From Branchiostoma floridae (lineage: Eukaryota; Chordata; Leptocardii; Amphioxiformes; Branchiostomatidae), in the NCBI RefSeq assembly GCF_000003815.2, contig NC_049996.1, positions 14,802,996 through 14,866,995 on the forward strand: 64,000 nt of DNA. Direction: 5' to 3'. Position 1 is the first letter of the stretch. Every line of letters begins with the position of its first letter. Under the pieces are notes generated by a model, which was not told the origin of the DNA, made no database searches, and was given only the letters and a program-made list of their open reading frames with translations. Positions 1 through 64,000 of the stretch are shown here, piece by piece. The position numbers were made by a program, and so were the translations under genes.

Positions 1-500
1 TGAGATTTTAGTTGTCTTTGAAGCTTTGACCCGGAATATTTTTAAGTCAAACTGCTGAAGAGAAGTAAGTGACTACTACGATTATCGTAGATATGGCACT
101 AAAAAAACTGATAAAAGAAGCCTTCTCAATAGTCTAAAATGCAAGAGCTTCCGGGGGGCTTCGCCCACCTGGGTCCCCCACCCTGGCCCTGCCCCTGGAC
201 CCCGCCGGGGACATTCGGCGGCCCCCGGCCCGACGCTTTAGTTGCCTTTGACGGTTTGACCTGAAATACTGTTACGCTAAACTCCTGAAGAGAAGTTAAG
301 TGACTGCTGCGATTATCATAGATATGCCCCTAAGAACTGATACAATATAAAGCCTTCTGAATAGTCTAAAATGCGAGAGCTTCAGGCGGGCTTCGCTCCC
401 CCTGGGGCCCCCCAACGGGGCTCTGCCCCTGGACCCCGCCGGGCCGGGGCCTTCGGCGTTCTTCAGCGGCCCCCGGGCCCCTGCGACGCTGTAAAAAAAT
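1..500 (+). repeat. About 235-bp tandem repeat, two copies
   Basis: Positions 1-230 and 235-480 share GCTTTGACC-GGAATA, GAAGAGAAGT, GATTATC-TAGATATG, AGCCTTCT-AATAGTCTAAAATG and GAGCTTC-GGGGGCTTCGC, followed by a GC-rich CCCCTGGACCCCGCCGGG part. The array may extend to the left of the window. The short frames here are by-products. Confidence 0.9.
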
Positions 501-3500
501 TCTGGCGGGAACACTGCTATATACGGGATCATGAGGCCCCACTTATAAGAATATTAATTAGACTTCGACCTCCTCTTCGCTGATTGGCTAGGTCTTTGAT
601 TCAATTAACTCTCCGGCTGACGCGCAGAGGTGTGGGCTCTGTGTGGGGTCACGGAAGGTCACGTCAGGAGGCCAAAAGAAAACAAATTTCCCCTTAGAAA
701 AGTGCCAAAATTAATCATTTTAAAGTAGTTTATGTCAAAAATTTTACTTGAATCTTTTTACCAGATATCCAATGCCTATCTATACCACATTTCAGGTCAT
801 TTAATTGTAATACCAGGGTACAGGGGGAAATTATACCGTTTTGGTCAAAACCTGACCAAAAAACCTCAATAAAATCATTTTAGAGGCAGATGTGAAAAAA
901 ATGAAAAAGACGCATCAAGGTATTGGCCCACTCTACCCCTGTGCCGAATGTTAGGTCATTCGGTCCAGGAACAGCGGAGATGAATCACTTTGAAGATTTG
1001 ACAGGAGAAAGAAAGAAAGAAACATTACGAATACTAGAGTTCCACGAACACATATCTTCACCAAATAAACAATTTTTTTATGAAGATTGTTGTTTTTGAA
1101 ATGGTGTTAATTTTGGGAAATAGATATTTAATGAAATGCTTTTGTAATGTGAGTTTTTGAAATTTACGTGTCTTGTTTTGGAATGCAGTGAATTTATATT
1201 GTTTGTGTATTTTTGCCTGCATTTGAAATGCTGGCACAGCTTTTGGTATGTCTGTGTGTGTCTGTCTGTCTGTGTTTTTTTGCATTTTTGTGGTCAGCAT
1301 AACTTAAGTATCTTTGGATGGATTGAAATGATATTTGGTATGTGGTATCTTTTTACTTGGACATGGTATGGCTTTCTTTTTTGTCGGTAGGTTGCAGGAA
1401 CGTTGGATTTACATGATATTTTGTATATTGTTACTTTTGGTAGAGATGTACATTTTAAATTGTCAATTATGCAAAGTTGGAGTTAATTAGCATGCTTATT
1501 TAGGATGATCTTATTTTGATACAATTAATCTTATTGCCGGACTTATTTACAGGTAACATGCTGTAGCTTGTATTTTTCAAGTGCTAACTTCTTATATTAG
1601 TGGTTAGAATAGACGTACATTTTATAAGTCTAAAGATAAGCTTAGATATGAGTGTAAGTACATTATAGTGTGCAGCACTTTCCTCACATTTTCCGGGAGG
1701 CAGCTAGTGTCACAAATTGAACAGAAGTAAGAAACCACACAGTCTCTGATAAGCTAGCATTTGTGGGTTTTCTTCCATCAGGGAAGAATAGACACAGTAA
1801 GACTGGCTAATCTATCAACCATAATGTAAACAAACCCATGCCAGCTGCAGGCTTGCACTCCATTTCAAACCTGCAGACTCCCTGGGGTTTCTAAGAGAAC
1901 CATGGTTGTAAGTTATTCCTAAGACCAAATTTGTCAAGCGTTGCCACAAGGAAAACATACATGCAAGCAAGTGTATAATGCAACTGCATAGTTACTTATT
2001 CCTGCCTCCCAATCCCATTGTCAGATACCCTGTGCCTATGTAGTCACTGTGTTCCCAGTTTCCCAACAGGAAAACAATGCTAAGGTGGCTGGGGATTAAC
2101 CCATGTACCAGTTGTTAATGTACGGGTCAACCGTAACTAATAGCTGTGGCAGAGAGCATTAAGGCGAGCTATTGACCTACATTTAAAGACACCAGCTGTG
2201 GCACACATGTATGTGCCACCCTATATGCTTCTGCAGTATATTGAGGTTTATTAAATTTCCCTAAGTAATTATATTAAATAGATAGTGATTTCCATAATTT
2301 GCATCTAATTATGTTCGTAATCACCCAAAGTAACTACCTACCAAAAACAAAGAATATCCTACAATCCCCTCTGGAGTTATCCTTCGCAAAAGTTACAAAC
2401 TATAAGACCCACTGCAGTTCCAAATAAGCTGCTAGGTGGCCCAAAATTACACCATTTACTCCTAGTCCCAACAGCTATCCACCACTTAAAAATCATGAGC
2501 CTGGCACTTCTGGAAAACTTAGGCAGAAACTTTGACGCTCAGTTGCAGTACCAAAACAAGTTGCCAGGAGGCCCATTATCGAACTTGACCTTCCTTTCTG
2601 TGTCCCCTACCTATCAACCAAATATATTAACCATCCATCAAGAACATCTCGAGTTATCTTGCATACAGACAAACGCACTTACATACAAAGCCAGCTACAG
2701 CACCATAGGTAAAAGCTAGCTAAACCAATATCGCACATGACAATCCTTTCCACAACCGCTACACACCTGCCAAATATCGTGGAAATCGCCCAGCTGCGTT
2801 TTGACTTATGCTTCCCGAAAAAAAACTCGAAAAGAATAACAACTTCGCTATTGTACCATAGGAAAACGCCAGGTAAACCATTTTCGAACTAGGCGTGTCT
2901 TTTGACAACCTCTACACACCTGCAAAAAATCAAAAAGTTCCAACCTCAATTTCTCGAGTTATATGCTGTTGACCTACACACAGACCCAAGTCGACAAAAA
3001 CATAATCTTCGCTGGCGAAGATAACAATATATTTCACCATACTATGTATGGCTGAAATATAAAAATGTGGTACTATTTTATGCAAATTTTACATAGTACC
3101 ACACTATGGCGAAGCCTCGGGTGTTAAAGGAACCCCCTTGTGTGTGAGGCAACCCCTATTTCACATAATCAAGCCACGCCCATCTTCTATCTATTACAAA
3201 GAGCCGTATTTTCCAAAGTAAACAATTACTGTTATTTACCTGGGCCCACCTGTGGCAAATAATGGCGTGGAAAGTTGTTTTGAAAACGGCTCCCAAGCAT
3301 CGGCCTTGAGTTCACTCACTCAACACAGTATGCAAGGTCTACTGATAGACTTGTTCAACCGGTTTTTAAAGATACGCACTTATTTAGCCTTGCATGATCG
3401 AGAAGGCATGTAACGTTAACGTTATGTGAACTCGGGTCCAATGCTTTTTCCCTGAAACTTATTTTTGTCGTCTTTAGAATTGTTGTCAAAAGTCAGCTGT

Positions 3501-3600
3501 GAAAATATGTCAGATAAGCTACTGTGTGTACAACGTCATTGAAATTAGATACTTGTTTGATCGATACACTGACAAGTATCACTGTAAAATTTCGCCCGCT
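501..3600. other. Gene-free stretch upstream of PRIM1
   Basis: No exon is visible. At 2370-3060 degenerate units with TCGAGTTAT, ACACAGAC, CTACACACCTGC and ACCATAGG suggest an old dispersed repeat. At 3040-3110 an inverted pair (GGTACTATTTTATG, ACATAGTACCACACTATGG) lies between two TGGCGAAG motifs. Confidence 0.5.
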
Positions 3601-3640
3601 AATCTGATGGAAAGTTCAAAGGTCAGACAGGTGTTTTGTG

Positions 3641-3681
3641 GTAGTGCGCAGGCGCACTACGTTTCCAGATTTCGCGCCAAA
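3641..3681 (+). promoter_or_regulatory. PRIM1 proximal promoter with NRF1-like palindrome and E2F-like site
   Basis: TTTCGCGCCAAA at 3670-3681 matches the canonical E2F site and ends 17 bases before the start codon. At 3641-3660, GTAGTGCGC-AG-GCGCACTAC is a perfect 9-base inverted repeat that resembles an NRF1 site (GCGCA-GCGC core). Primase genes are known E2F/S-phase targets in animals, so the site fits the gene. Binding itself is inferred. Confidence 0.7.
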
Positions 3682-3697
3682 TTTTGGAGCGAAAAAA

Positions 3698-6600
3698 ATG
3701 GCGGACGGAGAAGTAAAACAGAGCACTGCGGAAAGTACAGCATACGACAGGAACGATCTACCCGAGTTGCTACCGATCTACTACAAGAGACTGTTCCCTT
3801 ACGGACCCTACTACAAGTGGCTCAGCTATGGAGGAGGTAAGGGGTGGGATACGGACAGAAATGAAGTGTGTTATGACAGTTTGCTTTGGGGGAGGGGGGC
3901 AAATTGTTCGTCATATTGTTGTATTTTAATCACACGAGAAGATGTATTGCTTAGAATTGATGTGATAGATTGAGAATGTTACTTGACACAGCAGCAAACA
4001 TCGTTGCACCTTTGAATACTTCAAGATTTTTTTAATATTCCATCAAGTGTCATTTCTTCTATGTCGCCCAAATTCTGCGAAATTCTTATTATAATGAAGC
4101 CTGTGACATATGATTTTGGATTGATAAATCAACACAGTGACTTTCAGGGCAACTGTTGTTGCCTACAACTTTGCTAAGTCACGTGTTTTAATTTGGAAGG
4201 TACTGAATTTCTGAGCAAAATATTAATAAAGTCTTTCCTCATGTAAGTTCCGGCATGGTAAGCATAAAAAGTAAATTGCTAGCAGAAACATCTGTATAAC
4301 GTTAATTTGTTAACGGTGTGATGCAATTATAAGACCTTGAAGTCTTCACAAATATGTCAAGATTTATTTTACTTCAAACATCTCTCCACAGTGAAAAAAT
4401 CGTACTTCCACAACCGCGAGTTCTCCTTCACGCTGAAGGACGACATCTACATCCGCTACCAGTCCTTCTCCGACCAATCAGAGATGGAGAAGGAGATCCA
4501 GAGAGTCATGCCGTACAAGATCGACATCGGCGCCGTGTTTTCCCACAAGGTATGAGTACACAACAAACAAACAAAAAAGACAGTGTTTCTATTTAAAATA
4601 GACCTTTTTTCTCACATATAGTATTGTTATTTTTCCCACATTCTTATGACTTTGAAACTAGTTTGGCTGCTGCATATATTTGTTCCTTACGCCATTTTCA
4701 AACAGATTTGTGACAAAGTAATGATTTCATTTTCTGGAATATATACAAGAATTACATGTAGAATTACATGTAGGCGTTTGAATATCATTGTTGCAGTAAC
4801 CTTTATTTGCAGTAGATGCAAATACTATGATATAGTTTGCAAGCTTATAGAATTGAAACAGATATCTTTCTATTTTGCCAGCCCAAGGACCACAAAACAG
4901 TGAAACCAGGAGCCTTCCAGGCACAAGAAAAGGAACTGGTGTTTGATATCGACATGACAGATTATGACGATGTCAGGAACTGTTGCTCGTAAGTTTACAT
5001 TTCGTATCAAAATTTTTAAACATGATTAAAATTAAAAACTAACATTTATGTTATTGATAATCAGTACTCAGTCGGAAGTCCTTGCACACTGACAACACTT
5101 GGTGTGAAACAGACACTACAATGTAACTAACACTTTAACTAAATCTTTATACTCTAAGCTTTACTTCTTGTTCCAACAATTTTGATGTAATTTTGTTGTT
5201 TTGTACAGAGGAGCAAACATCTGTGAGAAGTGCTGGCCACTGATGGTGATTGCCATCAAGATTGTGGACAGGGCACTCAGAGGTCTGTACTTGATATGTG
5301 TTCCTTTGAAGGAAATCTAGATTGCATATTGAATAAGCTAATACAAGACTCCTATTCTCTATTTTTAGTTAGTAACTTTGTAAACAACCAAAGAAAGCCA
5401 GCTCCTTTATTTGACCAGTGTTGAACCATATTACAAATTGTTTTTTTTCTATGAACAAACAGGAACATACAGAACATACTTTCTCAGTAGAATTTTCAAA
5501 TTTATGTTGTTGTTTTTTCTATTTTTATAGTTTGAAGGTGACCATATAAAAGCCACTTTCCATTTTGTTGCATCCATAAAGCTTTTTCTGCCTTTACAAA
5601 TTTACCTTGCTTGTGTACATGACTGTATTAAAAGATGTGTTTTTTTTTCCAGATGACTTTGGATTTGACCACCGGTTGTGGGTGTAGTCTGGCAGGAGAG
5701 GTGTTCACTGCTGGGTGTGTGATGATGTAGCACCAGACATGACTGTATTAAATACATAATTCTGTTGTTTTTCCCCCCAGATGACTTTGGATTTGACCAC
5801 CGGTTGTGGGTGTACTCTGGCAGGAGAGGTGTCCATTGCTGGGTGTGCGATGAGAGCACCAGACAACTGTCTCAGACGGCCAGGACAGCCATCGCTGAGT
5901 ACCTTAGTGTGGTTAAGGTCAGTACCGAGATATTTATTGTAACTGCCATTTACAAAATGATCAACAGGGGGCATTGCAGCACTGTAGCTCATGATGCAAT
6001 AAGTAGAATACTAACAACTGTCATCATGGTTACTGTACTCAGTAGGTGTAACAGACCCCCTCTGTGGTGTTCAATTACTAATGTAGCAAGTGGTAGGACA
6101 GCTGGAGGAGTTGGTCATCATTTATGTTCATGAATGTGTTGGGGTAAGAATAAACAGAGCAGTGCGAGATTACTTTGTACATTCCATGTAGATAGACTCT
6201 TGCTCCATCACCTAACTCCAAAGACATAACCCTTTCTACCCCGTGAAAAGTTTCATCAGGTTGGTATGTCACTGAATTAAGAGACTCTTTTTTACACAAC
6301 CATTGTAAATATTTTGTATAAATCTGTCTGTACATATGTAAATACTTTACGTTTTGTGACCGCATCTAAACTGTGAGCAGCGACACCTGTCCTGCAGTAC
6401 AATGTGAACCAGTCAGAATTGCCCTGGAGAAGGTGACAGACAGTCACCGAAACATCGGTGTGGAATAAATCAATGGTTGTGTAAAAAAGAGTCTCTTTAT
6501 TCAATAACCCTGTCCAGTTGATGATTATTTTAACTGTCATGTTTGATTCCAGGGAGGTGAATCCCAAACCAAGAAGGTGACTCTCCGTGACCCGATGCAC

Positions 6601-9600
6601 CCGTCTCTGAAGGAAGCTCTGAAGACCATGAGCAGGCACGTGGACCAGTACCTGTTCCAACAACAGGACATCCTGGGGACGGAAGACAGGCTCAAGAAAG
6701 TGCTGCAGCTGTTCCCTGATCCTGATATCCTTCTTAGAATGGACCAATCCTTGTTTTCTATTAGTGATGCGTACCTAAACTCATATTCAGGTTCAGGTCC
6801 AGCAGTTCAGGTTAAGTCCAGACCTGAACCCATCATTGCATATTATGTGCGCTAGAAAGTTTTCTATTTTGAGGGGGAGGGGGGATGGTGCATATAAAAT
6901 TGCATGTTACTGGTAGCATGAATTGAAATGCAATGTGAAAAATATATACAGCTAGTGTAAACATTTTTAGGTCCAATTCCAAGTCCGGGCTTTAGGTTCG
7001 CACCGCTATTGTCTATCATGATTAGCAGTTCAACCAATGAGAGAATGACAATTTCATGGCTTGAAATACCCACATTGACTGTATGTTTTACATTTTATAT
7101 GTTTTACATTTTACAGACCCTCTGCCTTATGCTACATGTATACAAACTATAATATTAGAGAGTCATTTTATCTTCTTGATTCTAGCAGTCATGCATACCC
7201 CATAGGTGCACGTTGTGTACCGCTTTTGTCCCAATAAGATAAATTTTAAGATGTCAGAAGGACCAAGGTGCAGTGTCTTATGCACTACAAGCTTGTAGAA
7301 TTTCAATTCATACCAAGAGAATTTGTGTAGATAGCAATGTTTTTCATTGCTTGGAGGAGAAGAATAAGAAACAGAGCAAAAAGAATATGTTGTCCAGCAT
7401 AGGTAAATATAACAATAAAATCGTAATGGGGGGAGAACAAATTTTTGTAGCTTTTTTTTCACTGGTTTTCCTTGTGAAAAATGTTGAGCTCCTTGACCTC
7501 ATGCACGTCTTCGTGAGATTCTTAAAGAAGATGCCGACAAAGGCGGAGACTCGAAAGACATCTGGGAGAGATGGATGAAGACAGTGAAGTCAGAGAAGGA
7601 AAGGGTAAGAAACCAACTGACATAAATACACATGTTCCTGCTGTTATCACACATTTGGGGGCTTACCGGTCCAAGAAAATAATGAACGAAATACAGTACA
7701 GTCCTTTCTACCAAGTTTCTACAGTCAAACTTAGTGTTGTTTACTTAAAGATCTTACAATGCAAACCAAACAGATTCCTTTATGGCAAATAGACCATTGT
7801 GTTGCCCATCCTCTGGACCTGAACTGTACCTGTACCTGAATTTTTTGTACCTGAACCAACCCCTAGTGCTGAACATGACTTTGTTCCGCAGGACAACATG
7901 AAGAAGTGTCCGTACCCTCTTGTAGAGGTGATGTTCCAGTACTGCTACCCTCGTCTGGACGTCAACGTCAGCAAAGGTGTCAACCATCTGCTGAAGAGTC
8001 CCTTCTGTATACACCCCAAAACAGGTGGGGCTGTGATCTGATTCACTATTATTATTATTATCATTTTTATTATTGGGTGGGACCACTACTCTTTTTTCAC
8101 AGCCAGGGGCTGAATTGTGAGGAGCTTAAAATAGGTTAGGCTAAATCGCAAGGGTTTGGAGCAAGCTGCCATTTGGCGCTAACTCAGATGACTTCAATAT
8201 GACAGCAATTGCCCCATGTGCAGCCAAAGGACTGTAGGTTTTGACCCACTCACACTGGGGTTGTTATTTGATTAACTTGAGACTATTTTTTTACTGAGGC
8301 CATGTTGATTTGATCATATGGAAATCATTCTCTGGAAATTTCCCCCTAAAACTGAGTGCAAAAAAAATGGCTTTCATAATGGAACATCAGCAAGGGCATT
8401 AACCATCTTCTGAAGGGTCCCTTCTGTATTCACCCCAAAACAGGTGGGGCTGTGATCTGATTCACAGAAGAAAAGTGTGGTTATGTTGATTTGATCAATA
8501 TTATTCACTTAAGACTAGTGTGGTTATTAAGGCCATGTTGATTTGATCCTATGGATGGAACCCCAAAAGTGGCAGTGTAACCATGCTTGGAATTGTGATG
8601 ATATTTAGTTTATGGGTAGGTGCACATCATTTTTGGGCAACTTTTCTTGGTACTGCAGGAGAACTTGATATTTTAACTATTTTTTTTTTTCTTCTGTGTG
8701 TTCTTTTTTTTGTCTAACTAGCCAATCAAAGCATAGATTGGATATTAGCTGTTTATTATAAATCTTTTTTTACTAATTGTAATGGTTTACCTACTTGTAT
8801 TTCAGGGCGAGTGTGTGTCCCCATTGATGTGGAGGACGTGGACAACTTTGACCCATTCGCCGTGCCAACGATCAGGTGAGTACTGACAATTTACAGGTGT
8901 CTGAATCATCCACAGGTCTTATTGTCGAAGTGAAATCGTGTGGGCGTAAAGATTAGATTGTTTAGCCAGAGGTCCTGGGGTTGGATCCCGACGTGCTACT
9001 GATCATATGCCCTTGGGTAAGGCACTTGAAACAACTTTCCTCACTATCCACCCGGATGTAAAATGGATACCTGACTTCACTTAGGGAGGTAAAAAGGCCT
9101 TTGTCTCATGTAGACCTGAGACGTCAGACAGTCTTGAAACATATGTTATAGTATTAGATTTAAAGAAAAATTTCTTTTGAAATACCATTATATAGAATGG
9201 AACTTTTTTTCTTTATTGAAAGTGGACGCAATAATTTCATTTTCAATTGTTCACACAGCACTTTATGCAAAGAGATAGACGAATACAAGGAACAACCTGG
9301 GAAGGAGAATGAGGTTCAACCCGGGACCAAGAGGAAAGTCCAAGGTCAGTGACCTCGCTCTATGTAACACTTAAAGTCAAGTTTAGTCACTGATAAAAAT
9401 TATCTAATTTCTCTAGTAGCTTTTCAAGCCTTAGATGTAGGTGTGTTTTAGACCAAATAACATAAGATTTCAGATAAGATTTGAAAATCTAAGTCAGCAA
9501 AGCACAGTCCAAACTGGGCAAGAAGACCACTCAGGACTGATGAAACCTGGTCTATTGGTCACTATTCTTTTTATCAATGCAAGAACTGGTTGCATTGGCC

Positions 9601-11076
9601 AGGTGGTCATTAGTCCAGGTTTGACTGTATATCAATGGCCAGGTGGTCCTTATGTAGAGGTGTACTAGTACAGGTTTGACTGTATATCAATGGCCAGGTG
9701 GTCCTTATGAAGAGGTGGTCACTAGTCCAAGTTTGACTGTATATCAATGGCCAGGTGGTCACTAGTCCAGGTTTGACTGTATATCAATGGCCAGGTGGTC
9801 CTTATGTAGAGGTGGTCACTAGTGCAGGTTTGACTGTGTATTAATGACCAGTGGTCCTTATGTAGAGGTGGTCACTAGTGCAGGTTTGACTGTACATTTT
9901 GTATATCAATGGCCAGGTAGCTCTTATGTAGAGGTGGTCACTGGTACGGGTTTGACTGTATATCAATGGCCAGGTAATCCTTATATGGAGGTAGTCACTT
10001 GTTGAGGTTTGACTCAATATCAATGGCCAGATGGTCCTTATGTAGAGATGGTCACTAGTACAGGTTTGACTATATCAATGGCCTGGTGGTCCTTTGATAT
10101 ATAGAGATAGTCCAGAAAGTATGGTTGAAACAAACTTGTTACCTACAGTGTATCATGATTGTTGTGATTTTAAATTTTTTTTCTAGACTATCAAAAGACG
10201 AGCCTGAGAAAAAGTGTGGAAACTTTCAACAAGTTTGTGAAGGGGCTGTCAGTGATGTGGAGGGGCAAGATGATTGAGAATAGCGGTGAGTGTGAATTTA
10301 TCTTCAACTCCTTCGCACATCAATGCATATTTAGGGTACGTCAATGAAAGTTAGACATCCAAGTAATGAGATACACCAAAATCAGTTACTCAAGCAACTG
10401 GATATGGTTTTGGTATATAACCTGCTGTTCAACAGATCACCTCAGTGTTGCTGATTCTACCTGAAACGTCTGACTGTTTCCAAACTCACATCCAGTTTCT
10501 TGAGTAACTGCTTTATGGGTGGCAAGATGATTGAGAATAGTGGTGAGTGTGAATTTGTCTTCACTTCCTTTGCACATCAATTCTTACCTGATATAAAATC
10601 TACTCTGCAGTAGATCAGCTCAGTGTCACTGACTAAACCCAAGAAAGTGGATGCTACCTGAACTGTCTGACCAAAACCTCAGTCATATCCAGTTGCTTGA
10701 GTAATTGCTATTTGGTGTACATTTGTATCTGACTTTTTACCTGGATGTCCAACGCATTATTAAACTTTATCCACGTAAGAAATGTGACATCTGTCCTGTT
10801 GACAGTGTCTATCAAAATTTGAAAATCTCTTGTGCTAAATTTATAAGTTAAGGTTTCAAGGTTGGCTAAACTGGCAGTTCTGTCAAGTTTTATGCTGTTG
10901 TAGCATACCACACTGTACCCCTGGATAGAATGTATCTGGGGTATATTTTAGCCAGGGGTATATTCTGACTTGCTACACCTGGTAAGTCATATGGTTGATA
11001 TACTGTTTAACTTAAATGGTCAGTAGTAGTAACTGCCATTTTTTTATCCTTTACAGATCAAAAAGGAGACTTCTGA
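3698..11076 (+). CDS. PRIM1: DNA primase small (catalytic) subunit, 12 exons
   Basis: This gene encodes the catalytic subunit of eukaryotic primase, which makes the RNA primer in the DNA polymerase alpha-primase complex in the nucleus. Exons by splice signals and phase are 3698-3836, 4392-4549, 4882-4988, 5209-5282, 5781-5917, 6553-6724, 7507-7604, 7892-8024, 8806-8875, 9259-9344, 10187-10285 and 11057-11076. They total 1293 nt, or 430 residues plus stop; human PRIM1 has 420. Visible motifs are [10 protein letters not shown] with metal-binding D121 and D123, the zinc cysteines in [11 protein letters not shown], the nucleotide-binding YSGRRGVH (residues 171-178), the third catalytic Asp in RLDVNVSKG (D318), and a final QKGDF matching the human QKDF end. 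The start was chosen as the ATG in the AAAAAAATGG context, directly after an E2F-like site. The intron after exon 6 is AT-AC. Decayed copies of exon 5, exon 8 and exon 11 sit in flanking introns. Identity is very secure; the short last exon is slightly less so. Confidence 0.96.
5616..5742 (+). repeat. Decayed tandem copy of PRIM1 exon 5 (pseudo-exon)
   Basis: About 120 bases containing an acceptor (ag at 5651-5652) and the first part of exon 5 are repeated immediately upstream of the true exon at 5781. Both copies are preceded by ACATGACTGTATTAAA (near 5616 and 5727). In the upstream copy the Tyr codon of the YSGRRG motif is TAG, and the sequence after WVCDD diverges, so it cannot encode the active site. 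It is a tandem duplication with a disabled first copy. Confidence 0.92.
6725..7506 (+). other. U12-type (AT-AC) intron in PRIM1
   Basis: Exon 6 is followed by ATATCCTT, the exact minor-spliceosome 5' splice-site consensus. The downstream end reads CTCCTTGACCTCATGCAC before exon 7. It holds a TCCTTGAC-type U12 branch site about 10 bases before a terminal AC. Joining 6724 to 7507 gives an uninterrupted frame, [13 protein letters not shown], that continues the primase alignment. No GT-AG alternative that I see does this. The body also carries repeat sequence with AGGTCCAG/CTGAACC motifs. Confidence 0.85.
7637..7868 (+). repeat. Dispersed repeat shared with 61165-61492
   Basis: This segment of the PRIM1 intron (GGGGCTTACCGG, TTTCTACCAAGTTT, ACAGATTCCTTT, CTGGACCTGAAC, ACCCCTAGT) aligns in order with 61165-61492, upstream of the last ankyrin gene. 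Related pieces with AGGTCCAG or CAGACCTGAACC occur at 6770-6840. No ORF or terminal repeats are obvious. It is a non-coding dispersed repeat of unknown class. Confidence 0.7.
8388..8466 (+). repeat. Partial copy of PRIM1 exon 8 with its 5' splice site
   Basis: The end of exon 8 and its donor (roughly 7976-8046) recur here with several substitutions. Shared runs include CACCCCAAAACAGGTGGGG and GCTGTGATCTGATTCAC. Flanking sequence with GTTGATTTGATC also recurs (8300, 8483, 8533), which indicates repeated local duplication inside the intron. The fragment has a donor but no acceptor, so it is probably not an exon. Confidence 0.85.
8936..9165 (+). mobile_element. tRNA-headed SINE-like element in a PRIM1 intron
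   Basis: The head contains GGTTGGATCCC, close to a pol III B box. It is followed by a body with TTGGGTAAGGCACTTG, TTTCCTCACT, CACCCGG and ATACCTGACTTCACTTAGGGAGGTAA. The body recurs inverted at 26245-26495 and in a diverged form at 24546-24830. The shared order of head and body supports one SINE family. Confidence 0.7.
9590..10110 (+). repeat. Minisatellite, about 57-bp unit, in a PRIM1 intron
   Basis: About nine imperfect tandem units share TATATCAATGGCCAGGTGG, TCCTTATGTAGAGG and TGGTCACTAGT, CAGGTTTGACTG. Units differ by small deletions, so spacing varies. It lies between exons 10 and 11 of PRIM1. It is non-coding. Confidence 0.9.
10250..10720 (+). repeat. About 265-bp tandem duplication including the end of PRIM1 exon 11
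   Basis: The exon 11 end and donor (GATTGAGAATAGCGGTGAGT) recur near 10526 as GATTGAGAATAGTGGTGAGT. In both copies it is followed by GAATTT, CTTC, GCACATCAAT and then a CAGTTACTCAAGCAACTGG-type dispersed repeat (10370-10510 and about 10600-10712). The whole unit has therefore been duplicated in tandem. The second copy again has a donor but no acceptor. Confidence 0.85.
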
Positions 11077-13722
11077 AGAAATATTTTTGGCAACACCTCA
11101 GGAGTGGAGGCTTTTTTTTTTACACTTTCATCTTCTGAATTTCTGACTGCATTCAACAACAACTTATTAACAAATTCAAAATGCCACGTTTCAAGTATCT
11201 AGTTGCTTTATTGAATATATAATACATTAAAGCACGGCATACTGAATAGATCTGTATATACAAGCACAGTCGGACATATTATACAAACAGACTGTACTAT
11301 ACATTGTAGGTAACACATTGATAAATTCAAACATGTACATAAAATGGTTCCAAGCTATAACATTTGCATTGGACATGAAGAAACTATTGCTAAATGCAGA
11401 CAGTAATACAGTTGCACAAGTCAGTAGAAAGCTGCCTGGGTTTCGAGGGACCATCTAGTAGGGGTGAAATTGATTTAAACCATACATACACCAGATAGGT
11501 AACCTGGTAAGAAAAGCGTCATGTTACTTTTTAAACATGTCAGAAGTAGATGTACATGTATAAGCTATCTTCTACCTCTATCCTATATACATTTTCTTAC
11601 TCTTAATGTTTTCTGTGGACAAATGTTTGAACTAAATGTGCACCTTGTCAACAAACAACCTTAAGAATACAAAATTGCTGTAATAAACACAAGTAGAGCA
11701 AGCTACATGTTTATTCTAATTCTACTGGAACTAGTACTTCATACACTAAACTCAGGTCAGGACCAATTCCATGGCATCTAGAAATGTAAAATTGCATGGT
11801 GCCATAAATATTACATGCTATATGATTTATAGTCAGTAGTAAACACAAAAGCTAAATTTTAGTCTAAAATAAAATAAATTCTGGCCTGTCTATGGCCATT
11901 GCATCAGCTTTTGTTCTGTCTTTGCAATTTCAAACAAGATCTGAAGGTTTGGAAACCTAAGAATACTAGTATACTTAAACTGTCCAGTAGTATGTAACAT
12001 CAGTACAGTACATGTAACAAAATTTGTTGGGGCTATGTAACATTACCCGACTGGGGGTATGTAACATATTCTGTTGTCTGGGTTATGTAACATAATCTGG
12101 GGTTATATAACATCTTCTCTTGTCTGGGTTATGTAACATAATCTGTTTTGGGCTATGTAACATATGCTCTTGTCTGGGTTATGTAACATAATCTTGGGTT
12201 ATGTAACAATCATAGTATGTAGCAATCTCTTTGGGCTACATGTATGTAATTATGTAATCTCTTTTCGTGAGTATGTTACACAATATCTTGACCTGGTTCC
12301 TGGTTACGTAACATAATCCCTTTACCAGGGTTCTGTAGCATATATGTTTATAATATAATCTCATATCCAACATATGTAACACAATCTCTTGCCCATGGGC
12401 CATGTAGCACCAGGCTTTTAGCCAAGCATGGGTCAAGGCGTCATCTGGACACACTTTTCTTAGAATAACAAGAAATTTGACGCACTGGACGCCCTTACAC
12501 TGGGGAGAAAATCCTCTGACAGGGATGCTACCAGGTCATCTGTGGTCACAGTCTTCTACTGTGGTCACAGTCTTCTACTGTGACCTCTGTAACAGTGTTT
12601 GAACTCTTTGGATACCTTAGAATGCTTCATTTTAACTTAAGATAATCAAAAACTGCACAATGGAAGGTGGATGCCACCAGACCCCCCTACAATAGTCGCT
12701 TATAAATTTGGACTCCCTATAATGAAATCCTGAAAAGGCCTGTGTAGCACTAATAATGGTAACAGTGCAATAGAATAATGCGACACTAAGAAGACGGAAG
12801 GGGACTGGGTGGGGGTTGTCTTCAAGTTCAAATATGAACTTCCCTTGCAAAATTACTATGACAGCTTCACAAAAGAAACACAGATAAAAGCATTCATTAC
12901 AACAAATGGTTTGCACTGAACCTTGTGATTGTATTGTGAAAATGCATCTGTCCTAAAAGCACTTATGTACAAATTTACATGCGCAATTCCATTATTACCC
13001 TCTTTGTACATATGCTGTTGTCGCGACTAAAAGATTACTTCTCTAGGTTTCTGTTGTAATGTTCCGCATTAGTCCAAATTACTTTTTCCATTTCGTTACA
13101 TTAGCTAATGGCAACTCTTATCAAAGGGTTAAGTGATACAGGCAAAGTGCTTTGGCTCGTCAGTGATTTACCAAAAGGTCATTTCAAAATTACCTCTATA
13201 AAGTATGTAATGATATCTGTATATTATGCTTAAGCACTTGGCACTATAGGCTTTTGGAAGTTTTGGTACAAAAACGGATGTTGGCTAAGTGCATTTACTC
13301 GTCAATGGTTGTCTACGGAAGGTCATTTCAGAGTAAGCTCTAGAGCATCTAATAGTATCTGAATATGCTGTACAAGGACCCAGTGGCGTAACACTTAAAT
13401 CCAGAATTTGTACTTGAGAACCGAATTTAAATTGAGGTACATGCAAGCTTTGACTAAATTTACTGTCTATTGTGCAACTGCATGGTACGCTGTCTCTTGA
13501 TTTTGAAAGTATGGTGGACCAATGAGACCAACTTTTAGTCACATGTTAATCATTGACCAATCAGATACTAGAAGCTTGATATGCATAATTAACTCATTCT
13601 ATTGTCCAACTGCATGGTCCATATTCCAGCTGATTCTCAAACTAAGGTTGACCAATGACAGAGTGTTATGCAAGTCACATGATTAATTCTGACCAATGAG
13701 GTGAGTGGATGAAGTAAGTGCG
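11077..13722. other. Convergent intergenic interval between PRIM1 and the IP3 kinase gene
   Basis: No coding exon is visible. The interval should hold both 3' UTRs. Candidate PRIM1 polyadenylation signals are ATTAAA near 11226 and AATAAA near 11682. At 12000-12400 a degenerate tandem array repeats TATGTAACATAATCT. At 12412-12750 is one copy of a roughly 330-bp repeat also found at 45760-46110. Confidence 0.6.
12412..12750 (+). repeat. Copy 1 of a long dispersed repeat (partner at 45760-46110)
   Basis: The block shares CGTCATCTGGA, TTTTCTTAGAATAACAAGAA, GGATGCTACCAGGTCATCTG, CACAGTCTTCTACTGTG, ATGGAAGGTGGATGCC and TTTGGACTCCCTAT in the same order with 45760-46110. Copy 1 has an extra tandem duplication of the GTGGTCACAGTCTTCTACT segment. 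There is no ORF. It is probably an unclassified non-autonomous element. Confidence 0.8.
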
Positions 13723-16700
13723 TCAGACAAAGTGAACCTTTTCTTCTTCTTCCTCTAGTGTTGTCACTACGCACGATTTTACTGCCTGAAATATGAAGAA
13801 AAAAGCATTTAGCCTCAAACAACAGGTAGTTCAGTGCCTCACTTAAAAAACTCCAACAAGAAGACATTTACTTTGTGTGACGAACTGTCCTATCCCACCG
13901 CTGCCACCATGTAGTAGGTCAAGGAAAATGTATGTTTTTACATGACGTATGGTTTAGCAACTACTCTGGCCACATTTGTCTTCTGCAACGCACTGTCTGA
14001 TTGGCCGCCAAGTCGAATGTTTCAGACCAATCAGAAGCGATTGAAAGTATCAATACAAAGACTGAGTAGCATTTGTAACAAATACTTTATGTTAACCTTC
14101 ACATGGTCTAGCCTAACAAAGTTCCTCTCTGTTTATTTTTACTCCAACACATTCATATATATGGAGACCAGTCCCTCCAGCTCTGTCCTGCTACTTGCTA
14201 CATATTATACTAGTAATCGAACACCAGAAGGTTTCTTCTACACCTCCAGTAACCATGATGACCACCATCTGGTCCAGGGCATTGGCCTTATTTGTTACGA
14301 GAAACAGAGGAAGAAAGAACGGAGCGAAACAATGCTTCCCATCCACGAAGGTGGACATAACATGAATACCTAGATACAAGGACGTTACATAGAAGTATAT
14401 AACGTCCTTGCTGTCCAGCCTTATAAGATTGCTGAACTTTTAGGCAAAGGAGAGTGAGAGAGAAGGCAAGTACCTTGATGAGATTGTCCAGCCCTGTGAG
14501 ATAGCCGTCCTCGTGATTCCCCAGCTCCCAGGGTACCGCATGCGTCACGCTGACGTCATCTGGTAACGCCGCGGTCTTTGCGAAGTCTATCATCCAAGCG
14601 CCCGCGTTGTCTTCCACGTCATACAACATCAGAATGGAGCTGCCTACAATCTGTAAGTATAAGGGAAGAAATATGTTATCTAAAGTGTATTCCTTGACAC
14701 CAAAACATTTGTCTAGCGCCCTATGTTTCTTTAATATTAGATAATAGTTCTTAATTTACATAAATATTGTAATACCGATAGACAGTTTTGCGTTTAGCAC
14801 TCAGTGTTTAACTATGTTTCAAGTGGCCGAAGCATGCTATCTTAGGCCAGTTAGGGTACGCGTCGTATAAGGGAAGAAGTATTGTTATCTGAAATTTATT
14901 CTTTTTGACACCAAAACATTAGTCTCGTGCTCTATGTTTCTTAATTTACATAAATATTGTAATACCGGTAAACAGTTATGCTTTTAGCACTCATAATGAA
15001 CAGTACATAACGCTAGTGTTAAACAAGTGAACGAAGCATGATTACGGGTACACAATGTTTATCTTCCAAGAAAAAAAGTTTTCTATAGAATTAGCTCCTG
15101 TGAGCTCCATTCAGAATTCATTCACTATCGTTGCGTGCGTGTTCTTGTGTATCGTGTTCCACTATCGTGAATCCGGAAAAAAAGACTCCGCCCCAGAGGC
15201 GTTACCAAAAAAAATATGATGAGCCCCTACCTCGTGCCTCTGGAAGAAGTCGGAGGCGGCGAATTTTTCCCTGATGTGCTGAAGTCTCTCCACAATCTTG
15301 TCTCGCGCTGCGGGGTGACCCTTGAAGAATTTTCCCAGCGTCTTCAAGACCTGCTCCCAAGTTCGTACCGTCTTAAGGTCCTTGTTGGTCTTTCCTCCCG
15401 GTACCTAGAGAAAGAAAATCGTAGACCCTTAGGTATATGTTTGTAAATTTACAACGAGTAATATTGGTGGGCTAAATACTCTACCCTGGGGAACAATGCG
15501 TAAAAGAAGGACACCTATATGTGTCCTGGCAAAAATAACTTGAGGACCTGCTTCTTAATACAAGAAAACTTCAACAAACATCAACGATGTCAATGTTCCT
15601 TAGATCTAGATCTGATGTTATTGCCAGTGTCGTATCTAGATCGTTTACATTATGTTGCGGTTCAACGTACATGTGTATGATGAGTTTTTTTTCTCACCTT
15701 CGAAGCCTCTACCCTGAATGAAAACGCCGATGTCGAACTCTCCTTTTCTCTGAACTGTAAAATATGAAAAGAAAAATAGATTTTTTTTTATTCCTGTTGT
15801 TCAATTTGTTGATACATTCATACAAATACATGGATATGAAATAGAAAACTGAACAAACGTAGACCACGGATCCAACGATAATTGATGAATAACTACAAAG
15901 AATGCACATAATATAAGAGAAAATAAGCTAAAATAGACAATAATACAAATGAAATTGAATATGAGGAAAAGAAACGGAAAAAGCAAATGACAAATTATGA
16001 TAAACTGGAACGTAGTCCAGAAACTAATACAAAACCATTGTTCGGGACAATCCAAACCGTATAAAAAGGCAAAATAAAACCAAGGAGGTTAAAAGTTCTA
16101 CTGTTACTTACCGTCATGTATCTGACTTTGGTGATGGCTTGTTTCTTTTGCTCTTCTTCTGTGGCCGCCTTTGGGTTCACTTTGACCATTTTCTGGTACA
16201 GATCCGGCCGTAACTTCGGGTTGATGGCTTCCTTTTCTGCAAACGTTCTGGAAGAAAAACGGAACGGTTTTGGGTATTTGAAAATCTTAATTACCTTTGC
16301 CAAGAAGGTAATTATAGTTTCGGTGCTGTATGACGGTACATGTATGTGGGCATACTCGAGAAGTTATGGCTAGATCTTTATTAAATCTTGTAGTGTATGT
16401 GGGTAGTGGACACATTCGAATATATGGCCCACTCTATGTAAGGGCTGTCTGTTTCATGTTCTTTAGCTATATGCTATAGCCATGGGTTTTGGCGGAACGT
16501 CAAAGCTTTCGGGTTCGATGAAAATTGATACAGGTTTGGTCCCCCTAGAAGCTTTCTTTGCGAAATGCAGAAGCACTTTTGTTGGCAGCTTTGGAAGACG
16601 ATGAATTAATTGCTGTTGTGTCACCTTTTGTGTTAGGAATACATTGAAAGATATATAATTGCGCCCCTTTATTAGCTTTTTGGGCAAACTGCAGATGCAG

Positions 16701-16752
16701 TTTTGTTGGAAACTTTTAAAGAAGATGACTTGATTGTAACGTTGTTGTTGTT

Positions 16753-16790
<38 letters not shown>

Positions 16791-19700
16791 GTCGCCTACC
16801 TGTTCCCAACTTTGACATCCATGACGGCCACGTCCCCTACAAAGTGCGTGAGCAGGTTCTCCAGCTCGATGTAGTACTTGTCGTCCTTATAAACCTGGGA
16901 GTAACAACAATTAATGATGTTATTGATTTGTGCTAATTGACTGATCGACATTATATGTGTGATTTGTTGTAATGTATTTTATTGGATTGTATGTAGAGGA
17001 CCTCAGGAAGAATAGTTTGATGTATTCTAATGGAGATTCCTAATAAGCAAACAAACAAACAAACCTCTCCGTAGTAGGCAGGCACGACTTCCCGGCACCC
17101 GTCCTGCATCAGCCTCTCGTACACTCGCGCCTCCGTGTCGCCGTCCTTCGTCTGGAGCTTCAGGATCGTGTTCTGGGCGCCCTGGGCAAACGCACCTGTT
17201 AAGAACAACAGGAGAAAAACAGTTAGATAAATATCTTTATTGACACAAAAAAGTACAGCGTCTTTTGGAAGGTCTACTACAACTATACAGGATGGTGTTT
17301 GGGTGCCCTGGGCAAACGCACCTGTTTGGAACAACAGGACAAGAGCGGTTAGATAGATATTTTATTGACAGTGACTTTCGCAAGGTCTGGGCGTTCTGAG
17401 CAAACGCGCCTTTTCACAAAATAGAGATGAAAAAACGGTTACATGTTTTTTTTTCTCTCTCATTATTGGTTTATTCAGAAAGAGGTTACGAATACGAATA
17501 GATATACGGGGATGGAAACACATGACGGCACAACAAAAACCAAGTAAAAACCAACACAACTTGTACAGGTGAAGTATACGGACGCACACAGAATGAAATA
17601 GTGACTCCCTTAAAACATCAAACCAGTCATCATTTTCAAACATCTATGTCCGAGTTCTATCATGCAATTACTATTATTATGTTATCATTAATTTTATCAT
17701 ACACATCAAAAGCAAACTAAACATGTGCTTCTATGGTGAAACAAAGACTTAAGACGAGACAGCAATAGAAATGAAATGTTGAGCTGGAAATTCGACGCGT
17801 GCGCACTTACCATCATGTCCTGAAAGTTGTACGAAGCCTTCCTTCTTGGTTGAGTTTGCCTGATTTTCTTTGTTGTCTTCCGTTTTGTCCTTGTCTTCAT
17901 TTTTCTGATTTTCCTTTAACCTGGCATTCTGATCAGTTGTTGCGTTTGGATGCTGTGATGAATGTCCGTCACTACAAGTTTCACTACATGTCGCTGCGCT
18001 CTTGTGTCCTTCTTGTGCGTCCATCGCGTTGTTTTTGTTGTTCTCGACGTTGACGTCATTTTCAGACGATCTGTTGTTCGGAATGACGTCATGAGGAACA
18101 TTTTCCTGGTCGCTCTGTGAGTCCCGACTTTGCACACAGCCGTTCGAACGGTTCTCTCTGTCGATGTCGGTGGTCGTGATCAGAACGTTCAGGATATTCT
18201 GTACAAAATTAAATAATAACCAAAATGCGCTTAGAGTTATTCCCAAAAGAATGGCGTGGATGAAACTAAAATGTGAGGAAAACTTCATGGCAAAGCAATC
18301 ATGTAGTATTATAACGAAATATTATTTCAATAACCAAGTCGTGAGTAACAATAAAATACAATTCATCATCATGTAAAATTTCCCATAACACAATTCTTTA
18401 TAGACATTCAGAGAGGTTCTAAGTACATGTACTACTGTGATAGAATTTGTTGTGCGTTGTTAGGGGGTCGGTGAAGCTGTATTTATTTTCATATTTCTAC
18501 TGCTTTTTTATATTACAAAGCCGAGTCATACCAAAGACTTTAAGAATGGTACATGTTGCTTTCTCTGCATAGCACTCAACAGTAATGAGAAAGAGTATGG
18601 AAGTTAAACACACATCACTACCAGCGGACCAGCCCCCTGCTGTAGTGGCTTGCACAAATGTGTGGCCCAAGGGCTACAGATATGGAGATGGGCGCCACCC
18701 CTACGCATCTGTTATTGATGTACGGGCAACTTTAACTTTACTTTAACTTTGTATATTGCAGTTGCATTCTGTTTAATTTTGGTTTGGTTTGATTCGGATC
18801 TCCATCAGTGACGGATATGCGGCCATATGTCACTATCCTTCCTGGAGTCCGGATGAATGATGTAAATCACCGTATGGCTGATACGAGACGGGGGTTCGCC
18901 AGGCCTCCATTTGGGTGAATTTGGGTGAATCACTTTTTTTAATGCAATACGAACAATACAGACAAGGAAAGGCTGCACCCTCCAACCAACCCCCTAGATT
19001 TGCAATGTCGTTCCCCATCCCAGATGTGCATTGACTTGTGCATGGTTCAAGTTAGGTAACCATGCTGTAGGTACGGAAGGCATAGAGTACGTGCCTGCTG
19101 GTAATGATTGTCAATTGCTGGCACTCAGCTAAGTGGATAAAACCCTTCTGTAGAGATGAATGCTACAGTCATTAGCATAAGGGTTCTGTACCAGGCCCAA
19201 CGTGATCAGCTCTGCACGTGGAAACTGTGTAACGTGAGTACGAGTGATCGACACTTCATCGTAGGTGATGCTCTATCTTTAAGTAGACGTGGAGTCTGGT
19301 GTTTTGAGTGTTTCAGTGAGGGAATCGGCATGCACGTCCTTCTAGTGGTTGGTGTTTTTACTCTCAGTCTCAATAACACGCGTAAAACAGTGAGCTGGGT
19401 CCAACATCTGCTTTGAGATTAGACATATAGTGAGACATGATGCGACAAGGGAGATGCACTGGTATAGGGAGACAACTGCGTTGGAGAGTTGGAATGTTGC
19501 TTCGGGATTACACAACTTGGACAAGCTGAACCCAAGTCAACATAAAATTATGACAGAAATGACTGTTTTGGTCTAAAGGAGCGAGGCATGGCTTTGTTTA
19601 GACTAAAACAATCACTTTTTGTCATATCTCTATGTTTGCATGGGTTCAGCTATGGGTATGGGGAGGTAAAGTTAACAACGTTTCTCTCAATTTCATTTCA

Positions 19701-22700
19701 AGTTGTCAAGAAAATATTATGCAAGCAAACGCAAGCGAACTGCAAATTTGTCCAGATATTTCATTCTCCAATCTAAACCCTGTGTACACAAATGCAAAGT
19801 CGGTCTTTGAAAGCTATTCTTTTGTCAATTTTTTGTTATCAAACTTTCCACAAACAAACAAAAACTTTCTACAGCAACAAAAATCTTTATATACTAAGTT
19901 GGGGTTTCCCACATCACACATGATCCAAAGTAAAAGGAAGCAGCTAGCTCGCATGAGCTGGCTAAGTGGATCACTTTATGAAGAGATAGCGATAGCCACT
20001 TTAAATCGTACACGTGTTCAGCTACTGGAAACACTCAACTGGTCTTAAGGGCCATAGAAGTCACTCTCAAGGGCGAATCGCACGATTTTTCAGCCACGAG
20101 ATATCGTCCAACTAGCGTGTCAATCAAAATCATCAGCTCAACCAATCAGATAGCAGATACATGTCAGTCACGAGTTTGGGCTATGTGATTGACCAATCAG
20201 AGCTCCGATTGGATAGAAACGAAGTGATTGGTTGTAGAGAAAGGTCAGCGTGACCTAGGAACTCAATCTGAGGACCTTCCGCGTGATCTCTTAAAGTTCT
20301 TGAGGGTCCCTGATGAAGTGTTGTTAACAGACGAGGATGAAAACATGACGTACTCTGAATATCAAGAGAGAGCCAGGTAGATCATATCTGACTTGTTAAC
20401 AACTTCATCTCACACACACGTTCAATCATATGCACACTTGGAATTGAGTAGCTATGTAGGGCTTAGCGATGATCACTTTTAAGTTCAAGGGCGCTCTTCA
20501 GATTGTCACGTTTTAGTGTTGCAATGGTACGACTCGTGAGAAGCTCAAATAGTTCTACTGGCCGATTTTTATTGAACGCCTGGATCGACTGTACCTTCAC
20601 GACCAGTCCAGTTGAAATTTCTCCCGCACCCGGTAAAGTGGCCAAACTCCCACTGCGTAAAACGTCTACCATGTGTTGTTTGTTTGTTTGTCTGTTTGTT
20701 TCACCATTACTTATTCATAAAAGCTCAAATCGGCCTTAAAGCTTCCCCTACCCCGGAAGAAAGCTTGGCCAGTCCACGTTAGACTGAAGTGCCCGTTTGT
20801 TGTTGTTGTTTTATTCAGTTTTACCGCATTTATGGAAGGATTGACATAACAGGTGACTATCAACTTTGCAAGATGTCACCCCGGAGACCAGACTGTAAAG
20901 TTTCATCCACTCTTTTCGATAAGTGCGGTGGGTTCTTAAACGTGCTCGGGGTGTGGCTCTCCCCGAACACGGGACCTACATTTAATGTCTTATCCGAGGG
21001 ACGGCCCTAGCCGAAGCTATAAGCCAAGTACTCATTTTCACCTTGTGTAAAGTGGTTTCCCAAGGACACATGGAGGCTTGGTGACATGGAAGGTTTCGAA
21101 CTCGGGACCCCTTGTGCCTGAGCCCAAAGCGCTGCCGATTACGCCACACAATCATCAGAATTGAGAAAGAAAGCACACCTTAGCGAGTAGCCCGGGTGAC
21201 GGCGGGGGCGTTTCTCTGGTCCGGGCGTCATCCTCGCTCAGGCTGCGGCACATCTTGTGGCGCTTCTTCTTCCTGCCGTCAGGGGGCGTGCATGAGTAGT
21301 TCTGCAGCTGCTTGGCGCACCTGACGCTGACTTGGTTCCACTTCGTCACGGAGTTGGTCCTGTTCGTGTCGGTATCAGCTGAAACACAACACACGCACAT
21401 CAACTGTTATCAAATGATTGAATGAAGACCTATAATGTAACGCAAGTTTATCCGCGGGCTAACCTATATCCGTTGTTTTAAAAACCGTGGTTTCAAATTT
21501 CAATATTTTCAAAATATTTCAGTGGACCCTACATTTTCAAAATATTGCAGTCTGAAACCACCGCCCGTCGTCTTGACATCCCTAAATAACAACGGATATA
21601 GTTTACCCCTCGAATAAAGGTGAACTAATGATATGTCTAAAGCTAAGGGCACAACCCGTCGTACGTGCAAGTATGTGCTATCTACGTGCCAAAACGTGGG
21701 CAATTTAGATAGGGATCCGAAAGTGGTAAGTACCGTACGAACTCGTAGGGACTCCGACGGATTTTGGAGCACGCAGACACACCGTAGAAATTTACCTGCA
21801 GGCAAAACGTTGTGTGCCATCGGGCTGCGGTTTGGCCCCCCGTACGTGCCAGTATGGGTGACGCGCCTGCCCTGTACAGCCTGAACGTTTTCAGAAATAC
21901 GTGGCGGACGTGGCCTCCTCCAAAAAACGTGCGGACTAATTGAACGTACGGCGGGTTGTGCCATTAGCTTTAGGGATGCATGAAACCCTATGTTGTACAA
22001 TGATCGAAAGAGACATTGGACTGTCAGGGTTTGCTCTTATATCTATAATTTATTAATTTCTTTATTTGCAATGTAGGCTAATTGCAAGGGTACAGACAGT
22101 AAAAAGTAACAAGTGTCTATTTTATACAGCTATCTATATATATGATTCTACATTGTTTACTCGGAGGTTTGACTTCTTCTTTGGAGGCAGTGGCTGATGA
22201 AAAGTCCAACGTACAGTATTTGCACAATCTATCTTGAACTGATAACTTTTTATATAATGAAGGACAGGTCGTACTGGAAAAACTAATAACGTTATATAAC
22301 GTACTTCACCGGTGAATCCCTGATGCACAATGATGATTGTACAATGTAGGAATGAACAAAGACCTATTTTTGTACATTTTATGAATGAATGTACTGTACA
22401 TGTTATGTAAAGATCATGAATGGCGACTTATTCTAGGCATGAATGGGGACCTATATTGTATTTTTAAGGAATGAGAAAAAATACTATTTTTGTACATTCT
22501 ATGAATGAATGGAGACCAATATTGCACATGTTATGTAAAGATTATAGATGGCGACCTATTCTAGGAATGAATGGGGACCTAAATTGTACATTATAGGAAT
22601 GAACAAAGACCTATTTTTGTATATTTCAGGAATGAACAAGGACATATTTTTGTTATATAACAATAATAACGTTATGTAATGTACTTCACCGGTGAATCCC

Positions 22701-25700
22701 AGATGCACAATGATGATGAATAAAGACTTATTTTTGTACATTTTAGGAATGAATGGAGACCAATATTGTATATGTTATGTAAAGATCATGAATGACGACC
22801 ATTATATTTTCATAGAAATGAATGGCAACCTATATTGTACATTATAGGAATGAACAAAAACCTATTTTGTACATTCCATGAATGAATGAAGACCAATATT
22901 ATACATGTTATGTAAAGATTATAAATGGTGACCTTTTTAGGAATGAATGGGAACCTAAATTGTACATTATAGGAATGAATGGGAACCTAAATTGTACATT
23001 ATAGGAATGAACAAAGACCTATTTCTATACATTTTAGGAATGAACAAAGACCTATTTTTATACATTTTAGGAATGAACAAAGACCTATTTTTGTTATATA
23101 ATGATAATAACGTTATATAATGTACTTCACCGGTGAATCCCAGATGCACAATGATGATAATTGTACAATGGAGGAATGAACAAAGACCTATTTTTGTACA
23201 TTTTATGAATGAATGATGACCTGTATTGTACATGTTATGTAAAGATTATAAATGGCGACCTTTTTAGGAATGAATGGGGACCTAAATTGTACATTTTAGG
23301 AATAAAAAAGACCTATTTTTGTACATTATAGCAAGGACATTACGTCCTTGATTCTAGGAATGAACAAAGACCTATCTTTGTACATTTTAGGAATGAATGA
23401 AAACCTATTTTTGTACATTTCAGTAGTGAATGAAGACGAATATCGTACATTTCAGGAATGAATGAAGACCTGCATCGTGAGATTTACGAATGAATGAAGA
23501 CCCATGCTGTACATTTTATGAATGAATGAGACGACCAGTATTGTACATGTTATGAATAATCACGAATGGCGACCGATATTGTATATTTTATGAATGAGTG
23601 AATGGCGACCAATATTGTGCATTTTATGAATAAAGCAAGACCTAAATTGTAACGTGACATTTTGCCCAATCGAACCACGTACAAGTCACAACAAATGCAA
23701 ACGAAAATGATGGAAGTAAAAACAGAAAGAACAATTTTTCTTACTAACGCGAAAGATAGCACTTTGATCGCAGTTACTCAAGTAACTCTCCAACAAGATT
23801 CCTCCAGTGTCACTGACGAAAAAACAACGGAGGTTGTTCAAAACGTCTGATTTCTTCCAAAAGCATATCCAGTTGCTTGAGAAACTGCTTTTTGGCGTAT
23901 CTTATTACCTGGATGTCTAACCTTCATCAGTGACACTCAGTGTCACCGACGAAAGATCACTGATGAAAGATAGAGGATGATGTCTGAAACGTCTGAACCG
24001 TTCCAAAACCATATCCAGTTGCCTGAGTAACTTCTTTTGGCGTAGCTTCCTTAAAATATTTAAGAAAATGTCTATTGCTGTTCTTTTTTTTTTCTAGTAT
24101 TTCAGGTCCTCTCGTTTTTTGTAAAATAAAACAGAAAGAACTTACGCCCTTTCTTACTAACGCGAAAGATTGACATTGATATGATGTTACATCGTATTAC
24201 ATTGTAGACTTGCTCGAGATACAGTTATCAGGGAATTAACGTTACCGTTCCTTACCTAAAACTCAGTCGCCATGTTAAAAATCTCAAACTGTATCTCCCG
24301 ACCTTTGTATAAACATGTCTGTCACATGGAACCGAAATCCGGTTTGGAGTCAGACTAATTTTCCTCAAAGAATCCAATCATTCTGTCCATGGTAACATAA
24401 TAAGACGCATGACGTGCTATGACGCAGATACATGTTATGAAATGCATTAATTTGTCCTCTATTCTTGTATACAACCTCCGCGACCACGCTTTTTTCTACA
24501 TTTTTTTTAGTTTATGAATAAAGACGTTTTTCTTGGAAAATGTGGAATCGTGTGGAGTAAAGGTTAGGTTACGTAGTTGGCTCGGTACCCAGAGGTTCTT
24601 GGTTCAAATCATGTTATGCTATAGCTACCGATATCGTTTCTTGGGGCTCGATGGGCTTAGGGATGGCTACTTCACTTTCTTTACTGCATCATGATGTGAA
24701 TATGGGTACCTGATTTCGGTTGGGGAGGTAAGACGCGTTGGAAGGAGAGGGTTGGGTTTTGGCCTTCCAATACCATGCCCTAGACACAGTGGATAACAAA
24801 CCACTGCTTTAAAAATAGGCTCTGGGACCCATTACATTTACCAACTTGAAGGCAAACGTCGTTTTGGAAAATCACACAAATAACTTCTTTGTTCCAAAGT
24901 ATCGTATATCGCACGGGTACCCATTCAGAAATGTAAGATGTATCATATACAATCTTCTTGTTTCAACCCTCGTAGTTTCACCCCAATTTGAGACACCTTT
25001 GCCATCTTGGCAATATAAGGAAATATACGTTGTGTTTTTGTAACGTCTTTTTTCGCCGTGCAATTAGATAACTGTAAGTGCGTCAGTGCATCGAGCTGTA
25101 TTTCCTAGGAATCACGGCTGAGAGCTAATCATATTTCGTTATTACGAAGTGACGCGCATAACTTGCCTCTTGTAGTGTACGGATATCACAGGTTTGGGGT
25201 TACAATGGATATCCAGTACCCATATAGCTCGACGTATACACATGTACGTTATGTGACAGTGGGGTTCAGGAGCCGCCAAACTCACCATGCCAAATGGTTC
25301 GACCTTTTGGCGTAGTGGTTAGCGTCTTTGGGTCTGTGAGCTGGGCGGCACGGGTTCGGATCCCGGAAGCCAGGAGACTGTTTCTACTCGCTTCTTGTGT
25401 TTCGGTTGGACACTGAACTCATCTGCCCGGCTAACTTCTCTGCCATATCATTAATATTCCGTCTATTTGATACTCTCTATAGATTCGGCTCGGTCTGTTT
25501 TTGACGTATTTTAGGCGTCTTATTTTGTCCCGTTTTCTTCATGTTCTTTTGGCCAGTGAACATGAAGAAAATGAGACAAAAATAAGACCGTAAAACGCCT
25601 AAAAATAGCTGTAACCGAACCCTTTCTTTGAGAATATATTTGGCAAATTTCTATTTTTTCACCCACATATAGAGCTGGTATGGATTAAGGAATGTCCGGG

Positions 25701-27050
25701 GTAGAACGCCAACCAGAGCGTTACCCTCTGCAAGATTAAATTCCTCTACGCTTACTCCATAAAATCTATTCTTGTTTGCCCCGAAACTCAAGTTGCTATT
25801 TGGCGTCAACATAGATGTTTGGTTCAAAAATAAACAGGTAAATATTGAAAGTTTACTCAAGGCAGTCCTATATTTAGGAAGGCAGCATTTAAAACGGAAC
25901 ACAGACAGATACAACTCCATTTTCGTCTTTCATTGGAACAAAATTCAGGACGGATGTATCAAGACTTTTTGTAGCTTGAATGTTGAGGCAATTTTTGTAT
26001 TTCACATGTTGCCATAAAAAATAAGTCGTTTGCGCGTTACGAAATAAATACATGTAACAGAAATATTCCACTGTGAAATTAAGTATCAAATTAATTAAAA
26101 AATTCTTGAAGTACAATCTTATCGTTGCAGCAGTACTTGTAATTCGACCCTCTCACGTCGAAATTTGAGCTGTTTCATAATATGAAGTCTACGGTTTCAC
26201 CTGCAACATATACTAGTAGGGCGTAGAATAAGGTAGTTCTATAGTCTTTTTGAGACCATAGAGGCGGGATTGCTAATGTTGTTATCCACTGTGCCTTGGG
26301 CGCCGTATCATCCGGGAAGGCAGAACCCATCCCTCTCCTCCAACCACATTTTACCTCCCTAATGTAAGTCAGGTACCCATTTGTACACCTGGGTGGAGTG
26401 AGGAAAGTCGTGTAGTGTGCCTTTCGCAAGAACACGACTTCTAGGCATGAACGCTAGCTGGGGATCGAACCAGTGACCTCTCGATCCCGTGCACCATAAG
26501 TCTGTTACAACATATAAATTAAAACACATACCTGACCATAGCGGATTTTCCTTTATCTAGAATAACGACAGCACTGATCTCAATAATCAATATACACATA
26601 TGTATAAGTAACACTACTTAGAAGAAGACTCTCTGACATGTAATGTTATATCCAAACATTTTCCTATCCCTCGATTCATACTGGTATCAAAGCTTAGAGT
26701 GTATAGGCTTCTCAAATCTGTGTAAGCCAATGAGAATTATAAAAAACGTAGAAATATCTTTAATACCAGTTGAAGGATTGATACCGTCATTCTGATTCAC
26801 TGTACCAAGGAGAGTTCAATCCCACATTGATGTGACAGGCGTGATGCCGAGTTTTTGTCAATTACATCAAAATTTCTGATATTTCCGCCAAATCATCATC
26901 TTGTTGGCTATTACTGTGTTACTTTGTGGTAGACATAATGTCACTGAGAGGGAAACATGAAATAATTTTCGCCAGGCGAAAGAAAACGTAGAAAACCTTA
27001 CCAGTTAGCGAGTGGTTGACACCGTCTTCTTTCCCTGCGTGTTGACCCAT
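13723..27050 (-). CDS. ITPKA-like: Inositol 1,4,5-trisphosphate 3-kinase, 10 exons
   Basis: This kinase phosphorylates Ins(1,4,5)P3 to Ins(1,3,4,5)P4 in the cytosol and shapes calcium signalling. Minus-strand exons in transcript order are 27050-27002, 21378-21179, 18198-17811, 17195-17065, 16894-16800, 16247-16112, 15754-15698, 15404-15231, 14650-14474 and 13785-13723. They total 1470 nt, or 489 residues plus stop, and every junction keeps frame. Visible family motifs are FVQLSGHDG, VVPAYYGE, MDVKVG with catalytic-type D282 and K284, RYMTFREKESST, ASDFFQRHE, IVGSSI, WMIDFAKT (D432; vertebrates usually have DFGKT) and GNHEDGYLTGLDNL. Residues 83-205 are acidic and Asn/Ser-rich, as in the variable N-terminal parts of the family. 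The first exon has a strong CACCATGG context and joins exon 2 in phase. The last exon (ending VHFV) has a good acceptor but is not conserved, so it is the least certain. Confidence 0.9.
14656..15052 (-). repeat. About 210-bp tandem duplication in an IP3 kinase intron
   Basis: Two direct copies share GTATAAGGGAAGAA, GACACCAAAACATT, CTATGTTTCTT and TTAATTTACATAAATATTG, starting near 14656 and 14868. They lie between exons 8 and 9 of the kinase. Non-coding. Confidence 0.85.
16265..16560. repeat. Dispersed repeat with CCTTTGCCAAGAAGG core in an intron
   Basis: AATTACCTTTGCCAAGAAGGTAATTATAG at 16290-16317 contains a short inverted repeat. It resembles a dispersed element that I associate with lancelet introns. 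Nothing coding is supported here. A TTG/GTT microsatellite follows at 16741-16790. Confidence 0.4.
16741..16790 (+). repeat. (GTT)n microsatellite next to a kinase exon
   Basis: Roughly 16 GTT units with one ATT interruption end 10 bases before the 3' boundary of kinase exon 5. On the transcript this is an AAC run just after the 5' splice site. Confidence 0.9.
17222..17420 (-). repeat. Partial tandem copies of the 5' edge of IP3 kinase exon 4
   Basis: The acceptor and first codons of exon 4 (GCCCTGGGCAAACGCACCTG on the plus strand, 17178-17197) recur at about 17306-17325. A more decayed copy lies at about 17390-17412. Each is separated by GTTAGAT(A)AATAT-TTTATTGACA sequence. The second copy also has GGTGCCC-type coding similarity (GAFAQG) but soon diverges. 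The TTTATTGACAC-AAAGTACAG part resembles the 3' tail elements at 38790 and 48978. Confidence 0.8.
18590..18750 (+). repeat. Dispersed repeat (CCAGCGGACCAGCCCCCTGC block)
   Basis: This GC-richer block (CTGTAGTGGCTTGCACAAAT, GGCCCAAGGGCTACAG, ATGGAGATGGGCGCCACCCC) ends in a CTTTAACTTTA simple repeat, as short retroposons often do. It sits in the kinase intron between exons 2 and 3. Family assignment is tentative because there is no second copy in the window. Confidence 0.4.
19140..20730. other. Intron stretch with two ORFs of doubtful coding value
   Basis: Within the IP3 kinase intron, a 138-codon plus-strand ORF lies at 19632-20048 and a 69-codon minus-strand ORF at 20463-20672 (SLATLPGAGEISTGLVVKV). 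I recognise no domain in either. The minus-strand ORF has protein-like composition and could be a relic of a mobile element or a rarely used exon. Its flanks lack a convincing acceptor-donor pair. Confidence 0.3.
20930..21155 (-). mobile_element. tRNA-headed SINE-like element
   Basis: Read on the minus strand, the head is TGGCGTAATCGGCAGCGC (pol III A box), then GAGTTCGAAACC (B box) 30-40 bases later. A body follows with CCTTGGGAAACCAC and a short inverted repeat of CCCGAACACGGG. It is inserted in the kinase intron just 3' of exon 2. The tRNA-like head is clear, but no intact cloverleaf is visible, so it is not called a tRNA gene. Confidence 0.75.
21439..21630. mobile_element. MITE-like hairpin element (family 2, copy 1)
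   Basis: Inverted ends read CGGGCTAACCTATATCCGTTGTT and, reversed, AACAACGGATATAGTTTACCCCTCG. The centre has paired GGTTTCA and TGAAACCACCG segments. Related copies lie at 31277-31492 and 34857-35072. No coding capacity. Confidence 0.8.
22286..23640 (+). repeat. Long imperfect tandem array in IP3 kinase intron 1
   Basis: About 1.35 kb is built of units around GGAATGAATGGGGACCTA, TATTGTACATTTTAG and AACAAAGACCTATTTTTGTA. A higher-order segment (ATAACGTTATATAATGTACT, TCACCGGTGAATCCC, GATGCACAATGATG) recurs near 22286, 22668 and 23108. Short ORFs here are by-products of the array. Confidence 0.85.
23770..24045 (+). repeat. Dispersed repeat with CAGTTACTCAAG / CAACTGGATATGG ends
   Basis: Segments CAGTTACTCAAGTAACTC, CAGTGTCACTGACGAA, AACGTCTGA, CATATCCAGTTGC and TTGAGAAACTGC recur here twice. 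They also occur at 10370-10510, 10600-10715 and 40445-40560 in the same internal order, with complementary ends. Probably one MITE-like family. Confidence 0.75.
24546..24830 (+). mobile_element. SINE-like element, diverged
   Basis: A B-box-like GGTTCAAATC is followed by a body with TGGGTACCTGATTTCGGTTGGGGAGGTAA, GGAGAGGGTTGGGTT and CACAGTGGATAACAA. That order also occurs at 26245-26495 on the other strand. Same family as the element at 8936, with a longer body. Confidence 0.7.
25311..25400 (+). mobile_element. tRNA-like SINE head
   Basis: TGGCGTAGTGGTTAGCGTC (A-box-like) and GGGTTCGGATCCC (B-box-like), about 40 bases apart, form a pol III promoter of tRNA type. The folded arms are incomplete and no tRNA 3' end follows. 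I call it a SINE head rather than a gene. Confidence 0.6.
25470..25640. mobile_element. MITE-like hairpin element
   Basis: The outer arms GATTCGGCTCGGTCTG and CTGTAACCGAACCC pair imperfectly. The inner arms are TTTTAGGCGTCTTATTTTGTC and the reverse of GACAAAAATAAGACCG plus GTAAAACGCCTAAAA. The layout and the TCTTATTTTGTC segment resemble the hairpins at 29179 and 35314. It is probably a distant member of that group. Confidence 0.65.
26245..26495 (-). mobile_element. tRNA-headed SINE-like element
   Basis: On the minus strand, CACTGGTTCGATCCCCAG (B box) leads a body with GAAAGGCACACTACACG, CCTCACTCCACCCAGG, GTACCTGACTTACATTAGGG, GGAGAGGGATGGGTT and GCACAGTGGATAACAA. This is the best-preserved copy of the family also seen at 8936 and 24546. 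Confidence 0.8.
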
Positions 27051-29178
27051 GGTGCTCCGAGGAATGAGGGAGTCGCTCGATGCTACCCTGGGAACGTGAA
27101 TCCTCTCAGTCCCTTCTCGTCCCGAACATCACACGCGAATATCCCAAATCAGACGACAGGAACTCTCTTTCAAATATCCTGTCAGATTTTTCTGCGCTAC
27201 GCTTCGTTAGGCTCGGAAAGGCGGGAGAGTGAGCTAAAGGGGAGGTGATCGCCGCTTTTAATTGTGACTGGGATCGGCGGAAAACACTTTTGGAGTGATA
27301 ACGAGCCTTTTCACTTGACGCGATGACACACGTCATGGGCGCTCACGTTGCCGTCTGAAAATTACGTCGGGGACAGTACAGTAACGATCGCGACCGGGAG
27401 GGGGCGGATGAAAAGTCAAACTTTCACGATTTGACATACATAGTTGAGGGATGGACTTTGTTTTTAAATTTGCCAAGAATATTACGTTTTCGTTTATGTT
27501 TGCAGACAACATAATTGTAGAAGCTTTAGATGGATATAAACGATATTTCTTTGCTTCAGGGATAGCAGTCGAGAAAACAAAGGTGTAGTTGGAATATGGT
27601 CCTCCAGTGGTTTTCCACGGCATTGTTTTAACTTGACTTCTCTCTTTCTCGAGCTCTTTCTTTCTCTTTCTCTCTCTCTTGCCCTCTCTCTGTTTCTCTC
27701 TTTGTCTTCCCACTTTTCTCTCACTCTCTCTCTCCCTTCCTCAGTGAGCGTCTTTCTCTGCCTCTCTCTTTAATCTGTTCTGTTCTTGTCCAGTGTATAG
27801 CCCCCTTCTCCCCTCATCATCATCTCATCGTAAGCCACCCTCTACACCATATACGAACTCTCCCCCTTTGAAGTGCTTTTTTCAATCGCAATCAGGTTTG
27901 TCGGATTGGCTGACGAGATGGAAGTGATCACCAAATCACTTGCACAAAATGCACTCATCACTTGCGCACTTGAAAGCAGAGTGCGGCTCATCAGGTAAAA
28001 ACGGCTCGAGGTAAGTGTTGACGGGAACGCCTCCACGTGAACCGGCCCTCACGTGGGGATTGGTTTGATGTTTTTTTTTTTTAGGTTTCACATTGGGTGA
28101 AGGTTGTTATCAGATGAACGTGAGAAAGGGAGTCCAAACGCACACGCTCACATAAATTTAAAGTTACATAAACGCACACATACACACATGCACACAAGCA
28201 TACATAAACATGCATACAAGAAAGCGGGTTTAGTGAGTTTTTAGGTTTCACACTGGGTGAAGGTTTTTATCAATTGAACGTGAAAAAATGAGTCCAAACA
28301 CACACGCACACATAAAGTTATATACCCACACACGAGCACACACATACACACACGCACGCACTACACAGACGCGCGCGCGCGCATACATGTACACGCTCGT
28401 GCACACACACAGACATACACACAAATACAGAGTTACACACACACACATACACATAGACATGTACACTGAAGCACACATAAACACGCACGCGCACTAGTAT
28501 ACACATAGGCATGCACACAAGCACTCATTCTTATCTATTTGTCAAGCACTCATAAACATACATCCAAAGAAAAATGTAAAACACAATCACAGCCGACATA
28601 TGATATTACTTTACCACATTGAAATTACTTGTGCTGTTCTAAATTTAGTATAGTAGCAGACTCATTGACTGGTTTCTTGACTGATTTATTGATTGTTTGA
28701 AGGAGTTATTGACGTTTTGCAATATCCCCAAAAGCTTCACGACTTATTTCAGAATGTGTCTGTTCCCTTTCCGTCAACAATAAGCCATGCGTAGCTATAT
28801 TCAGACAGCCCTGGGGTTATTGCCATAATGTTATTTCATCCCGTCCTTCAACAGATTGTGTTATCCAATCAAAACGACGCTCCAACACAAAGCCTTATGA
28901 GGACAATGCAACCCATTACGTCATTCGATGACGTTTGTAATTTGAACTGCATTGTTCAAAAGGAATATTTGCTTAGTTCTAAAAATATGTATTGATATTA
29001 CTGTCCATGTATTACTACGATATGTATGCTTATACGCGATGATGTTTGTAGTTTGAACTGCCTTGTTCATAAGGAATATGAATAGTAATGTTCGCTTAGT
29101 ACTGACACGCTTTGTACATGTATTGATGTTACTGCCCATGTAGCACTACCGGTAAGTGTGCATATACGCGAATCTCGC

Positions 29179-29377
29179 TTACTCGCCAAGCAGAGATTGG
29201 GCTCTGGCAGTTTTTCGACGTTTTTTAGTCGTTTTTATCGGGCTTTCTATTTTGTATGTACTCTTTCTTGATGTCTCGCGGCCTTCGTCAAGAAAGAGTA
29301 CCAAATAGAAATCCCGAGAAAAACGACTAAAAAACGTCAAAAAACAGCCGGAGCCTAACCTCTGCTTGGCGAGTAAA
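29179..29377. mobile_element. MITE-like hairpin element (family 1, copy 1)
   Basis: Ends are ACTCGCCAAGCAGAG and its reverse complement CTCTGCTTGGCGAGT. Long inner arms follow (GTTTTTTAGTCGTTTTTATC-GGGCTTTCTATTTTG against its complement). The whole 199 bp could fold into one hairpin. The same ends occur at 35314-35539 and 38315-38409. Confidence 0.9.
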
Positions 29378-30804
29378 TATAGCTAAGATAAAGGAGTCAT
29401 CCTCAACAGAAATGTAGCACGATGCTTTATCATGTACATAGTGGTAGTGCAATATGTGACTTAAATATAGTTCACGTTTTCGACCAAGCACACGGGGTAA
29501 CCCCTACACTTCTCCATAAGCGTGTTGGGTTCTTTCACGTGCAGAGGATTGGCATTCCTCTGAAGCCCTGTATGAAGGGGGTTGTCGGCGTTACGTCCTC
29601 ATCAGAAATAACAAGTGCAACCGTTCGCACCGTGACCGAGCGGGGTTCGAACCTTCGCCGCCAGGATCCACGGAATTTAAGCTTAAAATGTCTAATTTAG
29701 AAACGGTCAAACACCTTCGAGGCCCTTAATTCTAAATATATGTGTATGCAAAGCACTAACAGTAAAAATGCAATTAACTACTTATGGCGATAATACCCTG
29801 TTTATTTTGGACAAGTTAGCAAGAACAAATAGCTGCTTCACATAGACAGAGTCGTAGACTGGTTTCAATACTTCAACTAGCAACATTTCTTGAATTGATG
29901 ATAGAATGTTAATACATGATTTCAGCTATCGCCCTGCAGCTTCGGTCATTGCAAACAGTTCTATATACAAGAATGACAGTCTCTGCCATATAGGGTACAT
30001 CTGTAAGCTGACTCAGGTTTGTTGCCAAGTTGTTGTTTTCCTGTTGCTGCAGTTCTTTTGAAATAGACTTGAATCTGACGCCTACCATTGCCGTAGCTCG
30101 TTCCTTTGCAATTGCGCCTTCTGGCGGATAGTTGTATAACTACAAGTCACCTTAAATGTTGTTTGCTCACCATGAATGTATCGTACTCTACCTTCCTGTT
30201 AAACATATCCAAACGACGTTCGGCCAAAACTACGTTTCTTAACGTTAACTTTTTTAGAGGGCTTGTTTGCAGTTGGCCCCCGTTCGGTACATCTTTGCAC
30301 GCATATAAACAACCCCGTCATACTTCTTGGCTACACCATAGGAGCGTTGCCGATTGGTACGTCATTTTTTTATTCAAATCCAACTTTGTACTTGATATTT
30401 CCTATATAATTTATATGATTGACAAAATTTCTATCAGCTAGATGCCTTGCTTCTTTTGAGCCCATATCACAAAAAAAGAAACATTCTTGGTTAAATTAGA
30501 GGTAGAACGTTACGACATTTACAAGTTCGTTACCACAAAATTTGGCGTCATTCTATCACGAGAAACCCCGTTGATAACTGACAATCTCATCATTGTCGCA
30601 AAAAGAATTAAAAATAGTCCAATGGATACATAATACATGTTGTTTCCTATGAAACAATCCTTGGTTACATGGTAAGTTTTCATTCTGGTATTTCATGACT
30701 TACATCTTTTCAATATCTTCAAGTATTCGCAACCCTCCCTTTGACTGGATCATCCCTCTTGATTCAACCCTCCAATAAAACATAGTTAACTCTCCGGGTC
30801 GAAC

Positions 30805-31050
30805 TTAAACTGTATTTTCCAACACAAAAATTGGACTTATCCAAATGTTCGACTGTCCAACTTTAGTCTTTGCCAAGGAATGGACAATTCCTTGCTTCGG
30901 TGACGTCACGTTACTTAGATAGCACACGTGACTCGATGAGCAGTGGATCATAAGTTGCAGGAACGCTCATTCCTTGACAAAGACTGCAATTGGACAGTCG
31001 AAAATTGGGTTAAGTCCAATTTTTGTGCTGGAAATAATAGTTAAACTTTG
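30805..31050. mobile_element. Inverted-repeat element just 3' of the small secreted-protein gene
   Basis: Arms AACACAAAAATTGGACTTAT-C, TCGACTGTCCAA and TCTTTGCCAAGGAATG at 30819-30890 are matched by their complement at 30967-31032. The spacer between them is unrelated. It has MITE-like structure and lies about 50 bases from the stop codon of the upstream minus-strand gene. Confidence 0.8.
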
Positions 31051-31099
31051 ATCCATTGAAGACTTCTACCAACACAGATGAACTTTCAAGTTACGTTGT

Positions 31100-32524
31100 C
31101 TAACTCATGACGCTCAGAACGCAGCGGTGCACGTTGTTTTTTGTGTAGCACATGACTTCGGCCTCGTAGTCCGGCGGGTTCTCGTACCGTTCATTCATGT
31201 GCCGCTGTAGAAATTAAAAGAGGTCAAAATGATAGGTTAGCAACCAATGATACAAAGTGTCATCTCTCAATATACAAACGCTAGTTCACCTTTATTCACG
31301 GGATAACCTATATCCGTCGTTTTTAAAAAACAGGGAATATCTACGGACGGTCGTATCAAATTGTCATATCATATGTTCAAAATATTGCATATTGAAACCA
31401 CCTTCCGTCTACTTGATATCCCTAAATACCCCGTTTATAACAACGGATATAGGTTGAAATCACCCCTCGGATAAATTGTCGAACTAGTGTTAAAGAATTA
31501 ACCAATGACATCGTATCATCTATTGTTGTATCAACCAATCACAGGGCGCATAGGGTAACTCCCGACAGCCTCAGTGCAAAGGGAACCCTAGCGAGACTTT
31601 TCAGAACTGCAGACTGTTACCTTGATCCCTTTCTTCTTCTTGTCGCACTCCTTCCTTTTCGCGCACCAACCGTCGGTGAAACAGATGTGGCGTCCTCGAC
31701 CGCACAGGGACTGGAGAAAGAAATATCAGAAATAACCTAAGTCATGCACGCCATCTTCTGGCCAAAAGGAAGACTGCAGCCACCACTTTCCAGAAAACCG
31801 AGCTTCCACCTGCCCCCACTAGGCCTCAGTAGAATTCGGCAAAAATACGTAGGTATTTGTAGCTGTATTGTAAGTAAGAGGTAGTTGTATTGAATTATTT
31901 CTGTGAGTTTATTCTAGTGACGCTCAAGAAGTGATGGATGTCACTCGAAATAAATAAAGAAGAAAATCTCCGAATCTTATCGAGTTGTAGAAATTGACTT
32001 ATCTTATATAGATAATGTTTTACTGGATGTCTAACCTTTATAAACGGTAATGGTAATTTAGAAATCAAGGTGTATTTATTTTCAGTTAAGTACAAAAGGA
32101 GCCATTATATATATTATCTATAACGGTGCTAACAGATAGCACCATTATAGATAATGGTGCTATCTGTTAGTACCATGATATGCGGCCCATACAACTAACA
32201 CCAATGACACTAATACTACAACGTAAAGAAGAAAAAAAGGTATGTTACATCACAGTCAAAGCCTCGAAAGTTACACACATTAGTGTGATCTACATAGTAT
32301 TACCATCATCTAAAATCTATTAAAAAATGTATACGTAGTATACGTATAATAGCATTAAAATTGGCTCTAGGAATAAGAGTATTTACGTAGAACAGTTGTT
32401 GTCTCGGCCTCCGTTCCCGGACGTCCTGCCCTGTCTCCTTGGTAGGTTGGGGTTGAGCGTGAAGCGTTGTGCCCAGCCACAGAAGTACACACAATACCGT
32501 CACTAACCAACTCTGGGCCTTCAT
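31100..32524 (-). CDS. Small secreted six-cysteine protein, 3 exons, unrecognised
   Basis: Minus-strand exons are 32524-32387, 31710-31621 and 31204-31100. They have good donors (GTAAAT, GTAACA) and acceptors (TTTCTCCAG, TTTCTACAG), and all junctions are in phase 0. The product is 110 residues. Residues 1-23 form a typical signal peptide (MKAQSWLVTVLCVLLWLGTT) with likely cleavage after LHA. A basic stretch follows (RERRPRQQ, 37-44). The mature part has Cys at 49, 56, 62, 68, 95 and 104 (spacing 6-5-5-26-8) and a KKKKGIKR basic run. It ends CVLSVMS. I do not recognise the family. Six cysteines in a small secreted protein suggest three disulfides, as in extracellular ligands, inhibitors or defence peptides, but no function is assigned. 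A MITE-like element lies in intron 2. Its own promoter should lie between 32525 and the gap at 32720. Confidence 0.78.
31277..31492. mobile_element. MITE-like hairpin element (family 2, copy 2)
   Basis: Ends AACGCTAGTTCACCTTTATT and CGAACTAGTGTT are imperfect inverses. Inner pairs include AACCTATATCCGTCGTT against AACGGATATAGGTT, and GGAATATC against GATATCCC. It occupies much of intron 2 of the small secreted-protein gene. Confidence 0.85.
32105..32182. repeat. Short inverted repeat (hairpin)
   Basis: GGTGCTAACAGATAGCACC and GGTGCTATCTGTTAGTACC, flanked by TATTATCTATAA and TTATAGATAATG, form a near-perfect hairpin within intron 1 of the small secreted-protein gene. Function unknown. Confidence 0.8.
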
Positions 32525-32719
32525 GGTTTTGTTGCTTCAGATGTGAAGAAGTTAAACTTTTCGTGGGTAGCCAATCCTAAGTGGAGAAACAAAACTGGTA
32601 GATGTACGAAGTTCTGAGTAACTAACACCAGCTCAGGCAAGAACAAGAAATAGCCATACGCATGCCTCCAAGTTCCAAAGTTAAATATTCGTACTTTCCT
32701 AGAACTGTCGAAAGTGGAA

Positions 32720-32819
32720 NNNNNNNNNNNNNNNNNNNNNNNNNNNNNNNNNNNNNNNNNNNNNNNNNNNNNNNNNNNNNNNNNNNNNNNNNNNNNNNNN
32801 NNNNNNNNNNNNNNNNNNN
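32720..32819. other. Assembly gap (100 N)
   Basis: Exactly 100 unknown bases; the true length is probably unknown. It lies in the 5' flank of the small secreted-protein gene, so its promoter may be incompletely represented. Confidence 1.
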
Positions 32820-34311
32820 GGCGCATCGTTACTAGGCAGCTTTTGACAAAATTTGAAGTCAGATGTGCAAAGGCTAGGTGTGACGGGTCGTTCAGTGTGA
32901 TATAACCAGCTGCTGCCGCGTGCCTGCGAAGCTGGTGTGTTACTGTTACGCCAAATGGTGGTTATAATAGCCGTATAGATACAGAAGTTTATCACAGCTT
33001 CTTTGCATGCCTATACAACACAAACTCGCTCAATGAATATCTTTATGCTATGAATATGGATTTATATAACTTACTAAGTAAAGAAAAGAACAGAACATTG
33101 ACTTAAAAATGCAATCATCGTCCCAATCTCCAATACACTGAGTACATTTAAGGATACCATTACATGATAGAAGAACCTATGACTGTACAGAAACATACCG
33201 TAATGTTCGTGCTGTTCCTACTGGTTCACTCGCCGCCTGACAGTAAGTGTTTAACACACGGACAGGGGGTCTTTGTCTCCTACACCCCAACATTCTTACA
33301 CCGCTATTGTAAACACTACTCTGGGAGTGGAGAAACTTGAAACAGGTGACCAGCAAATGCACGCCAAGTGTTACCGCTGAGGTCTGGTTCACTGCATGTG
33401 TTGGTGTACGTACGCATTTCAAAGGCCATGGAGTCTCTACGGAACATTTACTGTTTCACACTGGGCAAGTGTTGAACAGTTGATAAACAGACAATGTTGT
33501 CAGGCTTTGGACAAAGCGCGCCAACATTTGGCGTACGTATTTTGTCGTATGATTTCTGTCGCACGATTTTTTTGTCGTACAATTTTTTTGTCTCGCACAA
33601 GTTTTTGTCGTACAATTCTTTGTCTCACACTCAAAGTTTTGTCGTACTTTTTTGTCGCATGTAACACGAAGAATCATGGGGAAGGACAGCCGATATACCA
33701 CATTGGTCTCCACCTTCCCCTATTCAGATGTATTTAGATGACTCTATGTATTCTTAATTTATTTATAAGACAGAATGAATAAGACAAAACAAAACGAAGA
33801 CTGTCTCGCGAGCGCTTTCAATTGTGAGTTTTTGCACAACACCAGGGGTCCACGACTGCTCCAAGAATGCTCTTAATTTTTGGAGGCTGTGACAGGGCCC
33901 TTGGTTCTCCTAAGTGCACTTTGGTAAAAGATGCAACTTACAACTACAAAGAAGAATGTTAGCACCGGCTTCCTCAGTCAGGCGATACCTGGGCTATTTT
34001 CTAAGATAACGGCTATCTGTCAATCACGGCTTTTGATCCCGCTGTCTGTGTAAACGTTACAAGTCTCCCGTGTAAACGTGCTTCAACCTGATAGTTGTTG
34101 TACTAGAGCTCCTCTCACACGCCATAACAAGACACGGGGGGGGGGGATTCTAACTACAAGAACACTTCGTGTTTTAGACGAGAAGTTTTGAAAACTGTGC
34201 GTTGTCCATGTGCGAATAATTCTTTATGAAAAATACCGTATGGGGTTTACATGACTGCAGCACAACAACGATAATGCACTTGACCATGGTTAAACCCCAG
34301 TCCTACCCAGT

Positions 34312-34351
34312 CCTATCCACCTCTCTCTCTCTCTCTCTGTCTCTCACTCTG

Positions 34352-34382
<31 letters not shown>

Positions 34383-34397
34383 TTCTCTCTGTCTGTT

Positions 34398-34438
<41 letters not shown>

Positions 34439-34640
34439 GTGTCTCTATCTCTCTCTGTCTCTCCCTCTTGGTCTCTTTCTTTCTTTGAGCCTTTCTCTCT
34501 GCCTCTCCTTTCTCTCTCACTCTCTCTTTCTTTGAGCCTTTCTCTCGCTGTGTCTCTCTCTTGCTCTCTCTCTCCCTTTCTTTCTATACACACTTCTCTG
34601 TCTTGCTCTCTCTCCCTCTCTTACCCTCTCCCCTCTCCCA
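34312..34640 (+). repeat. (CT)n-rich low-complexity tract
   Basis: About 330 bases of CTCTCT with GT, TT and CC interruptions. The long open frames through it are by-products of composition. Confidence 0.95.
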
Positions 34641-34856
34641 ACACTCAGACCCAGGTCCACACATCTCCGCCCCCTGTACACAGATTGATCATTCTGAAAT
34701 GTCTCTACTGTATGTTCACGGGCCCCCGCCAGACATCGCTCCCTAGTTCAGATTCTCTCTCAGCCCTGTCTGTGACAAGTTCAACGCCACTTCCATCCAT
34801 CTGTCTAGATCTGAGAACGTATATGATACCACATATGTGTGTTTGACCTCGCAGTT

Positions 34857-35072
34857 AACGCTAGTTCACCTTTATTCGCGGGGTAACCTTTATCCGTTGT
34901 ATTCAAGACTAGGGTATTTAGGAATATTAAGTCAACGGACGGTGGTTACAAACTGCAATACCTAACAAAAATGCAATTTGAAACCACTGTCCATCGACTT
35001 GATATCCCTAAAGTCCCTGTTTGTAAGTAAAACGGATATAGGTAACCTCGCGTATAATGGTGAATTAGCGTT
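34857..35072. mobile_element. MITE-like hairpin element (family 2, copy 3)
   Basis: The ends TAACGCTAGTTCACCTTTAT and ATAATGGTGAATTAGCGTTA are clear inverted repeats. Next inward, CGCGGGGTAACC pairs with GGTAACCTCGCG. The internal ATATCCCTAAAGT segment matches the copies at 21439 and 31277. About 216 bp, non-coding. Confidence 0.9.
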
Positions 35073-35313
35073 ACATTGTAAACGTGTAAATGGCTTAAGC
35101 TTATTCAGATCTTAGAAGTTAGAACATGTAAATTAAAAAAATCCTTTAGAGAGCATAGCAATCGAACGTTGAGCACACGTTTTTTTGTTACCATCTTAAA
35201 CTATTGTTTGCTGGCCAAAACTTTGTAAACATGAAATATTGTGATACCGAGATGATAGTTTCCCATATTTTTTTTTGCTTAAACTACTAATCTTTTCACA
35301 AACACGTTCTTGT

Positions 35314-35539
35314 ACTTACTCTCCAAACAGAGGTTAGGCTCTGGCTGTTTTTTGTAAAGGTTTTTTAAGTCATTTTTATCGGGCTTTCTATTTTGTCATT
35401 TTTCTTCAAGTACGCCAGCCAAATGCCAGTTAGGTTTTGACACAGCAAAATACAATACAAAATAGAAAGCCTGATAAAGACAACTAAAAAAAAGTTTTGA
35501 AAAACAGCCGGAGCCTAACATCTGCTTGGAGAGTACTTA
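35314..35539. mobile_element. MITE-like hairpin element (family 1, copy 2)
   Basis: ACTCTCCAAACAGAGGTTAG and CTAACATCTGCTTGGAGAGT are the ends. Inner arms with GGGCTTTCTATTTTGT against ACAAAATAGAAAGCC match the copy at 29179. The centre of about 60 bp differs from that copy. Confidence 0.9.
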
Positions 35540-35779
35540 TACTAGTATCCGTACAAATGTGTGTGTGTGCGTGTGTCCGGGGGGGGGGTCTCTAAAAGGA
35601 TTATGCTGCTAATTGCTCAGGATGACAAGAAAATAAACAGCCGCTACAGCTCCCGTTCTTTACCTCAAGGAAAGGTTTACTTTCGGTACTTTGTGAGCAA
35701 TGCAGAGGTCGGCTGCTGCGCATTTTTCTTCAGTATCCCCAAACAGTGCGCCTTGTGTGTGGCGTGTGAATGCAGCTGT

Positions 35780-36930
35780 AGTAAGGGTGCCATCCCACCG
35801 CACTTGTGTCAAGCTTGCGTCACTGCGGGGTTCTTTCACTGAGTCACTGTTTTGTTGTTCTGTCAGATTTTTTATAATTTAGATATTGCGTAATACGTAA
35901 AAGTATGACTTAGAAGACGACCTCACCTCACCTCACCGGTCCCAGAAGACGACAAAATACACAAAAAGAAAGAAAATTCGTTCTTTATCTCTGAAATTCG
36001 AATCCCGCAGTGACGCAAGCTTGACACAAGTGCGGTGGGAGCGCACCTGTAGTAGGTGTAGTAGGGTTACCAGGTATGCTATGGGTACACAAAACGTCGT
36101 CTTAACACCTGTGGAGAGATGACGTGAGATCTGAGCATGCGTAGAACATGAGATACTTCGATGACGTCATTGTATGAGACATCACTTTCTTTTTAATGAA
36201 GTAGCTTCTTGTCCAAATGAAGAGAGAAATCAACACTGCTTTGTGTATTGAATGAAAAACTTTGCAACTAAGTTATGAATGAAAATCCCAAGTATACCAG
36301 AAGGTAAGGTAGTATAGTTTTCTTATACTTGCACCCCCACTTGGTTAGTTCCCTGTATATACATGTATTGTTCACATATAGAGAGGGGGAAGGGAAAGAG
36401 CTAGATGTGAAACCTTGCAAAAATCCTGAATTTTGATGTTGTACACAATGAACCTTTGTCTTCAACGCCCGAACACTCTTACTTAGCTTCTCAAAACAGA
36501 GCTCTCAAAATAGCGGAACTTAAAGCAGGTGTTCAGCAAGCGTAGGTAGTGCGCTCACTGGTAATGACTGTGTATGTACACACGTGTCAAGGATCGTTGA
36601 GTTTTCAATGAAAACTTCCTTTGATGCTTTCCTAGCGTGAAAACACCGTTTAGCGCAGTTTGTAGGTGTCAAAAAGGGGTTGTGGGAAAGGTCTACCTTA
36701 ATGTGGTTTCTCACTGCACTTGCAGCACCGGTGCGGCACCACGGGGTTCGAAGAATTACAAATTTCAGAGATCATGAGATAAAGCAAGAATTTTCTTACG
36801 TTTTGTGCATTTTGTTTTCTTCTAAGTCATACTTTTACGTATTACGCAATATCTAAATCACAAAAAGTCGTCGAAATTAACAGAAACAGTGCCGCAGTGA
36901 ACGAACCCCGCAGTGACGCACCGGTGCCCC
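35780..36930. mobile_element. Two inverted copies of one element around a unique core
   Basis: CGCACTTGTGTCAAGCTTGC-GTCACTGCGGGGTTC (35800-35834), then ATATTGCGTAATACGTAAAA-GTATGACTTAGAAGA (35883-35918), recur in reverse complement at about 36826-36930. AAATTCGAATCCCGCAGTGA-CGCAAGC at 35995-36020 is a further inverse of the first end. This is a nested palindromic structure of about 1.15 kb with no ORF. Confidence 0.75.
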
Positions 36931-37065
36931 AAGTGCAGTGAGTGCTTTAGGCGTTGTTAGAAGCTTCATGAATCACTCTTGTATTTATACAGATCAGATT
37001 CTAAACGTTCGGGAGGACAAATTCAACAGAAACGGGACATAGGAAAAAGGACTGAGCTACTAGTA

Positions 37066-37644
37066 CGAGGGGCATTCAATAAGTAATGTCCCTGACCCAT
37101 TTCCCATAGCAGGAGATTAATGAAACTTGGCACAGTTATTAGTCTTTCTCTTCATAGGAACCACCCAGAGTTTTGCATTTCTCCCATCATTTGATGTAGC
37201 TCTGGACACCGTTCTTGTAGGACATCCCAGGTTGGTCCTCCGACAGATGCCTCATCAATGGCAGAAGAGGGACGACCAGGTCTGGGAGCTGTTTCCACAG
37301 ACTTCCGGCCTTGTTTGAATTCAAAATGCCAGCGTTTTACAAGGTCATATGATGGGGCATCATCACCAGAAGTTTTTTTTCATTTCATCAAAAGTCCCCT
37401 TTGGTGTGCGTCCTTTCAAATACAAAAACCGGATCACTGCGCGACACTCAACTTGCTCCATTTCACACCTGGTCCATTTCACACCTGACTCAGTTCAAAC
37501 ACCAGTAAATCAGTAACCACAATTAGTTCAGAGCTGTTTTTTGCAACATAATCCATAGAGATATGACTCATTACACATGCAAAATTTCATTTAGATCAGA
37601 GAACTGGAGGTGGGTCAGGGACATTACTTATTGAACGCCCCTCG
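37066..37644 (-). mobile_element. Deleted mariner-like transposon with terminal inverted repeats
   Basis: The ends CGAGGGGCATTCAATAAGTA-ATGTCCCTGACCCA and TGGGTCAGGGACATTACTTA-TTGAACGCCCCTCG are inverted repeats with a single mismatch. They are flanked by TA on both sides, as Tc1/mariner insertion requires. At 579 bp it is far too short for an intact copy and carries only an N-terminal piece of the transposase. Confidence 0.93.
37152..37461 (-). pseudogene. Mariner transposase N-terminal fragment, frameshifted
   Basis: Reading from ATG at 37461 gives MEQVECRAVIRFLYLKGRTP, a mariner-type helix-turn-helix start. A run of eight A then shifts the frame. In the new frame follow SYDLVKRWHFEFKQGRKSVE and a PRPGRPSS hinge, typical of the DNA-binding part of mariner transposases. 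The DDE/DDD catalytic domain is absent and a stop closes the remnant at 37152. Confidence 0.9.
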
Positions 37645-38314
37645 TATATGATTAAAGATACATGCACGTACGCAGTATTGAAAATACGGCACCGGCGCGA
37701 TAGGCAAATAGGAGTGAGCTACTAGTATAGTATGTACAATGTATGTACGTATGTATTGAAAATACAGGACTCTTTCTTTAAAACTGTGTTTTGAACATTG
37801 GTTTCTTACCTGAAGAAACTTGCTTGATTCTTCAACTTGACATTTGCCATAAAGTGTTCATTTACATATTACTCTAGTGGTAATATGCCCATTCCATTGA
37901 GAAATGTGCACTTGAAATCTTCAAGCTCAGACAGAATTCCTTCTTAGGCCAATGGTTTCCTATCTGTAAATCCCTTGTCCGACTCAAGTGTCGCTTGCGT
38001 GAGAAAGGTTTGCTGAAACAAGTTCAGATCAACCTCCAGATTAACGTGGATAGAGCTGTGGGAATTTCGCTCTGACGTCACCAATCTCGCTCTGACGTCA
38101 CCAACTTTACTCTGACGTCATTAAAGGCTACCAACTATTTTGAATAATTCGAACTATTTACTAAGGGTCCGTGTTTAAAACATCAACTAAGGGGGAAGTC
38201 CAAAACATACATCTTATAAGTTTTAACGCACTCACTAAGACTGTACCTCTTGGTACAGATCCATTGCCAATGTCAACAGAGATAGTATGGCCTCTGAGAA
38301 AGTCCTTTGATATT

Positions 38315-38409
38315 ATTCTCCAAGCAGAGGTTGGGTCGCGTGGTTGGAAGCAAGCCGGTAAAAATCCCGACCACAACTATCTCCGCGACCGATCCTCTGC
38401 TTGGAGAAT
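38315..38409. mobile_element. Minimal MITE (family 1, copy 3), perfect 16-bp ends
   Basis: ATTCTCCAAGCAGAGG and CCTCTGCTTGGAGAAT are exact inverse ends of a 95-bp element. The inner GGTCGCG and CGCGACC segments also pair. It is the shortest member of the group at 29179 and 35314. Confidence 0.9.
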
Positions 38410-41270
38410 ACTTTCAAATTGTTATATCTTTGTAACCAATATCAACTACTTAACCAAGGCCTAAGGTCTGGAGCTACACCGATGAACCTTAAAAGGACAC
38501 ACATGCGAAAGAACACAGATATCCTGAGATATTGAAAGAATATCTTTAGCCTAACATACATCGGATTAACCTCTTTCTGTAATACACAGAGCTGTTCACA
38601 TTACTTTCCGCTTGCTCTAAAGAATTTGCTCCTCTCTGTTCGATTGATAAATTCAACTACATTCTGGGAGGCGATAACCCTCACTGTGTACAAGTAGGCA
38701 AATATATCCACGAATGCTTATACCGTAGAAACAATAGTGTACATGACAAGCTAGACCCTATATGTTGATTTATTCATACCTATATGTGTGTTTAGTTGTA
38801 CTGTAAGTAGTTGTTATACCTTACGAAAGTCGCTGTACTTTTGTCGTGTCAATAAAGATTTCCACTATACTACCTCATTCTATTTATACCGATGCACAAC
38901 AACAGAACAAACGTTCGCACCTGGCCTTCCAAAACCTACACGCACAATCTCGTTCAACATCTAAGTTCAACTCAAGACCTTCCAAGCTTCTTAAGTACAT
39001 GCAGGATAGATTCTTAAGACTCTGTGTTCACAAACCGCTGTGTGTTCACAGGCTCACGCCAGACACTGGCTGCTCCATACTGTCTTATATATATTATGTC
39101 TATGCCAAGTACTACAAGCCTTGTCTCTGCCTCTGTCTGAAGTCTCTGACCACATAGAACAACATTTGTAAAATCCCAGATTTCTTCAAAACAGCGCACT
39201 GTTAGCTAGCTATATAGTAAGTCTATACTCACAACAAATTGTTTCAAGTTACGTTACGACTTGGTTCTTACCTTTCTTTCGATGACAATGATTGAAATAT
39301 GTTAGCTACGCAAAACGTTTTAACTTTAGTAGCTGGTAAACATGTAAGGTAGGAGATAAGTAGTTACTGGACTTGTTATGGTAAACTGGAATGTCGTAAC
39401 AAGCATTGTAACGTAGAAGAAAGTGGTGATAATTACCTTAAATTACTTGCCTCCTTTGGAGTGAGTACACCGCTTGCTTCTGCAGCCGCGGAGTGATACA
39501 TACGTGTGTGGTTCGTCCCCGGGGATTACTTAAGGTTAATTGAGCAGGTCGAGTAAAAATAAACAGTGGCCTTCTACCGTAGCCCAGAATTGGGTTTGTT
39601 CCAGTGCACACAAAAAGAGAAAATGCGCACAGAAAATAGAAATGCATACAGATAAAGAAAATGCACACGGGAAGTAAAAATACATAGAGGTTAAAATATA
39701 CGCTGAAAATGAAAATGCAAACAGCTTAAGTCAAAATGTGATAAAACAACAACAAAAGAGTCGACAAAAAACTTTAGGCTTCTGGGCCACCGTAGTCTTC
39801 AGCATAGAACACTGTTTATTGTGTGTACTTTCGAAGGTCGCAGTCAATGCATTTCTCTTTGTGTATCCGTAAATATGGAAAAACAAGAAAGTCTTTATGT
39901 GTGGTATGGGTGCAGCTGGTTTGTTAAAGGGTAGTTTTACCGTGTAGAATATTGGAAACAAGACTTGACGTGTTAAACAAAGGATTATAAGCAGTGAGTG
40001 AAAGTTGAGATGTGGTGAAAAGTGAAATGTAGCGGTGAGTTTAACAGGTGTGACAACAACGTCTTAACCACGCCCACAACACAAGGATGTTTTGAGGAAA
40101 TACTATCATTGAGTATCAAGTGATACTATAGAGGAATTGTTAAGGAAATGCAAGCCTGGTGGATGTTTTGATTGGCTCAAAATCGCTGCCATGTTCTCAA
40201 TGTCGACATTTGATTAGATGTTAGCAATGACCGTCCAAGAGCGCCTCCCAGCGGAATAGTACCAGCCATGCAGTTTGTAAAGTCTTGCCCCTCATACACC
40301 TGTTTTTCTCACCAAGGTTCCATGGATTTCAATAGTTTAAATCAACGCAACGCTAATACAATGTAACAGCGATGAATTTGCTAAATTGACATTTATTTTT
40401 TACGTTTAATGTTTACTATTCATATCCATAGCTACATGTCTCAAAAAGCAGTTACTCGAGCAACTGGATATGATTTTGGAAACGGTCAGACGTTTCAGAT
40501 AGCACCCACTATCTTTCGTCAGTGACACTGAAATGATCTGGGAGAAACTGGTCTTTTATACCCTAACTATGAATGAAAACAATTTTGGATGTCCAATAGC
40601 TAAATGTATGTAGATTCTGAATCTGATGATTTGATGACCGTGCAAGTGCGCCTCCCAGCGGAATCACATAGCTTATGCAGTGTGTCATGCGTATTATCAA
40701 TATGACGTTTTTCATGCATCATTTCTCCGTGACATATTCTGTGACATAGACACACCCTGTACTTATGTGTAATTACCATAGATGTGATACAATAGAAGCA
40801 ACCATTCTATATGAAAATGAAATTATTTCATGAAACGCCGTGCTTCGCAGCACAAACATAAAACAGAGACTTATGCTCGCCTAAAAATCATCATACATGG
40901 GATAGCTTATTTCAGATATGTGTGGTGGTTTGTATTCAAAAGTTTCACATGTTAAGAGGGAAATCGAGGGGGAAAATACCGCCTAAACAAATGATTTGCA
41001 AATGAGCCAGGACAGCACATCTATTCATTACATAAGCGTCCGAGTAAAATTGTTCTAATGAATACATAAAGACCAGTTCACCAAAAAATGAATATAAATA
41101 TAGAAACTGACTGCATAGGTTACAATAGAATATGCGTGCGACCATATGTCTACCGGGTACTCTACCCGTTCATTAAAGAAACCGTTTATGTTTAACACCT
41201 TTTATGATACAGTTATAAAACTCTACATACAGCATATTCATTATTACAAGTCTACAACTACAGTCCACCT
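38410..41270. other. Gene-free stretch 5' to 3' before the ankyrin cluster
   Basis: A probable retroelement 3' tail (TACTTTTGTCGTGTCAATAAAG) lies at 38790-38868; its inverse is at 48978-49020. A CAGTTACTCGAGCAACTGGATATG-type repeat lies at 40445-40560. A short direct repeat (AAGNGCGCCTCCCAGCGGAAT) occurs at about 40240 and 40645. I see no exon. Confidence 0.55.
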
Positions 41271-41274
41271 GAAT

Positions 41275-43119
41275 TTACTGCCCATTCCCCATGTGCCCAT
41301 CCCTCTCTACCTCCGATTTCCTCTCAGTTTCAAGCTTAGAGATCCTCTTGGTCATCTTGGCCATTTGCAGGTGTATGTCACCTAAGGTCTGTAGCAAGAT
41401 GTCCATCTTTTCATCCATGGACAAAATATCCTCGTTCTTGAGCCTTGCCGGTTTGCGGTGCTTTTTGTGATGGCTTCTGTCTGTTGTGTGACTCGCAGAC
41501 GACACCACTGACTCTGTTTTGGTGGAGCCATTTTGAAGAGCGGCTAGCTGGAATGGCAAGGTCTCGTTTCGTCCTTGTGGCATGGCGCTGTCCTCTTGCC
41601 CCGATGCTTGTGTTTCCAAGTCGCCGCGTTCTTTCACCGAACCTAGCACTAGCGTTGACACACTGCTTGCCGTTTCTTCCGCAAAACTTTGCAGCGACCC
41701 ATCTACTGAAGACTTACGCGAGCCCGTGTAAAGACTTTGCCTTGGCGGCATGGCGTATTTGTCATTTTTTGTCGATTTTTGCTTCTCTGGCTCTTCGGTC
41801 ACAGATGTCAGTGTCGATACGTCGCTAGCCGTGTCCCCAACAGCATTTTCCACGGACCAATCTGTCGAGGGCTTTCTTGAGCCTGTAGAAAAGTTAGCGC
41901 TGTCGTCTGTCGAAGGGGTCGCAGTTTTCTTTCCAAACGAAACTCTGCCTTCAAATTCCTCTCTGGTTTCACCAAGTTCTGGTCTTGCCACGGTCCAGAC
42001 GCTAATTTGGGATGGGCTCTTGGCTTCGGTGGTTTCCTGGCTTCGTTTCGTAGTTTCTTGGCTTAGTTTCGGGATTTCTTCGCTTCTTGGTGGTGTCTTC
42101 TCACTTTGGGGCGCTGATTCTGCTGTAGAGTTGTCAAATGTTTCTTCCTCGTATTCTGTGTCTTCTGGGAGCTCGCCGCATTCAAGGTACACCGCTACGG
42201 TCTTCTTGTAGGCGTGGCGTGCCATGTCGAGCGGCGTAAGCCCCGTTCTCGCCGCCTTTGCTTCTACGTCTGCGCCCGCCTCTACCAGCTTCCTCACCGT
42301 GAGTAGTAGACCGTTCTGTGCCGCAAGATGTAGCGGAGTCAACCCGAACTTCCTCGCTTTAAGGTCTGCTCCTTTTTGTGCCAACATTTCTACGATGCAG
42401 GCGATTTCTTCGTCGCGACCGCCAGACTCGATCGCGGAGTGCATGGGGGTTCCTCCGTCATTTTGTAGCGGGCTTACCTGCATACCAGTCCGTACAGATA
42501 CCTGACCGATCGGGCTTAAGAGGATCTTACAGATGGGGACGTCCACGTTCGCTGCCGCAATGTGTAGAGGGGTGTTCCCTTTCTGATCAGCAAGGTAGAG
42601 TTTTACTCCTGCTTGGAGTAGCAGGACCGCAATGTCCTCTCTCGCACCTGTTGCGTCTTTCGCGACGGTGGGGTTGAGGCTGTGCCAGTCTTCTGCGGGT
42701 GACATCGGTTCTACAACATAATGAAGTGCCGTTCTACCCTCTCCATTCGTGGCGTCGGGGTCGGCTTGGCAGGTCTGTAATAGTTTACGCACAAGCTCAA
42801 TTTTGCGCCTCTTAACGGCGTAAATTAAGGGCGTTACGTGGCCAGTTTCGTGCTCAATCCTCCAACTGTCCGGGGCTTCCTCGTCTACCAAGTAGGCGCT
42901 GGCGTTCACATCTGCTCCGACGGTTACCAAAGCACTGACCACCTCAGGTGAACTGGTTTTACAGGCCCAGAGTAGGTAGGTGGTAGCGACGTTCTCACAA
43001 TAGTCGTCGGTTGTAGGGCTGTATAGCGTGTTCAGGTCGATGTCTTCGTTTGTACACAGAACGCGTTGCACTCTCTGGAGGTCGTTGCTCGCAATAGCAT
43101 CCCAAAGCTCCTCTGCCAT
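41275..43119 (-). CDS. Ankyrin-repeat protein 1 (614 aa) with coiled-coil C-terminus
   Basis: This is a single-exon ORF. Residues 4-18 (ELWDAIASNDLQRVQ) match the start shared by the cluster. About seven ankyrin repeats span residues 45-315, with TPLIYAV, TALHYVV, TPLHIAA, TPMHSAI, TPLHLAA and TPLDMA signatures. Residues 316-550 are Ser/Thr/Glu-rich and probably disordered. They contain an internal duplication (STGSRKPSTDWS...TASDVSTL at 411-437 and YTGSRKSSVDGS...TASSVSTL at 464-490). A basic HHKKHRKPARLK stretch (550-561) could be a nuclear localisation signal, followed by a heptad-rich segment (568-605) likely to form a coiled coil. Ankyrin repeats bind proteins; the partner is unknown. 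It lacks the acidic tail and the upstream leader motif of the other members, so it is the most diverged paralogue. Confidence 0.9.
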   Translation of the reverse strand: MAEELWDAIASNDLQRVQRVLCTNEDIDLNTLYSPTTDDYCENVATTYLLWACKTSSPEVVSALVTVGADVNASAYLVDEEAPDSWRIEHETGHVTPLIYAVKRRKIELVRKLLQTCQADPDATNGEGRTALHYVVEPMSPAEDWHSLNPTVAKDATGAREDIAVLLLQAGVKLYLADQKGNTPLHIAAANVDVPICKILLSPIGQVSVRTGMQVSPLQNDGGTPMHSAIESGGRDEEIACIVEMLAQKGADLKARKFGLTPLHLAAQNGLLLTVRKLVEAGADVEAKAARTGLTPLDMARHAYKKTVAVYLECGELPEDTEYEEETFDNSTAESAPQSEKTPPRSEEIPKLSQETTKRSQETTEAKSPSQISVWTVARPELGETREEFEGRVSFGKKTATPSTDDSANFSTGSRKPSTDWSVENAVGDTASDVSTLTSVTEEPEKQKSTKNDKYAMPPRQSLYTGSRKSSVDGSLQSFAEETASSVSTLVLGSVKERGDLETQASGQEDSAMPQGRNETLPFQLAALQNGSTKTESVVSSASHTTDRSHHKKHRKPARLKNEDILSMDEKMDILLQTLGDIHLQMAKMTKRISKLETERKSEVERDGHMGNGQ

Positions 43120-45755
43120 TTTAGCTTAATTAGACGATATTGTCCTAAGTCCTTGTTCTTTCACTGCCGGCTTGTTTGGAATCGACAAGTAGAATGGCTA
43201 CTAGAAAGACAGGCTAATCGTATGCGAAGTCTTCGGAATTTAAGACGCCACACAAGAGGAAGATGCTCCTATCCTATGCCAACGTATTTTAGGAATAGTT
43301 GTTCTTCTCAATGTCTGGGTGTGGTGCAAGTTATGGTGGATGGATTTGCATTATGAAATTGTGGCAGGCCTTTTATCATAATAAGATATGAATTTTTAAT
43401 GATGACGCAATGATTATCTATTGCATTTTGTATCGTCATTGTCCCAAGGGGGAAATTCATGTAACATTAGACGCATCAATGAATGAATATAAATTGTGAA
43501 ATTCTGATACACTAGATGCGAGTTGCTGTTTTTTATTTTTTATTATTCCCATAGAAATACCAGTTTATGTTTATCAAGCGACATGATAGTATAACCTATA
43601 AGATTCAAAATAGAATTGGATTCAGCATTTTGAGAACCAACAAACGAATTTCTTTTTCATCTGACGGGAAATATTTGAAGAGGTACAAGAAAACAGAAAC
43701 AGTGATACCTACGAACTCTGCCATGGGAGAGAGTCCGAGAGACTTTTGACATCTACCGATCGGTCAATGACCTCTTTGGTCACGTGATTTAAAGTTTCAT
43801 TAGTCTCCACAGCAGACGTTTTGGTGGAACTTTCATTTCGTAACGTTATTGTGCGCATTGTTCCTTGTTGTTACCATTTTCTGATGGAACTTCTTTGAAT
43901 TAAAATGGTAATAAGTGATTCAGGGCACGATAAATAACATTTGAAATGGGATGATTATCTAAGAAAGATATAAATTATGGTAACCACAAGAGTCTGGATT
44001 GTAGGCTACCACTTTGCGGGAATTTCAAGATGGCGGACTTCGATGAAGGTTTGTGTTTTTCCGCACATTCTTTCCACAATAACTTGACTCTGAAGTACTA
44101 ACTATCGCAGCCAAACAACCGCACAGTAAAGTAAGGTACTTCTGGGCATTTTGAGTGGGTGAATTGGTGTATTCTAGCCCAACTAGCGGTGTGAGACGTG
44201 CCCAAGGTACAGAATCTGTATGCGGCTGCCAAGCAAAATTGTTTTCGGGTAATCGAGTACTAGTAACTGAGTACCCGACAACATTTTGTCGACGGCCTGC
44301 TAGGTTGGCCACGTCTCATATTCGTAAGTTGCAAGAAATTAGTTCTTTGATGTTATGAACAGAACAGAGCGCGGTTCATTATTCGTTTGTTTTGGAGTCA
44401 TTATTATGATTAATAATGATAGATATTAATATACATTCTTGGATTTGGACATCATTTTCCTCCATAGAAGTTCTTTATTCACAGAAATCCAAATTTCGCC
44501 CACGGGTATACATGCTCATGTATCATCAGCTAAGTAACAAAATACTAACAAAAAGTAACATAGTCCACCTGGTAGTTTTGTCTGACTATCTGTCATCAAT
44601 TTGGTCAAACATTAAACATTATGTACATACTTTTATGTACAACCGTTAAGTTTGTAACAATGTTCAGCATTTACGTATATCCTGCTATATAACGTTATGT
44701 GCATAATATCTATTGCCCTAGATTTTTCTGCTAATTCATGAGGAGCCCACTATTTATGCCCTGGGAAAACACAGACTCCTTCGAGGCGCGCAAGGCCTAA
44801 TTTACCGATCCCCAGCACACGCCCAACACCCGCCGTCCAACACCCGTCGGCCCCACAAACCAGCTGGCCTCAACTATCGCTTTACCTCTCACAGAAGCGA
44901 GCGATAGTTGGGGCCAGCGCAAGTGGGGCCAGCTGGTAGTGGGGCAGGTGCATTATATAAGTTGCAGGAGGGCGCGCATTAGGCAGGGGATCGGTAACTC
45001 TTCTTTGCAAAGCTTCTTCGAGCTGGTTTCCCAGGGTAACTATTTATAACTTTACCTCTGGCACATATATTTCTAAAGTACTACATTTTACCTGTTGAAA
45101 ATAATGCTTAAAGCTTTAGGTGCCAACAAACTTGCTATAATGTATGACACTGCAAAATTATGTATAAACACTAATTCACACCATTGCTATGTATTGACTC
45201 ACACTGTCCTAAACTTAAAACACAAACTTTCATTCTTGACCAGTCTAAGATACATATACATGTCATAACACAAAATACTTGTCCTTGAAGTTGGTTCTTA
45301 AAATCTTTGAGCACAATTAACACTCCATGTGTGCAATCTAAAGAAGTAAAGGCAGTGGCCTAATCTACACAACATACACATACATGTACAGTACGTACAT
45401 ATCTTACACCATCTTAGAAGTTTGTAGGCCTGTCTCCAGTATTAGATTTGTTTCTGTCCCACTTCTGTTTGGGATTCCACAGTATAAAAATCAAAAATAC
45501 ATTTTCTTCAATTCTATGTCATCAACTTGATGATGAAGTTTAGATTTTTGGACTGATAGGGTAAAATATTTGTCTCTCCCAACAAGCAGATTTCCATCCT
45601 GGGATGGAGGGACGGGTCTTGGAGACAGCCCTGGTTAGCAAACTATGGAATTGCTACTTCTTTGCATATAACCTTCATCCCATGTATATTCAGATTGCCA
45701 TACATTGTACCTGCTATGTATACAATTGTCACGCAATAAAGTTCTGTTCTGTTAT
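43120..45755. other. Interval between ankyrin genes 1 and 2
   Basis: The first few hundred bases should hold the 5' flank of ankyrin gene 1. A palindromic element occupies 44745-45055. The rest is AT-rich without a supported exon. A frame at 44025-44312 is uninterrupted for 95 codons but has no recognisable protein and no splice or homology support. Confidence 0.5.
44745..45055. mobile_element. Palindromic MITE-like element
   Basis: Outer arms CTATTTATGCCCTGGGAAAA and TTTCCCAGGGTAACTATTTA are inverted. The next arms are TTACCGATCCCC and GGGGATCGGTAA. Inside, CTGGCCTCAACTATCGCT pairs with AGCGATAGTTGGGGCCAG. The nested symmetry and length of about 310 bp fit a non-autonomous DNA transposon, possibly one inserted into another. 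A TATATAA box lies at about 44955. Confidence 0.8.
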
Positions 45756-45759
45756 CAGC

Positions 45760-46110
45760 AGGCTTTTAGTAAGGCATGCGTCAACGCGTCATCTGGATGC
45801 ACTTTTCTTAGAATAACAAGAAATTTGATGCCCCTGGACGCCTTACAATGGGGAGAAATTCTTCTGATAAGCATGAAATTCTGATTGACCAGGGATGCTA
45901 CCAGGTCATCTGTGGCCACAGTCTTCTACTGTGACCTCTGCAACAGTATTTTTGCCTCTTGGGATACCTAAGAATGCATTTTTTAGACTTAAAATCATCA
46001 AAAACTCTGCACCATGGAAGGTGGATGCCCCCAGCTACACCCCCCTACAATAGTCACTTACCGCAACTCACCAATATGTTTGGACTCCCTATTATAAAAT
46101 CCTAGCTAAA
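45760..46110 (+). repeat. Copy 2 of a long dispersed repeat (partner at 12412-12750)
   Basis: It ends about 25 bases from the stop codon of ankyrin gene 2, so it probably lies in that gene's 3' UTR (antisense as drawn). It shares ordered blocks with 12412-12750 at high similarity, and carries an extra TGAAATTCTGATTGACC insertion. Confidence 0.8.
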
Positions 46111-46135
46111 AGCCTGGTTATCAGTGATTTTTGTT

Positions 46136-47302
46136 TCAGTCCTCCTCATCAGAGCTGTCTCCTTCCTCAATGACTAACACCTGCTGAAACCCTCCCACTG
46201 CTCCTTCTACCATCTCTTCCACAGGTGTGTCTGTCTGCTGGGATGCTGCACTGTCTTCTGTTTCTGCTTGCTCTGCGCTTGGTGCTTCACGTTTGGGTCT
46301 TCCTCCTTTCTTGCCTCCCTGAAGGTTCCTGATGGCTTGAAGCTGCTTCCTTCTTTCCAACTCTTCTTTTCTTGCGATCAAGTAGTCAACAACGTCTTGC
46401 TTCTTTGTGTTTACAGCCATGTCCAGGGGAGTTAGACCAGTTACAGGGGCCTCTGGATGGATGTCTGCCCCCGCTGTTACGAGCACTTTCACCACATTTA
46501 GAAGGCCAGCTTCTGCAGCTAGATGTAAGGGGGTAAGACCATGTTTTTGGCTGTTCAATTTCGCTCCATTGTCGATAAGCAATTTCACAACTGCGATGAC
46601 ATCTCGAATATGAGCCAGGTAATCTTTTGTTTGACACACAACGTGAAGTGGTGTACACCCCTCACGGTTAGTGATGTCCACTGTTGCACCATTCTGCAGA
46701 AGTACGCGTGTCGAGACCGGATCATTTGCCATAGCAGCATAGTGAAGTGGGGTGTTAGCCTTTCTGTCATACACATTGACTTCTGCTCCTGCCTTTAACA
46801 ACAGGTCAGTGATTTCTTGTTTCCTCTGAGCTCTAGCAGGTGCAGGTAAGTTATCATCTACCGTATTGGTAGAAATACAGTGCAAAGGTGCCAAGCCAGT
46901 GGCATTCGTAGCATTGACATCAGCATTACAGTCCTGTACAAGTTTCCTGACTATGTCCACTTTTCTGTCTACAACTCCAAGTATCAAAGGGGTTACTGTT
47001 TCTATACCTTCTACAAGTTCTAATGCCCGCCTAAGGGAATACCTTATCTTTGTACCTTCACCAATAGAACGAAATCTTACCCTTGCATTAACATCTGCAC
47101 CTGCTTTTACAAGGGCACCTGCAACTACAGGATATCCCTCATAACAAGCATGTAGTAAAGGATTGTAGTCTCTGCCATAGTTCAGGTCAACATTGGCAGT
47201 ATAGAGGATCTCTTGTATTTTCTGTAAATTGTTGTTGGAAATAGCTTCCCTCAGATCCCGCAACTGTTGCTGCTTGTACTGACAACTTGAACTTCTGAAC
47301 AT
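46136..47302 (-). CDS. Ankyrin-repeat protein 2 (388 aa) with acidic SIM-like tail
   Basis: Single-exon ORF. An N-terminal helix-like LRDLREAISNNNLQKIQEIL precedes about seven ankyrin repeats (about 45-315) with NPLLHAC, TPLILGV, APLHCIS, TPLHYAA, TPLHVVC, TPLHLAA and TPLDMAV. A charged helix (EELERRKQLQAIRNLQ) and a basic KKGGRPKRE stretch, a possible nuclear signal, follow. The end is GAVGGFQQVLVIEEGDSSDE-ED. This tail is shared with proteins 4 and 5. The VLVI core followed by acidic residues and serines resembles a phospho-dependent SUMO-interacting motif. Transcription is probably driven from the shared leader block near 47620. Function is unknown; a role as a protein adaptor is inferred. 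Confidence 0.9.
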   Translation of the reverse strand: MFRSSSCQYKQQQLRDLREAISNNNLQKIQEILYTANVDLNYGRDYNPLLHACYEGYPVVAGALVKAGADVNARVRFRSIGEGTKIRYSLRRALELVEGIETVTPLILGVVDRKVDIVRKLVQDCNADVNATNATGLAPLHCISTNTVDDNLPAPARAQRKQEITDLLLKAGAEVNVYDRKANTPLHYAAMANDPVSTRVLLQNGATVDITNREGCTPLHVVCQTKDYLAHIRDVIAVVKLLIDNGAKLNSQKHGLTPLHLAAEAGLLNVVKVLVTAGADIHPEAPVTGLTPLDMAVNTKKQDVVDYLIARKEELERRKQLQAIRNLQGGKKGGRPKREAPSAEQAETEDSAASQQTDTPVEEMVEGAVGGFQQVLVIEEGDSSDEED

Positions 47303-47620
47303 TGTCGAGTTTGCTCATTCCAAACTGAATTTACAGATATTTACAGTAGAAACCTAAATTCAATTACCCGATACACAGCAAGATGTATCCCAGTCAAATA
47401 ACGTCTCTTCCCCTCGTTCAAACAGCTGATACATCACTGGCAGAAATGCCTTCCTTTGGGTCTGTTTTCTCTCAATATTCAGAAAGCTGCTAATAGTACC
47501 CACTGTCATCGGATGTTCCCAAGTCTGTTTAGATGACTTCTGCACAAGTTTCGTAAATTTTTGTCCTTCTTGGTTGGTTCTCCGAGTATCAACAGGTCTC
47601 AGCAACTTGACTCAAACACA

Positions 47621-47725
47621 GTTTCACAAGGAAATGGCAGCAAAGAAGTTTGTGAAAGCAGTTTTGGTAGGCATGGCAATCAATTGGTCCAGTTTCTATG
47701 AGGAGGGTGTCAAGGGGAATTGTGG
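47621..47725 (-). promoter_or_regulatory. Shared leader/promoter block upstream of ankyrin gene 2
   Basis: On the minus strand GCCATTTCCTTGTGAAAC is present (47621-47638 region), 320 bases before the ATG. GGGGAAT within AAGGGGAATTG lies about 85 bases further upstream (47711-47721). The same pair occurs upstream of genes 3, 4 and 6 and near gene 5. Confidence 0.6.
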
Positions 47726-48127
47726 CTTCCTTTCTTATACATTTTTTATCTAAATGTATGGGATAAAAACAGAATTTAAAAAAAAAATTAACTGTATTAA
47801 CTAAATGTATCTTTCAATTTGTTAAGGAACCTTTAAAGAAGACATTATCGTATATGAAAGAGACAGCTTCTTACAAAGTGTGATTCCAGAAACCCCATGT
47901 ATAGCCTTGTGTTTCACCTATAGTGTTAGTGCAGGTGCATGGCCATCACTCGAAAATGTCTGCCATTGACAAATGTGTTTGAATAGTGAGTCACTGTCAG
48001 GACCATGACGTTAGTTGAATAGCTGTACCCTACAGTTGGACAGGTACAGCCACTACTGGCTTACTGTAAATACAATAGGACAATAGGAGAGGATGGGGGA
48101 TTTTGTTTTGTTTTTAAGTTGTGGTAC

Positions 48128-48129
48128 AT

Positions 48130-48175
<46 letters not shown>

Positions 48176-48311
48176 ACACACACATACACACACATACGCA
48201 CACACACATACATACACGCACATACACACACACACACACAAACACATACACACAAACGTATACACACCCCCACATACACACAAACGCATACGCACACACA
48301 CATACATACAC
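48128..48311 (+). repeat. (CA)n microsatellite abutting an assembly gap
   Basis: CACACA with ATAC and ACGC interruptions runs into 100 N at 48312-48411. The array probably caused the gap and its true length is unknown. Confidence 0.97.
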
Positions 48312-48411
48312 NNNNNNNNNNNNNNNNNNNNNNNNNNNNNNNNNNNNNNNNNNNNNNNNNNNNNNNNNNNNNNNNNNNNNNNNNNNNNNNNNNNNNNNNN
48401 NNNNNNNNNNN
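48312..48411. other. Assembly gap (100 N)
   Basis: Exactly 100 N placed directly after the CA repeat. No gene is interrupted as far as can be seen. Confidence 1.
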
Positions 48412-48977
48412 TTCTACCCATTGCACCGAATCACAATTAGCATATGAAACAAGTAATTTAATAATTGCTAAGTAATTAGATTCTTAATGGGAGTTACATT
48501 GAACTATTATTATTTCATTTTATAACCTCATGTGCATACCAAGGGTTAACCAAATTTTATAATTATGTAGTAAGTTAAGCTTACAACAATTTGACAACTA
48601 ATAACAGTTGTCTATGTCACTGAAGTCTAACAAACTTGGGATATTATACTACAAGTAAACTGCAAACCACACAAATCTTACATTTTGTACCCTATAACTA
48701 AACAATTAATTTTATACAAGCATAATATAATTTTGCTAAAATTAACTACATGTTTTATACAGTCAAGCATATATACCATGCATATGTGTATAACGTTACA
48801 TGTATTTTAACACTTAATCTTACATGTATGTTGTCTTATTGTCGTAAATCATAATTCCAATTTTATGAAGATTTTCTATCTTTCTGTTGTCGAAGTACAT
48901 ATCACAATATACAAGTAGTACAATACAGACCTCCTATTTGGCCTTTTTGCCTCTACTTGCATTTTGACAATATTAAT

Positions 48978-49035
48978 AGAAGAAGCTTTATTGACACGAC
49001 AAAAGTACAGATACTTTTGTATGGTCAACTATAAA
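48978..49035 (-). mobile_element. Retroelement 3'-tail-like sequence
   Basis: TTTATTGACACGACAAAAGT-ACAG is the reverse complement of the sequence at 38835-38858. A diverged form (TTTATTGACACAAAAAAGTACAG) is at 17235-17258. Three copies ending at the same AATAAAG suggest truncated 3' ends of one LINE-like family. Confidence 0.5.
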
Positions 49036-49317
49036 CTACAACAAACAAAAAGTGAAAGAATACAGAATATATCTTAAAATTCTACTAATGAAACAGTATA
49101 GGATAATAAGATTCTACTAATTAAACAATATATTAGGATAATAGGGAAAAACCTCTGTACAATCAGGTGGGGCTAAATGTGTCACTATCTTTTCTAATCA
49201 CAAAGCAATCTTTTATGTATTTACCTATCTTAGGATTATGAGGATTGTCGGATCTAAAGATATAGTCAAACGTATACTTCTGTTATAATATCTAGAATCT
49301 TGAAATCTAATAGGGAT

Positions 49318-49364
49318 ACCCAGCTTCTGCTGCAAGGTGTAGACGGGCTAAACCTGCTTTAGGC
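49318..49364 (-). pseudogene. Orphan ankyrin-repeat fragment 3' of gene 3
   Basis: On the minus strand this reads GLARLHLAAEAGYP. It corresponds to the GLTPLHLAAEAG repeat of proteins 2, 3 and 4. It lies about 40 bases after the stop codon of gene 3 and is not part of that ORF. It is a relic of another copy or of a local duplication. Confidence 0.75.
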
Positions 49365-49405
49365 ATGGATCATAAGACAGAAAATACAATCATGTTTGTT
49401 CTGCT

Positions 49406-50659
49406 CTAGCTATACATCATGTTATGTGTGACTGTCTGCTGTGAGCCTTCATTGTCCTCTGCTTGCTCCACACTTGGTGAATCCCTTTTGGGTCCTCCTT
49501 CCTTTTCTTTCTTCGCAGCTTGAAGCTTGGCCTCATGTTCTGCTGCTTTTGCAACCAAGTAGTCAACAATGTCCTGCTGTCCTGTATGTTCGGCCATGTC
49601 TACTGGTGTCAGACCAGTCCTGGGAGCCTCCACATGAATGTCTGCCCCTGCTTCTACGAGCATTTTGACAATGGCCGGAGGGCCGGCTTCTGCTGCCAGG
49701 TGTAGAAGGGTTAAACCCATGTTGGTTTGGCAGGTTACTTCTGCGCCATTGTCAATTAACAGTCTTACAACTGCCATCTTCTCTTGAGGATCTGCCTTCG
49801 CTGCAATTGCACGTTGTAATGGGGTAGCATTGTCATGAATGTAATTGAATCCTTTAGTTTTCTTGTTGACAAGTGCCTGGCCACCTTCTTGTTGTATAAG
49901 GAGCCTACAAAGCTGACCGTCAGCTACACTTGCAGCAATGTGAAGTGGAGTAGACCTCTTGTTGTCTGCAATATCAAGTCGTGCACCATTTCCCAGAAGT
50001 ATTTGTGCTGTGACTGCATCCTTTGCTGTAGCAGCTTTATGAAGAGGTGTTTGCCCCTTTTTGTCACATGCATTAACCTCTGCTCCTGCAGCCAGCAGTA
50101 GGTTTGCGATCTCTTGTTTCACCTGGTCATGATTGTGATTAACTGTCACAGTGGTTGACTGCAATCTCAATGCAGCTGTCAGATTATGTCGCTGTTGTTT
50201 AGCCTTAAGTGACTCTTGATCAAATCTGTTTGTTGAAATGCAGTGCAAAGGTGCTGTACCATCCTCATTCTTTGCATTGACATTGGCACCACAGACATGC
50301 AGAAGCTTCTTGACCAATTTCAAGTTCCTCGTTGCAACTGCAACTATCAGAGGGGTCACTGTTTCCATGGAGCTTATATCCTGGTATAGTTCAGAACCCA
50401 TTCTGTTATAATCGAATTTGTCCAAATTCTTAACCCATACATTAACATCAGCACCTGCTTTAACTAGTGCACCAACAACTACTGGGGAACCCTTAACACA
50501 GGCATGTATCAAAGGATAGTAGCGACTATTTCTGTCGCTACTATATGTAGATCTAGCATGTGTACTCTCTAGTACATAATATTCTGACAACCCTTGCCGG
50601 TATAATAAGAACTGTATTTTCTTCAGGTCATTCTGAGAGATAGCATCCTTTAGCGACAT
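49406..50659 (-). CDS. Ankyrin-repeat protein 3 (417 aa), conserved tail lost
   Basis: Single-exon ORF beginning MSLKDAISQNDLKKIQFLLY. Ankyrin signatures run in order: YPLIHAC, TPLIVAV, APLHCIS, TPLHKAA, TPLHIAA, TPLQRAI, LLHLAAE and TPVDMAE. The region is followed by a charged helix and KKEKEGGPKRDSPS. The protein then ends in SQQTVTHNMMYS instead of the GAVGGF...LVIE tail of its relatives. An acceptor-like TTTCTTACAG at 50801-50810 (minus strand) suggests a 5' UTR intron, with the leader exon near 51130. An orphan ankyrin fragment follows downstream. It is probably functional as an ankyrin adaptor without the SIM-like tail. Confidence 0.88.
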   Translation of the reverse strand: MSLKDAISQNDLKKIQFLLYRQGLSEYYVLESTHARSTYSSDRNSRYYPLIHACVKGSPVVVGALVKAGADVNVWVKNLDKFDYNRMGSELYQDISSMETVTPLIVAVATRNLKLVKKLLHVCGANVNAKNEDGTAPLHCISTNRFDQESLKAKQQRHNLTAALRLQSTTVTVNHNHDQVKQEIANLLLAAGAEVNACDKKGQTPLHKAATAKDAVTAQILLGNGARLDIADNKRSTPLHIAASVADGQLCRLLIQQEGGQALVNKKTKGFNYIHDNATPLQRAIAAKADPQEKMAVVRLLIDNGAEVTCQTNMGLTLLHLAAEAGPPAIVKMLVEAGADIHVEAPRTGLTPVDMAEHTGQQDIVDYLVAKAAEHEAKLQAAKKEKEGGPKRDSPSVEQAEDNEGSQQTVTHNMMYS

Positions 50660-51126
50660 AATTGGGAAAGTTTTGATAAAATCATAAATTGAGTCAAATC
50701 ACGTTTAGTAATAAATTTTCAAAACTCAGATACCTACTGAGCCCTTTCACTGTCCAAGAGAGACAGTCTCCGTCTTTTTCCTTATTTGCTGGCTTCTTCA
50801 CCTGTAAGAAAGAATTGTTTTACACCTGGATATTTTGTAGTTCTGATCTTCCAAGGTCTTGTCTGATAAGTTCTTGGGAATTGAATGTCTTAATTTCTTG
50901 GCTCTTAGTAGTGTCCCAATCAAACACAAGAGACAAGTAGTACAGTCTCCAAGCTCCCAGGATTCAGGTCCGGGCTGCCAGCTCACGAGTAAATGCAGTC
51001 ACCCACTTAAGGCTAAGAGGTTGGAATCCTTTAACCTGGAATCCTTTAGACTGGTCAGTTGATAGTGCATGAAACTCTCTGTTACACCAAGACTGGTCCT
51101 ACATGTAGCAGCTGCTGCACTCCCAG

Positions 51127-51253
51127 GTTTCACAAGGAAATGGCTTACAAAGGTGTAATGATTATTACCTTGCTGCTATTAATATGCATGATGCAATGCT
51201 GTAGATGATTGGCTGTGGCAGGTTCGTTGAAGAGGCTGCCAAGGGGAATGTCA
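51127..51253 (-). promoter_or_regulatory. Shared leader/promoter block upstream of ankyrin gene 3
   Basis: GCCATTTCCTTGTGAAACC (minus strand) at 51127-51145, with AAGGGGAATG at 51241-51250. The block and about 500 bases beyond it align with 62489-63070. Confidence 0.6.
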
Positions 51254-51900
51254 GTGTTAAATGCTTGTCACTCATACAGAAACAGGTCATGATTGCCATG
51301 TATACAGAAATCAATGTTACACTATATGTATTGCAGTGTGTTTTAATTTGTAGGGTGAAGAAAAAGTCGTCAATGAGATTTCTGACAGGTTACTGATGTA
51401 TGGAAAACCACAAGAGTAGCCTTGTTTTTCAGTTCAGTGAGAGGTTGGACTTTAGGCTGACGTCACCACTGTTGACACACGGTGAAATTTAAAGATAACG
51501 TCAGCAGGATGTTAAATAAGCAGAGGCAAAGTACTTGTACTTTGGTCTCTAGCCTTTTCCCTGCTGACTTCTGCTGTGGACGTTATGATTAAAACAATGG
51601 GCCCATAATTTTTAGGAGACACTGTAACAGGGCTCGAAATACCTTTTTCTGCATACCAGCACTGGTGCAGGTAACACTGAAAATTACCTGCATCAGACAA
51701 ATTTTAAATGCGCCACCCTGAATTTAGGATGTATGGATCATACTAAAATTGTTCAGGAACCATTGCTATTTTTTCTTTAAATTTATACTTTATTCTTCTC
51801 TAAAATGTCTAGTACTTTAACTTATAATGATTTTTAAAACTTTTCAAAAAAATTTATTACAATGCTACATCTTTGATTGAAAGTTTGAATGATATTGTTT

Positions 51901-53153
51901 TCAGTCCTCCTCAGTACTGTCTCCATCCTTGATGACTAGCGCCTCCTGAAACCCTCCCACAGCTCCCAGAACCTCTTCAACAGGTACAGGTGTGTCTGTC
52001 TGCTGGGATACTGCCTTGTCTTCTGTTTGAGCTTGCTCTGCGCTTGGTGATTCACGTTTGGGTCTTCCTTCTTCCTTGGCTGTTTTAAGATTCCTGGTGG
52101 CTTGAAGTTGCTTCCTCCTTTCCAGATCTATAGCTACTTTCCTTGCAACAAGGTAATCTGCAATGTCTTGGTTTTTTGTATGAATTGCCAGGTCAACTGG
52201 AGTTAGACAAGTAAAAGGGGCCTCTGCACAAATATCTGCCCCTGCCTCTACCAGCATTTTGACTATGTCGAGAAAACCAGCTTCTGCGGCAAGGTGTAGA
52301 GGGGTTAATCCAATAAGGCATGCTTTTGGCTGGTCAAGTCTGCATCGTTTTCAGTTAGCATTCTTACGACTGCAATCCAAACTTCAGCAGCAGCCACATA
52401 ATACCGAGTGTCTGCTTTTGCTGTAATTGCAACATGCAGAGGAGTGGTGTCATCATGTGTTTTCTGATTGACAAGCGCCCGGGTGCCTTCTTGTTGCATC
52501 AGAAGCTTAAGGAGCTCGCAATCAGCCTGTTCTGCTGCTATGTGAAGTACAGTGAATCCCCATTTGTCCACAAGGTCTACTCTTGCCCTGTTCTGAAGAA
52601 GTTTTCTTGAGTATTGTAGATCCTCGCTTACAGCAGCACGGTGAAGTGGGGTTTCACCATTTTTGTTATGCACATTAACTTCTACTCCTGCTTTCAACAA
52701 TAGGTCAGCAATTTTCTTTTGACTCTCAACTATAGCAGAGCATTTTCTTTCTTTGGCATTTGTAGGAACATGGTGCAAAGGAGCCGTGCCATCCTCATTT
52801 GTTGCATTAACATCAGCACCACAGTCTTGTACAAGTTTCTTGACTAGTTTGAAGTTTCTGTCCACAACTGCAAGGATCAATGGGGTCACTGTTTTCATGC
52901 ATTCTATTGCATTCCATAGTCTAGCACTTGCATGAGACTTGTATGGACTATAGTTGCTGATATCTGCCTTAACATTTACATCTGATCCTGCTTTAGCAAG
53001 GGCGCCAACAATCACAGGGGAGCCCTTAATACATGCATGTATTAAAGGATTGTAGCTGCAATAGTCGTTCAACTTTACATCAGTGGTACAAAAGATCTTT
53101 TGTAATTTCACTACATCATTAAAAGAAATAGCATTTCTCAGCTCTTGTGACAT
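51901..53153 (-). pseudogene. Ankyrin-repeat gene 4, split by an 8-bp insertion
   Basis: The upstream part (53153-52305) starts MSQELRNAISFNDVVKLQKI and carries YNPLIHAC, TPLILAV, APLHHVP, TPLHRAA, TVLHIAA and TPLHVAI repeats. It then stops after SQKHALLD. The downstream part (to 51901) continues in another frame with TPLHLAAEAGFLDIVKMLVE, TPVDLAI, the charged helix and the end GGFQEALVIKDGDSTEED. At the junction, GCCTTATT (minus strand; 52312-52319) is inserted relative to the CAT-GGA-TTA-ACC expected from gene 2 (KHGLTPLH). Everything else is intact, so the break is recent, allelic or a sequence error. If the break is real, the product lacks the last two repeats and the tail. Confidence 0.85.
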
Positions 53154-53507
53154 AGTTGCAAACTTCTAAGATAATAGACTAAGTACAGTAATTGAATTCT
53201 TTCTTTACAGTTAAACTCTACAACTAGTCCCCTAACAATCACTTCATAAACTCAAGAACACAGAGGCCTATTACTAGTCAAGTCCAGTCTCTTACAAGTC
53301 CCCTTATGCCAGCTTGACTTTCTTGAATGGTCGTGGAAATTTGTTATTTGGTCGAAGAGTGCATCAATAGACTTGAGACGCCACCTGCACAGTTCTGACT
53401 TGAGACACCACCTGCACAGTTCCTTAGACAACTTCTTGACAGTTGCTTTCCGTCCCTTTTGACTCCGAGTGTCTTAAAAGGTCCCAGCCACAATTTTCAG
53501 TCCCCCA

Positions 53508-53590
53508 CTTTCACAAGGAAATGGCTGAAACCATGTACGTGTACATGACGTCATGTCTGGCAGGTGGGTGTTGAGGGGAATTTTCACCTT
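53508..53590 (-). promoter_or_regulatory. Shared leader/promoter block upstream of ankyrin gene 4, with a CRE
   Basis: AGCCATTTCCTTGTGAAAG (minus strand) at 53508-53525. A perfect TGACGTCA lies at 53547-53554 and GGGGAATTTTC at 53576-53586. The equivalent position of the copy near 57485 has TGACATCA. Confidence 0.6.
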
Positions 53591-54408
53591 CTTGCTCATT
53601 TATAAGCATTCAGATAATTGATACAATAATGTAAGATGTAACAATAAAATGTACAGTATTAACAATATCTCTCCGTTTGTATGTTGAGTGAAAATGCAAA
53701 TTTTTGCTACTCTTCACTGTTAAAGCTGACATTGAAACCGCATGTATACCCTTGTTTTTCACTTTAAACTTTGGGGAGGTGGTTGGACAGGTTAGACAGG
53801 TGTTACTGTTTGCTCAGGGTGGAGGATGGAGGTTTGTGTAAATGCACTTGTTTCTATTGTCAGCAATTGCAAGTATACCAGTCCTGTACATGGAGATTGG
53901 CATTATGTAAAAGTTTGAAATCTAAATTCATTGTTTGTATTGACAGAGGGTCAAAAATCTTCAATTTGAACATTGTTGTTGTGCTATTTTTTTCATGCAG
54001 TTGTTTTAAATGATATTATTGTGTCAGTCATTTTTCTCTAATTTTTACCAGTCAGAAAAGTATTTGAATGATTCTTATTCTCACATTCAAGAGAATGCAT
54101 TTTAGATTTAGGCAAGATTAATTATTCTAAGAATTGCTTGTGTCACTTTTTTCCTGTTGTGACTCATAACACTAATCTTCTAGCTTGTTCTAGTTTACAG
54201 TTTTTTAATGCTCCTGCGCCTTGATACTAACTAATATTAATGAAGCTAAGAGTTAACTTGACTGTATTATATACAGTATCTGATTAATTTCTTGTGGCAT
54301 GCATTTGACATGTCTCCCCTCCACAGGGTACTTTCTTTCTTAACGTATTCAAAACCTCCATCTGCTCTTTCTTGATTAAGAATTTCTTCCGCTTATGTGT
54401 CTAACTTC

Positions 54409-55512
54409 TCACAGTGACTCATCAGAATCTTCCTCTTCCTCTTGTTCAATGACCAACACTTGTTCAAATCCTCCTACTGCTCCTTCTTCAAGAAGTTCAA
54501 TCCATTCCACAGGTGTGTCTGACTTCTGTGACTCTTCCAATTCTACTTCTTGCTCGACACTTGCTTCTTCTCGTTTGTTCCTTTCTCTTTGGCTTTTTTC
54601 TTGTGTTGTTAGGTAGTCGATGATGTCTTGGTTCCTTCCATGTTCAGCCATGTCCAGAGGAGTGAGACCAGTGTTTGGAGTCTCAGCATGGATGTCAGCT
54701 CCTGCTTCTACCAGGAGTTTGACAATGTTCAACAAGCCGCCATTGACTGCCAGGTGTAAAGGGGTGAGGTGGTCTTTTTTAGCCTCCAAGTCGGCACCTT
54801 TTTCGATGAGTAACTTAACAAGAGTTTCATCAAGTTTCTCAAACATGCATGAACGAGTACCGGCTAGATGGTGGAGGGGAGTCATTCCTTCACTATTTTG
54901 GATGTCAGGTTTTGCTCCATGCTGAAGTAAGAGCTGAACTGTTGCGACATCCTTTCCCATGGCAGCGATGTGGAGAGCTGTCCGACCCTTTTTGTCCTGC
55001 AAGTCCACTGCTGCTCCAGCTGCCAGGAGTGTGTGGGCAATCTCTTCTTGCTCTTCAGCTGCTACTTTGAACAGCTCACCTCCATACTTCTCAGCTAGAG
55101 TTTTATGAGAATTCTTCACTACATAGTGCAGTGGAGCTAACCCTCCATTGTTAGTTGCATTGACATCAGCCCCACAACGATGAAGCAGCTTTTTAACAAG
55201 GTCAAGTTTCCTCAGCATCACAGCAAGTATCAAGGCAGTTGCACTGTACTCATAATACTCTCCCTTATAGAGACTACATGCATTAATATTTGCACCTGCT
55301 TTGACCAGAGCACAGGCAACTACAGGAGAACCAGAGAAACAAGCTTGTTGTAGGAAAGTTCCTTGTACTGTGCAGCTTTGATAGCTGTTTTTTTGCTTAA
55401 CATATGAAATTAGCCTGTTCAGGTTAATGTCTCCAGTAGAGAGTATTTGGTGGATTTCCTTGAGATTGTTACGTGATATGGCATCCCACAATTTGTCAGA
55501 TGCCATTTTCAA
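54409..55512 (-). CDS. Ankyrin-repeat protein 5 (367 aa) with acidic SIM-like tail
   Basis: Single-exon ORF starting MKMASDKLWDAISRNNLKEI, which is nearly the same as protein 6. Repeats include LILAVML, APLHYVV, TALHIAA, TPLHHLA, TPLHLAV and TPLDMAE. A charged segment with RERNKREEASVEQE follows, then GAVGGFEQVLVIEQEEEEDS-DESL. The hydrophobic core followed by acidic residues and Ser again fits a SUMO-interacting motif. Coding and 3' flanking sequence align with gene 6, so the two are a recent tandem pair; gene 6 has extra internal repeats. A 5' UTR acceptor (TTTTACAG) at 55724-55731 points to an upstream leader exon, and the 17-bp minisatellite then lies in the 5' intron. Confidence 0.9.
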   Translation of the reverse strand: MKMASDKLWDAISRNNLKEIHQILSTGDINLNRLISYVKQKNSYQSCTVQGTFLQQACFSGSPVVACALVKAGANINACSLYKGEYYEYSATALILAVMLRKLDLVKKLLHRCGADVNATNNGGLAPLHYVVKNSHKTLAEKYGGELFKVAAEEQEEIAHTLLAAGAAVDLQDKKGRTALHIAAMGKDVATVQLLLQHGAKPDIQNSEGMTPLHHLAGTRSCMFEKLDETLVKLLIEKGADLEAKKDHLTPLHLAVNGGLLNIVKLLVEAGADIHAETPNTGLTPLDMAEHGRNQDIIDYLTTQEKSQRERNKREEASVEQEVELEESQKSDTPVEWIELLEEGAVGGFEQVLVIEQEEEEDSDESL

Positions 55513-55722
55513 GGATGATTTTAGTTTAAATCCTACTTAATTAGCTAACTTAAAGTCTGAGATTAAGTTAAATGTGACACAATTTCAATCCTAACATGTA
55601 CATGTATTACTATAAATCATGACCTTAAAGTTTGTGTTTTTGCCACTCGTGGAGTTGCAGCTCTCTTGGTCTCCTCTTGATTCTTTATCCAGATATCAAA
55701 TTTTTGTATGAAGTCGTTCCAC

Positions 55723-55740
55723 CTGTAAAAGTCAAATTGA
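55723..55740 (-). other. Candidate 3' splice site of a 5' UTR intron, ankyrin gene 5
   Basis: Minus strand reads AATTTGACTTTTACAG before GTGGAAC. Gene 6 has the aligned but weakened GGACTTTTGCAAG near 60546, and gene 3 has TTCTTTCTTACAG near 50803. This supports a non-coding first exon followed by one large coding exon. Confidence 0.5.
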
Positions 55741-55982
55741 GGCTTAGTATCAAAATATGTAAAGTTTGAGATTGCCCATTCCTCAATGCCGAGACATCCA
55801 ATGGCGCGAGCAATCCGCCTCTCGTCTGATTGGCTGACAGCTGGTTTGTGGTGACGCCCATGGGAATTGATGGTGACGGTTGAGATAGCAGAGTACTGAC
55901 AAGATGCGGTTTGCTGGCGCTGTTGGAGGTCTCTGCATAGGAAATGGATGTGCTTATTCTAAAGTGGCTTTAATTGTGACTG

Positions 55983-56815
55983 GCGGTGGTTCCTTGTGAC
56001 AGGTGGTTCCCTGTGACAGGTGGTTCCCTGTGACAGCTGGTTCCCTGTGACAGGCGGTTCCCTGTGACAGGTGGTTCCCTAGCTGTGACAGGTGGTTCCG
56101 TGTGACAGGTGGTTCCTGCGACAGGTGGTTGCCTGCAACAGGCGGTTCCCTGTGACAGGCGGTCCCTGCAACAGGTGGTTCCTTGTGACAGGTGGTTCCC
56201 TGTGACAGGTGGTTCCCTGTTACAGGTGGTTCCCTGTGACAGGCGGTTCCCTGCAACAGGCGGTTCCCTGTGACAGTAGGTTCCCTGCAACAGGTGGTTC
56301 CCTGTGACAGGTGGTTCCCTGTGACTGGTGGTGGTTCCCTGTGACAGGTGGTTCCCTGTGACAGGTGATTCCCTGTGGCAGGTGGTTCCCTGTGACAGGT
56401 GGTTGCCAGTGACAGGTGGTTCCCTGTTACAGGTGTTTCCCTATGACAGGTAGTTCCCTGTGACAGGTGGTTCCCTGTGACAGGTGGTTCCCAGTGACAG
56501 GTGGTTGCCTGCGACAGCTGGTTCCCTGTGACAGGTGGTTCCCCGTGACAGGTGGTCCCCTGTGACAGGTGGTTGCCCGTGACAGGTGGTTCCCTGTGAC
56601 AGGTGGTTCCCTGTGACAGGTGGTTCCCAGTGGCAGGTGGTTGCCTGTGACAGGTGGTTCCCTGTGACAGGTGATTCCCTGTGACAGGTGGTTGCCTGTG
56701 ACAGGTGGTTCCCTGTGACAGGTGGTTCCCTGTGACAGGTGGTTCCCTGTGACAGGTGGTTCCCTGTGACAGGTGGTTGCCTGTGACAGGTGGTTCCCTG
56801 TGACAGGTGGTTGCC
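55983..56815 (+). repeat. 17-bp minisatellite, about 49 units
   Basis: The unit GTGACAGGTGGTTCCCT is repeated with point changes over about 830 bases. Because 17 is not a multiple of 3 and the unit lacks stop codons on the minus strand, all three minus frames can stay open as a 17-residue repeat; these are not genes. Each unit carries CAGGTG, an E-box of the ZEB/Snail type. It lies upstream of ankyrin gene 5, between its coding exon and the leader block near 57046. Confidence 0.97.
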
Positions 56816-57040
56816 TGAGTTATTTTTATAATATATGCTATATCTTATAGACCAAGAGTAACTGTTACAGTACAATGTACTCTATTGTAAAAGAAGTATA
56901 TAGTGATGTATTGAAGTATAAGTGTAACAGTAATATAACTTTTCAATACCTTCAGCAGTTGGATGTTGGATAGGCTCCCCCACTGTAGACTCTGGGTGTC
57001 TGGTGTGTTAAGATGTCCCAGTTACCTTCTCACATGCCCA

Positions 57041-57060
57041 GTTTCACAAGGAATTGGCTA
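57041..57060 (-). promoter_or_regulatory. Leader motif upstream of ankyrin gene 5
   Basis: AGCCAATTCCTTGTGAAAC on the minus strand, one base different from the cluster consensus. It is the nearest copy to gene 5, though the minisatellite separates them. The GGGGAAT partner is not obvious here. Confidence 0.5.
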
Positions 57061-57139
57061 CTAGTAGTAGCTGTAACACAAAGGTGTGTATTCTATTACT
57101 TCCTGAGACTAGTAAAAGATGACTATTTTGATTGCAAAC

Positions 57140-57830
57140 TGCTTTCCTTTACAGTAACTACTATTTACTAGTCTTAACAGTCAATTCAAATTCAGAAACT
57201 CAAGTACACAATGACTCAGATTACTGCATACTTACTAGTTAAATACAGCCTCTTATACAAGTCTATCCTTGTGTCGTCCTGACTCTCTTGAATGTCTAAG
57301 AAAACCTGATGTTTTCTTGCAGTCGTTCCAGCATCCGCGCAGTTCTGGTGATCCAATGTGTCTCTTCAGATAACTTCTCGAGAGTGGCTTTTCATCCCGT
57401 CTTGACTCCAAGTGTCTTAGAAGGTCCCAGTAACTTTTTCAGTCCTCAGTTTCACAAGGAAATGGATGCCAACCTTAGTTTCATGACATCATGTCAGGTA
57501 GTTTCTATGTACATGACGTGGGTGTCAAAGGGAATTTCAGACTTCCTTTTACCCATTTATAAACGTTATTGATGATTCCCATTGATACTTTAATGTTAGA
57601 CATAACTCTATATACAATTTACATGTATTGAAGAATATTTCTCCATTTGCATGTTGAGAAAAAAGGCAAATTTTTGCTACTGTCCACTCTTAAAGCTGAT
57701 GTTGACACCACATGTACAACCTTGTTTTTCACCTTTGCCTTTGGGGTTAGCAGTTGGACAGGTGTGTACTGTTTGCTGAGGATCACGTGGAGTTGTTTTG
57801 TGATGCAAAGCGTAACGTTCTCCATACTGA
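57140..57830 (-). promoter_or_regulatory. Orphan ankyrin-gene 5' flank without its gene
   Basis: This block aligns with the 5' flank of gene 4 (53170-53800). Shared parts are an AAACTCAAG-ACACA segment, CTTTTTCAGTCC, TTTCACAAGGAAATGG at 57451-57466, a CATGACATCATGTCA element, AAGGGAATTTC at 57528-57538 and TTGCTACT-TCCACT. No ankyrin ORF follows it before gene 5's own leader. It is either an alternative promoter of gene 5 or the remains of a deleted paralogue. Confidence 0.65.
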
Positions 57831-57931
57831 TGCTGTCAGTAACGTAAACATTGCTGCATTCCTGTACTTACTGAATTGCTGGGAGGGGCCCTCTAACGTA
57901 CAAGTAGATAATTACATTTCTTTTTATCATA

Positions 57932-58327
57932 TCAGGCTACACCAAATTTATTTGTTGCTTCTCAGATTCGCCTGTCAATTTTTTTCCATTTTTAAAAAAA
58001 ATCAAGTCCCAAGAAAAAATAATACAGGTATTGCTATCACAAACCTGTAAATATTGCCATTCAGAGCCACATACACATAATCTCAGTGAAAAATTCAGAA
58101 CTGCAGTTAACAATGTTGAATCAAAGGAAGGAATGATTGCATAAAACATGCCATTAAGATATGAAAACTTTAATAACCCTGTTGTTTTGTGTTTATTTAA
58201 GCCATATATCTTCACAATTACACCTTTTGAAAAAATTCATTTTCTTTTGATTTTTGACCGGTCTGTCCAATTTTTTTTCTGAAATTGAAAAAATTCAAGA
58301 AGCAACAAATGAATTTGGTGTGGCCTA
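57932..58327. mobile_element. MITE-like element with AGGCTACACCAAATTTATTT ends
   Basis: AGGCTACACCAAATTTATTT-GTTGCTTCT at 57933 is inverted as AGAAGCAACAAATGAATTTG-GTGTGGCCT at 58297-58325. Inner pairs include TGTCAATTTTTTT against a TTGAAAAAATTC-type arm. About 395 bp lying between genes 5 and 6; no ORF. Confidence 0.8.
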
Positions 58328-58845
58328 AAGGTACTATTGTACAAAAATTTTGGAATACTGTTAGTTCATTTTTTGTAATGACATACTGGGTTGAAAGTCT
58401 TCAGTTTGAATATTCTAAGTACTTGTAGTACCATTTTTGTATGCAAATTATTTTTGATTTTTTTAAATTTTCCCTCTAGTTTTTCTAGTTTCTCTACTTT
58501 CACATTCAAAAGAGTGTATTGTAGGCAATATTGAATATTCTAAAAATTAATTACTTGTATCACTCATGAATTTTTCCTGACTCATAGTCATAACACCAAT
58601 CTTCCATCTCATCCTAGTTTACAATCATAATGCTCCTGTGCCTTGATACTTATTAAACATTAGTGAAGCTTATTATTATAAGTTAACTCTGTCTTATCAT
58701 TATAAACATTTAGACCTGATTGATTTCTTTAGGCCTGTCTTAATTTGACAACACTCCTCCACACCGTTTCTTATTTCCTCATTGATGACAAATGTATTTA
58801 AAACCTCCCACTGCTCTTTCTTTATTTAGAATTTCTTCTGATTTC

Positions 58846-58909
58846 TCACAGTGACTGGTCAGAATCTTCCTCTGAATAAATCATCTTGCCGAACACTTGG
58901 TTCTTCTCG
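58846..58909 (-). pseudogene. Relic of the acidic tail of ankyrin gene 6
   Basis: Directly after the gene 6 stop, the frame continues REEPSVRQ, matching REEASVEQ of protein 5. Then, after a deletion and in another frame, SEEDSDQSL and a stop match the EEEEDSDESL end of protein 5. The GAVGGF...VLVI core is missing. The tail was therefore lost by a stop codon (AAG-TAA where gene 5 has AAC-AAA) plus a deletion. Confidence 0.85.
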
Positions 58910-60271
58910 TTACTTCTTTTTTCCATGGCTTTCTAGCCTTGCTGTCAGGTAGTCAATGATGTCTTTGTGCCCTCCATGTTCAGCCATGTCCAGGGGAGTC
59001 AGACCAGTGTTCGGGGTTTCTGCATGGATGTCTGCTCCTGCTTCTACCAGGAGTTTGACAATGTTCAACAGATTGCCGTCTACTGCCAGGTGTAGAGGGG
59101 TGAGATGGTCCTTTTTAACCTCCAAGTTTGCACCTTTTTCGATGAGCAGTTTAACAATTGTTGCAGTTTCATCAACCATCCAAAGTGAAGTATATTTACA
59201 CTGTTCTATCACAGCATGTAGGGGAGTTGTACCATCATTTGCTGCATGATTCACAACAGCTGCATTATTTGAACCAATCTGCTGTATCAGCAGCTTGAAC
59301 ATCTCGGCAAAATGTGCATTGATAGCCACGTGAAGGGGAGTTAAGCCCTCGTGAGTTGGAATGTCAACTTTTGCATGGGACTGGAGTAGTATTTTGGCTG
59401 TGGTGACATTCCTTGCCTCAGCAGCAAAATGAAGAGGTGTCATTCCTCTACTATTTTGGATGTTGGATTTTGCTCCATGCTGAAGTAAGAGCTGAACTGT
59501 TGCGTGAGCATTTTTCTCAACAGCTAAGTGAAGAGGAGTCATTTTCTCCCTATTCTGGATGTTGGTTGTTGCCCCATGCTGAAGTAAGCACTGAACTGTT
59601 GCTTCATTCCGTACCTCTAATGCATTGTGAAGAGGAGTCATGCCGTTCCCATCTTGAATGTCAGCTCTTGCACCATTCTGGAGTAAGATGTCAACTGTGA
59701 CACTGCCCTTTCTAGATTCCATGGCAGCAAAGTGGAGCGGGGTTTGACCATCTTTATTCTTCAAGTCCACTGTTGCTCCAGCTGTTAACAGCAAGTTGGC
59801 GATCTTCTTGTCAATGACTGGATGAGGAGCCCCGTGCTGAAAAGTACGTCCATACTTTTCTAGGGGGCCAGCCTGCTGCCCTACTGAAAATATTATCTCT
59901 GTGATAAAGTGCAGTGGAGCTAACCCCTCGTCATTGGTTACATTGACATCAGCACCACATTGGTGGAGCAGTTTTTCCACAAGGTCCACTTTCCTCTGTA
60001 TGACAGCAAGGATCAAGGCAGTTACGCTGAACTCATAATAGTGTCCCTTATAGATACTACATGCATTGACATTTGCACCTGCTTTGACCAGAGCACAGAC
60101 AACTACAGGAGAACCAGAGACACAGGCTTGTTGTAGGAAAGTTCCTTTTGTTTGGGATCGTCCATGATATGGCTTGTTCAGGTCTATGTCTCCAGTGGAG
60201 AGTATTTGGTGGATTTCCTTGAGATTGTTATGTGTTATGGCATTCCATAATTTGTCAGATGCCATTTTCAA
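58910..60271 (-). CDS. Ankyrin-repeat protein 6 (453 aa), expanded repeats, tail lost
   Basis: Single-exon ORF starting MKMASDKLWNAITHNNLKEI. It has about ten to eleven ankyrin repeats. Relative to protein 5, roughly three extra units are inserted (TPLHNAL, TPLHLAV, TPLHFAA and TPLHVAI repeats at about residues 205-330), rich in LLQHGA..NIQN. The unit-to-unit likeness suggests recent internal amplification. It ends RLESHGKKK, with the acidic SIM-like tail of protein 5 surviving only as a broken relic downstream. The leader block at 62489 is about 2.2 kb upstream, so a long 5' UTR intron or a nearer unrecognised promoter is needed. It is probably an intracellular protein adaptor; partner unknown. 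Confidence 0.9.
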   Translation of the reverse strand: MKMASDKLWNAITHNNLKEIHQILSTGDIDLNKPYHGRSQTKGTFLQQACVSGSPVVVCALVKAGANVNACSIYKGHYYEFSVTALILAVIQRKVDLVEKLLHQCGADVNVTNDEGLAPLHFITEIIFSVGQQAGPLEKYGRTFQHGAPHPVIDKKIANLLLTAGATVDLKNKDGQTPLHFAAMESRKGSVTVDILLQNGARADIQDGNGMTPLHNALEVRNEATVQCLLQHGATTNIQNREKMTPLHLAVEKNAHATVQLLLQHGAKSNIQNSRGMTPLHFAAEARNVTTAKILLQSHAKVDIPTHEGLTPLHVAINAHFAEMFKLLIQQIGSNNAAVVNHAANDGTTPLHAVIEQCKYTSLWMVDETATIVKLLIEKGANLEVKKDHLTPLHLAVDGNLLNIVKLLVEAGADIHAETPNTGLTPLDMAEHGGHKDIIDYLTARLESHGKKK

Positions 60272-60274
60272 GGA

Positions 60275-62480
60275 TGATTTTAGTTTTATTACTTAAGTCT
60301 GAGTAAGCTGTTATTTTAGTGTGATACAGTTTGTTTTCTTTCGTTCAAATTTAAAGTTCAAACTTGGAAGACTAGATGATCTTTGTGTCAAAAGAGGAGT
60401 AGCAAGTGCCCGTTTCTGGTCTTTGTCTCTTGTGGGCACAGTTGATTGGCAAATACAAATTTCTATGCTGTCCTGTTCTGTGTCCCAAGGATATTATGGT
60501 AATGCCCTTGTTTATCCAGACTTTCTTGTAAAGTGGTTCCTCTTGCAAAAGTCCAATTGAAGTATGAATTTGACAAATGTGTGCAAAGTTTTTGACTGTC
60601 AATTATTGGGTTGCTGAATCCTGAAAGGGGTGAAAACAGGGAATGAAGGTAATGACTCTATCATATGAACAAAATTCATGTTATAAGTTCATTGAGCTAT
60701 GATGTCACTACTTGTCAACAATTGCCAATGCCAAGCAAATGTACACATTTCAGTTTCATATGATTTAACTCCAAAGATAGCTTTATACAAAAATTTTGAA
60801 TCATAAATTAATCTATGTTTAAGAAACTGTAAAGCTATGTTGATTTGATTGTTATGAATGACATCCTCTTGGAACCCCAAAACTGAACTGAGCAATTTGT
60901 GAATGAAAAAAGGTACTGTGTCCATTTTATAGGTTGGCCCCTATAAAAAGTTGCCTTCATTTACATTTTGTATAAGATACATTTCGTATTAGTGGTTAGG
61001 AATGTTGAACATATGACTGAACACAGTACAGAGTAGGGCTGGGTATGGCATACCATACGTACAAAACGTTTTTTTCTTATTGGACTGGTCCAGAAAAACC
61101 GGACCTAAAAAAAATAGGTGGACCGGATGTTGGACCTAATGGAAAATGAACAGATTATCTGATCAGGCATTCACACGTTTTGGGGCTTACCGGCCGAGGA
61201 AAATAACAAGAGCAAAGTAAAGTAGAGTCTATAGTCATTTCTACCAAGTTTTACAGTCAACCATACAAAGGCAGCTGCAAGCCTTGTAGGATTTCAAAAC
61301 GTCAATGGGAGTCGAATACACCACAAAACAGATTTCTTTGCAACGGAATGGACCATTGTTTTGAGCGTTACCCCTTCACAAATTATCACATACTGAATCA
61401 GGTTCAGGTCCAGACCTGAACCTGACCCTCTGGACCTGAACCGGACCTGGACCTGAATTTTCTGTACCGGTACTCACCCCTAGTACAGAGTATTGTATAC
61501 CAAACAATAGATTTTTCATTTTTGTTCTTTCACATTCTTTGACCTTGAAACTGACCTTGGCATTTGTATGACATTAGTATACATTTGACAATTTTTGTTG
61601 CTACCTATGGCATATATTTGGTCATTCTGCTGTTTTGAAAAGTTACAGTATGGTTGAAAACTTTTTGGAAGGCCGAAAATCCATGCGAAAATTCATGCGC
61701 GTATGAATGTCATCCACTTAATCTAATCATCATGGCCTAAGGGTAGAGAAAAGTGTGATAAAAAAACAGAATTTCTGTCAGGAGAGTCCCTGTTGACAGA
61801 ATCTCCTATCAGTGTATCTGTGTACTTACCAGAGAAATATAAATCCTGAGATTGAAGTGAAATTGATCTAAATTTTAGACACACAGAGACACACATTCGG
61901 GGCGATGGAAGTAGGAGTGATAGCAATGAAGCAGGAAAGGGGTGGGGTTGGGGTTGAAGGGCTATTATAATAGACATTGAAACACATTGTGCCTCTCAGC
62001 AATTCCATTTACAAATATGGAAGGACATACTGGAAGACCAATCACCTAACAGGTCCTTCTGCACTGTAGCGGAGGACTACAAAGATATCAGTCATATTCA
62101 CAATTGTACAGAAAAATTTATATGCTGGGATCACATTCTCCTGATTCTGCATCTGATAAAGATATCTCTACCCTGACATGCATGATAAAAGAACTAAAAA
62201 AACTAAATGAATTTAACCGTATGTAATGTTTGACATGGACCGTGAATTCAAAACGAACACATAGATTAGCTGACTAATTAATATAGATTAATAGATCATG
62301 ATAGTAAACAGTCACACAATCATGTACAATTTGTACTTACTTTTGCTGTTGCTGTTCATGAACAAGTATAGTTGAACAAAGTTATAACTATATCGTTTGC
62401 AAACAAACTTCTTGAGAGTTGTGTTCTTTCTAATGTCTTCCAGTGTCCCAGGGCTGGTCCCACATGTCCCAGCGTCTGTG
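60275..62480. other. 5' flank of ankyrin gene 6
   Basis: The first 330 bases align with the 5' flank of gene 5. The dispersed repeat shared with PRIM1 occupies 61165-61492. No exon is visible in the rest. A run of AGGTCCAGACCTGAACC and CCGGACCTGGACCTG motifs occurs at 61400-61460. Confidence 0.55.
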
Positions 62481-62488
62481 TGCTCCCA

Positions 62489-63070
62489 GGTTTGAAAAGG
62501 AAATGGCTGATGATCATGAGACAAAAGGTATATATACTTTACTACTAGTATGTATGATGTAATGGTCTATATCTGGATCTGGCAGGTTCTTTCAAGAGGC
62601 TGTCAAGGGGAATGTCAGTGCTAAATCCTTTTCACTCATACAGAAACAGAATCATGATTGCCATGTACACAGAAATCAGTGTTACACTATACAATATGTA
62701 TTGTAGTAGGTTTTAATTTGAAGGTGAAGAAAACATCGTGAGTGATATGTCTGACAAGTCTTAATGCTACAACTGATGTACCTGGAAATCCACCAGTGTA
62801 GCCTTGTTTTTCAAATTCAGCTGACAGGTTGGACTTTAGGCTGGCGACACTTAGATCGTCAGCAGGATTTTATATATTAACTCAGTAAGAGGCAAAGTAC
62901 AAGCACTTTGCCTCCAGTTAATATAAAATCCTGCTGACGATTTCAAGTTTCACTGTGTGTCGACTGAGTCTAAAGTCCAACCTGTAGCTGAATTTCAGTG
63001 TACTTTTACCTGCTGTTGACATAATGACCAGAATAATGGACCCATGATTTTAGGAGACACTGTAGGTGAC
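62489..63070 (-). promoter_or_regulatory. Duplicate of the gene 3 5' flank (leader block upstream of gene 6)
   Basis: AGCCATTTCCTTTTCAAACC (minus strand) at 62489-62508 and AAGGGGAATGTCAGTG at 62605-62620 align with 51127-51256. Further likeness continues to about 63070 (ATCATGATTGCCATGTA, TAGCCTTGTTTTTCA, GGTTGGACTTTAGGCTG, AGGAGACACTGTA). It either serves gene 6 or is left from a lost paralogue. Confidence 0.6.
62812..62993. mobile_element. Palindromic hairpin element in the duplicated flank
   Basis: Arms CAGCTGACAGGTTGGACTTT-AGG and CTAAAGTCCAACCTGTAGCT-G enclose ATCGTCAGCAGGATTTTATA and its complement TATAAAATCCTGCTGACGAT, with AGGCAAAGTAC/GCACTTTGCCT in the centre. A degraded copy is at 51437-51570. 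About 180 bp. Confidence 0.85.
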
Positions 63071-64000
63071 ACTGACAATACATTTTGTATTATGGTCTGT
63101 AAATGCATCATACTGTGAACAAACTGAGTTGCATTTTGTTATATTACGGTACTCTGGAAGCGGCAGAACACGGTGTGGCCTTGAGTTTACTGAGCCACAA
63201 GCTCTGTTATGATGAACTCCAAGCCACCAGGTACATAATGTAGGGCCAAACTGACATGTCTTGAGTCCATCACCAAAAGTAGCGAGTTGAAATGGCAAAA
63301 GGGCATGGGGGCTGGAGACTAACAGGACCCACAAGCTACTTGGAGCACTACTCTGGCTTCCAGCACAGACCATCACCACAATAATTATTGTCCTGACAAC
63401 AAACTTAAAATAGAATCAATGCCCCCTTTTCCTTCCTATATAGACTCCTACCACAAAATTAAGTCCCAGTAAACTTATTCAATTCACAGCTTAAGCACAT
63501 ATTATGAACATGCAGTGAAGGGCCCTTGTGTTAGGCTGGGGAAGGCTGGAAATGAGGATGCTTAAAATGGTGCTTCAAGACCTAAATGTTAGTTTCTCAA
63601 ACTCAGCTTGTCACTTGGTACAGTCACACACACACAGATACACACACACACAAACACACATGCTTAGTAATACACACACTCACACACAGTCACGCACACA
63701 CACACATGCATACACACACTCACACACACAGTCACACACACACACATACACAATCACACACACACACTCATACACACACAGTCATACACACAGAAACAAT
63801 TACCCGGTTAAAACAAACCCAAAGTATGATGATCCCAGTTAACCTTTTTTTAGTGAACTTTGGCCATTAACAGATTACAAACTTACTGTAACTTGAAATG
63901 GCTGAACCAAATAATTCAAGGGAACATCCCTACCCTGGTCCCCCCTAAAGGCTAATCCCCCCCCTAAACCCCCAATATGTCTGAAAAAAAAAAGGGACTT
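63071..64000. other. Right edge of the window, no gene seen
   Basis: A CA-rich microsatellite lies at 63624-63795. The other sequence shows no exon with splice or homology support. A 109-codon minus frame at 63050-63379 has no recognisable protein. Confidence 0.5.

Follow-up and report, generated by a model that had tools for sequence, protein, structure and literature searches.

The 64,000-nt window analysed here (the whole stretch of DNA, C18:14802996-14866995 of Branchiostoma floridae) contains six members of a tandem family of ankyrin-repeat genes. The explanation that we favour as a whole, with moderate confidence, is that of a single-locus tandem ankyrin family, kept mostly by purifying selection, which encodes CARD-less adaptors akin to genes that combine ankyrin repeats with a CARD (ANK-CARD genes). 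On its sequences, the family is best read as a branch of ankyrin adaptor genes that lacks the CARD and is restricted to one lineage; the family is real and novel in detail, although its kind is familiar.

Extent, fold and tails of the cluster

Six ankyrin open reading frames (ORFs), O1 to O6, were located on the minus strand of the window, where an earlier note on this DNA had placed them. They are paralogous, as that note had proposed, with all 15 pairs matching in BLASTP at identities of 31-52% and a weakest E of about 2e-29. The same note had put the size of the family at six, which is too low: a search of the genome (513,431,437 bases in 431 contigs) with O5 revealed that the cluster runs past the window edge and includes at least three more genes, giving a total of at least nine in 41 kb. 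The genes are as follows, O7 to O9 lying outside the window and deriving from the genome search with O5.

41275-43119, minus strand: O1, ankyrin ORF of 614 aa, among the most diverged, with a long Ser-rich tail and a coil-like end, without a CARD match
46136-47302, minus strand: O2, ankyrin ORF of 388 aa, acidic tail intact
49406-50659, minus strand: O3, ankyrin ORF of 417 aa, in which the tail starts and then has an early and different end
51904-53153, minus strand: O4, ankyrin gene with an ORF at 52305-53153 (282 aa) and the rest of the frame, with the tail, at 51904-52311
54409-55506, minus strand: O5, ankyrin ORF of 365 aa, tail intact
58910-60265, minus strand: O6, ankyrin ORF of 451 aa, with 99-bp repeats amplified and the tail lost
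C18:14877251-14878516: O7, 421 aa
C18:14880347-14881765: O8, 472 aa
C18:14884492-14885376: O9, 294 aa

Beyond the window, the stretch between O6 and O7 reads N, so that copies located there could escape detection; a run of 100 N is also found within the cluster, at 48312-48411. Pfam ankyrin families were matched by all six window proteins (the best E of each protein ranging from 5.8e-30 to 2.4e-58), with several ankyrin repeats above the Pfam cut-off in each ORF, and no domain besides the ankyrin-type models rose above its curated cut-off in any of the six (E<=0.001). The genome search with O5, in which 112 of 273 first-look candidates were scored, listed 35 matches at E<=1e-10. Outside the locus no listed match presents an identity of 40% or more over more than half of O5, and the longest outside match among those listed, at C5:21148378, displays 36% identity. 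As far as these searches reach, the family as a whole is confined to one genomic place, and the nine genes constitute one tandem family born by local duplication. A 296-aa ORF at 55954-56844 was rejected as a gene, since it is a 17-bp minisatellite. Poly(A) signals (AATAAA/ATTAAA) within 400 nt 3' of the stop were uninformative, being present in four of the nine genes versus 37% of random places.

The AlphaFold2 model of O5 (mean pLDDT 80.6, pTM 0.74, from an alignment of six sequences) displays a helix-pair solenoid of about eight pairs, the first of which comprises residues 2-22, with strand-containing loops at 33-49 and 78-89 and a long final helix extending from residue 293 to 326. The pLDDT falls below 50 at 134-145 and at 327-365, the latter region corresponding to a tail that is thus predicted to be disordered. 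Since the solenoid starts with the helix pair 2-22, the model identifies the N-terminal signature of the cluster, “LWDAI..NDL”, as the first, capping ankyrin repeat. The generic ankyrin proteins of the PDB (ankyrin-1/2 and designed DARPins) share the repeat consensus and the predicted fold. In contrast, the best stretches of O5 listed against them lie mostly at about 140-310, where the consensus repeats are found, rather than in the cap or the tail.

A short acidic tail, DTPVE...GAVGGFxQVLVI, is found in five of the nine genes (O2, O4, O5, O7 and O8), in O4 out of frame relative to its start. The five tails present 16 invariant columns, including DTP and GAVGGF. Those of O2 and O5 are located as follows.

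46139-46300, minus strand: tail of O2, DTPVE...GAVGGFQQVLVI, acidic
54412-54576, minus strand: tail of O5

A genome search with the O5 tail at E<=1 produced matches confined to the same five genes, and the best PDB match of the tail (E 0.4) is an unrelated acylase. A reading of the tail as a SIM-like or LIR-like motif was discarded as unspecific: shuffled tails match the SIM-like pattern in 5-42% of cases and the LIR-like pattern in 13-41%, and the two are missing from two and one of the five tails, respectively. As a feature common to five genes of one locus, the tail provides a direct handle for a partner search.

ANK-CARD relatives and proposed function

Three dispersed places in the same genome encode ankyrin repeats, a coil-like part and a CARD.

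C5:21148204-21149700: C5 relative, single ORF of 499 aa with ankyrin repeats, a coil-like linker and a CARD (Pfam 6.8e-16)
C205:4698-6533: C205 relative, single ORF of 612 aa with a CARD (Pfam 7.1e-12)
C3 near 12092200: C3 relative, ankyrin repeats and a coil-like region, the CARD being read in another frame (Pfam 9e-16)

The C5 ORF is the best match of the cluster outside it, and its best BLASTP matches with the nine cluster genes display 28-33% identity. In a genome search from C5, for which 86 of 273 candidates were scored, C205 came first, followed by O1, O2, O5 and O9, before any other ankyrin ORF; O8, O3 and O7 stood behind one generic ORF, the end of O4 came later and O6 was not among the matches listed. 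A profile of the full cluster (324 columns, from six of the nine genes) was tested on 71 ORFs from loci fetched by ankyrin content or homology. Of the outside ORFs tested, C5 alone spans nearly all of the profile, from column 5 to 312 of 324 in one stretch (116.6 bits), the other outside ORFs giving partial alignments mostly restricted to columns 157-319, approximately. With an N-terminal cluster profile of 139 columns, 21 of the best 30 matches listed were outside ORFs. Three of these 21 match from column 5 and near their own N terminus (37.2, 28.2 and 25.3 bits), and they are the three ANK-CARD ORFs.

The cluster's N-terminal cap repeat is, in these comparisons, present in all three ANK-CARD ORFs; C5 and C205 are, in addition, single ORFs and C5 is collinear with nearly the whole ankyrin part of the cluster. 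Differences are observed at the C-terminus, where the relatives carry a CARD (in C3 in another frame) while the cluster genes carry a different tail or none. No CARD was identified in the six window proteins (Pfam, E<=0.001) or in the 124 kb around the cluster (six frames, four-sequence CARD profile, E<=1, stretches of at least 25 aa), and the latter search led us to reject a hidden CARD exon near the cluster. Within the cluster, the end of O1 alone looks coil-like, as judged by eye. The view expressed in the earlier note that no family has this architecture is thus partly upheld: three ANK-CARD ORFs share the N-terminal module, while for the cluster together with its tail our searches gave no match to a described family. 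Among the literature titles and abstract openings listed, from a collection with few subscription journals, none presents a described family of this kind.

It is possible, although rather unlikely, that the cluster comprises ordinary scaffold genes built of ankyrin repeats alone and without any particular relation to CARD genes, the cap being convergent or general to ankyrin arrays. Ankyrin caps are degenerate and ankyrin repeats converge easily. When the search starts from C205, cluster genes and generic ankyrin ORFs are intermingled, the latter scoring at or above the former, and on the full cluster profile the best stretches of C205 (59.0 bits) and of the C3 ORF (40.9 bits) fall below many generic ankyrin ORFs. 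In addition, trees leave the attachment of C5, C205 and C3 unsettled, with branches of 2.6-5 changes per column and six of the nine inner forks open. Two of the profile results argue against such scaffolds, namely that the ANK-CARD ORFs are the only ones among the listed outside ORFs to match the N-terminal profile from its start, and that C5 is alone in spanning nearly the whole cluster profile.

If the family is a CARD-less branch of ankyrin adaptors, its products would be intracellular adaptors whose ankyrin solenoid (in O5 about eight pairs, with the capping repeat first and long inserted loops) binds one partner, while the tail, where present, acidic and disordered and marked by the conserved GAVGGF block, may serve a second partner as a short linear docking motif. 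Since the nearest relatives end in a CARD and the cluster genes have none, the likeliest role would be to bind partners of the kind recognised by ANK-CARD proteins while staying out of CARD assemblies. The cluster proteins could then operate as modulators of, or competitors in, cell-death or innate-immune signalling, which is the weakest step of the proposal. Lancelets are noted for an expansion and reshuffling of their genes for innate immunity and cell death (PMC2575513; PMC3196919). Were the cluster a CARD-less ANK-CARD branch, it would provide a compact case of signalling-domain loss combined with diversification of the recognition part under selection.

A known ankyrin adaptor tied to CARD signalling is Caiap, whose ANK part is reported to interact with active Caspa. 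However, Caiap has an N-terminal CARD, 16 ANK repeats and two exons, a layout different from that of the cluster, which has no CARD and about eight helix pairs, as judged on the O5 model alone; the authors who described Caiap looked for it in amphioxus without success. The comparison is therefore one of analogous working and not of membership.

Single-ORF structure and the exon-like piece beside O9

The ORFs are uninterrupted in eight of the nine genes, the exception being the frameshifted O4. The genes had been described as intronless; their single-ORF structure is indeed seen, while the absence of introns is put in doubt by an exon-like piece beside O9 that suggests splicing.

C18:14884122-14884382: F1, adjoining O9 outside the window, 87 codons followed by a stop identical to that of O9, without ATG and starting at TTTGCAG, which resembles an acceptor site

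F1 differs from O9 at 5, 3 and 24 sites of codon positions 1, 2 and 3, respectively (88 each), compared with 19 of 103 in the flank, and the dN/dS ratio (w) is 0.06. If O9 alone were constrained, at most eight changes at positions 1 and 2 would arise with p 0.015 at the flank rate and 7e-5 at the third-position rate. The piece F2 is frame-broken (12, 12 and 21 codon-position differences with O9) and F3 is partial and non-periodic (7, 10 and 11). As it is start-less, constrained and preceded by an acceptor-like site, F1 looks like a spliced terminal exon, which suggests splicing in at least the ninth gene, O9.

An origin of the family by retrocopying or by horizontal acquisition would account for the single ORFs, both of the eight uninterrupted cluster genes and of the relatives C5 and C205. 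We consider this origin improbable, because F1 suggests splicing and the bacterial and viral relatives are generic ankyrin arrays with 26-39% identity (80 of 145 bacterial loci retained; three viral). Horizontal origin in particular was rejected, as one bacterial and one viral scan yielded generic ankyrin arrays only.

The preferred reading of a CARD-less adaptor family may be extended, if only as a doubtful conjecture, to a lancelet-specific ankyrin set derived from, or sister to, the ANK-CARD adaptors. This set would provide CARD signalling with a diversified arm of decoys or modulators, in which a new tail motif replaces the CARD, O9 swaps its last ankyrin repeats through the tandemly duplicated, start-less terminal exon F1, and partner specificity varies by gene and by splicing.

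States of the members, selection and age

O2, O5, O7 and O8 retain an open reading frame with the tail, while O9 is without a tail. O1 displays a different, longer tail, with coil-like heptads discerned by eye, and the final 301 aa of the protein have no Pfam match at E<=0.1. In O4 a net insertion of 8 bases, unlike a homopolymer error, shifts the frame; the coding sequence continues in the other frame at 52311-51904, where it is 69% identical to the end of O2. O6 contains one in-frame stop, and in its blastn blocks 10 bp of O6 face 111 bp of the O5 tail region, a gap that a global alignment did not place cleanly. The states previously assigned to the six window genes are largely borne out (O4 frameshift, O6 repeats and tail loss, different tail end in O3), the coil of O1 being a judgement by eye. 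Other features of the locus are listed below, the flanks without strand.

59416-59641, minus strand: 99-bp ankyrin-repeat tandem amplification in O6
48920-49330, minus strand: broken ankyrin relic (orphan piece) 3' of O3, interrupted, ends approximate, seen by eye in translations
53426-53818: downstream flank of O5, with a copy at 57368-57781
57368-57781: downstream flank of O6, 74% identity to 53426-53818
51087-51626: downstream flank of O4, with a second copy at 62448-63064
62448-63064: copy of the O4 downstream flank, in three pieces, one inverted, 73-82% identity

The orphan piece, reported earlier near 49318, is visible in the translations and is absent from the tblastn matches at E<=1e-3. 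Both pairs of flank pieces are true duplicates, as had been proposed. No ankyrin match lies beside 62448-63064 within the window, and a transposon is unsupported there, since this flank and its counterpart at 51087-51626 occur at just these two places in the genome. The locus thus presents the pattern of tandem birth and death, with clustered paralogues of which some are intact and some disabled.

Ratios of dN/dS were calculated by NG86 on codon alignments from which low-identity windows had been dropped, which lowers w. Among the nine genes dS is saturated in 14 of 36 pairs; the 22 unsaturated pairs present, in well-aligned windows, w of 0.14-0.42 with dS of 0.45 to 2.6, several near saturation. 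Unfiltered values are 0.41 for O5/O6 (bootstrap 0.30-0.57) and 0.47 for O7/O8 (bootstrap 0.37-0.61), and the O4 piece after the frameshift gives 0.27 versus O2. The cluster is mostly maintained by purifying selection, including the frame past the O4 frameshift, and the continued constraint on that frame suggests a lesion that arose recently, is allelic or stems from the assembly. For the closest whole-gene pairs dS is about 0.5, and no pair falls below 0.45, indicating that the duplicates are old. Thus, the tandem family with gained, lost and rearranged members stands, while the “active” birth ascribed to it was overstated, the recent changes being minor disabling lesions, duplicates of parts and one tract of likely conversion. 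That these genes are relics of a once-functional family, few or none expressed now, is highly improbable: the O4 frameshift, the O6 tail loss, the broken pieces (49318, F2 and F3) and a flank copy without a recognised gene would fit such decay, but w is below 0.5 in 22 of 22 measurable pairs, the two closest pairs have upper bootstrap limits of 0.57 and 0.61, and the ankyrin array is uninterrupted in eight of the nine ORFs despite a whole-gene dS of at least 0.45.

Faster change at partner-facing positions, taken as those of designed ankyrins, was not significant overall, with one of five non-independent pairs nominally so (p 0.034). Uneven synonymous divergence was examined in six pairs, one of which, O5/O7, survives correction: at aa 307-341 its 25 same-residue codons display zero synonymous differences versus a mean of 0.38 (permutation p 0.0005), a tract near the tail that is likely to reflect gene conversion. 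Weaker unevenness was observed in O5/O6 (p 0.022), O6/O8 (p 0.039) and O7/O8 (p 0.057), with no sign of it in O2/O3 (p 0.93) and O2/O4 (p 0.67). In trees of the cluster the grouping of O7 with O8 is firm, that of O5 with O6 is less so (98/96 in one tree and 88/71 in another), and O1 and O9 display long branches.

Ankyrin-CARD genes elsewhere in the genome

Dispersed relatives of the tandem ankyrin cluster join ankyrin repeats, a coil-like part and a CARD, and two of them do so within a single ORF:

C5:21148204-21149700 (L045:4205-5701), ankyrin - coil-like - CARD gene
C205:4698-6533 (L047:754-2589), ankyrin - coil-like - CARD gene

In a third case, on contig C3 (L065), the CARD is out of frame with the rest; contig C4 (L063) carries a CARD and coil-like part without ankyrin.

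An exon-like piece and its degenerate copies beside O9

Next to O9, the ninth cluster gene, lies the piece F1:

C18:14884122-14884382 (window scale 81127-81387; L040), copy of the O9 terminal ankyrin repeats

F1 lacks a start, is constrained and follows an acceptor-like site; its tandem unit of ~373 bp recurs in two further copies, F2 and F3, both degenerate.

Repeats and neighbouring ORFs

Immediately downstream of the ankyrin ORF O2, 45753-46103 displays 76% identity across 354 columns to 12405-12731, 33 kb away, and the pair is perhaps a dispersed repeat.

55985-56817, minisatellite, 17-bp unit, ~49 copies
C18:14798798-14800891 (L043), left of the window, two neighbouring ORFs (358 and 339 aa)

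A 296-aa ORF over the minisatellite was rejected as its spurious product. The 358- and 339-aa ORFs, by eye, look like non-LTR retrotransposon polymerase.
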